DNA from: Lacticaseibacillus camelliae DSM 22697 = JCM 13995
GTDB lineage: Bacteria; Bacillota; Bacilli; Lactobacillales; Lactobacillaceae
NCBI RefSeq assembly: GCF_001311195.1
Contig: NZ_BBAJ01000014.1
Span: forward strand, 1 to 44,022
DNA length: 44,022 bases
Reading direction: 5' to 3'
Each line of letters begins with the position of its first letter. Positions within the stretch are counted from its first letter, which is position 1. Positions 1 through 44,022 of the stretch are shown here, in pieces. Both the position numbers and the translations under genes were made by a program. The notes under the pieces were generated by a model. That model did not search any database and had not been told where the DNA came from. It was given only the letters and a program-made list of their open reading frames with translations.

Positions 1-2
1 CC

Positions 3-632
3 GAGATTATCGGCCGCGCCACGATGAACGACATCAAAGACGGTTACGCCATCGGTCGCCAGGGCAAGTCCCCTACTGCCACAGCACTGAAAAATCAGGC
101 TTTCACCAAGGGATACGAGCAAGGCGTAACGGATAGAAACAAAGTAATGAACGCCACGGCGGCAGCTCTAGCTCAACAGCGGCAAGATCAGGCCAACACC
201 ACTTTTAATGAATTTAAAAAGCAGGAAGCCCAAGCACTGTCGGATAAGTACTCGTTTAATAAAACTCAAGTAGGTACGCCAGAATCCATTACAATTGATG
301 AATTAAAACAAGCCGGGTTTGATGCCAATGGTTTACCCTTAGTTAAGACTCGTACAGTTGTTGGCGACCCCCTTTTTGTCACAAAGGATCAGCTCCGCCA
401 GGCAGGCTATGACGATAATGGGTGGGCGCTAGTTAAAGCTCCTACCAAAACTGACGCACCAGCTTCAATCACAAAAAAGCAACCCCAGAAAACGGTAGCA
501 ATGAGTAAACCAATCAGAAAGACATTGCCACAAACTGGTAGCACCAACAATGTGGTTGCGGCTAGTGTTGGCGCATTATCAGTCCTTGGGGCATTGTTTG
601 GCATGGCTGGAAATCAGCGCAAGCACATCTAA
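3..632 (+). CDS. LPXTG-anchored cell-surface protein, C-terminal part
   Basis: The reading frame is open to the left edge, so the N-terminus lies outside the window. The C-terminus carries a sortase signal: LPQTG about 35 residues from the end, a hydrophobic stretch (VVAASVGALSVLGALFGMAG) and a short basic tail (QRKHI), so the product should be linked to peptidoglycan by sortase A. Upstream are two copies of a roughly 20-residue unit with the core ELKQAGFDANGLPLVK / QLRQAGYDDNGWALVK, about 30 residues apart, which resembles short repeats seen in lactobacillal surface proteins. The middle is rich in Gln, Lys and Ala. A terminator follows. Binding partner and function cannot be told from this fragment. 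Confidence 0.85.
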   Translation, partial: EIIGRATMNDIKDGYAIGRQGKSPTATALKNQAFTKGYEQGVTDRNKVMNATAAALAQQRQDQANTTFNEFKKQEAQALSDKYSFNKTQVGTPESITIDELKQAGFDANGLPLVKTRTVVGDPLFVTKDQLRQAGYDDNGWALVKAPTKTDAPASITKKQPQKTVAMSKPIRKTLPQTGSTNNVVAASVGALSVLGALFGMAGNQRKHI

Positions 633-686
633 ACACTAGAAACGCAAAATTTTAACTCCCCTTACATTTTCTTCTTACACCAATAG

Positions 687-721
687 CCTCATTCCATTTT
701 TATGGGATGAGGTTTTCGTTT
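687..721 (+). terminator. Rho-independent terminator of the LPXTG gene
   Basis: An 11-bp stem (687-697 with 702-712, one G-T pair) and a 4-nt loop are followed by TTTTCGTTT. It lies about 55 nt after the LPXTG gene stop. Confidence 0.85.
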
Positions 722-853
722 GGCGCAACTTTAAACTACTACTTTTACAATTTAGCTACCCCGTCCGGCGAAGATTGCGCTGAACAATCGCTTATCACAA
801 TCTGCTTAACGCATCACATACAAGTCGAATATGATTGAAATAATCAGCAAGGC

Positions 854-1350
854 TCACAGGCTTAACACTAGAGCAACTGCTTCATGTATCTGACCACGAC
901 TATCACGCCAGGATACCGCCTGGTGAGGATCTTGCTTAAAGCTCACCTTGGCATAAACATGCAGTGCGACCTCATTTGCTGCATCAACTTCAATCACCAC
1001 ATGTTTCGCGCCTGTGCACGCGCCACTATGGGCAGATGCTCGCGCAGTACTTGGCTACCAAAGCCATTTTGCTGGCAACTGAAATCCCCAATCGTGATAT
1101 CAAACGTCAACGCATCCGAAGTTTTCATACTGTAAATGAATTCACCGATTGGCCGATCGTCGAGTAGGATGATATCCCACCCGGCGCCTGGCCGCGCCAT
1201 ATCGCGTGCGACCGTTGCGGCAATCTGATCAGTGGTTTTACTTATCCCCTCGGGAAAACCCACCGGCGCCATCACCCGGGGATCCCTGTACCAAGCCGCC
1301 ATCACAGGATAGTCATCGGGTCTCACGGATCGGTATGATAATCTTCTCAT
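854..1350 (-). CDS. GNAT-family N-acetyltransferase, frameshifted
   Basis: Starts at ATG 1350 with GGGGAG 6 nt upstream (MRRLSYRSVRPDDYPVMAAW). The first part reads as a GNAT N-terminus, including DITIGDFSCQQNGFGSQVL, the region that normally binds acetyl-CoA. The frame breaks near 1003, where one base is missing after ARNM. In the next frame the fold continues as VVIEVDAANEVALHVYAK and ends at 854, the expected last strand-helix of the family. The full product would be about 165 residues. Substrate unknown; the closest general type is the RimJ/RimL-like group. The break could be a real mutation, but it matches the error pattern of the whole window. Confidence 0.75.
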
Positions 1351-1417
1351 CAACAACTCCCCTTTTCGAATAACCAGACAAATCTTCCGTTAAGGCAGGA
1401 TGATTGTGCAGGCTCAT
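1313..1417 (-). CDS. Possible 34-codon leader peptide before the acetyltransferase
   Basis: A short ORF begins at ATG 1417 with an AAGGAG-type ribosome binding site 7-8 nt upstream. It overlaps the start of the GNAT gene (ATG 1350) in another frame and stops at 1313. Its ribosome site is better than that of many real genes here, so translational coupling is possible. It resembles no family I know. It may instead be the true N-terminus separated by another frameshift. Confidence 0.25.
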   Translation of the reverse strand: MSLHNHPALTEDLSGYSKRGVVDEKIIIPIRETR

Positions 1418-1578
1418 AGTCGAGTTCTCCTTGTTGTGGTGATTCCATTCTACAAAGACTAAAGCGATGGACTTTTCTATTTAGTTAATTTGTTGCACTT
1501 GTGGTGTAAATCCTCGACGCATCATTCCAACTAGTTTCAATGATGTGACATCTCTTAGCTAAGCGTTGGGAAACCGAA

Positions 1579-1755
1579 TTACAACCCGTTATAACGCTCG
1601 TAAGAGTCGCTCAGAAGCTCTCCCTGATCAATTTGGCATGGTTTACCATACCACAGCGCATAATAGGCCCGCCCTACGGTGATTAGGCAGAAGCACAAAC
1701 ATAGCCACGCACTCAAGAAGACGACATATTTCAGAATTTTTGGATAGTTGGGCAC
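1579..1755 (-). CDS. Small membrane protein (58 aa), unknown
   Basis: GTG start at 1755, five bases after the stop of the preceding small ORF, which suggests coupled translation. The product has one strong hydrophobic segment near residues 9-28 (YVVFLSAWLCLCFCLITVG) and then a polar tail rich in Tyr and acidic residues. No clear ribosome binding site is visible, in line with coupling. I do not recognise the family. Together with its neighbour it forms a two-gene unit of very small membrane proteins. Confidence 0.5.
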   Translation of the reverse strand: MPNYPKILKYVVFLSAWLCLCFCLITVGRAYYALWYGKPCQIDQGELLSDSYERYNGL

Positions 1756-1759
1756 TGAG

Positions 1760-1924
1760 TTACTGCTTACTGGTTCGTTCTAATTTAAACATAGTGGCGA
1801 CTGTCCCCAACCATAAAATCAGTGATATAAACCCCGTATGGACAACATGCGACATTAGAACAGACACAATGAGACACCAAAAGGGCAAGCCTTTGTAAAA
1901 TTTTGGGTTAAACTTTATTTTCAT
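1760..1924 (-). CDS. Small membrane protein (54 aa), unknown
   Basis: ATG start at 1924 with a weak GGGG-type ribosome site 8-11 nt upstream. After a basic N-terminus (MKIKFNPKFYKG) come two hydrophobic stretches, FWCLIVSVLMSHVV and GFISLILWLGTVATMF, then a charged end (KLERTSKQ). This fits a two-pass membrane hairpin. Only five bases separate it from the next ORF. Such pairs can be bacteriocin immunity or toxin-type genes, but nothing in the sequence proves a role. Confidence 0.5.
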   Translation of the reverse strand: MKIKFNPKFYKGLPFWCLIVSVLMSHVVHTGFISLILWLGTVATMFKLERTSKQ

Positions 1925-2487
1925 CGTAGGCGCCCCTATTGCCGTAGTAACCGCTTCATACCGAATTGTACACCGCGTTCACAATCAATGCAGTATCAAT
2001 TAATTAGGGAGTTTAGCTCGCTCCCCTGTCTGCAGAAATGCGATTAACCTCAGACGGGGATCCGGTCGTATGGTCCCGATATCCGGAATAATCCTAGATC
2101 ACTCGCGCGAGAGGGTGTACGCTTCAGAAACCTGTAAAAATCTGACACCCGCGCATGATCCTACCTGCAATAACCTGCACTCGTAGCAATGAGCACCCAT
2201 TTATCTCTTAGGTAGCGCGTAGTCGGAATGAACTCCCTAGCTCCGCTATCCCACAAATAAGCCCAGAAAACGCGACCTGGGGGGATTCTAGGACTCAATA
2301 ATTATCTAAACAAAAAAACGCGTGACCTGTGAAAGGCCGCGCATCCCCGCTCGCTAATCGGATTTTCATTCTAAAAATCGCAAGAGTCGCTCTTTTGAAT
2401 AGCCCGCTGTATCTCGGTAACTTTCCGCGAAATAAAAACGCGGTGCACCGGGCTTTATATAGCCACATGCACCACGATAATGTTGCT
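1925..2487. other. Gene-free stretch left of the integrated element
   Basis: I find no convincing coding region on either strand. A hairpin-forming pair (CCCC..GTCTG near 2015 with CAGAC..GGGG near 2055) is present. The ORF from about 2329 to 2535 lacks a ribosome site and family-like features, and its end runs across the attachment site, so I do not call it. The stretch may be the promoter area for the two small minus-strand ORFs plus decayed sequence. Confidence 0.4.
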
Positions 2488-2505
2488 TTCTGGGTGGTCA
2501 GGGGA
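2488..2505. other. attL core, left attachment site
   Basis: TTCTGGGTGGTCAGGGGA is identical to 16246-16263, where it forms the 3' end of tRNA-Lys (T-arm and acceptor strand). The flanking bases differ on both sides. The integrase gene begins about 100 bp inside. Confidence 0.85.
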
Positions 2506-2513
2506 AACGTAAC

Positions 2514-2529
2514 TGTTTCACATGAAACG
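2514..2529. promoter_or_regulatory. parS-like palindrome
   Basis: TGTTTCACATGAAACG matches 14 of 16 bases of the conserved parS site TGTTTCACGTGAAACA bound by ParB. It lies 8 bp inside the left end of the island and about 26 kb from oriC. Genuine parS sites cluster near oriC, but this one carries a change in the central CG, which usually lowers ParB binding. Confidence 0.3.
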
Positions 2530-2577
2530 CCTTAACCATGCACCCTAGAGCTGTTACCAACCAGCCTTAAAACTCCC

Positions 2578-2599
2578 GTGGTTTTCTCTGTGGTTTTCT
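2578..2599. repeat. Integrase arm-type repeats, left end
   Basis: Two copies of GTGGTTTTCT (2578-2587 and 2590-2599) lie between attL and the integrase stop. The same pair occurs in the same orientation near attR (16128-16137 and 16139-16148). Paired repeats at both ends are typical of integrase N-terminal arm-binding sites. Confidence 0.65.
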
Positions 2600-2602
2600 A
2601 AT

Positions 2603-3759
2603 TCAATTTTGCATATATTTGGCAAGTGCAGCAGTGGCCTCCGATTCTTGTTTCGCGCTGACATGAGCATACACGCCAAGCGTAATAGTCGGATCAGTGT
2701 GCCCGACCAACTTCTGTACCGAAGTGACAGGAACGCCGGCAATCAACAAGTTTGATATAAAACTGTGCCGAAACCCGTGGATAGTGATCCTTGGGGTGAG
2801 GTCATTATCATCTTGAATTTTATGCAGACGCTTTGAGGGCGTGTTCAATGACTGATAACCGTTTTTAGTATTGGTAAACAACAACTGGTCAGGCCCAATA
2901 GTATTGATGCCCAGTCTTAAGAACGATTTCTGCTGAATTCTGCGCCATCGCTTCAAGTACGCAATCGTTTGGTTGTCTACCGGAATTGTACGCCGCCCCG
3001 CTCGCGTCTTTGGCGCCTGAACTATTTGCCGTCCCTTATCGCCTTGCGTCAGTGTCTTGTTGACCTTCACGCTGTTGTCTTTGAAACTGACATCGTTCCA
3101 AGTCAACGCTAGTAACTCACCACGTCGAACACCGGTATAGGCTAATACCCTAAACATGACGAAAATGTCGAAGTGAGCTGCTTGGTCAATGCAAGAAAAG
3201 AAATGATTCATCTGTTCCTTAGTCCAGAAGTTCTCAGGCTCATCACCCGCTAGATCGTCATGGTGCGGTAGCACAACGGCTTTGGCTGGATTCTTGTCCA
3301 TGTACCCTTGCCGAACTGCATAGTCCATAACCGATGAAACATAGTTATACCAACGCTTATAGTTCGCTGACGTGAACTCGAACCACTGTTTGACAGCCTT
3401 CTGAACGTCCTTAGTGGTTATAGTGGCGATCCGCTTATCACCAAATGCCGGTAGAATATGGTTGTCAAACATGCCAGCCGTTCGGGCCCACGTAGATTCT
3501 CTTACCGTATTAATATAGTTTCCATACCACTCCTCATATACATCCCGAAAGAACACGGGTGTTGGCTTTTCTTCTTCTAAGTCACCGTTGCTGATTGCTA
3601 GTTCAAGTCTAGCTGCTGCAACAGTGGCTTCTCTTTTTGTCTTGAACCTCGCCGCACCTTGTACTTCTTGTGGCCAGTCTGTGGATCATTACCAGCAAAG
3701 ACCTGAACGCGCCAGAACTCTTTGCCGTCTTTCGTTGCGTACTTTTTAATTGATGCCAT
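2603..3759 (-). CDS. int: Tyrosine-family site-specific integrase (frameshifted)
   Basis: Catalyses insertion and excision of the island at tRNA-Lys. ATG at 3759 has AGGAGA upstream. The N-terminus (MASIKKYATKDGKEFWRVQV) is an AP2-like arm-binding domain. The frame breaks near 3650 (one base lost in a CGG/AGG context) and continues as FKTKREATVAAARLELAISN. Next come a SAM-like core-binding domain and the catalytic domain with Arg in YTGVRRGEL, HxxR in HGFRHS, His in LVGHTD and the nucleophile Tyr in GVYAHVS. The length, about 385 residues, is normal for integrases of Gram-positive phages and PICIs. It reads away from the repressor, toward attL. Confidence 0.93.
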
Positions 3760-3775
3760 ATTCTTCTCCTATCCG

Positions 3776-3792
3776 TCACGCTGGGCAGGCGG
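3776..3792 (+). repeat. 17-bp direct repeat, copy 1
   Basis: TCACGCTGGGCAGGCGG occurs here, just upstream of the integrase start, and again exactly at 4890-4906, just after the excisionase-like gene. The two copies bracket the repressor/excisionase switch. Confidence 0.7.
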
Positions 3793-3876
3793 TGTTAGAT
3801 TGGAGAGTTTTACTCAAATTCGAGTAAAAGGTGGCGGCCGAGTTATCGGCCACGATAACTACGAATTGGTTATAAA

Positions 3877-4488
3877 TTATTCCTCCGGAGGATCTGGTTC
3901 TTTGTCGAGTTTTTCCAAATATTTTTGAGCGACGTCCCAGCCCTTTCGATCGGAAAGCCTCATGAACTCTAATACTTGTTTTGGAAGAACGTCGTACGGT
4001 TCTTCATAATCCAAAGAATCGACTATTTGCTGCTTAACGTTTTCTCGCTTCTTTCTCTCTTTAGAGTATTCATTAAGCATTTTATACTCAGACGAAGCAT
4101 ATCTAACTAATCCATCTACCTCGTCAAGAAGATTTTTATATTGACCATCGGTGAACAAATCTAAATGATTTAACAGCCATAGTGACAGTTCTAGAACAGT
4201 TTCTTTCGACAAATTATCATAATAAATCTTCTTATCGTGAAACTTTGTTAGCAAATCTATTACATCTTCAGTTGAGGAAAACGAATAGTCTCGTTTATCA
4301 GTATGCATTAATAAATAGTCTAACGAGACATTAAAAAAATCAGCAATTTCTTCCCATAATCCAAGTTGAGGGTTTCTTTTTCCTGTTTCGTATTGGCTTA
4401 AAGTGTTGTCTCGAACGTTAAGAATTTTCCCCAATTGTTTAAGCGTCAATCCCTTTTCATTACGTAAAAGTGCAAGCCTATTTTCCAC
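3877..4488 (-). CDS. XRE-family repressor (CI/Stl-like)
   Basis: GTG start at 4488 with GAAGG upstream; a longer ORF begins at 4521 but lacks a good ribosome site. The N-terminal 65 residues are a Cro/CI helix-turn-helix (ALLRNEKGLTLKQLGKILNV, then DNTLSQYETGKRNPQ). The C-terminal two-thirds is helical and charged and shows no peptidase S24 Ser-Lys motif. So I expect no RecA-driven self-cleavage. In PICIs such repressors (Stl type) are released by binding a helper-phage protein. Divergent from the excisionase-like gene, with three operator-like palindromes between them. Confidence 0.85.
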   Translation of the reverse strand: MENRLALLRNEKGLTLKQLGKILNVRDNTLSQYETGKRNPQLGLWEEIADFFNVSLDYLLMHTDKRDYSFSSTEDVIDLLTKFHDKKIYYDNLSKETVLELSLWLLNHLDLFTDGQYKNLLDEVDGLVRYASSEYKMLNEYSKERKKRENVKQQIVDSLDYEEPYDVLPKQVLEFMRLSDRKGWDVAQKYLEKLDKEPDPPEE

Positions 4489-4527
4489 GAATTCACCTTC
4501 TTTCAAAGTTGATAATAGCACATTGAC

Positions 4528-4591
4528 TCACAGCATGTGATTTCATTTGACATTCACGATATGTGAGTTTATGATATTCTCATATTGTGAG
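4528..4591. promoter_or_regulatory. Divergent promoter with three phased operators
   Basis: Rightward promoter: TTGACA (4547-4552), 17-bp spacer, TATGAT (4570-4575). Leftward: an extended -10 (TGCTATTAT) near 4512-4520. Three palindromes, TCACAGCATGTGA (4528-4540), TCACGATATGTGA (4554-4566) and CTCATATTGTGAG (4579-4591), have centres about 25-26 bp apart. The middle one lies inside the rightward promoter and the left one near the leftward promoter. This is the arrangement of a lysogeny-type switch controlled by the repressor. Confidence 0.8.
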
Positions 4592-4610
4592 TGAAAGGGG
4601 GCGAATTCAA

Positions 4611-4889
4611 ATGGCTTCAATGAAAGCAGAACTATTGTTGTCCGAGGACTTCGACAAGCAGCTACAAGGCCGTATTCATCAGGAAGTGATCCAAGCGGTT
4701 AGCGAGCTTGCACCACGGCATGAAGAATCCAAAAAGTTGAACATCGGACAAGCAGCAGTTTATGCCGGTGTTGCTCGTAACACACTGTTGTCTTGGACTA
4801 GAAAAGGTTTGCCGATGCAAGTGGTTGGTGGCGTTAAGCGGATCAATACCGTAGACATCGACAACTACATGAAGAACAACGGCAAATAA
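4611..4889 (+). CDS. Helix-turn-helix excisionase/AlpA-like protein
   Basis: First rightward gene. ATG 4611 has AAAGGGGG about 8-10 nt upstream; an upstream in-frame GTG at 4587 falls within operator 3 and is less likely. The product is 92 residues. Its C-terminal half is a MerR/Xis-type winged helix-turn-helix: LNIGQAAVYAGVARNTLLSW, then RKGLPMQVVGGVKRINTVD. The N-terminal half is a helical segment. By position and fold it is an excision factor or AlpA-type activator of the island. Confidence 0.8.
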   Translation: MASMKAELLLSEDFDKQLQGRIHQEVIQAVSELAPRHEESKKLNIGQAAVYAGVARNTLLSWTRKGLPMQVVGGVKRINTVDIDNYMKNNGK

Positions 4890-4906
4890 TCACGCTGGGC
4901 AGGCGG
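4890..4906 (+). repeat. 17-bp direct repeat, copy 2
   Basis: Exact copy of TCACGCTGGGCAGGCGG at 3776-3792, starting one base after the stop of the excisionase-like gene. The orientation is the same. Confidence 0.7.
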
Positions 4907-4959
4907 CAAATTGTAAGCAACTTATGACAGGCGCAGGAGCGTCAGGAAGGCACAACATC

Positions 4960-5181
4960 ATGAAGCTATTCAGTAAAGAAGAGATGGCACTAGACCGCGA
5001 ACTCGGAGACTTGATGGACGACATTAACCTCAACATTCTGGCCATTACAGAAGACAGCAATGTCACGGTTGGCGGTAAGTATGTCCCCAACAGTGAGCTG
5101 GCAATCACGGCTGCAAAAGAGCTGCTGCGGGTATCGGAGATCCTAAAGCTGTATGAAAACGAGGAGGCCGCTGATGATTAA
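4960..5181 (+). CDS. Small acidic helical protein, unknown
   Basis: ATG 4960 has AGGAAGG 8-9 nt upstream. An alternative ATG at 4924 has no ribosome site. The 73-residue product is acidic and helical (EEMALDRELGDLMDDINLNI, later ELLRVSEILKLYENEEAADD). No family recognised. Its stop overlaps the start of the next ORF (TGATGATTAA), so the two are translationally coupled. Likely an early island gene. Confidence 0.6.
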   Translation: MKLFSKEEMALDRELGDLMDDINLNILAITEDSNVTVGGKYVPNSELAITAAKELLRVSEILKLYENEEAADD

Positions 5182-5308
5182 TCTCATTGCGTGGCTACTA
5201 AGCCACCCGCTCACCGTCCCGGCACTCTGCATGGCATTCCTGATTGGGGCTGTCTGCGGTGCTTACGTTCAATTCTCGGAGGACGATCGTCATGCCGAAA
5301 ATGGTTAG
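5174..5308 (+). CDS. Single-pass membrane miniprotein (44 aa)
   Basis: ATG 5174 lies inside the last codons of the previous gene, with GAGGAGG upstream. One transmembrane helix (LTVPALCMAFLIGAVCGAYV) is followed by a charged tail (FSEDDRHAENG). Overlaps the next ORF (ATG 5292). Small membrane ORFs of this type are common in early regions of lactobacillal phages; role unknown. Confidence 0.55.
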   Translation: MINLIAWLLSHPLTVPALCMAFLIGAVCGAYVQFSEDDRHAENG

Positions 5309-5483
5309 CACAAGGTTCGGATTTCAGTGGCGAGACTACGTGCAAGCCGATGCCGAGTGTGATCGGTACTGGCAAGCGCAAAAAGCCGAAAAGCGCTCAC
5401 TGATTGAAGCCACAAAAAAATCGCCAAGAGCGGCAACTCAAGGCGAGAAGAAGACAAGCGAAAAGATCTATATTCCTTTTTAG
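5292..5483 (+). CDS. Small basic protein, unknown
   Basis: ATG 5292 has GGAGGACG about 5-9 nt upstream. It begins MPKMVSTRFGFQWRDYVQAD, then a helical stretch rich in Gln, Lys and Glu. It contains a run of seven A at about 5414-5420. If one A is an error, the C-terminus becomes KNRQERQLKARRRQAKRS, which continues the helix better than the frame as given. That would also run it in frame into the next gene, so the end is uncertain. Confidence 0.5.
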   Translation: MPKMVSTRFGFQWRDYVQADAECDRYWQAQKAEKRSLIEATKKSPRAATQGEKKTSEKIYIPF

Positions 5484-5529
5484 CTTGCCTCTAGTTAGAT
5501 GCTTTTGTCAAGGAAAATGGAGGCAATTT

Positions 5530-5806
5530 ATGATGGATATTAATGATTTGGGAGAAGTTAACGTAATTCTAACAGACGCAAGCAACATTGGCCTAGCACT
5601 ATCTGACAAAATTCAGGCTCTGTATGATTTATCAAGTGGCGGTATTAACAAAAAAAGATGAAGGACGCGTGCTCTTAGAAGTGACGCGTTCAAGTGGTAC
5701 GTACGAAGCTTTACTTAGCTGCATGATGGACAAGATCATCGACAGCCGTCGGTTGCTAGAAGCTGGTATGAAGCAAGGTGGTGATCCCGATGCCGACAAT
5801 GCTTGA
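5530..5806 (+). CDS. Unknown island protein, frameshifted
   Basis: Two ATG codons (5530, 5533) follow TGGAGGCAATTT. The frame as given stops at 5661 after GGINKKR. A run of seven A at about 5651-5657 explains this: with six A the protein continues as DEGRVLLEVTRSSGTYEAL to 5806 and has about 91 residues. It is helical; no family recognised. Its last codons overlap the start of the Prim-Pol gene (ATG 5790), so it belongs to the replication operon. Confidence 0.6.
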
Positions 5807-6612
5807 GATGGCCCTCTCATACCAGCAACACGCTTTGCCGTCTATCCCCTAGCACCAGGCACCAGAACACCGCTCAAAGGCTCACACGGGTATAAGGATG
5901 CTACCACGGACCTAAGCAAGCCGAGGCATGGTGGGGTGAACACCCGGACTACAATATCGGCCTAGGACTTGACGGCATGCTGGTATTCGACATTGACATG
6001 GGCCACAAGAGTGCCGCTGATGGCAATGAATCGCTGGCAAAACTAAGCGCTGATGGGCGCGCTGGCCAGATACCGTCTACCTATATTGAAACTACCCCAA
6101 ACGGTGGACTTCATATGTTCTTCACCTATCCCAAGAATATCAAGCTAACTAGTCGGGCCGATCTGTTCTCCAAGTCTGGAGAGAAAACCGGTCTCGATTA
6201 CACGGCGCTGGGCGTGCCGGTTTTTCCTAGCATTCGCGAGAACGGCATGTATCAACCACTTAAAGGGCACAAGATCACCAAGCTATCACCCGCGCCTCAG
6301 TGGTTACTTACTGAGATTCAGCGTGTCAACCATCCGAACCCGAATCTGGGTTCCGCTGCTTACACAGGAAAGCGCTGGTCCGGTCGCCTGCTCGACGAGA
6401 TGGTAGCCGGTACTGGAAATGGAAACCGCAACGACTTCTTAACTAGGATTGCTGGCAAGCTGTTCTTTACGGGTGCAGACCCAGTAACAGTGTATAACTT
6501 GCTGTTTACCACTAACGACAGCTACTTAGACAGCCCACTACCAGAAGCCGAAGTGAACAAGATTTTCAAGTCAGTATTGAAAGCCGAAGAGAGGAGGCGT
6601 GCCGTTGGTTAA
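5790..6612 (+). CDS. Bifunctional DNA primase/polymerase (Prim-Pol), frameshifted
   Basis: Makes primers for island replication. The start MPTMLEMALSYQQH lies at 5790. Two frame breaks follow: a lost G near 5833 (reading restored as GFAVYPLAPGTRTPLKGSHG) and a lost C near 5911 (restored as DPKQAEAWWGEHPDYNIGLG). The archaeo-eukaryotic primase core is then clear: LDGMLVFDIDMG with the metal-binding Asp-x-Asp, and TYIETTPNGGLHMFF with the catalytic His. The C-terminus (GNGNRNDFLTRIAGKLF) is the usual PriCT-like region. About 274 residues. Overlaps the helicase gene; together they are the SaPI-type replicon pair. Confidence 0.85.
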
Positions 6613-8029
6613 AACAATGCCAGAAGATATTAAAGAGGAAGCTGACAAAGTGGTCAGTGTCGACTTTTCGGGCAAAGAGAAGTGGCGAGAAGAACTCAAG
6701 GTTGACGGTAACGGTGGGATCAAGAAAGATTCAGTCGTCAACCTACAACTGCTAATAGAACATGATCCTAGCTTTGCCGGAGTGATTGCATGGGACGACT
6801 TCTCAGAGTTACTCATCAAGACCAAAGGCGCAAAAGGATTACCAATCCGCAAAGGATTCTGGACCGATGAAGACGATGCTATCGTCCGCTCATACATTGA
6901 ACGCAAGCACAATATATTGTTCAGTAAGCAAAACGAACAAGACGCGATGGTCAACATTGGCAAAGAGCAGTCGATCAACCCGGTTAAAGACTGGATCGAA
7001 ACGGAACAATGGGACGGCACCCCGAGAGCTGAACGGTACTTCATCGACTACCTAGGTGCCGAGGACAGCGAATATACACGCATCGTGACGCGCAAGTGGT
7101 TAGCTGGTGCAGTGAAACGAGTCTACAAGCCCGGTTGCAAGTTTGAGCTCGTTCCAATTCTCGAAGGCAAACAAGGGCTAGGCAAGAGCACCGCTGCTCG
7201 TAACTTATTCCCGGAGAAGTTCAGCGATTCACTGAAATCGATGGGCAAGACCGATGAGGATTACAAGAAACTACAAGGCAACTGGGTCATGGAACTCGGT
7301 GAGCTTTCCGCTATGAAAAAGACCGAGATTGAATCAGCTAAGAGTTTCATTAGCGCCCAGTCTGATTCATATCGCGGCAGTTATAGCCATTACGTATACC
7401 CACACTTACGCAAGTGTGTATTCATTGGTAGCACTAATCAACAGGACTATTTGAAAGACGCCACTGGTGAACGTCGTTTCTTCCCTATCAGATGTGGCGT
7501 TACAAAGCCCACAAAGGTGGTGTGGCGCAATGAAGAAAGCGTGCCGAAGATCAACCACGATGTACATCAGGTACTGGCAGAGGTCAAAACATGGGTGGAT
7601 GCAGGTGAGAGTGTCTTTGCTGACGATAAGCTGATGCAACTGGCGAAACCATATCAACAGGAAGCAGAGACCGTGGACCCGATGAAAGAGGCCATTGAGG
7701 ACTTCCTCAACATGAAAGTACCGTCGAATTGGGAAAAGCTGTCATTGAGCCTAAAAGCCAGCTTCTTTCACACGCATATTGACCATAACGGCGATGTTGC
7801 TACTTGGTTACAACAGCACTTAGACGCCGGTGAATTACAACCACTGCAACAAACCACAACAAGAGAAATCATGGAAGTGGTGTTTGACAAGTCAGTGGAT
7901 CGTTACCTGATGGGGCGTACAAACTCTGACGCAAAACGGATCAAGCTCATTATGGACAACATGGAAGGCTGGCAAGCGCAAAGGTTACGCATCCACGGAA
8001 ACCGGCCACATGGGTATGTGCGGATATAG
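6605..8029 (+). CDS. VirE/VapE-family replicative helicase
   Basis: P-loop ATPase used by PICIs and some phages to open the origin. The TTG at 6605 lies 8 nt after GGAGG; GTG 6599 and ATG 6617 are the alternatives. Walker A is EGKQGLGKST and a Walker B-like acidic site is GNWVMELGEL. The sensor region is KCVFIGSTNQQDYLKDATGERRFF with the conserved STN and GxRRFFP motifs. The C-terminal 130 residues carry a winged-helix-like part (MGRTNSDAKRIKLIMDN) that probably binds the iterons just downstream. About 475 residues and intact. Confidence 0.9.
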   Translation: MVKTMPEDIKEEADKVVSVDFSGKEKWREELKVDGNGGIKKDSVVNLQLLIEHDPSFAGVIAWDDFSELLIKTKGAKGLPIRKGFWTDEDDAIVRSYIERKHNILFSKQNEQDAMVNIGKEQSINPVKDWIETEQWDGTPRAERYFIDYLGAEDSEYTRIVTRKWLAGAVKRVYKPGCKFELVPILEGKQGLGKSTAARNLFPEKFSDSLKSMGKTDEDYKKLQGNWVMELGELSAMKKTEIESAKSFISAQSDSYRGSYSHYVYPHLRKCVFIGSTNQQDYLKDATGERRFFPIRCGVTKPTKVVWRNEESVPKINHDVHQVLAEVKTWVDAGESVFADDKLMQLAKPYQQEAETVDPMKEAIEDFLNMKVPSNWEKLSLSLKASFFHTHIDHNGDVATWLQQHLDAGELQPLQQTTTREIMEVVFDKSVDRYLMGRTNSDAKRIKLIMDNMEGWQAQRLRIHGNRPHGYVRI

Positions 8030-8045
8030 TTTTCTAGTTTCTAAC

Positions 8046-8246
8046 GTGGTCCACGTGGTCCACGTGGTCAATCCCAGGCACAGCAATGGATTGCGAGTTT
8101 TGCTACGTGGGCTATACGTGGTCCATGCGTGGTCCACCATTTACAGCTAATAAACTGGACCGGGTATGGACCGGGTATGGACCACGTAAGCTGTAACTCA
8201 AAACGCCGATATACCGGCGTTTGCCCGGGTGGACCACGTGGACCAC
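8046..8246. other. Iteron-type replication origin of the island
   Basis: The 260-bp gap after the helicase holds two opposed sets of short repeats. Left: GTGGTCCAC at 8046-8054, 8055-8063, 8129-8137, with variants at 8064 and 8118. Right: the complement-type TGGACCAC/TGGACCGG at 8156, 8167, 8178, 8229 and 8238. Between them is an AT-rich core (about 8138-8156) bordered by the inverted repeat TTACAGCT (8141-8148) / AGCTGTAA (8189-8196). A hairpin AACGCCG/CGGCGTT lies near 8200-8222. From family knowledge: SaPI origins also sit beside the helicase gene, with iterons flanking an AT-rich segment. Confidence 0.85.
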
Positions 8247-8291
8247 GTAAAAGACAAACAAGTTTAAAACTATACGCGAGGAGAAATTAAA

Positions 8292-8633
8292 ATGACAAAA
8301 ACAGCATATCGCAGAGCAGCACTCTTAGACGTTAACCACGATCGGGACAAGTGGACTGAACTCGGGGCGCTTGTGAAGGAACACTACGTAGTGCGCAGCA
8401 TGACACCAAAAGATTGGTTCATCATTGTTAAGCAACGTGAAGGCTATGAAATCGAAGTATATCCAACGTTTGAAATATCAGATGGTTTTCAATTCTCACA
8501 CGTTAACCTATTGACACGATCTTCATATGGAAGCATTAGCCATATTGCATACCATGAACTTTGTTTCTCAGCAAGTGACACCATTAGTTCAATTGAACGC
8601 ATGATTGATCTTGTCAAGGATAAGAGATATTAG
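8292..8633 (+). CDS. Unknown island protein (113 aa)
   Basis: ATG 8292 has GAGGAG 8 nt upstream. A soluble mixed alpha/beta protein without signal or membrane segment; notable parts are MTPKDWFIIVKQREGYEIEV and a Cys/Ser-rich end. I recognise no family. It is the first gene after the origin and precedes the head-joining gene by 13 bp. By position it could be a packaging or helper-interaction factor, or simply an accessory gene. Confidence 0.6.
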   Translation: MTKTAYRRAALLDVNHDRDKWTELGALVKEHYVVRSMTPKDWFIIVKQREGYEIEVYPTFEISDGFQFSHVNLLTRSSYGSISHIAYHELCFSASDTISSIERMIDLVKDKRY

Positions 8634-8646
8634 GAGCGTTAATCAC

Positions 8647-8982
8647 ATGAAGAACTATTCAATTGCCCGCCTGAACAAGGTGGCTGAAATCGGTAAGACA
8701 GTTAACCACAGGACTGGCGCAGGTATTAACATCTCTACATTTGAGCCGACTGGAACCCTGTTCTATGGATCATATAACCGCACCGTTACACAGACCTACC
8801 AGATCACTGGCACAGACTTAGAGGACACCATCGCCATCGTGGTACGTCACACTGACGCGCTAGACGACAGCATGATGATAAAGCTGAACAGCGCACTGTA
8901 CACAATTAAGTCTATTGCCTATGACGATGATCCGAACGCGTTCGATATTGTGACGCTCAAGAAGACAACCAAAGGAGCTTAG
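8647..8982 (+). CDS. Phage head-tail joining protein (SPP1 gp16/gp17-like)
   Basis: ATG 8647 has AGGAGCG upstream. The 111-residue protein has the beta-rich pattern of the Phage_H_T_join family: LNKVAEIGKTVNHRTGAG, GTLFYGSYNRTVTQTY, DTIAIVVRHTDALDDSMMIK and ALYTIKSIAYDDDPNAFDIV. In phages such proteins close the head and dock the tail. Here it lies upstream of the HNH and terminase genes and not after the capsid, an order known from cf-PICI-type elements. It would be the interface that a helper tail must recognise. Confidence 0.75.
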   Translation: MKNYSIARLNKVAEIGKTVNHRTGAGINISTFEPTGTLFYGSYNRTVTQTYQITGTDLEDTIAIVVRHTDALDDSMMIKLNSALYTIKSIAYDDDPNAFDIVTLKKTTKGA

Positions 8983-8986
8983 AACT

Positions 8987-9184
8987 ATGAAAGAATTTGA
9001 AGTAGCAGGAACAGAGAAAGAGGTCAACCGCATGCTGACAGCATTCTTTGCGATTCATTCGGTAGAGGTCAAAAGTATTCAGGTATATCAGGAGCCAGCA
9101 AATAAACTTCTAGAAATGGAACACCACAAGCTAGTAGTCAGCGTCTACTATGTCGACCAGCAACAAGCAGGCGTATTGGCATGA
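8987..9184 (+). CDS. Small unknown protein (65 aa)
   Basis: Starts 4 bp after the joining-protein stop (AAAGGAG upstream) and overlaps the HNH gene by 4 bp (ATGA), so it sits within the packaging operon. The sequence is short alpha/beta (MKEFEVAGTEKEVNRMLTAF, then a strand VVSVYYVDQQ). No family recognised. Confidence 0.6.
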   Translation: MKEFEVAGTEKEVNRMLTAFFAIHSVEVKSIQVYQEPANKLLEMEHHKLVVSVYYVDQQQAGVLA

Positions 9185-9618
9185 TCATGAAGCTATGTAA
9201 CCACGCTGGGTGCAACACCATGGTGCCGTTCAATCAACGGTACTGTGACAAGCACCAGCCAGAACCGCGAGCGTCCGACAACGAACGCTATGCACACCGC
9301 AAAGAGATCGGTGGTCGCTACTTCCAATTCTACAAGTCCAAGTCATGGCGCAAGCTGTCGTATTCCTATCGCCTAGCACATCCGCTGTGTGAACGATGCA
9401 AGGCCAACGGCTTATACGTGCAAGCCGACGTCGTAGATCATATTGTACCGATACGTGTGGACTGGAGCCGACGCTTCGACGAGAGCAACCTACAAAGCTT
9501 GTGCAACACTTGCCATGGCGTGAAGACGAAAGTCGAAGACGCCGCACGCTATCCCCATCTAGTTATGGGGGCTAGGTCATGCAGTCATGGGGACCAAGCA
9601 TCCCAGATTAACCATTGA
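9181..9618 (+). CDS. HNH endonuclease (packaging-associated)
   Basis: Start ATG ATC ATG overlaps the previous stop. The N-terminus has a zinc knuckle (CNHAGC, then C and H in QRYCDKH). The nuclease core is HPLCERC, then DHIVPI (first His), ESNLQSLC (Asn) and NTCHGVKTK (last His). It lies directly before terS and terL. In cos-packaging siphophages such an HNH protein is needed, with terminase, for cleavage at cos. Its presence therefore suggests cos-type packaging of the island. Confidence 0.88.
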   Translation: MIMKLCNHAGCNTMVPFNQRYCDKHQPEPRASDNERYAHRKEIGGRYFQFYKSKSWRKLSYSYRLAHPLCERCKANGLYVQADVVDHIVPIRVDWSRRFDESNLQSLCNTCHGVKTKVEDAARYPHLVMGARSCSHGDQASQINH

Positions 9619-9662
9619 AAATCAGTGATTACCGTAATTAATTATGTAAACTAGAAAATTCG

Positions 9663-9671
9663 TGTTATAAT
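9663..9671 (+). promoter_or_regulatory. Extended -10 promoter before terS
   Basis: TGTTATAAT (TGn plus a perfect TATAAT at 9666-9671) lies 49 bp before the terS start in an AT-rich gap. No good -35 is seen, which is usual for extended -10 promoters. It could drive the packaging and head genes. Confidence 0.6.
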
Positions 9672-9719
9672 TAGATTAGATAAGTCTGATCCAAATTATA
9701 AAGAAAGGACGCGATAGCA

Positions 9720-10190
9720 ATGGGCGCACCGCTTAAATCCATTACCCAAATGCGTGGCACGATGAGCAAGAAGAAGCTCGCCGATCGGCGCGACATGGAA
9801 GAATCATTATTTACCTATCAAGAATTAGTTGAGCAGCCCCCTGCATGGCTTGATGACTATGCCGTGACCGAGTGGCAACGTATTGTGCCGTTACTCAAGA
9901 AAGACATTCCAGTGAGCGAACTGGACGCTGCCCTGATTGCCAGTCACTGCCAAGCCTATTCTGACATTCAGAAAGCGGCCGAGCTTGTAAAAGAGCAAGG
10001 CATGACGGTTGAAACCACTGATAGCGTGAAAGCCAATCCGGCCGTGAAGATGAAGCTAGATGCCACGAACCAGATGATCCGCATCGATGACTTGCTGGGT
10101 CTATCCGTCTACAGCCGGGCTAAGTTAGCAGTGAAGAGCGAGACTAAGAAGAAGCCTGACGACCCGTTCGCGGAGTTGATAGCCCAATGA
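9720..10190 (+). CDS. terS: Terminase small subunit, P27 type
   Basis: DNA-recognition subunit for packaging. ATG 9720 has AAAGGACG upstream. The sequence has the P27 family pattern: AWLDDYAVTEWQRIVPLLKK, LDAALIASHCQAYSDIQKAAELV and NPAVKMKLDATNQMIRIDDLLGL. It is 156 residues long and intact. Its stop overlaps the terL start by 4 bp. Having its own TerS lets the island package itself independently of the helper terminase, unlike classical SaPIs. Confidence 0.9.
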   Translation: MGAPLKSITQMRGTMSKKKLADRRDMEESLFTYQELVEQPPAWLDDYAVTEWQRIVPLLKKDIPVSELDAALIASHCQAYSDIQKAAELVKEQGMTVETTDSVKANPAVKMKLDATNQMIRIDDLLGLSVYSRAKLAVKSETKKKPDDPFAELIAQ

Positions 10191-11889
10191 ACTATGCGAC
10201 TGAATATACCGACAAGGTAATAAGCGGCGACATCGTGGCCGGCAAGAAAATCAAGCAAGCTGCAAGACGTTATCGGCGAGACCTAAAAGCCAGCAAGCGC
10301 AAGAAGAACCCATGGCCGTATTACTTCGATGAGGACTTTGCCAACAAAGCCATTGAATTCATCGAACTGATGCCGGCACGTGATGGGTCACCACTCAAGT
10401 TAGAGCTGTTTCAGAAGTGGTTGATTTCAGAGCTGTTCGGCTGGCGTGATAAGGAAACCGGCAACCGCCGGTATGATCGAGCCTACATCAGCATGGCACG
10501 CAAGAATGGTAAGAGCTTCCTGATGGCTGATCTAGGTGCGTTGTATCTCCTCAGGGAGAACAAGCCAGCCATGAACCGAGAGATCGTCTATACAGCCAAC
10601 AGCAACGCTCAAGCACACTTAGCATTCGATATGTTGTCTAGCGGCTTACGTCAAGTTTGGAAAGTTTCTACCTCTGTGCGAGAACGTTTGAAGATTAACC
10701 GCAACGAGATCATTGACTTGCCGAGCAACAGCCGAGCCGTGCCGCTTGCGTCTGATCTGCACAGCCTAGATGGCTATCAAAGTGACTTGGCTATTATTGA
10801 TGAATTCGCCTTAGCTCGTACCGATGAGATTCTACGAACACTCAAATCTGGCCAGATCAACAGTGATAACAGTTACTAGCCGTCATCTCAACGACGGGGC
10901 CAGACATGAACGGCCCAATGTATAAGGAATACAAATTCGTTTCCAAAATCTTAACCGGTCGCGAACAAGCTGATCGGTATTTTATTGCCATTTTTGAGCA
11001 GGATAGCAAAGACGAAGCCTTTTCACCAGAGACTTGGGAGAAGTCCAATCCACTACTGGCCAATGCTGAAAGAGCAAGGACAATGCGGCCTAGCCTGCAA
11101 GCAGACGTGGACCTGTCAGCCAAGCAAGGAACATTGCGACCGATCCTCGTCAAGAATTTCAACATGTGGCAATCAGCTAGAGCAGACAGCTACATCAGTC
11201 TGGACGACTGGGAGAAAGCTACTATCGAGCCGCCAGACACCAAAGGAAAAGACGTGTATATCGGGCTGGACCTCTCCAAGTCTAGTGACCTGACCAGCAT
11301 CTCATGGCTAGTTCCAGAAGATGGCTACCTGTATGCTGACAGCCATTCATTCGTGGGGACTAAGTACGGACTGGAAGAGAAAATCAAACGTGACGGGTTC
11401 GATTACATCAGTGGCGCCAGTCGCGGCGAGTGCAGCATTACCAAACTCGACAGCGGCATGATCGACTATGACGAGGTGCTACGCTTCATTCTCGACATAA
11501 TCGAGCGGAACCACTGGAGTGTGCGCGCCATCTGTTACGATCCGTGGTCATTCGGCTACCTACTGCCAGAATTTGAGAAACGAGACTTGCCAATGGTTGA
11601 GGTACGCCAAGGCCAGCGCACGCTGTCAATACCGACTGTGCGGTTCCGTGATGATCTATTTAACGGCCTCCTAAAGCACGCAGACAACCAACTACTGGCC
11701 TATGCGGTGAACAACGCCATTCTAAAGTATGACGCCAACAACAACCCGATCATCGACAAGGCACACAATGCGACACGGATCGACCCCATAGCGGCTTTGA
11801 TGAATGCCTACACCATTGCCATGGATCAAAACAAAGAAAGCGAGGTAGCGGACAATGACTTTTATTCGGGCGATGACTTCAGCTTTTAA
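10187..11889 (+). CDS. terL: Terminase large subunit (frameshifted)
   Basis: ATP-driven packaging motor and nuclease. Walker A is ARKNGKS (about residue 105) and Walker B is LAIIDEFALA. The frame as given stops at 10878. One T is missing near 10873 (AGTTACTAG for AGTTTACTAG), and reading then continues as LLAVISTTGPDMNGPMYKEY. The nuclease domain begins at VYIGLDLSKSSDLTSISW, with a conserved Asp, and a later Asp lies in ICYDPWS. About 567 residues, normal for this family. TerS-TerL-portal order is conserved. Confidence 0.92.
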
Positions 11890-12034
11890 CGCACAGACCG
11901 TGCTATTACTGCTAGGCATGATCTGTATCGTCACTGGTATCTGGTGGCTGTTCGGGTGTGGCGTTGGCATGGTAGCAATCGGCGCAGCCCTGATCGCCAT
12001 CGCAGTCATCATCAACTTCAACAAAGGGAGGTGA
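11855..12034 (+). CDS. Small two-helix membrane protein (DUF1056-like)
   Basis: ATG 11855 overlaps the end of terL. The 59-residue product has two hydrophobic helices (TVLLLLGMICIVTGIWWLF and GVGMVAIGAALIAIAVIINF) and a short basic tail. It lies between terL and portal, where lactobacillal and lactococcal phages carry a small DUF1056 membrane protein. I base the name on this position and on general pattern only. The gene also supplies the GGGAGG ribosome site of the portal gene. Confidence 0.6.
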   Translation: MTFIRAMTSAFNAQTVLLLLGMICIVTGIWWLFGCGVGMVAIGAALIAIAVIINFNKGR

Positions 12035-12038
12035 AACA

Positions 12039-13217
12039 ATGAGCTTTTTCACGAATGACACAACACAACCTCGCGATGACAACAGCGAACCGTTCCTAGA
12101 TGCCCTTGTCAGCATGACGAGCAACGACAGCGGCGTTTATGTGGGCGTTCATGCTTTGCGAAACTCGGACGTATTTACGGCGGTGCGCGTGATTGCCAGC
12201 GACCTCGCGACTAACCCGATTGAATACAATGACAAGCGTATCAGCGGGTTACTCAACAAGGCCCCTAACGATCACATGACAGCATGGTCGTTCAAGTTTG
12301 CCCTAGTGGCCAACATGCTGCTGAATGGTAATAGCTTCGCACGCGTTACTAAGAACCCTAGCGGACAAGTCACCGGCTTCGAGTTTGTTCCAAACAGCCA
12401 AATGGTGGTCAAGCAAGACGATACGACCGGCATTATCAGCTACACGTATACGCCCCAGAATGGTCGCTCACAGCGTTTAAGCGCCAACGAGGTATTGCAC
12501 TTCAAGTGCTTCACACAAGACGGATACAAGGGCCTATCGCCTCTTTACAGCTTGCATGATGAAGTTCGGGTGCAACATGCGGGACACAAGCTACTCAAAG
12601 GCTTCTTCGATACCGGTGTCCAAGGGACTGGCATACTCAAGGTGAACAAGTCCCAGCTCGATGCCAAGGCCAAGGAGAATATCCGATCAAAGTTTGAGAC
12701 TGCTAACAGCGGTGACAATGCCCTCAAGACCATCATTCTCGACAATGATATGGACTACAAGCAACTCGAAGTTAATACTGACGTGCTGAATCTAGTCAAT
12801 TCTAGCGATTGGACAACGAAACAGATTGCCAAAGCGTTCGGCTTACCACTAGATCGATTAGGTATTGAGAGCGAGCACTCTAACGCCGTGCAATCAAACC
12901 TAGTCTATCTGCAAAACACGCTGGTGCAATACTTCACCTGCTTCACTAGTGAGATGGACGCCAAGCTGTCAACGGGTGACAACCGGTTTAGTTTTAACAC
13001 AGACAAGCTGTTCAGTGCTGACCCCACGACGATGCAAGAACTAGCCATTAAGGGGCTGCAAGGCGGACTGCTGACCACCAATGAAGCACGCGCTAAGTTG
13101 AACCTGCCATCAATTCCCGGTGGAGATGAGATCATGGCCAGCCTGAACTATACGCCGCTAAGCAACCTTGTCACTTATCAAGATAAACAGAAAGGAAGTG
13201 CGTCAAATGAACAATGA
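12039..13217 (+). CDS. HK97-family portal protein
   Basis: Forms the dodecameric vertex ring through which DNA enters. ATG 12039 has AAAGGGAGG upstream. Family features: N-terminal ALRNSDVFTAVRVIASDLAT, then NPIEYND, LLNGNSFARVTKNPSG, EVLHFKCFTQDGYKGLSPL, the stem region TKQIAKAFGLPLDRLGIE and a C-terminal EARAKLNLPSIPGGDEI. It is 392 residues long and intact. Its end overlaps the protease start (ATG 13207) by 11 bp. Confidence 0.93.
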   Translation: MSFFTNDTTQPRDDNSEPFLDALVSMTSNDSGVYVGVHALRNSDVFTAVRVIASDLATNPIEYNDKRISGLLNKAPNDHMTAWSFKFALVANMLLNGNSFARVTKNPSGQVTGFEFVPNSQMVVKQDDTTGIISYTYTPQNGRSQRLSANEVLHFKCFTQDGYKGLSPLYSLHDEVRVQHAGHKLLKGFFDTGVQGTGILKVNKSQLDAKAKENIRSKFETANSGDNALKTIILDNDMDYKQLEVNTDVLNLVNSSDWTTKQIAKAFGLPLDRLGIESEHSNAVQSNLVYLQNTLVQYFTCFTSEMDAKLSTGDNRFSFNTDKLFSADPTTMQELAIKGLQGGLLTTNEARAKLNLPSIPGGDEIMASLNYTPLSNLVTYQDKQKGSASNEQ

Positions 13218-13845
13218 TGACGTAGAAAAGCGCCTGAATCCTGACGCTGATCTAACTGCCGCTGATCCTACCACAGCAGACGACAGCCAAGACCAAAAGG
13301 ATCCAAGCACCGCACCAAATGATACACCCAAGAAGCTCACCGGCTATGCCGTAGTCTTCAATAGTCCAAGCAAGGATCTAGGTGGCTTTAAGGAAGTCGT
13401 CGATCCTAGTGCCTTCGATGGCGTGGATCTGTCAGACGTCTATCTGGTATCTGATCACGATTTTAGCAAGGTCCTCGCCAGCACTAAAGCCGGCACCCTA
13501 CAACTTGACGTAGACGACAAGGGACTTCACTTTGAAGCTACTCTCCCCGACACCACCACCGCCAACGATGCGTACACGAACGTCCAAGCTGGAAACCTGT
13601 CAGCCATGAGCTTCACTTTCAACGCAGCACCCGATGGTGACACGTTCACTAAGGACGACAGTGGCCAAGTGATCCGTACCATCAAGCAAGTCAAGAGCCT
13701 GTTTGACGTCTCACTGGTAGCTATTCCAGCGTATGACGATACCAACGTCCAAGTGGACAAACGCAGCTACACCGAGTGGCTGAAAACTAATACTGAACAA
13801 CCAGAAAAAGGAGATAAAACCATGACTGAAAAAAACCATTATTGA
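13207..13845 (+). CDS. HK97-family prohead protease
   Basis: Matures the procapsid. ATG 13207 has AAAGGAAG upstream; the longer ORF from 13168 runs inside the portal gene. A low-complexity acidic N-terminus (about 45 residues) precedes the protease fold: LTGYAVVFNSPSKDLGGFKE, catalytic His in LVSDHDFSKVL, Ser in NLSAMSFTF and a final strand DVSLVAIPAYDDTNVQV. The frame as given ends at 13845 because of a seven-A run at about 13828-13834. With six A the gene reads straight into the capsid gene, which is in the same frame (see the capsid entry). Confidence 0.88.
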   Translation: MNNDDVEKRLNPDADLTAADPTTADDSQDQKDPSTAPNDTPKKLTGYAVVFNSPSKDLGGFKEVVDPSAFDGVDLSDVYLVSDHDFSKVLASTKAGTLQLDVDDKGLHFEATLPDTTTANDAYTNVQAGNLSAMSFTFNAAPDGDTFTKDDSGQVIRTIKQVKSLFDVSLVAIPAYDDTNVQVDKRSYTEWLKTNTEQPEKGDKTMTEKNHY

Positions 13846-14749
13846 TAATGAAGAATACACCGCATCGCGGGCCTACGAAGACTACATTCGTAGCATGGGT
13901 GAGCAACGTGACGGCCTGACCACAACCACCGCCGGTGCTGTCGTCCCTCAAGAAGTCATTGAAGACGTCTGGAACCTCAAGAAATCCGACTATGACTTGG
14001 CTAAATACGTGACGGTAAAGCAAGTTGGTACCCCAGTCGGCACCTACCCGATCGCCCTCACCAACAACGGCGTACTGGCCACCAAGGAAGAACTCGCCGA
14101 CGTTCCGGAGATCGATGCGACCCTGTTCCGCGGTGTCGATTACAAAGTCGCGACCCGTGCTGGCAAGATCTATCTGTCTAATGAACTGGTAGAAGACAGT
14201 GAAGTTGATATTGTTGCCGAGGTTAAGAATCAACTCAAGAAGCTGGTACAAAACACGGACAATAGCAACATTATCAGCGTTCTGACTGGCAAGACGGGCA
14301 CCAACGATAACTTCAAGCACATCACCGGTACCGGCTTAGACGACATCAAGCAGACGTTCAACATCGAACTGGACCCGGCGCTGTCCCTGTCTGTGATCGT
14401 TAATCAGGACGCCTACAACTACCTTGACACCCTCAAGGACAGCGAAGGTCGCTACCTGCTTCAACCCTCTATCACGGCACCATCTGGCAAGCAGCTGTTC
14501 GGTGCACCGGTGATCGTGATTGCTAACAAAGTATTGCCGACTGATAAGGCGGGCACCTATCGGATCATCATCGGAGACTTTTCTCAAGCAATTTTCTTAG
14601 CCCAGAAGAACGAGGTCAACACCCAGTGGGAACGGTTCGACAGCTACAGCCAAGGGCTGGCCGTGGTCATTCGCAACGACTATGAAGTGGTTGATCCAGA
14701 CGCTGCTCGAATTGTTGACATCACACCGGTAACCAAGCCAGCAGCTTAA
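13822..14749 (+). CDS. HK97-fold major capsid protein
   Basis: ATG 13822 has AAAGGAG upstream. As given, an extra A stops it after MTEKNHY; with six A it reads MTEKTIIDNEEYTASRAYED and continues. The HK97-fold parts are clear: TTTTAGAVVPQEVIEDVWNL, VGTYPIALTNNGVLATKEEL, IYLSNELVEDSEVDIVAEVK (E-loop and spine) and QLFGAPVIVIANKVLP (P-domain). About 308 residues, short for the family: there is no N-terminal delta (scaffold) domain of about 100 residues. Forms the island's own, probably small, capsid. Confidence 0.9.
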
Positions 14750-14761
14750 TGAAACAGTCTG

Positions 14762-14790
14762 GGGTGTACCTTGGGGTACGCCCTATTTTT
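14762..14790 (+). terminator. Hairpin terminator or attenuator after capsid gene
   Basis: GGGTGTACC (14762-14770) pairs with GGTACGCCC (14775-14783), one G-T pair, followed by TATTTTTATA. It separates capsid from the connector gene and would lower downstream expression. Confidence 0.75.
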
Positions 14791-14807
14791 ATATAGGAGA
14801 TGAGCAC

Positions 14808-15101
14808 ATGACTGTCACTACTGATAACATTAAAAATAGCCTGCGTGTGCAGACTGATACTGATGACACACTCATTCAAAACTACATTACAGCCGCTCAA
14901 GACTACGTCCACAATGCGGTAGACAGCACCGCAGACATTGCCAAGCTGGAAGAATATTCACAGTTCGACGTCGCCGTGGCGATGATGACCGAATTCTGGT
15001 ATCAAAACCGGGGTGAGGTCAGCACGGCGAGTCAAGAACCACCGTATTCAGTGGTCAGCATGATCCAGCAGCTACGTGGCTTGTTCGCAGCAGACGTATA
15101 G
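14808..15101 (+). CDS. Head-tail connector, gp6-like adaptor
   Basis: ATG 14808 has AGGAGATGAGC upstream. The 97-residue protein is all-helical and matches the phage gp6-like (HK97 gp6) adaptor pattern: TDNIKNSLRVQTDTDDTLIQ, NYITAAQDYVHNAVDS, FDVAVAMMTEFWYQNRG and SVVSMIQQLRGLF. It attaches below the portal. It is the last structural gene: no tail gene follows, only non-coding sequence and minus-strand genes. Confidence 0.82.
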   Translation: MTVTTDNIKNSLRVQTDTDDTLIQNYITAAQDYVHNAVDSTADIAKLEEYSQFDVAVAMMTEFWYQNRGEVSTASQEPPYSVVSMIQQLRGLFAADV

Positions 15102-15121
15102 TATCAATAACCAATAGATTA

Positions 15122-15130
15122 TGATATAAT
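15122..15130 (+). promoter_or_regulatory. Extended -10 promoter for the candidate ncRNA
   Basis: TGATATAAT (TGn plus TATAAT at 15125-15130) lies just after the connector gene. A start near 15137 would open the structured region that ends in the terminator at 15323-15346. Confidence 0.6.
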
Positions 15131-15136
15131 TAAGAC

Positions 15137-15346
15137 AGTCCTAGGCGATAAGCGGGTAGATCCGTTTTAACCGACGCACGGCATAGCTAACCGGTGGCGC
15201 ATTTTACAGACCGTGGCTCATCATGCGAAGCGTTTGTACTCCGTAGCCACAAAAATAGACAACTTCACCGGCAGATCGTTCTGCTTTGGAAGCTGACTAC
15301 GTGACTTGCCGTTTTCATCTAGCGGGCAGAAATGCCCGTTTTTTTT
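15137..15346 (+). ncRNA. Candidate structured non-coding RNA, about 210 nt
   Basis: There is no ORF, but promoter and terminator bound a dense set of hairpins. Examples are CGGGTAGATCCG; CGC-CGG/CCG-GCG around 15173-15204; GTGGCT (near 15213) with AGCCAC (near 15243); and CTTC-GCAGA/TCTGC-GAAG around 15265-15292. The end is a perfect terminator, CGGGCA (15323-15328) with TGCCCG (15333-15338) and eight T. Large structured RNAs (such as ROOL and GOLLD) are known from lactobacillal prophages, but this is shorter and I see no specific match to them. The function is unknown. Confidence 0.5.
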
Positions 15347-15560
15347 GTGTGCTGATAATCCGTTATGGGCAAGAGCCATCAGGATTTAAGGTCAATCTAA
15401 TTGACCTGGAACAATGGAGTTCTGGAAAAGTCCTAAGTGGCTCAAATCCACTTTGAATACGGCGCTGACAGACGCGTTCTGACACAATTTCAACGACTGT
15501 TCCTTGAGGTACGGTCGTGGCTGCACTAGACAACGAATATCAGAACCAGTTACTGGCACA
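15347..15560. other. Non-coding stretch with hairpins
   Basis: No credible ORF on either strand. Short perfect hairpins are present, such as GGTCAAT/ATTGACC (about 15390-15406) and AAGTGG/CCACTT (about 15435-15453). It may be a second RNA or part of a longer transcript of the candidate ncRNA. Confidence 0.35.
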
Positions 15561-15585
15561 AAAATAGCCGTCCATGATGGACGGC
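15561..15585 (-). terminator. Minus-strand terminator of the 46-aa gene
   Basis: On the minus strand GCCGTCC and GGACGGC (15579-15585 with 15567-15573) form a 7-bp stem followed by TATTTTT. It lies 12 bp after the stop of the minus-strand miniprotein. Confidence 0.8.
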
Positions 15586-15596
15586 CAGAACACCTA

Positions 15597-15737
15597 TCAA
15601 TCGTGAATCGAATCTTGCAATTTATCTCCAGCCTTGTCGATCCCCTTAGCTGCCCAAATTGTACCAGCTACCAAGACACCACCAACAAGAAAAGTGCTTG
15701 CTACCATGAACTTAAAAACCGATTTTAATGCGTCCAT
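15597..15737 (-). CDS. Single-pass membrane miniprotein (46 aa)
   Basis: ATG 15737 has GGGAGG 7-8 nt upstream. The N-terminal part MDALKSVFKFMVASTFLVGG leads into a hydrophobic helix (VLVAGTIWAA), then an amphipathic charged tail (KGIDKAGDKLQDSIHD). It follows the GlsB-like gene by 14 bp on the same strand, so the two form an operon in the accessory region of the island. No family recognised; the tail resembles YtxH-like or other small stress membrane proteins only loosely. Confidence 0.7.
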   Translation of the reverse strand: MDALKSVFKFMVASTFLVGGVLVAGTIWAAKGIDKAGDKLQDSIHD

Positions 15738-15751
15738 AGTCCGACCTCCCG

Positions 15752-15999
15752 TCAGTCTTTAGATCTGCCAACAAAGAAAGATACAACAGCGACAATAATA
15801 ACTGCTCCGACTATCGATGGAATTATGGCCATTCCGGCCAACTGAGGACCCAGTGCCCAAGGAGTGCTTCCCCTAAAGAGGAACCGACAAGGCCAGCAAC
15901 AATATTTGCAATCCAGCCCATAGACTTGCCCTTGCTTGTAATCGCACCTGCAATAGCGCCGATTATTGCGCCAACAATTAAAGCCCAAAGAAAATGCAT
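15752..15999 (-). CDS. GlsB/YeaQ/YmgE-family membrane protein (frameshifted)
   Basis: ATG 15999 has AGGAGG upstream. The start MHFLWALIVGAIIGAIAGAI and the following TSKGKSMGWIANIVAGLVGS are hallmarks of the transglycosylase-associated (GlsB/YeaQ) family of three-helix stress membrane proteins of about 82 residues. The frame breaks near 15860, where one base is lost in the GCACTGGG context. It resumes as GPQLAGMAIIPSIVGAVIIV and ends FFVGRSKD. It is cargo of the island; family members respond to cell-envelope stress. The motif GxxG-rich helices support the family call despite the break. Confidence 0.85.
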
Positions 16000-16070
16000 G
16001 ATAATTCCTCCTTTTTGGTTATATTGTCTCTATAGACGAACACAGTATAACATGCAGTAGCAACAATAGA

Positions 16071-16099
16071 TAATAAAATAGCCGCCCATAATGGACGGC
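16071..16099 (-). terminator. Second minus-strand terminator, sequence-related to that at 15561
   Basis: On the minus strand GGCCGTCC..GGGCGGC followed by TATTTTATTA. It shares the words GGCCGTCCAT and CGGCTATTTT with the terminator at 15561-15585, 510 bp away, so it is a duplicated terminator flanking the two-gene cargo operon. Confidence 0.6.
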
Positions 16100-16127
16100 C
16101 ACCGCCTGCCAAGCAGAAATGAACTCC

Positions 16128-16148
16128 GTGGTTTTCTCGTGGTTTTCT
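16128..16148. repeat. Integrase arm-type repeats, right end
   Basis: Two copies of GTGGTTTTCT (16128-16137, 16139-16148) lie 98 bp inside attR. They match the pair at 2578-2599 in sequence and orientation; the spacing between the copies is 1 bp here and 2 bp there. Confidence 0.65.
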
Positions 16149-16184
16149 TTTATTGATAATCAATGACAGCCAATAACAATCTGG

Positions 16185-16235
16185 TTAAAATAAAAACCAG
16201 TAACGACGCTGTTTTGACAACGTTTGCTACTGGTT
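16185..16235 (-). terminator. Terminator after tRNA-Lys
   Basis: AACCAGTA and TACTGGTT (16228-16235 with 16195-16202) form a stem on the minus strand with an inner AACG/CGTT pair, followed by TTTATTTT. It belongs to the island and replaces the original downstream end of the tRNA transcript. Confidence 0.7.
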
Positions 16236-16245
16236 GATAACGCTA

Positions 16246-16263
16246 TTCTGGGTGGTCAGGGGA
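16246..16263. other. attR core, right attachment site
   Basis: TTCTGGGTGGTCAGGGGA repeats attL (2488-2505). Fifteen of its bases are the 3' end of tRNA-Lys, so integration leaves the tRNA intact. Confidence 0.88.
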
Positions 16264-16321
16264 TCGAACCCTGGACCCACGGATTAAGAGTCCGTTGCTC
16301 TGCCAGCTGAGCTAACCACCC
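16249..16321 (-). tRNA. tRNA-Lys (anticodon CTT)
   Basis: The 73-nt cloverleaf has a 7-bp acceptor (GGGTGGT with ACCACCC), D-stem GCTC/GAGC, anticodon stem ACGGA/TCCGT around loop CTCTTAA (anticodon CTT), T-arm CAGGG-TTCGATC-CCCTG and discriminator A. CCA is not encoded. The 3' third doubles as the island's attachment site. Confidence 0.95.
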
Positions 16322-16355
16322 ATGAATCTGGATGTCATCACTTGACGACTTAAAT

Positions 16356-16384
16356 ATATTATCATGCAAGCCCTACTGGCGCAA
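16356..16384 (-). promoter_or_regulatory. tRNA-Lys promoter
   Basis: On the minus strand TTGCGC (16384-16379), 17-bp spacer and TAATAT (16361-16356), about 35 bp before the tRNA. Confidence 0.75.
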
Positions 16385-16450
16385 CACCTTTTGCCAAAAA
16401 AAAGTCCAAAAAAACTGGTCAAACCCGGACATAATTGTGCGAGACCACGC

Positions 16451-16477
16451 AAAAACGCCAGGCAAATTCGCCTGACG
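16451..16477 (-). terminator. prs terminator
   Basis: On the minus strand CGTCAGGC pairs with GCCTGGCG (16470-16477 with 16456-16463), one G-T pair, followed by TTTTTGCG. It lies 15 bp after the prs stop. Confidence 0.85.
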
Positions 16478-16491
16478 CCGTGATTTACTAA

Positions 16492-17434
16492 TTAATCGTT
16501 TTGGGGTTCAAACAACGGGTGGATCGACTGGTTCGTGGAGATCAGTTTAATGGCCTCCGCCAGCATCGGCCCCACGGATAGGATCTTCATGTTCGGCAAG
16601 TGTTTTTCCGCTGGCATGTTGATCGTGTCGGTCAGCACGATTTGCTTGAGGTCCAGCTTACTCAGCTTGGTGGCAGCGCCGCGCGACAGGACCGCGTGAG
16701 TGGCCGCTGCGTACACGTCAAGCGCACCCGCTTCACGCAGGGCCTTAGCTGCGTCAATTACGCGCTTGCCAGTGTCGATCATGTCATCGATGATGATGGT
16801 GTGCTGACCGCGCACATGGCCGATGACACCCACCTCGCCGGTATCGGTTCGCTTGTCGACGATGGCAATCGGCGTGTTGAGCAGCTCCGCCAGCGCCCGG
16901 GCGTGCTTGGTGCCGCTGTGATCCGGCGCCACAACGACCACATTTTCGGCGCCGAGGTTCAGGCTCTTGAAGTACTTGGCAAAAAGGGTCATCGCGCGCA
17001 GGTGATCGACTGGCAGGTCGAAGAACCCTTGCAGCTGATCGGCGTGCAGATCCACAGCGACAAAGCGGTCGATGCCATCCATGGTCAGCAGGTTCGCGAC
17101 CAGCTTGGCCGTGATTGGCTCACGCGAACGGGCCTTACGATCCGCACGAGCGTAACCGTAGTAAGGCACGACGACGTTAATGGCGTGCGCGGAAGCCCGG
17201 CGCAGCGCATCGATCATGATCAAAAGCTCCATCAGGTTCTCGTTGACCGGGTCCGAAATCGGCTGGATCACGTAAACATCCGCCCCGCGGACAGAATCAT
17301 CCAGGTCGATCGCGATTTCGCCATCGGCAAAATGCTTGACTGACGCAGGCGCCAGCGGCACCCCGAGTTCTTGTGAGATTTTTTTGCGCCAGCGGCACAT
17401 TGCCGTTGAGCGTGAACAGTTTGATTCCTGCCAT
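16492..17434 (-). CDS. prs: Ribose-phosphate pyrophosphokinase (frameshifted near the start)
   Basis: Makes PRPP from ribose-5-phosphate and ATP for purine, pyrimidine, His and Trp synthesis. ATG 17434 has AGGAGCG upstream and begins MAGIKLFTLNGNVPLAQK. A seven-A run near 17382 breaks the frame; with six A it continues ISQELGVPLAPASVKHFADG. Motifs: the RADRKARSREPITAK loop, the VDLHADQLQGFFD pyrophosphate region, VVVAPDHSGTKHAR and the ribose-phosphate loop IIIDDMIDTGKR. The usual PDxGGxxRA box is altered (SGTKHAR), as in the second prs paralogue of some lactobacilli. About 313 residues. Confidence 0.92.
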
Positions 17435-17611
17435 GATTCGCTCCTTTATTTGCGTGCTTGTCGTTTCCGATTATACGCGAAAATGGCGGTTCTGGCTATT
17501 CCTAGGCCACCCGCTTTCAGAAAACCAGGTCAAAAAGCTGGTAAACCCTTTAGAAACAGCGTTTGGTGAAACTTCTCTCTGCCCCTTTGCACTCCTGCAT
17601 CACCAGCCCGA

Positions 17612-17642
17612 TTGAACCTTCTCCAGCTGACTATACTATAAT
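17612..17642 (+). promoter_or_regulatory. Promoter of the phosphatase gene
   Basis: TTGAAC (17612-17617) and a perfect TATAAT (17637-17642) with a long 19-bp spacer, 29 bp before the start codon. Confidence 0.5.
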
Positions 17643-17671
17643 GGATTCAGCATTAAGTTGGAGGCGGATTC

Positions 17672-18453
17672 ATGTCGACCGTTTGATTTCATTGAAAAAT
17701 AGCGTTAATTTGCGCGAACTCGGCGATTACCCGGCAGCGGATGGCAAGGTCATCGCGTCGCACAAGCTCCTGCGTTCCGGTAGCCTGTCCGAATTGACGC
17801 CGGAAGACGCCGTCTGGCTCCGTAAATACGGACTCAATGTCGTCGTCGATCTCCGCTCAGACAGTGAGGTCGCGATGAGTCCAGACGTGCTCGCGCCAGG
17901 CGTCACCTACAAGCATCTTTCTGTGTACCCGCTCGACAACAACGGTCTGGTCCAGAAAATTGGTCGCCACCTGCGTGCGCATTTTGATCACCGGATGGAT
18001 CCGATGGCCGAGGTCTACCTGAAAATGCTCACCGACCCGCATGCGAATAATGTTTACCGCGAGCTGTTCAGCTTGCTGCTGGGCAATCCTGAGCCCGGCC
18101 GCTCGGTCCTCTTCCACTGCGCGGCGGGCAAGGACCGCACCGGCATCGGCGCAATGATGATCGAAGGCGCGCTGGGCGTCCCTGAGGCCACGATTCGTGA
18201 AGACTACCTGCTGACCAACGCCGTTTTCTTCGCCCCAACGGAAGAGGTTCAGGCCGCGCTGAAAACCGGCGCCAGCGAGCTGGTCGACCGCATGAACAAG
18301 AACGCTGCTGAGGCCTCCTGCTACGTCGCCGTAAAAGACCTGATCGATAGCGACTTTGGCGACTGGCCGCATTACGTCATGCAACAGCTGGGCTTTTCGG
18401 CGACCGATCTCAGGGATTTGCGCCAGCTGTACTTGACCGATCCGCATCAGTAG
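17672..18453 (+). CDS. Tyrosine-protein phosphatase (Y_phosphatase3 family)
   Basis: Dephosphorylates phosphotyrosine, or possibly phosphoinositides. The signature loop is HCAAGKDRTGIGA (Cys nucleophile and Arg). The N-terminal part is NSVNLRELGDYPA with GKVIASHKLLRSGSLSELT, typical of the LipA/IphP-like group, then VVDLRSDSEV with the acid-loop Asp. GGAGG at 17660-17664 points to ATG 17672, but that codon is one base out of frame (MST, then stop). The base is probably missing near 17680 in an ACC run, giving MSTRLISLKNSVNL. Cytoplasmic; no signal peptide. About 260 residues. Monocistronic between a promoter and a terminator. Confidence 0.88.
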
Positions 18454-18483
18454 GCAAAGTGCGCCCATCTACGTATAATGAAA

Positions 18484-18520
18484 GCGGTCCTAAGGCGAGT
18501 GACACCAGGGCCGCTTTTTT
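18484..18520 (+). terminator. Terminator of the phosphatase gene
   Basis: GCGGTCCT (18484-18491) pairs with AGGGCCGC (18507-18514), one G-T pair, followed by six T. Confidence 0.85.
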
Positions 18521-18532
18521 CATGTGAAAATC

Positions 18533-18584
18533 TGTATAGACCGGTTGACATTTTCTCCTGAACGTTCGATAATGGACTAGACCA
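18533..18584 (+). promoter_or_regulatory. nagB promoter with two NagR-like operators
   Basis: TTGACA (18545-18550), 17-bp spacer, GATAAT (18568-18573). TGTATAGACCGG (18533-18544) abuts the -35 and TGGACTAGACCA (18573-18584) overlaps the -10 end. Both contain the TAGACC half of the dre site bound by GntR-family NagR/YvoA repressors, which are released by glucosamine- or GlcNAc-6-phosphate. Confidence 0.75.
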
Positions 18585-18602
18585 AAACAAGGAGGAACAG
18601 AC

Positions 18603-19308
18603 ATGAAAGTCATTACTGTTAAAGATAAAAACGAGGGCGGCAAGAAAGCCTTCGAGCTGATCAAGCAAGGTATCGACAACGGTGCCAAGGTACTAGGGCT
18701 GGCCACCGGCTCCACGCCGATTCCGTTGTACCAAGAAATGGTTGCCAGCGACCTCGACTTCTCCAACATGACCTCTGTCAACCTCGACGAATATGTGGGT
18801 CTGCCAGAGGGCAATCCGCAAAGCTATCACCAGTTCATGAAGGACAACCTGTTCAACAAGAAGCCGTTCAAGCACTCGTATGTGCCGGACGGTAACGCCG
18901 CTGACATCGAGCAGGCAGCCAAGGACTATGACCAGATCATCGCCGACAACCCTATCGACATCCAGATCCTCGGCATTGGCCGCAACGGTCACATCGGCTT
19001 CAACGAACCAGGCTCCAGCTTCGACTCGACGACACACAAGGTTCACCTGACTGAATCGACGATCGAAGCCAACAAGCGCTTCTTCGACGATGAAAAGGAC
19101 GTGCCGCGGTACGCCATCTCCATGGGCATCGGCTCGATCATGAAGGGCAAGCAGATCATCCTGATGCTTACGGCGAAAATAAGGCCGACGCCATCAAGCC
19201 ACGATCGAGGGCCCTGTGACCGACCACGTGCCGGCTTCGGTCCTGCAAAACCACAAAGACGCCATCATCATTATTGATGAAGCCGCCGCTTCCAAACTCA
19301 GCAAGTAA
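18603..19308 (+). CDS. nagB: Glucosamine-6-phosphate deaminase (frameshifted near C-terminus)
   Basis: Converts glucosamine-6-phosphate to fructose-6-phosphate and ammonia in amino-sugar use. ATG 18603 has AAGGAGG upstream. Motifs: [15 protein letters not shown] (phosphate site), [10 protein letters not shown] with the catalytic Asp, [18 protein letters not shown] with Asp/His residues of the active site, and [16 protein letters not shown]. Two lost G bases, near 19167 (ATGGCT to ATGCT) and near 19198 (AAGGCC to AAGCC), break the frame. Corrected, it ends [19 protein letters not shown] and ASKLSK at 19308. About 235 residues, the short form normal in lactobacilli. Confidence 0.95.
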
Positions 19309-19318
19309 TTTGCCACTA

Positions 19319-19350
19319 ACGGCCGCGAGCTGGTGCTCGCGGCCGTTTTT
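19319..19350 (+). terminator. nagB terminator
   Basis: A perfect 12-bp stem ACGGCCGCGAGC (19319-19330) / GCTCGCGGCCGT (19335-19346), then TTTT. Confidence 0.93.
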
Positions 19351-19361
19351 ACGTGCGGGTA

Positions 19362-19370
19362 TGGTAGAAT
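19362..19370 (+). promoter_or_regulatory. Extended -10 promoter of the HAD gene
   Basis: TGGTAGAAT (TGn plus TAGAAT), 29 bp before the start codon, right after the nagB terminator. Confidence 0.55.
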
Positions 19371-19398
19371 AGCCCTATTAATCTTATTGGAGGATCAC

Positions 19399-20185
19399 AT
19401 GACCAAAGCAGTTTGTTTTTTTTGACCTCGACGGCACCCTGCTGAACCAAGACAAGCAGGTACCTAAGGAAAACCTGGACGCAATCAAACGGATGCAAGA
19501 CGAAGATGTCCTGCCGGTGATTTGCACTGGTCGCAACCGTTGGGAGCTGGACGACCTGGTGGCGCAAACCGGCATTGACACGCTGATCTGCGGCAATGGG
19601 GCAGACGTGTTTTACAAGGGGCGGCACCTGTACCAAAGCCCAGTGGGGGCACCTCAACTGGCACGGTTTGTGACCCAGGCAGACAAGGACAACGTCGCCA
19701 TCAGCTTTTACAACGATCAACACGTTGCGGCCACTCACCACGACGCCAACATCGAAGGCAACTACAAGCTCGTACACCAAGCCAACCCGACGGTTGATCA
19801 CGATTTCTACCTGCACGAACCGACTGTGATGATGCTGCTGTTCACGCCGAACACCGACAAGGGCCGCGAAGTTGGGGCTCAGTATGTCGCCGCCTTTCCG
19901 GAACTCGCCTTCTTCCGCAACGGGCCATTCGCGCTGGACGTGGTCAACGCCGGCATCAACAAGGCCACCGGCATCGACATCCTGACGGACCGACCGGAAT
20001 TTGCGCGGATCCCCACTTACGCCTTTGGTGATGGAAACAACGATATCCCCATGCTGAAGCGCGCCACAGTGGGCGTCGCGATGGGCAACGCACTGCCGCA
20101 AGTGGCCGCCATTGCTGACTACCAAACCACTGATTACCAGCAAGGTGGCATTGTGGATGCCTTGACGCACTTCAACCTGATCTAA
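19399..20185 (+). CDS. Cof-type HAD-superfamily phosphatase (frameshifted near start)
   Basis: ATG 19399 has TTGGAGG upstream. An eight-T run at about 19416-19423 breaks the frame; with seven T it reads MTKAVCFFDLDGTLLNQDKQ, the HAD motif I with nucleophile Asp. Motif II is ICTGRNRWELDDL. The cap follows (CGNGADVFYKGR). Motif IV is YAFGDGNNDIPMLKRA, and the end is VAMGNALPQVAAIADY, the classic Cof-subfamily C-terminus. About 261 residues. Probable substrates are sugar phosphates or cofactors such as FMN and pyridoxal phosphate; not decidable here. Confidence 0.9.
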
Positions 20186-20214
20186 CATCACCCGGGAAAT
20201 ACTTTCTGACCGGA

Positions 20215-20245
20215 AAGCTCGTGCCACTTGACGCGGGCTTTTCGG
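20215..20245 (+). terminator. Terminator of the HAD gene
   Basis: AAGCTCGTG (20215-20223) pairs with CGCGGGCTT (20232-20240), two G-T pairs; the tail TTCGGCCATTTTT is moderate. Confidence 0.65.
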
Positions 20246-20785
20246 CCATTTTTGCCATTAAATAACATTGCAGGCACAGGCGTAGGGGCTGAATGCCTGC
20301 TGCCTTCAATTGGCGTGACGTCATTCCGCTTCCGGATGTCGCGACCGCCTCTTTGGGACATTTGAATCCAATCGTCGCGTTCTTCCTGACATAAATGAAT
20401 TAATTTTCAGTGGTCAACGAATCTCTGTTGACTTGGCAAACATTCGTTCGTATAATCAGTGTCAGTGCAGTCGGACGCACCGACTTTGTGAAATTTAGTT
20501 GTCTGGGTGGCCAAGGAAAAATATTTTTTTGTGGCCGCTTGGTGCGTACCATAGTATGCTTTCATCCTTGTTTCAATGCGCCTTTCCTGATTTTGGGGCT
20601 TGACAGGCTACTTCTTACGGCCGCGCCAATTTGGACGCTTGTGAAAGTTGATTCACGAGATTTCACAAACTTTTTTTACCGCGCCGGTTGCACCGACTCT
20701 GCTATAATTGATGTCACAGCGATTACCTGTTAGCACATTCCGGAAGGCAGGCCATCAGCTCGATTGGAATTTGGAGGAAATGGCG
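20246..20785 (+). promoter_or_regulatory. 540-bp regulatory gap with two promoters and inverted repeats
   Basis: I see no credible gene here. Promoter 1: TTGACT (20428-20433), 17 bp, TATAAT (20451-20456). Its -35 is overlapped by GTCAAC/GTTGAC (20413-20418 and 20427-20432), a likely operator. Promoter 2: extended TGCTATAAT ending near 20707. Between them lie the inverted repeat TTGTGAAA (20639-20646) / TTTCACAA (20661-20668) and a CCAAG/CTTGG hairpin around 20512-20548. A further pair GCAGGCA/TGCCTGC lies near 20271-20304. A regulated small RNA or long leader is possible. Confidence 0.55.
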
Positions 20786-21044
20786 ATGTTGGATCAATCA
20801 GTTGTTAAGCCGATCGTCGCGCTCGACGATCACAGGTATATTGCAATCATCCCGGACGCGGAATATAATCTCGAAGTCTGGGAAAAAAAAGAACGGCCGG
20901 CCGCACCGGATGGGCCGGATGGACTACAAGTTTCACCGTGACACATTTGCCGGTTTTATCTACCGGCTGATGCCTTCGGTCAACCTGGTCCAGATCCACG
21001 ACCTGCAAAAGCAGATCAATCCCTTTTTTGACCTAGAAGTATAA
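20786..21044 (+). CDS. Unknown protein of about 85 aa (frameshifted)
   Basis: ATG 20786 has GGAGG 9 nt upstream. It begins MLDQSVVKPIVALDDHRYIA. A run of eight A at 20883-20890 breaks the frame; with seven A it continues EKKNGRPHRMGRMDYKFHRD and ends QIHDLQKQINPFFDLEV. It is soluble, with no signal or membrane segment, and I recognise no family. It shares a strand and a short gap (18 bp) with the next small membrane-protein gene, so the two are probably one operon under the long regulatory leader. Confidence 0.6.
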
Positions 21045-21062
21045 CTGACGCGGAGGCGGCTC

Positions 21063-21239
21063 ATGGACGCACTGGTAATGAAATTATTGATCATGGGGAT
21101 CGTAGCACTGATCGTCACGCTGGGCCTGATCTTTGCGGAGTGGCGCACCAACCAGCTCTCCTTGCGCGCTACAGGCTTAAAGGGCGTGGTCGCGGTCATT
21201 GTTGCCGGCGTCATCATCAGCCTGCTCACGGTGCGCTGA
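21063..21239 (+). CDS. Two-helix membrane protein (58 aa), unknown
   Basis: ATG 21063 has GCGGAGG 6 nt upstream, a strong site. Helix 1 is LLIMGIVALIVTLGLIFAEW, a polar loop RTNQLSLRATGLKG follows, and helix 2 is VVAVIVAGVIISLLTV, ending in Arg. It is too short for most gene finders, but the ribosome site and perfect two-helix pattern make it likely real. Function unknown. Confidence 0.7.
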   Translation: MDALVMKLLIMGIVALIVTLGLIFAEWRTNQLSLRATGLKGVVAVIVAGVIISLLTVR

Positions 21240-21422
21240 GACCTTTTTACAAGGCCGCCTGGGGACTCCTAAAAATTTGGCAATCAACCCAGTACTTGGG
21301 AAATCATTTTCCTGTGGTGCTGGTTTTTTTGCGCCCCCAGTGGCATCCCCGGCACCGCGCCATTTGTTCGGCGTATCTTGTGGGGGCGGGTCGAATACCA
21401 CCCACATCTGGCCCATTTTGCG

Positions 21423-21451
21423 CTGTTAAGCCCGCTGATTTCGCGTATAAT
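21423..21451 (+). promoter_or_regulatory. Promoter of the deoxynucleoside kinase gene
   Basis: CTGTTA (21423-21428), 17-bp spacer, perfect TATAAT (21446-21451), 49 bp before the start. The gap 21240-21422 holds nothing I can name. Confidence 0.5.
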
Positions 21452-21500
21452 GGACAACGTTATTGTCTAGAAACTACTGGTCACAGAAAGAAGCAGACTC

Positions 21501-22205
21501 ATGATCTATATCCTCGGAAGTATCGGTGCGGGCAAAACCTCCCTCACAAAAATCCTGTCACAGGATCTCCATTCCTCAGCGTTTTATGAGGACGTCGAAG
21601 GCAACGGCATGATCGCCAACATGTTGCAGAAGTTCTACTCCGCTGGCGAAGATAGCCGGAAAACCACTGGGACTATTTTGCAGATCGCCTTTCTGACGTT
21701 CCGCTACCAGCAGCTCAAGAAGGCTATCCTGCAGGAGAATGCGGTGATGGATTCCTCACTGGAATCGGACTTCGTCATGGCCAGCCAGCTGCACAAGCAC
21801 GGTGAAATCGATGATGTCGACTTCAACGTCTATGTCACCTTATCCCAGGAAATGCAGGCCAACGTCAACGGCAGTCCCTGGAATGGCATGCCTGATTTGG
21901 CTGTTTACCTGAAAATCGACCCGGAACACGAAATCGATGAGATCCAGGGCCGCGGTCGCGAAATGGAAGATATTCGCCAAAAGCCGGAACTGATCGACTA
22001 CTACCACCGCGTCAACCAGGCGTACCGCGACTGGTCCAAGGGCTACACGCGTTCCACGCTGCTGACGATCGACCGCGACAAATACGACTTTGTCAACGAC
22101 CACGATGACCGCAACGCCGTTCTGGACCAGATTGAAAGCAAGCTGGTCGAGCTGGGCAAGCTGCCACCGGCCGAATACAAGCAGATTCAGCAAAAACGCG
22201 CTTAA
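21501..22205 (+). CDS. Deoxynucleoside kinase (dAK/dGK type)
   Basis: Phosphorylates deoxyadenosine or deoxyguanosine in the salvage pathway important to lactobacilli. ATG 21501 has AGAAAGAAG upstream. P-loop GSIGAGKTSL is at residues 6-15. Further family features are FYEDVEGNGMIANMLQKFY, the substrate-site region VMDSSLESDFVMASQLHKHG and the lid region EIQGRGREMEDIRQ. It is 234 residues long and intact. Lactobacilli often carry two such genes side by side; only one is present here. Confidence 0.9.
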   Translation: MIYILGSIGAGKTSLTKILSQDLHSSAFYEDVEGNGMIANMLQKFYSAGEDSRKTTGTILQIAFLTFRYQQLKKAILQENAVMDSSLESDFVMASQLHKHGEIDDVDFNVYVTLSQEMQANVNGSPWNGMPDLAVYLKIDPEHEIDEIQGRGREMEDIRQKPELIDYYHRVNQAYRDWSKGYTRSTLLTIDRDKYDFVNDHDDRNAVLDQIESKLVELGKLPPAEYKQIQQKRA

Positions 22206-22221
22206 CCTATCTCTGTACATG

Positions 22222-22258
22222 AAAACGGCACTGGCCATTGAGGTCAGTGCCGTTTTTC
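22222..22258. terminator. Bidirectional terminator between the kinase gene and mnmG
   Basis: A perfect 12-bp stem AAAACGGCACTG (22222-22233) / CAGTGCCGTTTT (22245-22256) with A and T runs at the two sides. It can stop the plus-strand kinase gene and the minus-strand mnmG, whose stop lies at 22260. Confidence 0.9.
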
Positions 22259-22259
22259 G

Positions 22260-24171
22260 TTAGGCGCCAGGCGCCACTTTTGCGATTCTGCCTTGCTCGA
22301 CATAAACCGACAGGATCGCCACATCTGCTGGGTTGACCCCGCTGATGCGACTGGCCTGGGCCAAGGTCTGCGGCTGAATCTTGGTCAGCTTCTGCCGCGC
22401 TTCTGTCGCCAGTCCGTTGATCGCGGAATAATCGATCCGGTCAGGAATCTTCTTGGCTTCCATCCGCTCCAATTTAGCGATGCTTTGCTTTTCCTTTTCA
22501 ATGTAGCCGGCGTACTTTAGGGAGATTTCAACTTCCTCCGTGACATAATGGTCCAGTGGTATTTCCCGGGGAATAAACTGCATCAGGTCATCGTAAGACA
22601 CCTCCGGCCGACGCAGAAAATCGCTGGCGAGCACGCCATCTTTAAGTGGCGCAGCGTTGATACTGGCCAGCCAGTCGTTGACTTGACTCGGCTTGAGACG
22701 AGTGGTTTCCAGCCGCTTAATTTCTTCCTCAATCGCCGCCTTTTTCTCCTGGAACTTGGCGTAGCGGGCGTCGGAGATCAGACCCAGCTCGTGGCCCATC
22801 TCCGTCAGCCGCAGATCCGCGTTATCGTGGCGCAGGATCAAGCGGTACTCGGCACGACTCGTCAGCAGCCGATACGGCTCGTTAGTGCCCTTGGTGACCA
22901 AGTCGTCGATCATCACCCCAATGTAGGCGTCGGAGCGGCGTAGCGTGAAGCCAGGCTTGTCCTGGGCACGCAAGGCGGCATTAATGCCCGCATGATGCCT
23001 TGACCGGCTGCCTCTTCGTAGCCACTGGTGCCGTTCATCTGGCCGGCAGTGAAGAGATTCTTGACGATCTTCGTTTCCATCGTTGCGGTCAGCTGCCACG
23101 GCTCGATCACGTCGTACTCGATGGCATAACCCGGCCGCATCAGCTCAGCGTGCTGAAGCCCGGCGACGGAATGCAGCATTTTCAGCTGGATTTCTTCGGG
23201 CATCGACGTCGAAAAGTCGCCGACGTAATACTCTTCAGTGTCGCGGCTTCAGGCTCCAGGAACAGCTGGTGGCGCGGCTTGTCGGCAAAGCGGACGACCT
23301 TGTCCTCAATGGACGGGCAGTAGCGCGGCCCAACGCCCTTGATTACCCCCGAAAACATCGGGGCGCGGTCCAGGTTGGCGCGAATAATTTTATGCGTCGT
23401 TTCGTTGGTATAGGTCATCCAGCACGACATTTGATCCTTCAGGTACACGGAATCCGGTGTCTCGTAGGAAAACGCGTGCGGCGTGGTGTCGCCCGGCTGC
23501 TCCTCGGTCTGCGAAAAGTCGATTGAGTTGCCGTCCACGCGCGGCGGTGTGCCGGTCTTGAAGCGGCGCAACTTAAAGCCTTGGCGCTCCAAGTCCTCTG
23601 ACAGCTTGATGGAAGGCAAGGAGTTGTTCGGGCCTGAGGAGTACATCAGCTCACCGATGATGATTTTGCCGCGTGAAGACGTACCAGCCGTCAGCACCAC
23701 GCTCTTGGCGCGGTAGCGTGCCCCTGTGGCCGCAACGACACCGACACAGGTGCCGTCTTCGACCAGCAGCCGCTCAACCAGCCCCTGGCGCAGGTCAAGG
23801 TTATTTTCTTTTTCAATCGTGTCCTTCATGGAGCGGTGGTAAGCGGCCTTGTCCGCCTGCGCCCGCAGCGCGCGAACCGCCGGACCCTTGCCAGTGTTGA
23901 GCATGCGCATCTGAACGTAGGTCTTGTCGATGTTGCGGCCCATTTCACCGCCCAGTGCGTCGATTTCCCGGACCACGACGCCCTTAGCCGGCCCGCCCAC
24001 AGACGGGTTGCACGGCATGAAGGCGAGCATTTCCAGGCTAATCGTGATCAGCAAGGTCTTCTCACCCATGCGCGCCGCGGCCAGCGCGGCCTCACAGCCG
24101 GCATGACCGGCACCAACCACGATCACGTCGTAGGTGTCAGCCTCGTATTCACGTACTTTTGGATCTGCCAT
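22260..24171 (-). CDS. mnmG: tRNA uridine 5-carboxymethylaminomethyl modification enzyme MnmG (GidA), two frameshifts
   Basis: FAD enzyme that with MnmE makes cmnm5U at tRNA position 34. ATG 24171 has AGGAGTTC upstream. FAD motif [19 protein letters not shown]; signatures [20 protein letters not shown] and, near the C-terminal third, [20 protein letters not shown]. Lost G bases near 23240 (GAAGGCC to GAAGCC) and near 22990 (ATGGCG to ATGCG) split it. Corrected, it has about 637 residues, standard for the family. It lies 49 bp after mnmE in the usual mnmE-mnmG pair. Confidence 0.97.
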
Positions 24172-24220
24172 GATTTAAGAACTCCTTTATCGTTAAAAAA
24201 ATGAACGGTGCCGGCAACCA

Positions 24221-25607
24221 CTACTTGCCCAAGCAAAATTGGCTGAACAACTGGGTGATCAGCTCGTCCGGTGCGGCATCCCCGGTGATTTCACCAAGTT
24301 TGTCCCAGGCGGCAGTCATGTCGATTTGAACCAGATCGATGGGCATCCCCGCGTCGATGCCGCTCAGCACGCTCTTGAGACTCGCCTTGGCTGGCGCAAC
24401 AACCCGCTTTGCCGGGCATTGGTGACCATCACTGTGCTTTGACTGTTTTCAATGCCGCCAAAGAACAGGTTTTTGATCTGCTTGTCCAGCGCGTCCACCC
24501 CGGAAACATCCAGCATGCTGGTGCGGATGATCTGCTCCTCCGGCACCAGGTTGGCCAGTGCCGCCATGTCAAGCTGCTGCGGCAGGTCCTGCTTGTTGAG
24601 CACGACGATGCGCTTTTTATCCTTGGTCAAATCAAGCAGTTCGCGGTCTTCTGCGGCCAAAGGCTGACTGGCATCCAGTACCAGCAGCACTAAGTCGGCC
24701 TGGGTGATTGCCTTACGCGAGCGTTCAACGCCGATTTTTTTCGACCTTGTCCTCAGTTTTGCGAATCCCGGCGGTGTCGACCAACTTCAGCGGCACGCCG
24801 CGCACGTTGACGTACTCTTCCAGCACGTCACGCGTGGTCCCGGGCACATCGGTGACAATGGCCTTGTCCTCTTGCAGCATGTGGTTCAGCAGCGAGGACT
24901 TGCCGACATTGGGCCGCCCGACAATCGCCGTGGCGAGCCCTTCACGCAGCACCTGGCCCTGGTTAGCCGTTTGCAGCAGCTCGTCAACGCGGCTGAGCAC
25001 CAGCTCCGCCTTTTCGCGCAGCATCTTGGTGGTCATCTCATCCGTGTCGTACTCGGGGTAGTCAATGTTGACCTCGACTTGGGCGAGCACCTCGAGAATT
25101 TCCTGGCGCAGGTTGGTGATCAGCTTGCGCAGGTCACCATCCAGCTGATCGACCGCCACCTGCATCGCGCGGTCCGTTTTGGCGCGGATCAGGTCCATGA
25201 CCGATTCGGCTTCGGTGAGGTCAATTCGGCCGTTCAAGAAGGCGCGCTTGGTGAACTCCCCAGCTCGGCCATGCGGGCGCCGGCGCCGAGCACCAGCTGC
25301 AGGACGCGGTTCGTGCCGACGATGCCGCCGTGGCAGTTGATCTCGACAATGTCCTCGCAGGTGTAGGTCCGCGGCGCACGCATCACGGACGCCATCACTT
25401 CGTCGACCACCTCGCCGGAATCCGGATCGATGATGTGCCCGTAGTTAATGGTATTCGTGGGCACTTGGTCAGGTCCTTGCCCTTGAAAAGCTTGTTCGCA
25501 GTCTGGACCGCCGTTTCGCCTGACAGGCGCACGATGGAGATCGCCCCTTCGCCAGGCGGCGTCGAAATGGCCGCGATCGTATCGTATTCAGTGACTGTTT
25601 GTGCCAC
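24221..25607 (-). CDS. mnmE: tRNA modification GTPase MnmE (TrmE), four frameshifts
   Basis: GTPase partner of MnmG. GTG 25607 has AAGGACG upstream ([20 protein letters not shown]). G motifs: [33 protein letters not shown]. The C-terminus FCLGK keeps the catalytic Cys of the CxGK motif. Breaks: lost G near 25463 (AAGGTG), lost C near 25258 (GAGCCTG), extra A near 24738 (six to seven A) and lost G near 24390 (CAGGCC). Corrected, it has about 462 residues. Four separate lesions in an indispensable-type gene argue for sequence error. Confidence 0.96.
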
Positions 25608-25632
25608 GTTAATCGTCCTTTCACTAACTGGG

Positions 25633-25748
25633 CTCCAAGTTCGCAACGCAGGAGTGGCCAGCTACGCCTAAGGCCCCGCCGCCAAAAACCAGTGGCAATG
25701 CCTTAGGCTAGGCTACCCATCCTGCTAAGACCGCGAACTCTGCGCACC
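25633..25748. repeat. Long imperfect inverted repeat, family A copy 1
   Basis: Nested pairs GTTCGC (25639) / GCGAAC (25733), GCAGGAGTGG (25648) / CCATCCTGC (25717) and GCCTAAGGC (25666) / GCCTTAGGC (25700) make a cruciform-capable unit of about 115 bp just upstream of mnmE. Confidence 0.8.
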
Positions 25749-25756
25749 TTCACCTT

Positions 25757-25879
25757 AATCGGGCTACGAGTTCGCAACGCCCGAGCGCTCAGCTACGCCT
25801 GAAGGCTCGCCGCCAAAAAAACGGCGGCAAACCTTCAAGCTAGGCTGATCGTCGGGCTAAGACCGCGAACTCTACGCAC
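25757..25879. repeat. Long imperfect inverted repeat, family A copy 2
   Basis: Tandem to copy 1. Pairs GAGTTCGC (25768) / GCGAACTC (25865), GCCCGA (25779) / TCGGGC (25852) and GCCGCC / GGCGGC around an A-rich loop. It shares the words TCGCAACGC, CAGCTACGCCT and GCTAAGACCGCGAACTCT with copy 1. Confidence 0.8.
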
Positions 25880-25885
25880 CATAGC

Positions 25886-25947
25886 ATAAAAAAAGTGCGT
25901 CGCCACACTGGTCCCCAGTCTGGGGATCAGCATGGACAAAGCACTTT
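25886..25947 (-). terminator. jag terminator
   Basis: On the minus strand AAAGTGC (25947-25941) pairs with GCACTTT (25898-25892) around an inner hairpin CCCCAG-ACTG-GGG, then a run of T. It ends the yidC-jag transcript. Confidence 0.7.
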
Positions 25948-26002
25948 GACTACTTTATCGCTTATTGAATTGCCTGTATCATACAAAATTGCGGACCATC
26001 TG

Positions 26003-26740
26003 TCAAAAATTCGGCCGCTTCGGCGTGATCACGACGTACCGCCGCGGGTCGAGGCCCTCGGAATGCGTCTCAACGTATTCATTGTCGGCCAGGGTCTGGT
26101 GAATCGCCTTGCGCTCAAACGACGGCATCGGGTCGAGATAAATCGCCGTGCCGCGTGCGATGACCTCGCGGGCGGACTTTTCGGCCAACCGGCGAACCGC
26201 AGCATCGCGGCGCTCACGATAATCGCCGACGTTCAGCATAATGGTCCATTTACTTTTACCGTAGTGGTTAAACTCGGTTTGGGCCAGGTACTGAATCGCG
26301 TTGATAATTTTCCCGTGCTTACCGATGAGCAGCGCATCTTTGGGTGTGGTCATCGCGTACCACACGGTGTCCCCGCGACGCTCGCTGTCGATCGTGGTGG
26401 GAATCTGCAGCTGCGTGGTAATGTCTTCGAGATAACTTTGAACCAGCGCAATGGCGGTTTGGTCGTCACGTACGGGTTGATCACGGCGCAACGCCTCTGG
26501 CAACTTAGGCTTGGGTAGCGGTGGGCGGTGGTGTGATTTAGGTTCAGGTTTGACCTTGGGTGCGGGGCTTGGCTCCGGATTGATCTGCAGGTTCACAATC
26601 GCCGGCCTTTTGCCAATGCCTAAGACGCCCTTTTTGCCTTCTTGCACGACCTCGACAGAAACGGCGGCGCGGTCCTGCTTCATTGCTTTCAGACCGGCGT
26701 CGATCGCTTTTTGGATCGTGGCTCCTTGGAAAGTGGGCAT
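26003..26740 (-). CDS. jag: RNA-binding protein Jag (KhpB/EloR)
   Basis: Cytoplasmic RNA-binding regulator of cell elongation and division that works with KhpA. It starts 13 bp after yidC. Domains in order: Jag-N (FQGATIQKAIDAGLKAMK, then GKKGVLGIGKRPAIV), a Pro/Lys linker of about 40 residues, KH (LLIGKHGKIINAIQYLAQT) and R3H (RRLAEKSAREVIARG, MPSFERKAIHQTLAD, then THSEGLDPRRYVVITP). It is 245 residues long, intact, and the Thr-containing linker is the region phosphorylated by StkP in streptococci. Confidence 0.95.
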   Translation of the reverse strand: MPTFQGATIQKAIDAGLKAMKQDRAAVSVEVVQEGKKGVLGIGKRPAIVNLQINPEPSPAPKVKPEPKSHHRPPLPKPKLPEALRRDQPVRDDQTAIALVQSYLEDITTQLQIPTTIDSERRGDTVWYAMTTPKDALLIGKHGKIINAIQYLAQTEFNHYGKSKWTIMLNVGDYRERRDAAVRRLAEKSAREVIARGTAIYLDPMPSFERKAIHQTLADNEYVETHSEGLDPRRYVVITPKRPNF

Positions 26741-26753
26741 GATAACCTCCCGA

Positions 26754-27580
26754 TTACTTCTTCAGTGCACGCTTGTAAGCCTTGCGAACAGCTTTTTCGT
26801 GTTCCTTCTCGGCCCGTGCTTTTTCTTCCCGTTCCTTCTTCATCTTGAATGGGTTTTGAAGCAGGAAGGTCTGCGCCAGTGAAAAGGCGTTGGTGACGAC
26901 CCAGTAAATCGACAGGCACTTGGGAAGCTAAAGGCCACGACTAAAATCATCAGCGGCGAAACGGCGGCCATGATCCAGCTCGTCGATGTCCGCGTCGGCT
27001 GAGCCAGCGTGGAAACCACCGACGTTGCCAAGGTGAACAGCGCCGCCAGGATCGGCATGATGAAGTACGGGTCAGGCTTGCCTAGGTTCATCCACAGAAA
27101 TTGCCCGACTTTCAGCGCCGGGGTCCGGTAAATCGCCTGGTACAGGGCCAGCAGGAACGGCATTTGGACCAGCAGCGGCAAGCTGCCCATAACTGGGTTG
27201 ACGCCCGCTTCGGCCTGCAGCTTCTGCGTTTCTTCACGCAACTTCTGCTGGGTCTCAGTGTCCTTGGAGCTGTACTTCTTCTGTAGTTCCTTGAGCTGCG
27301 GCGCAATCGCCTGCGACTTGCTCATGCTCTTGATCTGGTAGTAACTGAGCGGGAAAATCAGGATCCGGATGATCAGGGTGAATAAGATGATCCCGACACC
27401 GACGTTACCACCGGAAATCTTAGCCAGCCAAAGAACAAATTGGGCCGCATTATAAATGACGTAACGGTCCCACGGGTTCGTCGATGCCTTAGTAACTGTC
27501 GACGTCCCGCAAGCGCTTAAAACTAGCACCAGCGTAATGATACCAAGACTCAGTAAGAGCCGTTTGGTCGATTTTTTCAC
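26754..27580 (-). CDS. yidC: Membrane protein insertase YidC/OxaA (frameshifted)
   Basis: Inserts membrane proteins alone or with SecYEG. GTG 27580 has TTGGAGG upstream; an in-frame start at 27598 would lie inside the ribosome site. A lipoprotein signal VLVLSACGTS has its Cys at about residue 24. Transmembrane and YidC features: LFTLIIRILIFPLSYYQIKSM, the helical hairpin LKELQKKYSSKDTETQQKL, and NPVMGSLPLLVQMPFLLALY. One C/G is lost near 26920; the corrected end is LSIYWVVTNAFSLAQTFLLQ and a basic tail to 26754. About 275 residues. Confidence 0.95.
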
Positions 27581-27606
27581 GAATAAGTCCTCCAACAAAA
27601 ACCGTA

Positions 27607-27966
27607 TTATATCGTTGTCACGTCTGATTCAGCGAGTAGGCCAGCCAGCTTCATGACGTGAACCAAGTTCTTCTTGGTCCCGGCCATGTCAAGCTGGTTG
27701 GCGCTGCGCCGTGCGATCACGAGAAAATCCGCCTGCGGGTCGATCTCAGGCTTGAGCTCAAGCAGGCTCTGGCGGATGTAACGCTTGATCTGGTTGCGCA
27801 TCACTGCGGTGTGACCCACCTTCTTGCCGACACTAATGCCAACGCGAAAATGTTTCTGGTCACGCTTTAGGGTGTAGATCACAAAATTGCGGTTCGCGAC
27901 TGATGCGCCGTTGTCGAACACGTCTTGAAATTCTGATTCCTTTTTAATGCGGTATGACTTTCGCAA
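27607..27966 (-). CDS. rnpA: Ribonuclease P protein component
   Basis: Protein subunit of RNase P, which trims tRNA 5' ends. It probably starts at TTG 27966 (GAGGGAG upstream), giving [20 protein letters not shown]. The RNP motif [17 protein letters not shown] and the basic [20 protein letters not shown] are present. It is 119 residues long and intact. Order rpmH-rnpA-yidC-jag is conserved in bacteria. An inverted-repeat element sits between rpmH and rnpA. Confidence 0.96.
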
Positions 27967-28065
27967 AGCGCTCCCTCACAATCTGCTTACTAGTATACAA
28001 GACCAGGCCGCGCCTCGCACGGGTTTTTCTGGGGTTTCCACCTATAATAAAAGGTGAGGATCCCT

Positions 28066-28152
28066 AATCGGGCTTTGCAGTCGCAACTCAGGAGTGGCTA
28101 GCTATGCGTAGCGGCTACCCATCCTGCCAAGAGCGCGACTGCAAGGCACCTT
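28066..28152. repeat. Long imperfect inverted repeat, family A copy 3
   Basis: A perfect outer pair TTGCAGTCGC (28075-28084) / GCGACTGCAA (28135-28144) and an inner AGGAGTGG / CCATCCT. It shares TAATCGGGCT and GGCTACCCATCCTGC with copies 1 and 2. It lies between rpmH and rnpA. Confidence 0.8.
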
Positions 28153-28154
28153 GC

Positions 28155-28183
28155 AAAAAAAACCACTGACGCGGTCAGTGGTT
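28155..28183 (-). terminator. rpmH terminator
   Basis: On the minus strand AACCACTGAC (28183-28174) pairs perfectly with GTCAGTGGTT (28170-28161), followed by seven or more T. It starts 3 bp after the rpmH stop and should limit read-through into rnpA. Confidence 0.9.
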
Positions 28184-28185
28184 GG

Positions 28186-28326
28186 TTAGGCAGATAATAC
28201 TTTACGTCCCTTAGCGCGACGCCGTGCTAACACTTTGCGGCCGTTCTTCGTGCTCATCCGCTTCATGAAGCCGTGTACACGTTCGCGGTGGCGCTTCTTC
28301 GGTTGAAAAGTCCGTTTGGTGGTCAT
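28186..28326 (-). CDS. rpmH: 50S ribosomal protein L34
   Basis: 46 residues: [20 protein letters not shown], then [20 protein letters not shown], ending RKVLSA. ATG 28326 has AGGAGG upstream. This is the standard L34 sequence at the standard place beside dnaA. Confidence 0.97.
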
Positions 28327-28403
28327 AGGAACACCTCCTGTTAAGTTTGCTATTTAATGCGTATTGCTACGCCGAATAACTGATTGTCAGTAAACAACTT
28401 TTC

Positions 28404-28432
28404 ATTATACGGACTACCCCCTGCCGCGTCAA
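28404..28432 (-). promoter_or_regulatory. rpmH promoter
   Basis: On the minus strand TTGACG (28432-28427), 17-bp spacer, TATAAT (28409-28404), 78 bp before rpmH. Confidence 0.85.
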
Positions 28433-28461
28433 GGATTCCTTGAAAAAAATCCCTTCTGGAA

Positions 28462-28794
28462 TTGTCCACAAATTGGCCACTTTGCGCACAAAGCTGTGGA
28501 CAACCTGTCACCCGACTTTTCGCTATTTTCGGTTATCCCCAGGCTGATGAACGGCTTGTCGGCAAAATCACAGCCTGTTGAGAAAGTTATCAACAGGATG
28601 TTTTCAACCTGTTCAAAACTTGTGAAACATGCATCACAACGGGCCCTACGTTTCACACCAGAATGTGCATAACTCGAAAAAAAGCTGACTTTTAGCGGTT
28701 TATTCACGCGTTGGGGACAAGATTATCCCTGCGCTGGGGAAACTTGATTTTCTTGGACGGTCAACATGTGGAAAACTTCTGATTCTGTGGAAAA
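28462..28794. other. oriC, left DnaA-box cluster
   Basis: Between rpmH and dnaA are many boxes close to TTATCCACA: 28462-28470 (TTGTCCACA), 28495-28503 (TGTGGACAA), 28533-28541, 28587-28595, 28664-28672, 28700-28708, 28723-28731, 28767-28775 and 28786-28794 (both TGTGGAAAA). This is the upstream half of a bipartite Firmicute oriC. The rest of the 580-bp gap contains no gene. Confidence 0.9.
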
Positions 28795-28907
28795 CTCTAC
28801 AGGGCAATGCTAAACTGAAAAGTGCGATGTCGCGAATCGATCATCCATGGGAAAATCGGTTGGCGGCTTGATTTCGACTACATTTTTCGGTTGCGGAGGG
28901 GCAATAC

Positions 28908-30273
28908 GTGCCAAATATCGATGAGCTATGGGCATATTTAGAAGAAAAATTCCGGGCAGAAATGACCCCAGTCAGCTTTAACACTTGGGTCGGGGCGGTC
29001 AAACCGCTAACGTTGACCCAAACCACGATCACCATTGGGGTCCCGTCACAGCTACACAAAACCTACTGGGAACAGAACCTAGTGACGAAGGTCGTCGAGT
29101 GGTGCTACGAGTTCGGCAACCTCGAGATCTCGCCTGTCATTAAAATCATGGGTGACAACTCGACTGCCACCAGCACCGCTGCACCAGGCACCCAGCCTGC
29201 CAACTCGCAGGCAGAGTCGGCCCCGATTCCGACCTATAAGGAAACATCTCATCTCAATAGTAAGTACACGTTTGAGACCTTCGTCACCGGCAAGGGCAAC
29301 CAAATGGCGCACGCCGCGGCCTTAGTCGTGTCCGAGGAACCCGGCGTACTCTACAATCCGCTATTTTTGTACGGTGGCGTGGGGCTGGGCAAGACCCACC
29401 TGATGCAGGCCATCGGTCACCAGCTGCTGGAATACAACCCTCAGGCCAACGTGAAGTATGTGACCTCGGAGGCCTTCGCGAACGACTTCATCAACTCCAT
29501 CCAGACCAAGAAACAGGAGGAGTTTCGGCAGGAGTACCGCAACGTCGACCTCCTGCTGGTCGATGATATTCAGTTCTTCGGCGACAAGGAAGCCACGCAG
29601 GAAGAGTTCTTCCACACATTCAACGCCTTATATGAGAACAAAAAAACAAATCGTCCTGACGTCGGACCGGTTGCCCAACGAGATTCCCAAGCTGCAAGAG
29701 CGTCTGGTGTCCCGCTTCAAGTGGGGCCTGTCCGTTGATGTGACGCCGCCAGATCTGGAAACTCGGATCGCCATTTTACGCAACAAGGCCAATGCCGAGC
29801 ACCTCGTCATCCCCGACGACACCCTGTCTTACATCGCCGGCCAAATCGACTCCAACGTGCGTGAGCTGGAAGGCGCGCTGGTGCGGGTCCAGGCTTACGC
29901 CACCATGGCCCATGAGGACATCACGACCAGCATGGCAGCTGAGGCGCTCAAGAGTCTGAAGCTGTCGGGCAAGGACTCCGAGCTGTCGATCGCCAAAATT
30001 CAGGATATCGTCGCCAAATATTATCAGGTCTCCGTCAGCGATCTGAAAGGCAAAAAGCGCGTCAAGCAAATCGTCATGCCGCGGCAAATCGCGATGTATC
30101 TGGCCCGCGAAATGACCGACAACAGTCTGCCGAAAATCGGCCAGGAGTTTGGCGGCAAGGATCACACCACCGTCATTCACGCCCACGAAAAAATCGAGCA
30201 AGCCATCACAGACGATTCCACGCTGAAGGATCAGGTCATCGAGCTGAAGAACCGGTTGCGCAACCGTGGATAG
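28908..30273 (+). CDS. dnaA: Chromosomal replication initiator protein DnaA (one frameshift)
   Basis: Binds DnaA boxes and opens oriC. GTG 28908 has GGAGGGG upstream. Domain I is [20 protein letters not shown]; a variable Ala/Pro/Thr linker is domain II. Domain III has Walker [15 protein letters not shown], Walker [11 protein letters not shown] and sensor [13 protein letters not shown]. Domain IV has the signature [16 protein letters not shown] seven-A run near 29640-29646 (six expected, codons AAC AAA AAA CAA ATC) breaks the frame. Corrected, it has about 454 residues. Confidence 0.97.
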
Positions 30274-30277
30274 GACT

Positions 30278-30415
30278 TGTGGAAAACTCAGGGATTCAGC
30301 ACCGACTTTTACGCCGAGTTATCCACAGGTGGAAAACTTATTTGCCTGGGTTTCTCAAGTTTTTCCCCAAGGTCCACAGCCTCTACTACTATTACTTAAA
30401 AAGCGTATTATATAG
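30278..30415. other. oriC, right DnaA boxes, DnaA-trio and unwinding region
   Basis: After dnaA: TGTGGAAAA (30278-30286), a perfect TTATCCACA (30319-30327), and a box-like GGTCCACAG (30371-30379). These are followed by CTACTACTATTACTT (30383-30397), which read on the other strand is 3'-GAT GAT GAT AAT GAA, the DnaA-trio element. The AT-rich segment behind it (about 30396-30420) is the expected unwinding site. Confidence 0.85.
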
Positions 30416-30444
30416 ATAACGCTACGCTTGGGAGGACAGAAAAA

Positions 30445-31582
30445 ATGAAATTCACGATCACACGTGCCACGTTCATCAAATCGTTGAATGATGTGTCCAG
30501 GGCCATTACCACGAAGACCACCATTCCGATCCTGACGAACCTGAAGATGGACTTAACGGACACTGCTTTAGTGCTGACCGGCAGTGATGCCGACATCTCA
30601 ATTGAAAGCAAAATCGACGCCACCAGTGAGCAAAACGATCTGCAAATCGAAGACACCGGCAGCATCACCGTGCCAGCACGGTTCTTCACCGAAATCGTTA
30701 AGCGCCTGCCAGAGAAGACGATGACCGTGGACGTTCAGGACAACTTCCAGACTGTCATCACCAGTGCTCGTCTGAATTCAAGATCAACGGCTTGGACGCA
30801 AACAACTATCCGCGATTGCCAGAAGTGTCCAGCGAGGATGCACTGACGGTGCCAGCCGACGTGTTGCGTCAGCTTATCTCACAAACCGTTATTGCTGTTT
30901 CGACCCAGGAGAGTCGGCCGATCCTGACTGGTGTCCACATTCAAATTGAAAAGGGCAAGCTGATTGCCGTTGCGACCGATTCCCACCGCCTGGCTCAGCG
31001 CACACTGGATCTGCCCAATGCCGGGGATGCCAGCTACGACGTCATCATTCCAGGTAAGAGTCTGACTGAACTGGGCCGGACACTGACCGATGACATTGAG
31101 AATGTCGAAATCCGGTTTGCCTCTAATCAGGTGCTGTTCATCGCCGGTAACACGATGTTCTACTCACGACTTTTGGAAGGCAACTATCCGGATACCAGCC
31201 GCCTGATTCCAACAACCAGCACGACCAACATCGAATTCGACGCGCCAACTCTGCTGGCAGCCATTGGCCGGGCCAGCTTACTGTCACACGAAAGCTCCAA
31301 CAACGTGGTTCGGCTCAGCCTGAACATTGCCAAGCAAACGGCCACGATTTACGGCAACTCGCCTGACGTCGGGAACGTCGAAGAAGCCTCCAGTTCCAGA
31401 AGCTGGAAGGCGACGACCTCGAAATTTCGTTCAACCCGGATTACATGAAAGATGCGCTGCAAGGCATTGGCGGGACCTCAATCGTTCTCGCGTTCACTGC
31501 GCCACTACGGCCATTCACTTTGGTGCCAACTGAGGACAAAGAGCACTTTGTTCAGCTGATCACACCAGTCCGGACCTTCTAA
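30445..31582 (+). CDS. dnaN: DNA polymerase III beta clamp (two frameshifts)
   Basis: Sliding clamp. ATG 30445 has GGGAGG upstream; it begins MKFTITRATFIKSLNDVSRA with TTIPILTNLKMDLT. Breaks: one base lost near 30771 (restored as SSEFKINGLDANNYPRLPEV) and a C lost near 31391 (GCCCTCC to GCCTCC; restored as LQFQKLEGDDLEISFNPDYM). The C-terminus IVLAFTAPLRPFTLVPTEDK and HFVQLITPVRTF is typical, with the MxP-like pocket residues of the family. About 379 residues. Followed by a terminator. Confidence 0.97.
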
Positions 31583-31601
31583 CTAAACCCGTTTTGATAT
31601 T

Positions 31602-31634
31602 ACCCCTGTGGCCTTTTGGTCGCAGGGGTTTTTG
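31602..31634 (+). terminator. dnaN terminator
   Basis: ACCCCTG (31602-31608) pairs with CAGGGGT (31623-31629), with an inner GGCC-TTTT-GGTC, then five T. Confidence 0.88.
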
Positions 31635-31670
31635 CATTGCGTAATCTACGGCTAGAAAGGGGGCCGCGAG

Positions 31671-33028
31671 ATGCGTAAGTGGTGGTTATGGTTCGTCATG
31701 TTGGTCGGAATGTTTTGGGGTGGCGGGCAGCGAGTCGAGGCGGCGCTGCCTTATCAGAATCTGTTGTTTGAAAATGTGACGTGGTCGCCTGGGATGCAAA
31801 GTGGGGGTATGTATATGCTTCCCAAAGACCTTTGGACAGTGGTCAATCAAGACGTTAAGCTAAGAACTCCCTGGACATTGGACCACGGACGAAGCTTTTT
31901 GGGAAGTCCGAAGTTAATTATTTCAAGAATAAACACAAGCAGTTCAGGTCAGATTCAACCAGCGCCGGAACTATCTATTTCCTTGTTCGGAGACCTGTTA
32001 ATTAAACCAAGAACGGTTGGTGAACAATTTTATCGGATAAAAACTATCAATCTGGAGAATGAAGAGAGCTTTGAGATGGATTTCACTCTGCATGTCGTTT
32101 CAAGTGTTGGCACAGACCCAAAAGCTTTTCGCGTGAATACTAACGGGTATGAAATATTCGATTTTGTCCCGCTTGAACTATTTTTGGTCGATGTAAATGA
32201 GCATAAATATGTGCTCCCTTTAAGTAAATGGCATACAGCGGCAGACCCCAATATGCTTTCCTTAGTGTTGACCCCCAATTTGCAACCTTTGTCATCTAAT
32301 GAAGAGCTTACTGTGTATCGACCGCCAGCGGTCACAGACCTTCAGAGAATCCAAGCAGGCAGCTACAGGGTTATTCATCATCCAAATCCTATTGCTGTCA
32401 ATCAACGTGGGGAAGCCACCGTTAAGCTGCCTGTTATTGTGCCACCATATGGCGATGGCCAGGTTAGATTTGCATGGGTCAGCGCTAGCGGCAAAAGAAC
32501 TGTATTACCAATTACAGAAGATGGCACGGTCCATTTTAGCGGCTTAACTAGGGCGAGCTTCCCGATGAAATGGCAGATTGAGTATAAAATCTCACCTTTC
32601 AAGAGTGATGACGACAAGGCGTCGCAGGTGTACGATTACGACAATATTTTGGGAACGTTTCTCGATCCACTAACCAGCGACATTCCCGTCGTCCCACTGC
32701 CACCGCTTTTCACTGGTACATATACTTTGGCGCAAATCGCCGCCGGCTCGATCGCCGTTGCGCCTGAGTGGCATCAGTTGGACATCACCGCGAACGGACC
32801 GTGGACACTGCAAATAAGTCTCAAGGCGCCACCAGCGCTGCCGATGCGGCTGCGTTTGGGCGAGCAGGAGACCGGAACCGAAGAGGCGGCGATTGCGCTT
32901 TCTGGAGTTGATAATCAAACCGTGTCCCTAGCCGAAAGTCGGCTGATCATTCCGAAAACGCCGCTGCTTTCACCTGCACTTACACGGCAGAGATAACGTT
33001 TAGTCTGATTCGGGGCCCAACCTCATAA
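31671..33028 (+). CDS. Secreted WxL-domain-like surface protein (frameshifted near C-terminus)
   Basis: Signal peptide MRKWWLWFVMLVGMFWGGGQ with AxA-type cleavage near VEAALP. No LPXTG. The C-terminal 100 residues, VAPEWHQLDITANGPWTLQI and RLRLGEQETGTEEAAIAL, resemble a WxL wall-binding domain. The frame as given ends in PLLSPALTRQR, but the neighbouring frame gives CTYTAEITFSLIRGPTS to 33028, the usual last strand of WxL domains, so a frameshift near 32965 is likely. The coding sequence is visibly more AT-rich (31800-32350) than its neighbours. It interrupts the normally tight dnaN-yaaA-recF cluster, suggesting acquisition. Confidence 0.65.
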
Positions 33029-33033
33029 TAAAG

Positions 33034-33074
33034 TGGCCATTCTCGCCGAAAAACGCGAGAATGGCCATTTTTTT
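33034..33074 (+). terminator. Terminator of the WxL-like gene
   Basis: A perfect 13-bp stem TGGCCATTCTCGC (33034-33046) / GCGAGAATGGCCA (33055-33067), then seven T. Confidence 0.95.
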
Positions 33075-33162
33075 GCGTTTTTGGCCGTTTTTGCCTTCTT
33101 TGTGTACGGTGGACCGTCCCCCACTAAATCAGCCGCAGAGCCGCTTAAAACGCCAAATTGGA

Positions 33163-33191
33163 TTGAAGCTTATGCATTAATACGGTATAAT
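33163..33191 (+). promoter_or_regulatory. Promoter of yaaA-recF-gyrB
   Basis: TTGAAG (33163-33168), 17-bp spacer, perfect TATAAT (33186-33191), 55 bp before yaaA. Confidence 0.88.
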
Positions 33192-33246
33192 ATATAGGTA
33201 GTAAATTCGCACATTGCGATAAATCTAACGTCAAAGGAGTGGCAGC

Positions 33247-33462
33247 ATGTCGACTGTGACGATCACAACCGCCTTCATTACACTGGGGCAGCTTTTGAAA
33301 GATGCCGGTGTCGTGGATAGCGGCGGCGCGGCTAAGTATTTTCTGAAAGAAAATACGGTGCTGGTCAATGACCAGGCCGAGGACCGGCGTGGGCGCAAGC
33401 TTGAGGCTGGCGATACCGTAACTTTACCGGATCACACCAGCTTCACCGTGGCGCGCGCGTGA
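33247..33462 (+). CDS. yaaA: S4-domain RNA-binding protein YaaA (RlbA)
   Basis: ATG 33247 has AAAGGAGTGG upstream. It is 71 residues long: an S4 fold with ITLGQLLKDAGVVDSGGAAK, FLKENTVLVNDQAEDRRGRK and LEAGDTVTLPD. It is the conserved small protein between dnaN and recF, thought to bind rRNA or tRNA. Its stop codon overlaps the recF GTG start (GTGA). Confidence 0.93.
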   Translation: MSTVTITTAFITLGQLLKDAGVVDSGGAAKYFLKENTVLVNDQAEDRRGRKLEAGDTVTLPDHTSFTVARA

Positions 33463-34586
33463 AGCTTGAGCACCTGACCCTGCATAATTACCGTAATTAT
33501 GCGGACGTCGATACTGATTTTTCGCCGCAGATCAACGTGCTGATCGGCGAGAACGCACAAGGCAAAACGAACCTGCTCGAGGCGGTGTACGTGTTGGCGT
33601 TAGCACGCAGCCACCGCACCAACAATGACCGCGAACTGATCCGTTTTGGTGAAGACTTCGCTCGGGTCAATGGGCGCATCGGTCGCAGCAGTGGCCCGAT
33701 GCAATTGGAGCTGGTGATTTCAACGCAGGGGAAGCGTGCCCGTGTCAATCAGATCGAGCAGCCGAAGCTCTCCCAATACCTTGGTCGGTTCAACGTGGTG
33801 TTATTTGCGCCGGAAGACCTCGCGATTGTCAAAGGTAGCCCGGCCAACCGCCGGCGCTTTATCAACATGGAATTCGGACAGATGAGTCCCAAGTACCTGT
33901 ACAACCTGACTCAGTACCGCACCATGCTGAAACAGCGCAACGCGTACCTTAAGCAGCTGAAGTACCACCAGGCTAAAGACCTGGTCTACCTTTCCGTTTT
34001 GTCGGATCAGCTGGCAGCGTACGGCGCCGAAATTGTCTCTGCGAGAGAGACCCTGCTTCACCAGATGGCAGGCTTTGCCGCGGTAATCCACAGCGGCATC
34101 ACCAAAGGCCAGGAGAAGCTGACGTTCGAGTACCGGACGCAAGTGCCGTCAAGTGCCCGTGGCGATGTCAAAACGGCCTACAAGGCGCTTCAGGACCTTT
34201 ATAGCGAACACCAAAGCCGGGAGATCGACCAAGGCACCTCGCTGGTCGGCGCCCACCGCGATGATGTGGCGTTCATTGTGAACGGCAAAGACGTGGCAAA
34301 TTTTGGCAGCCAGGGTCAGCAGCGCACCACTGCGCTGGCTGTGAAGCTCGCCGAAATCGACCTGATGAAGGCCCAAACCGGGGAGTACCCGGTGCTGCTG
34401 CTTGACGATGTGCTGTCCGAACTGGATGACACGCGCCAGACTCATTTACTGAAGGCCATCCAAAACAAGGTGCAGACTTTTCTCACCACCACTAGCCTGG
34501 ATGGCATTGCCCAGGAAATAATTGAGACCCCGGCCGTGTATCACGTGCAAAATGGGGTTCTGACCGCAGACTCTGCGGAAGCGTAA
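33459..34586 (+). CDS. recF: DNA replication and repair protein RecF
   Basis: SMC-like ATPase that loads RecA at gaps with RecO and RecR. GTG 33459 overlaps yaaA. Walker A is LIGENAQGKTNLLEAV, signature FGSQGQQRTTALAVKLAEID, Walker B VLLLDDVLSELDDTRQ. Other family parts: LHNYRNYADVD at the N-terminus and FVVFAPEDL-type NVVLFAPEDLAIVKGSPANR. It is 375 residues long and intact, one of the few long core genes here without a break. Confidence 0.97.
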   Translation: MKLEHLTLHNYRNYADVDTDFSPQINVLIGENAQGKTNLLEAVYVLALARSHRTNNDRELIRFGEDFARVNGRIGRSSGPMQLELVISTQGKRARVNQIEQPKLSQYLGRFNVVLFAPEDLAIVKGSPANRRRFINMEFGQMSPKYLYNLTQYRTMLKQRNAYLKQLKYHQAKDLVYLSVLSDQLAAYGAEIVSARETLLHQMAGFAAVIHSGITKGQEKLTFEYRTQVPSSARGDVKTAYKALQDLYSEHQSREIDQGTSLVGAHRDDVAFIVNGKDVANFGSQGQQRTTALAVKLAEIDLMKAQTGEYPVLLLDDVLSELDDTRQTHLLKAIQNKVQTFLTTTSLDGIAQEIIETPAVYHVQNGVLTADSAEA

Positions 34587-34598
34587 GGAGGAGCATGA

Positions 34599-36570
<1,972 letters not shown>

Positions 36571-36579
36571 TCGGGGGGC

Positions 36580-36734
36580 CTTGTGACCTACGCCGGGAAT
36601 GGCTGGCGACGCGTAGCTAGAAGTAGCGGACACCGCTTCGAGCCTCGCAAGCGAGTCTCTCAGTCGGGTCTTCTGCTAGGCGGTAAACCGCCAAGCAGAA
36701 TTTCGAAACTGACATTCCCGGCTCCGGCCACAAG
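36580..36734. repeat. Long imperfect inverted repeat, family B copy 1
   Basis: CTTGTG-ACC-GCCGGGAATG (36580-36601) pairs with CATTCCCGGC-GG-CACAAG (36713-36734). Inside is TTCTGCT-GGCGGT / ACCGCC-AGCAGAA. It fills most of the 306-bp gap between gyrB and gyrA; the rest (36735-36876) has only the gyrA ribosome site. Confidence 0.8.
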
Positions 36735-36876
36735 ACGGCATCACCGATGGCAGATATGTCCCCTCGAGCGCGTCGCTACATTGCTTGTACGGAGGCCACT
36801 CCCGAGGCATCAGTAAACTTTTTAAGTAAACAGAAGTACCACTAAACAGCACCACTGAGAGGAGCTAAGAATTCAC

Positions 36877-39553
36877 ATGGATGATCGTCAAGAAAGCCGG
36901 ATCACCACCGTTAATCTGGCCAAAACCATGAAGACCTCATTCCTGGAGTACGCGATGAGCGTCATCGTGGCACGGGCCTTGCCCGATGTCAGAGACGGCC
37001 TCAAGCCGGTCCAGCGCCGGATCCTGTACGGCATGAATGAACTCGGGGTCACACCGGATAAGCCATACAAGAAGTCCGCACGTATCGTTGGGGATGTCAT
37101 GGGGAAATATCACCCGCATGGTGACTCATCGATTTACGAAGGCATGGTCCGCATGGCGCAGGACTTTTCCTACCGCTACATGCTGGTCGACGGGCACGGG
37201 AACTTCGGCTCTGTCGACGGCGATGGTGCCGCCGCGATGCGGTACACCGAAGCCCGCATGAGCAAGATCACAATGGAAATGCTCCGCGACATCAACAAGG
37301 ACACCATCGATTATCAGGACAATTACGATGGCACCGAAAAAGAGCCGACCGTGCTGCCGGCGCGCTTCCCGAACCTGCTGGTCAACGGCGCGACCGGGAT
37401 CGCCGTGGGGATGACCACTAACATTCCGCCGCACAACCTGGCGGAGGTCATTTCCGCGCTGCACATCTTGATGGATAATCCGGACGCGACGACAGCGGAC
37501 CTGATGTCTGCGCTGCCTGGGCCCGATTTTCCGACTGGCGGGCTGGTCATCGGCAAGTCTGGCATTCGCCGGGCATACGAAACCGGCAAGGGCACGATCA
37601 TCGTGCGCGCCAAGACCGAGATTCAAACGTCGAAAACCGGCAAGGAACGCATCATCGTCACCGAAATTCCGTACATGGTCAACAAGGCGAAAATGGTTGA
37701 ACGCATCGCCGAGCTGGCCCGGGAAAAGAAGATCGATGGCATCACCGACCTGAACGATGAGTCCGACCGCGACGGGATGCGCATTGTCATTGATGTGCGC
37801 CGCGACATGAGCGCTTCCGTGGTGCTGAACAACTTGTACAAGCTGACACCGATGCAGACCGGTTTTTCCTTCAACATGGTCGCCATTGTCAACGGGGCGC
37901 CGAAGACCCTCAGCCTCAAGGAAATCCTGCAGTACTACCTGAAGCATCAGGAAGAAGTCATTCGCCGGCGGACCGAGTTTGATCTGAAAAAGGCCCAGGC
38001 GCGGGAGCACATCCTGGCCGGGTTGAAAATCGCGCTGGATCACATCGACGAGATCATCAGCATCATCCGCGGCAGTGAAACCGGGGATAAGGCTAAGGTC
38101 ATCCTGATGGATAAGTTCGGCCTGTCTGATAAGCAAAGCCAGGCCATTCTCGACATGCGGCTGGTCCGCCTGACCGGTCTGGAACGCGAGAAGGTCGAAA
38201 ACGAGTACAAAGACGTGCTCGCTGCCATTGCCGATTACAAGGACATTTTGGCCAAGCCTGAACGCATCCACCAAATCATTTACGACGAACTGCTCGACAT
38301 CCAAAAGAAGTTCGGTGACAAGCGCCGCACTGAACTGCTGGTCGGCGAGGACCTGACCATCGAAGACGAAGACCTCATTGAAGAGGAAAACGTTGTGATC
38401 ACCCTCACGCACAACGGCTACATCAAGCGCCTGCCAAGCGATGAGTTCAAGGCGCAAAACCGCGGCGGCCGTGGAGTCCAAGGAACTGGTGTGCACGACG
38501 ATGACTTTGTCGAGCACCTGGTCACGACTTCGACCCATGACATGCTGCTGTTCTTCACCAACACCGGTAAGGTTTACCGGATGAAGGGCTACGAAGTCCC
38601 TGAGTACAGCCGCACGGCCAAGGGCATCCCAATCATCAACCTGCTGGGCATTGACAACAACGAAAAGATTCAGACGGTGCTGAATGTGAAGCGCCACGAC
38701 ACAGACGCGGATGAGGACGCCGAGGCTGCCAGCGATGACTACCTGTTCTTCGTCACCCGCAACGGGGTCGTCAAGCGCACGCCGACGCGGGAGTTCTACA
38801 ACATCCGCAAGAACGGCCTGATTGCCTTGAACATGAAAGACGGCGACGAGCTGAGCAACGTCATTTCGACCACCGGCGAAAACACCATCTTCATTGGCAC
38901 GCACCTGGGCTACTCTGTGACCTTCAAGGAGCAGGACGTCCGCAGCATGGGCCGTTCTGCTACCGGGGTCCGCGGCGTGCGCCTGCGGGACGGGGACTAC
39001 GTGGTTGGTTCCGACATTCTCAAGCCGGATTCGGAAGTCTTCGTGATCTCCGAAAAAGGCTACGGAAAGCGGACCGCCGCCTCTGAGTACCCAATCAAAG
39101 GGCGCGGTGGTAAGGGCATCAAGACTGCCAATATCACCGAAAAGAACGGGCCGCTGGCCGGCGTCACCACCGTTGATGGCACTGAAGACATCATGGTGAT
39201 CACCGATGCTGGGGTCATGATCCGCTTCAACATTGACACGGTTTCGCAAACTGGGCGGTCCACGCTTGGCGTGCGGCTGATCAAGGTCGATGATGGCGCC
39301 AAGGTTGCAACGATGGCAAAGCTGGCCCCAGAGCCAGATGAGCCAGAACCAACCGATAGTGCGGCAAGTGCTGACGGCAGTGCGCAGCGGCCGCCGACCA
39401 GCCTGCAGGCAGCGACGCAGCAAGTGCCGGCTCCTACGCTGGGGATGCAGACTCGCAGGTCAACGAGTTGCTGAAGCGCGCGAGGATGATCAAGATGATC
39501 AATCGGCCAGCGATAGCAACGACAGTGATGACAGTTCAGACGACGATCAATAA
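36877..39553 (+). CDS. gyrA: DNA gyrase subunit A (C-terminal frameshifts)
   Basis: Breakage-reunion subunit. ATG 36877 has GAGGAGC upstream. Catalytic Tyr lies in [13 protein letters not shown]. The quinolone region [20 protein letters not shown] keeps Ser and Glu, so it looks drug-sensitive. The GyrA box is [10 protein letters not shown], within six beta-pinwheel blades. The frame as given ends at 39474. Two breaks, near 39385 and near 39480, restore a tail [10 protein letters not shown] and an acidic end [14 protein letters not shown] to 39553, as in relatives. About 892 residues. Separated from gyrB by an inverted-repeat element. Confidence 0.97.
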
Positions 39554-39568
39554 TTGTTACTTAGATAC

Positions 39569-39605
39569 GGACCGGGCGGGGGATTTTACCTTCCCGGTCC
39601 TTTTT
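39569..39605 (+). terminator. gyrA terminator
   Basis: GGACCGGG (39569-39576) pairs perfectly with CCCGGTCC (39593-39600), then five T. Confidence 0.92.
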
Positions 39606-39625
39606 GAAAGAAGTGGGTAAAGACA

Positions 39626-40330
39626 ATGCACTATTCTTTGAGTCTGCTAGAGATCATTGGGCGGCTGCTGCTGGCGATGTTGATCTCTGGGGTAATCGGC
39701 TACGACCGTGAGCATAAGAACCGGCCAGCGGGCATTAAGACTCATGTGCTGGTGTGCGTGGGCGCATGCATGATTGCGCTGATGCAAAAAGAGATCGGCT
39801 TTAACGCGTTGAACACCGCGTTGGCTGAACCTAAGCTCTCCGGTGTGCTGCGGGCCGATGACGCACGTCTGATCGCCCAGGTCGTTTCCGGCATCGGGTT
39901 CCTGGGTGCCGGCACCATCATCGTGCAGCACCGCACCGTGCGCGGCCTGACGACTGCGGCGAGTCTGTGGGCCGTTGCCGCCATCGGCTTGGCGATCGGG
40001 ATGGGTAACTACGACATCGCGATTCCGGGCTCCATCCTGATTATTTTGGTGCTGGTCTTCGCCAAAAATCTACTGCACGTCAACACGATGAAACGATTGT
40101 TGGTTCAGTACCATCACCGGGTCGAAACCAAGGAATTCATCCAGCAGTACTTTGACGATCACCACATCAAGGTCACCGACGTCAACTTCCGTGTGACCCA
40201 GTCGGACACCGATTCGGTTTACACCAACATCTATGAAATCGAGCTGCCGCGGGGCATGAATTACGCGGACATCATTGAGGACATTTCGATGAACAAGAAC
40301 ATCATGCAGATCCAGACCGTGTCGATCTGA
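39626..40330 (+). CDS. MgtC/SapB-family membrane protein
   Basis: ATG 39626. The N-terminal 150 residues are the MgtC membrane domain with four or five helices: LLLAMLISGVIGYDREHKNR (conserved Arg/Asp/Arg loop), GIKTHVLVCVGACMIALMQK, VVSGIGFLGAGTIIVQHRTV and GLTTAASLWAVAAIGLAIG. A soluble ACT-like tail of about 75 residues follows (VTDVNFRVTQSDTDSVYTNI). It is 234 residues long and intact. Family members modulate F-type ATPase or magnesium homeostasis; the role in lactobacilli is not settled. Confidence 0.9.
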   Translation: MHYSLSLLEIIGRLLLAMLISGVIGYDREHKNRPAGIKTHVLVCVGACMIALMQKEIGFNALNTALAEPKLSGVLRADDARLIAQVVSGIGFLGAGTIIVQHRTVRGLTTAASLWAVAAIGLAIGMGNYDIAIPGSILIILVLVFAKNLLHVNTMKRLLVQYHHRVETKEFIQQYFDDHHIKVTDVNFRVTQSDTDSVYTNIYEIELPRGMNYADIIEDISMNKNIMQIQTVSI

Positions 40331-40381
40331 CCTTTATGTTTGGGGTCCTAATTAGTGTTACATATAGAGAATAGGAGTAGC

Positions 40382-40551
40382 GACCGGAGGCGGAATCAGC
40401 TCAGTGGTGAAATTGGTGTTAGCGGCTTGAGCTTAGAGTAAGCGGCTTTGCCGCATACTCTAAGCCATGCGTAGCTGCCGCTTACACCGAGGCTCGAAGC
40501 GGTGCCCACCATTTCGAGCTCCGCGTCGCCAGCCGAATTCCGCCGGAGGTC
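40382..40551. repeat. Long imperfect inverted repeat, family B copy 2
   Basis: Pairs GGCGGAAT (40389) / ATTCCGCC (40537), GTGTTAGCGGC (40416-40425) / GCCGCTTACAC (40477-40487) and GCTTAGAGTA (40431-40440) / TACTCTAAGC (40456-40465). Its right arm, read in reverse complement, contains GGCTGGCGACGCGGAGCTC, nearly identical to 36600-36619 in copy 1. It occupies the gap between the mgtC-like gene and rpsF. Confidence 0.8.
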
Positions 40552-40587
40552 GCCGCTCCGCCCCCCCTAGGTGCCGCCCGAAATTCC

Positions 40588-40680
40588 TTGAGTAAAACCA
40601 TTCGGTATGATACACTACTAGCTTGTGAGCATGTGCCCTTTTGGCACGCTTACTCCTTGCCCTAGGGAATAGGGCCAATA
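40588..40680 (+). promoter_or_regulatory. rpsF promoter and leader with two hairpins
   Basis: TTGAGT (40588-40593), 17-bp spacer, TACACT (40611-40616). The leader holds a hairpin with GTGCC/GGCAC (about 40625-40653) and GCCCTA/TAGGGC (about 40659-40675). Position and shape fit an S6:S18 autoregulatory leader, but I could not confirm the conserved CCG/ACC contacts. Confidence 0.6.
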
Positions 40681-40704
40681 GTCCATAAGGAGGTGACATG
40701 TCAA

Positions 40705-41001
40705 ATGGCTGAAACTAAGTATGAAGTGACCTACATCATTCGTCCAGATATCGACGAAGAGGCCAAGGCTCAATTAGTTGAACGTTTTGACAATATCTTG
40801 AAGGAAAATGGTGCCAGCATCATTGATTCCAAGGATTGGCAGAAGCGTAAGTTTGCCTATGAAATCAAGAATTTCACAGAAGGCACTTACCACATCGTTA
40901 ACCTGACCGCTAACGATTCCAAGGCGATCGACGAATTCGACCGACTTGCTAAGATCAGTAGCGAAATTCTTCGCCACATGATCGTTGTCCGCAACGACTA
41001 G
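40705..41001 (+). CDS. rpsF: 30S ribosomal protein S6
   Basis: ATG 40705 ([20 protein letters not shown]), with AAGGAGG 11 nt upstream; the in-frame GTG at 40693 lies inside the ribosome site. It contains [17 protein letters not shown] and [10 protein letters not shown]. It is 98 residues long and intact. First gene of rpsF-ssb-rpsR. Confidence 0.97.
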
Positions 41002-41024
41002 TTATCGTTAAGGGGGAAACTTGA

Positions 41025-41602
41025 ATGATCAATAATGTATCATTGACCGGGCGTTTAACGCGCGATGTGACCTACGTTACACCCAAAGTGGGACCGCGGT
41101 CGGGTCATTCACCCTGGCTGTTGACCGGCAGTTCACCAATGCCCAAGGCCAGCGCGAGACGGACTTCATTAACTGTGTGATCTGGCGCAAGAGTGCTGAG
41201 AACTTCAGCAATTTCACGCGCAAGGGGTCACTGGTCGGCGTCGAGGGGCACATTCAAACGCGCACCTATGACAACGCCCAAGGCCAGCGGGTCTACGTCA
41301 CCGAAGTCGTCGTCGAGAACTTCGCGCTGCTGGAAAGCAAGGCGACCACCCAAGCGCGGCCGTCTGAACCGGCAACCGGCAACAACCAAGCACAGGCTGG
41401 CGGCTTCGGCCAACAGCCTCAGTCAGGATTTGGCGGCGGGCAGCCTCAACAACGGGCCCCGCAAACACCAAACTTTGGCGCCCCTGCATCATCAGCAGCC
41501 AGTGCGAGCCAGCAAAAGCCGGCTCAGTCTGACAACAGTGCCGATCCGTTTGCCAACAATGGCAAGACAATCGACATCTCTGATGATGATCTGCCGTTTT
41601 AA
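41025..41602 (+). CDS. ssb: Single-stranded DNA-binding protein (one frameshift)
   Basis: ATG 41025 has AGGGGGAAAC upstream ([20 protein letters not shown] after correction). A G is lost near 41068 (GTGGACC to GTGACC). OB-fold features: [20 protein letters not shown] and [20 protein letters not shown] Gln/Gly/Pro-rich linker leads to the acidic tip ISDDDLPF that recruits partner proteins. About 192 residues. Co-transcribed with rpsF and rpsR. Confidence 0.96.
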
Positions 41603-41660
41603 TCCAATCAGTCTCACCTAGGTAAGGCTGAATCAATCAATGAGTAAAGGAGTGACATCC

Positions 41661-41897
41661 ATGGCACAACAGCGTCGTGGTGGCCGTCGTCGTCGCAAAG
41701 TCGACTTCATCGCCGCAAACCACATCGATTACATCGATTACAAAGACACCAATTTGTTGGAACGGTTCATCTCTGAACGGGGCAAGATCTTGCCGCGTCG
41801 GGTGACCGGTACCAGCGCCAAAAACCAGCGCAAGCTGACGATCGCAATCAAGCGGTCACGCATCATGGGTCTTCTGCCATTTGTCGTTGAAGACTAG
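41661..41897 (+). CDS. rpsR: 30S ribosomal protein S18
   Basis: ATG 41661 has AAAGGAGTG upstream; an earlier in-frame ATG at 41640 lies upstream of the ribosome site. [40 protein letters not shown] and [14 protein letters not shown] are typical of S18. It is 78 residues long and intact. Confidence 0.97.
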
Positions 41898-41907
41898 TAC
41901 CATCCGT

Positions 41908-41938
41908 CCTTTGCAGAGATGCAAAGGGCTTTTTTTTA
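41908..41938 (+). terminator. Terminator of rpsF-ssb-rpsR
   Basis: CCTTTGCA (41908-41915) pairs with TGCAAAGG (41920-41927), then GC and eight T. Confidence 0.9.
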
Positions 41939-42111
41939 TCGATTCCGTCTGGTGACGGCGAGTTTTCTGCATTCGCTTTCTGTTATATTTTAAAATATTT
42001 GTTTGTCAATTCTAAGGCCCGGCCTTGAAAATTTTCGCGTTTAGGCCCACCATAGAGAGTGGAGACAGTGTTGAATGCGTTTATCTCAAATCCCTCAGGA
42101 GGCGATTAAAC

Positions 42112-42647
42112 TTGGCAGAGCCACATTCACGGCAGTCATTGATTTTGGCAACGTTTGAGCGGCACGATAAGCTCGATCAGATTTTAAGCGACATGTCAGA
42201 TGAAGAATTAAACGGGACCTTTCCTTTCAAAGGCCGCGATCGTAACGTTCGCGACGTTTTGGTCCAGCTGGCAGCTTGCAAAAAAAATGTACCTGGATTG
42301 GAGCAAAGCAAACCTGGCTGGGACCGCAAAGCGTTTCATGCCGAAACCCTATAGTTGGAAGAATAGCGGTAAGCTGAGCCGCAAGATCTGGCAGGCCAAC
42401 CAGAAGACCACGCTGACGGAGGCCAAAAAAAGCCTTCGAAAGTTTGTACAGCGATCTGATGGACCAGTTCGAGCAAGCCAATAATGAGGAAATGTTCCTC
42501 AGGGGCTTCTACCCCTGGACCGGCAGCCTGTCGCTTGGCGAGTTTGCGACCATGGTTGCTTCCACACACTACGCTTGGGCAATCAAAGTCCTGACGCAGT
42601 ACCTGAAAACAACGCGGGCGGAAAAGCCGCTTGCTAAGACGAAGTAA
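42112..42647 (+). CDS. ClbS/DfsB-family four-helix protein (two frameshifts)
   Basis: TTG 42112 has AGGAGG about 9 nt upstream (MAEPHSRQSLILATFERHDK after correction). An eight-A run near 42281 and a seven-A run near 42425 break the frame. With one A fewer in each, it reads VRDVLVQLAACKKMYLDWSK, MPKPYSWKNSGKLSRKIWQA and FLRGFYPWTGSLSLGEFATM. The DVLxxL, MPxPxxxW and YPWTG-like patterns fit the ClbS/DfsB (DUF1706) family of DinB-like bundles. About 177 residues. Members include a colibactin-resistance protein; no specific function can be assumed here. Confidence 0.8.
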
Positions 42648-42658
42648 CATCCGCTGAA

Positions 42659-42684
42659 AAGCGACCGCGCTGGCCGCTTTTTTT
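42659..42684 (+). terminator. Terminator of the ClbS-like gene
   Basis: AAGCGACC (42659-42666) pairs with GGCCGCTT (42672-42679), one mismatch, then T-rich to 42684. Confidence 0.75.
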
Positions 42685-42701
42685 ATCTCAAGGAGAAAAA
42701 C

Positions 42702-43437
42702 ATGAAACTGACAATGACAGTGACCATGACTGACACGGAGACACGCGTGACCCTAGGCGATGGGCTGGGCACCATGCTGCTGACGCGCGACCTGGAGCAA
42801 CCGGTGCCTGCAAATGATGTGCGCCTCGCGACGGCCGCTAAGGTGTTGGTCGGCGTTGGCGACGTACCAGCGAAGGCGGACGGTGTGATTATCCTTGGCG
42901 TCCCGGACAGCGTGGACGGGGTCAAGGTCCAGCGCTTTTTTTGAACAGCTGATCGCAGACGGCAGTGCTTCGGCCACCGGGACAGCGGTTCAGCAATTGC
43001 TGGAGGCGCAGATGTGGGTGTTGGTCCGCTTAGGCATTCAGCTGAAGGATGCCGCTCCGACTAAGAAGCGGCCCCCCAAGGCCCGGCATCGCTTCAACAA
43101 GGCGCTGAAGACGCACGCGTTCCACGTGAAACGCGGCGGTAGCGAGGCGACGGTGTACTGGACTGCAGCCAAGGAAATGACTATTGTGCCTGGGGCCAAG
43201 CTGGTCCGTGAGCCGATGCTCAATCGCGACGGTTCGCAGAGCTACGGCACCAAGTACGGAGACAAGTTGCGCGCAGACAACGCGGCTAAGATTTCTGATT
43301 ACACCACGACTGCCGCGGTGACCCTGCGCAGTGTGAACGAAGTCGGTCTGTTTCTGTATTACGGCGACACGAATGGCTGGTTAGAATTGATCGATGACGA
43401 TGGGAAAACGTTGGATGAGCTGACCCGAGTCGACTGA
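42702..43437 (+). CDS. Unknown protein, possibly DUF4357-related (frameshifted)
   Basis: ATG 42702 has AAGGAG upstream. It begins MKLTMTVTMTDTETRVTLGD. A seven-T run near 42937-42943 stops the frame; with six T it continues RFFEQLIADGSASATGTAVQ to 43437, about 244 residues. The middle is basic (KKRPPKARHRFNKALKTHAF). The end, NEVGLFLYYGDTNGWLELID, loosely resembles a DUF4357 domain, but I am not certain. Soluble. Follows the ClbS-like gene after a terminator. Confidence 0.6.
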
Positions 43438-43675
43438 ATTGATGGTTAACCCGCAGATAGTCTCCATATACAGAAAAAAATATTTCTAAATCTAAGTTTT
43501 TTTATTTGCTGAAAATAAGCACGATTTTCACCGCGGCCGCGGCTTTCATTTATTATTTTCTTCTGAAACTGTTATTTTTATTTTCTGCATCTTTTAAGCT
43601 CTTTAATTGAAACCGTTTTTCTTATACCGTGTAGGCTAGTTAAGTGTGTTAAGTGTGAATGGAGCTGAACGGCGA

Positions 43676-43990
43676 TTGAAAAATATTAGTCGGCTGGTGC
43701 GCGCGCAACGCAAAAAGCTCGGCTTGACGATCGAACAACTGGCAGAGCAAGCTGGCGTTTCGGTCAGCTTGCTTTCCCGAGTTGAACGCGGCGACGTTGA
43801 TAACATCAGCATCAAGAAATTAACGGAAATCGGCGATGCGTTGGGACTTACTCTGGCTGACTTTTTTGCGGCCGACCAGTTCGCCGATATCAACACCCTG
43901 GCGTTGCTGAATTACCTCAAAACTTTGCCAGAAGCAAAGCGGCAGCAAATCTCAGCGGCTTTGTTGACATTGTTGCAGTCCTTCGAATAA
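43676..43990 (+). CDS. Small XRE-family transcriptional regulator
   Basis: Probably starts at TTG 43676 (GGAG upstream), with GTG 43655 or 43646 as alternatives. The helix-turn-helix is ISRLVRAQRKKLGLTIEQLA, EQAGVSVSLLSRVERGDVDN and ISIKKLTEIGDALGLTLADF, then a short helical C-terminus (LPEAKRQQISAALLTLLQSF). About 104 residues. The 208 bp before it (43438-43645) are very AT-rich and hold no gene; an upstream promoter may lie there. Confidence 0.8.
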   Translation: MKNISRLVRAQRKKLGLTIEQLAEQAGVSVSLLSRVERGDVDNISIKKLTEIGDALGLTLADFFAADQFADINTLALLNYLKTLPEAKRQQISAALLTLLQSFE

Positions 43991-44022
43991 AAAAGTGGAT
44001 AATGAAGTCGCGGTGCGTCCAA

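Follow-up and report, generated by a model that had tools for sequence, protein, structure and literature searches.

Capsid-forming PICIs (cf-PICIs), for which Alqurainy et al. (2023) is reportedly the founding paper, have an integrase with att sites in the chromosome and a primase/replication module of their own. The RNAs of P4 and phiR73, in turn, act on the satellite's own genes. An excerpt of PMC10690885 defines cf-PICIs by their own capsid, protease, portal, connectors, terminases and HNH protein and their use of a helper's tails, and an excerpt of PMC11389934 gives the same definition. An element of Pseudolactococcus laudensis, a lactic acid bacterium, has been called a cf-PICI (excerpt of PMC13335696). 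The PLE satellites of Vibrio cholerae lower the expression of the helper capsid and have an abundant noncoding RNA with antisense homology to leaders of the PLE's own genes, and the P4 and phiR73 regulatory RNAs are likewise satellite RNAs complementary to gene leaders (excerpt of PMC7567579). Unlike the element described here, PLEs hijack the helper's coat proteins (title of PMC10945586).

The window, that is, the whole stretch of 44,022 nucleotides analyzed, contains an element of 13.8 kb in a Lacticaseibacillus chromosome. Its borders are exact and are formed by two identical copies of an 18-bp att repeat (TTCTGGGTGGTCAGGGGA), the attL core at 2488-2505 and the attR core at 16246-16263, neither with an assigned strand. 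The right copy lies within the 3' end of a tRNA-Lys(ctt) gene (16248-16322, minus strand), which agrees with the predicted integration at tRNA-Lys, and dnaA, dnaN and gyrB are located at 28.9-36.6 kb of the window, as expected for a position near oriC.

Gene identities were obtained from Pfam and PHROGs profile searches. On the minus strand at the left end are a tyrosine integrase (2603-3759; PF00589, 2e-25) that is divided into two frames (2603-3556 and 3598-3759) and is intact in JB1P3 and pAF20, and an HTH repressor-like protein (3877-4521; PF01381, 9e-15). The plus strand then encodes a small HTH DNA-binding protein (4587-4889; phrog_15534, 9e-38), a conserved protein with no assigned function (4924-5181; phrog_21261, 5e-39), a PrimPol with a PriCT domain (5977-6612; PF09250, 4e-10, and PF08708, 7e-15), whose N-terminal part lies just upstream in other frames, and a VapE/VirE-type helicase (6599-8029; PF05272, 3e-68). 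These are followed by GTGGTCCAC-rich inverted repeats (8037-8255, no strand), a putative replication origin by inferred function, by the head-closure protein Hc1 (8605-8982; phrog_25, 1.5e-15) and by an HNH endonuclease (9181-9618; PF01844, 1e-9). Next come the terminase small subunit (Terminase_4, 9720-10190; PF05119, 3e-23), the large subunit with its ATPase and nuclease parts in two frames (10187-11889; PF03354, 6e-24, and PF20441, 5e-62), a small membrane protein (11855-12034; phrog_502, 4e-9), the portal (12039-13217; PF04860, 2e-71), the S78 head protease and major capsid protein (13168-14749), and the head-tail adaptor Ad1 (14808-15101; phrog_40, 1e-26), all on the plus strand. Both halves of the protease-capsid match phrog_2263; they occupy two frames here and a single fused gene in relatives. 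The approximately 1.15 kb between the end of Ad1 (15101) and attR holds only a candidate RNA and two miniproteins on the minus strand: one of 46 amino acids (15597-15737, called from the sequence, with a 46-amino-acid relative that the pCF11 and pAF20 records list as hypothetical) and one of the GlsB/YeaQ/YmgE membrane type, here in two frames (15752-15999; phrog_15180, 2e-15; relative annotated in pAF20).

The searches thus bore out the integrase, Prim-Pol, VirE helicase, terminase pair, HNH protein, portal, protease and capsid of the original prediction, as well as its statement that the DNA past Ad1 leaves no space for tail, tape-measure, baseplate or lysis genes. Its replicon stood as far as the Prim-Pol and helicase are concerned, but inverted repeats are found where iterons had been claimed; similarly, both connectors are present, but Hc1 lies upstream of HNH and not after Ad1. 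Going by gene content, which fits the definition excerpted from PMC10690885, the element is best filed as a cf-PICI: it has a chromosomal integrase with att sites, a primase/replication module (PrimPol, VapE), its own TerS, TerL and HNH, and its own portal, protease, capsid and connectors, the protease-capsid being intact in relatives. No tail or lysis genes were found in the 13.8 kb, and the same holds for its relatives. The protease-capsid fusion, the upstream displacement of Hc1 and the putative antisense RNA set it apart from cf-PICIs by description only and so perhaps amount to no real difference.

Frame changes interrupt the integrase, PrimPol, TerL, protease-capsid and YeaQ-like miniprotein in the window, and TerL is intact in relatives. 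In the Pfam searches the host genes dnaA, dnaN, gyrB and mnmG of the same contig were each split into frame pieces. Since these genes are equally broken and intact relatives of the element exist, errors of the draft are the best explanation for its frame breaks. The source assembly is a draft of 161 contigs, 84.5% complete and 5.9% contaminated. The mnmE gene of this contig is open only in part.

Capsid matches of at least 50% identity were found at 37 places (counting the window) in 35 of 397 Lactobacillaceae genomes, and at 33 of these places the protease-capsid is one open frame of 490 to 538 amino acids. Among 35 satellite-type loci that were mapped, 28 have a head module with one Hc1, located upstream of HNH in 22 and after Ad1 in 6; the other 7, in which Hc1 was not seen, are truncated or at contig edges. 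We compared 30 tail and lysis proteins with the DNA downstream of the capsid, over approximately 14 kb in 30 loci and over 5.9 and 9.8 kb in two further loci; tape-measure open reading frames of control prophages begin 2.7 to 4.2 kb downstream, so that flanks of about 4.4 kb were too short and longer regions were used. None of the 32 loci gave a match, while all six control prophages were positive, with at least 10 proteins matched in each. Two open reading frames of at least 800 amino acids were present downstream of the capsid in the 32 loci, one of 810 on the minus strand (genome G378) and one of 966 (G265); the latter was considered as a tape measure and rejected, being a sigma-54/PRD/PTS regulator. 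The nearest tailed-phage capsids in the phage collection, at 50% identity, are those of Listeria phages, and in the one Listeria phage examined the protease is separate and the tail module complete. Elements with the tail-less plan are spread over many genera and many integration sites. An ordinary defective prophage would be expected to have close full-length relatives that carry tail and lysis genes; none were found, and a recent deletion from a full prophage, on which the original prediction would have failed, was rejected on the contrast between the 32 loci and the controls. The loci form a lineage rather than a one-off deletion.

The closest records are the Lacticaseibacillus "phages" R23.1 (OP869847) and JB1P3 (PV668529) and the "plasmids" pAF20 (NZ_CP094953) and pCF11 (NZ_CP094949), so that all four are on record as phage or plasmid. 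They resemble the window's element in gene plan and size (13.8 to 14.5 kb), and the capsids of R23.1 and JB1P3 are 92 to 94% identical to that of the window. As in the window, Hc1 of pCF11 lies upstream of HNH and its arm (see below) is of the MCP type, whereas R23.1, JB1P3 and pAF20 have an Ad1-type arm, pAF20 has Hc1 annotated after Ad1, and R23.1 and pCF11 match a tmRNA site. Circular 14-kb "plasmid" records thus exist among close relatives; circular pAF20 has a single att copy, which lies between the inner side of attL and that of attR, and its attP corresponds to the joined attR and attL inner sides of the window. The suggestion that such an element may be undescribed in this host lineage does not wholly stand, as R23.1 was published in 2023 as an odd 14.5-kb phage (PMC10219966). 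Its DNA was abundant in PEG-precipitated material from a mitomycin-induced culture, alongside the 41.6-kb phage R23.9, with a coverage of 333x versus 114x (Table 4 of PMC10219966). The words "satellite" and "electron" are absent from the main text of that paper.

The gap after Ad1 resembles a small-RNA gene in which a fixed 5' domain and a terminator surround a variable middle. All of its parts are on the plus strand: an extended -10 element (TGATATAAT, 15122-15130) of a putative promoter, called from the sequence and conserved in relatives of the window's class; a conserved 5' domain (15134-15212), 93 to 98% identical among satellites with quite different middles; a variable arm (15213-15321); and a conserved intrinsic terminator (15321-15347). 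A strict promoter scan did not return the window's promoter. In 50 copies, which have 27 distinct arms between them, the 5' domain and terminator are kept while the middle is exchangeable. No Rfam family matched 15134-15347 at gathering score, and a known RNA family was therefore rejected; the fold stability was ordinary (z of -1.3). Within the window's arm, positions 15271-15320, and more weakly those from 15251, read as the reverse complement of ordinary phage DNA at the protease-capsid junction. The element thus appears, by complementarity, to carry a small antisense RNA against head genes of ordinary phages. This candidate RNA was passed over earlier and may be the most novel part of the element; in the literature searched, where one query returned mostly noise, no title or abstract reported a satellite RNA directed at capsid genes of a helper.

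Complementarity to head genes of ordinary Lacticaseibacillus phages was found for 26 of the 27 distinct middles. Against 50,697 phage records the window's arm matched Lc-Nu (E = 4e-11), and outside satellites it matched eight places in 7 of 30 genomes of the genus (E = 6e-14 to 1e-7); in the whole collections, its phage matches outside satellites were antisense and at the protease-capsid junction. With 27 arms and 38 records, all 205 matches at E ≤ 0.001 were antisense, and head genes were among the matches of 26 arms and of 18 of 33 records. Addition of eight records raised the total to 301 matches, of which 201 fell at the capsid start, 12 at the protease 3' end and 79 inside Ad1; the remaining 9, not placed by the script, sit just past the protease end in T25. 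Shuffled arms gave E < 0.001 in 1 of 1,600 cases. When the 50 gene starts of Lc-Nu were ranked, the capsid start came first for 7 of 11 arm versions, including the window's, and in JNU_P9 it came first for 6 of 11, the window's not among them. The prophage loci in these tests were mostly centered on capsid genes, and the agreement on head genes is therefore partly by choice; no such selection applies to the whole-collection searches or to four complete phage genomes, and in the latter every match at E ≤ 0.001 was at the capsid start or in Ad1. The matches reduce to three target relations, the Lc-Nu-type capsid start, the JNU_P9-type capsid start and Ad1, all antisense and all in head genes; this number of about three independent relations reflects the shared ancestry of arms within a class. 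Different satellites best fit different phage alleles, and a satellite and a matched prophage occur together in five genomes (G002, G004, G007, G012 and G016).

The first third of the window's arm (about 35 nucleotides) matched only satellite loci in 397 family genomes. In two other genera (21 and 50 genomes), no antisense match at a listed prophage capsid was found, the contexts not having been inspected singly, and one Lactiplantibacillus-type region, compared with phages, had no more than a short match, to phages of Paenibacillus and Cylindrospermopsis. No arm target was found in the draft genome from which the window comes; of phage terminases of the type queried that genome held only the island's TerL, and Dit gave no match there in a search with no positive control.

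Ad1-type arms behaved somewhat differently. The R23.1 arm matches the co-induced phage R23.9 within Ad1 over a short stretch (32 nucleotides, 87.5%), and against the whole phage collection the Ad1-type match reached only Lrm1, at E = 0.02, with R23.9 not among the matches. The annotated Hc1 start of Lrm1 was rejected as the target, because Lrm1, R23.9 and five other records all have the site within Ad1; since it is inside a gene, blocking of translation start cannot explain this match. R23.1 and R23.9 have a 12-nucleotide cos end in common, and this word is present in 21 of 24 Ad1-arm elements versus 0 of 25 MCP-arm elements. MCP-arm satellites had no cos end in common with their target phages.

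We consider it probable that this is a cf-PICI-type satellite, integrated and making heads but no tails, with a small RNA that lowers helper head parts and so frees tails. The element encodes its own replication, its packaging enzymes and the head as far as the neck proteins Ad1 and Hc1, with nothing recognizable beyond these, and its heads would be finished with helper tails. The variable arm would base-pair with late helper mRNA, in the window's class at the protease-capsid junction and in the R23.1 class inside Ad1, and the pairing would reduce the output of helper head parts. The satellite supplies its own version of each targeted part, and fusion of its capsid to the protease leaves no separate capsid start to block. 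With helper heads silenced, free helper tails would be in surplus and available to satellite heads. For the Lacticaseibacillus cf-satellites as a group, we lean toward a modular antisense RNA that silences helper capsid or adaptor genes and uncouples heads from tails, with arms that track local helper alleles and some RNAs two-armed against two phage groups.

Alternatively, the elements could be cf satellites as above but without RNA function in the DNA after Ad1, which would be just a piece of phage head DNA in inverted orientation. This has a modest chance of being correct: the MCP-class arms look descended from a single capture and the fold stability is unexceptional, but a conserved 5' domain and terminator enclose quite different arms, the three target relations share antisense orientation and head genes, and the best-fitting phage allele differs between satellites. 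A role of the RNA mainly in antiphage defense, by lower helper yield and not by freeing of tails, draws on the same target evidence and overlaps with tail freeing. As the main role it is unlikely, because the targeted parts are the ones that the satellite itself supplies and the four complete phage genomes had no match (E ≤ 0.001) elsewhere. A decaying prophage remnant that has lost its tail and lysis genes is very improbable and was rejected, for although several window genes are out of frame and the capsid belongs to a phage family, host genes in the contig show the same kind of breaks, relatives are intact and are known from circular records and from induced material, and the tail-less plan is found in many genera.

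How a head-making satellite obtains tails despite competing helper heads is a natural question in tail piracy, and the antisense RNA against helper head genes, if true, would be a direct and testable answer to it; it would also parallel, through a different mechanism, the capsid down-regulation described for PLEs in the excerpt of PMC7567579. The published R23.1 DNA is open to rereading as satellite DNA. The host bacteria are common in food and as probiotics, and genomes with a satellite and a matched prophage exist among them; as the arms are readable, sequence alone may suffice to predict which helper and satellite form a pair.

The island is bounded by two copies of an 18-bp att core (2488-2505 and 16246-16263), the second within the 3' end of tRNA-Lys(ctt), which bears out the integration site given in the original prediction. 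Profile searches confirmed the proposed replicon, packaging, and head genes; the supposed position of the second connector after the head-tail adaptor (Ad1) did not hold, as the head-closure protein (Hc1) is encoded 5' of HNH and not 3' of Ad1. As had been predicted, no tail or lysis genes were recognized within the island. Reading frames are broken in several of its genes, and the host genes dnaA, dnaN, gyrB, and mnmG on the same contig (22260-36570) are split across frames in the same way. Since the assembly is also a draft (161 contigs, 84.5% completeness), the frame breaks say little about island activity; with mnmE open only in part as well, pseudogene calls from this genome need care. 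Near-identical hairpin-like repeats, perhaps terminators, lie on either side of a block of two miniproteins (15561-15587 and 16075-16101).

The window capsid was matched in 161 of 397 Lactobacillaceae genomes. Among the places listed, 37 in 35 genomes (window included) showed at least 50% capsid identity, and the next listed match stood at 43%. Protease and capsid form a single open frame of 490 to 538 amino acids in 33 of these places, the other four being the window, one truncated copy in genome G004, and two pieces in G170. Satellite proteins were used to map 35 satellite-type loci (L055-L065 and L085-L108), and Hc1 was found upstream of HNH in 22 and after Ad1 in 6; the remaining 7 loci, which are truncated or at an edge, showed no Hc1. 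A recent deletion from a full-length prophage was the alternative to be weighed. When up to 14 kb 3' of the capsid was searched at 32 places with 30 tail and lysis proteins of phages R23.9, Lc-Nu, and JNU_P9, none of the places gave a match, while each of six control prophages gave at least 10 matched proteins. Likewise, no open reading frame of at least 800 amino acids was present in approximately 10 kb 3' of the capsid in nine further IMG/VR loci. The nearest tailed-phage capsids in the phage collection, from Listeria phages, were 50% identical, and the one such phage inspected encodes its protease separately and possesses tail genes. On these comparisons, the element is one of a lineage and not an accident, and its anatomy places it among the capsid-forming satellites.

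Some loci depart from this plan. L061 (G016:C1:675294-695136) is a broken remnant with split integrase and portal matches that retains the RNA gene and arm described below, and L104 and L094 have a further integrase-like match after the satellite, suggesting neighboring or tandem elements. L198 (IMGVR_UViG_3300026368_000050, 1-14258) has a satellite-type integrase, PrimPol, VapE, Hc1, and an Ad1-type RNA without a match to the satellite portal, capsid, or Ad1, and may be a derivative in which the head genes were lost and the RNA was kept. The size of L. casei BL23 PLE6 (13.6 kb; Table 1 of PMC9600169) suggests a possible satellite of this kind.

Of the 33 loci whose sequence extended far enough, 23 had a tRNA or tmRNA gene no more than 2.6 kb downstream; the sites were those of Lys, Ala, Gln, Glu, Arg, and Ser tRNAs and of tmRNA. 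att repeats of at least 13 bp, spaced 13.2 to 14.5 kb apart, were found in 17 of 20 loci tested (19 of the 35 satellite-type loci and the weaker relative L110) and in none of the other three. The relatives pAF20 and pCF11 are circular 14-kb records deposited as plasmids, and the pAF20 circle carries a single att core, bordered by the sequences that flank attR and attL of the window on the island side. The 23-kb "plasmid" pLRDM054 (NZ_CP102713, 1-23208), in which TerL, HNH, and PrimPol are repeated, looks like either a satellite multimer (approximately 1.6 units) or a joint made in assembly.

The relative R23.1, recorded as a phage, was sequenced from a polyethylene glycol (PEG) precipitate of an L. 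rhamnosus LMG 23277 culture treated with mitomycin. Its coverage was 333x, compared with 114x for R23.9, a 41.6-kb phage of that strain; the authors remark that R23.1 lacks tail, holin, and lysin genes, and they name 13 L. rhamnosus genomes that contain it (PMC10219966). Their suggestion that the two contigs are possibly parts of one phage (PMC10219966) is disfavored because R23.1 has its own att, terminase, and cos. The R23.1 DNA may have been free DNA, since the main text of that paper does not contain the word "DNase" (PMC10219966). Record ends were fixed by PhageTerm where possible (PMC10219966), and the R23.1 and R23.9 records both start immediately 3' of AACGGTCGGCCT, which would fit cos-cut packaged DNA.

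The putative small-RNA gene 3' of Ad1 comprises, in order, a -10 box, conserved and variable segments (the latter called the arm), and an intrinsic terminator. The R23.1-type element of G019 has the promoter TTGCCA-17-TATAAT, which is the same in R23.1 and JB1P3 over the compared stretch; the window type is clear only in an extended -10, which a strict promoter scan did not list. The 5' segment is 93 to 98% conserved although the middle diverges, and an exact 34-base piece of it occurred in 35 IMG/VR contigs, all but one (L198) with the satellite capsid. With 15 others, this gives 50 copies with 27 distinct middles, although some copies may come from a single strain recorded twice under different names.

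Against 50,697 phage records, the window RNA matched only Lc-Nu and phiAT3 (two accessions each) and R9.3 and, by its 5' domain alone, R23.1 and JB1P3. In 30 genus genomes, it matched eight nonsatellite places in seven genomes (G002, G004 twice, G007, G011, G012, G013, and G016), all antisense, seven at the capsid start and that in G011 at the protease 3' end. The pCF11-type arm is complementary to Lc-Nu 4363-4449, spanning AGGAGG and stopping 7 nt short of the capsid start at 4456; the window arm sits upstream of this site, as it spans about -96 to -47 of that start (to -24 in two prophages). The G028-type arm carries an additional stretch that spans the capsid start of JNU_P9 from about -4 to +58, and the R23.1-type arm is complementary within Ad1 to R23.9, R18.1, and R3.1 over 32 nt and to Lrm1 over 29 nt. 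When 27 arms were compared with 38 phage and prophage records (five partial ones without a head gene; L032 and L116 are the same prophage), all 205 matches at E values of ≤0.001 were antisense; they came from 26 of the arms. A head gene could be identified in 33 of the records, of which 18 took part in these matches and 15 had no match. With eight added loci, there were 301 matches. Of these, the capsid start accounted for 201, a protease 3' end for 12, and the interior of Ad1 for 79, all antisense; the other nine lay just beyond the protease end in T25, in a stretch with no recognizable capsid gene, and for that reason were not placed by the script. The agreement on head genes comes partly from selection, since most prophage loci were picked around capsids, a bias offset by the whole-collection searches; the unbiased part comprises the 50,697 phage records, the genus genomes, and four complete phages. 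Only 1 of 1,600 shuffled arms reached an E value of <0.001, and none of eight arms matched its own island or locus better than 0.03, the arm itself aside. When 11 arm versions were scored as duplexes, the capsid start came first of 50 starts in Lc-Nu with seven of them and first in JNU_P9 with six, and the window arm gave no comparable outlier among the starts of JNU_P9, Lrm1, and R23.9.

The arm of L203 best fits R9.3, AT3, and two prophages (92.5 to 93.8%; Lc-Nu, 88.8%), whereas that of pCF11 best fits the G013 prophage and Lc-Nu (91 to 92%; AT3, 87.5%); judged by these percentages, arms may track phage alleles. One small difference from every phage leader is common to the pCF11-like arms, which suggests a single capture and later change. 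R23.1-type satellites share a 12-nt cos end with R23.9 and Lrm1, both of which match the R23.1-type arm. This word occurs in 21 of 24 Ad1-arm elements (missing from L198, L219, and the 5.3-kb L223), which as one lineage count as one observation, and in none of 25 MCP-arm elements (fragments among them); none of the MCP-arm satellites tested shared a cos end with its target phages.

Beyond the observed gene plan, att sites and circle, and antisense complementarity, we propose that the small RNA is transcribed from the gene after Ad1 and would pair with the helper transcript inside the cell, silencing helper head genes, while satellite heads would use helper tails. The satellite itself supplies each of the targeted parts, capsid and Ad1, and its capsid, being fused to the protease, lacks a start of its own. 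The longer-region tail test and the placement of the matches support the overall reading of a satellite with an anti-helper RNA. No paper listed by the literature searches describes an RNA that reduces helper capsid expression; the selective logic has a precedent in PLE satellites, which are reported to lower helper capsid expression (PMC7567579), as proposed here for the putative RNA. If expressed, such an anti-helper RNA would set the element apart as a variant of the capsid-forming satellites.
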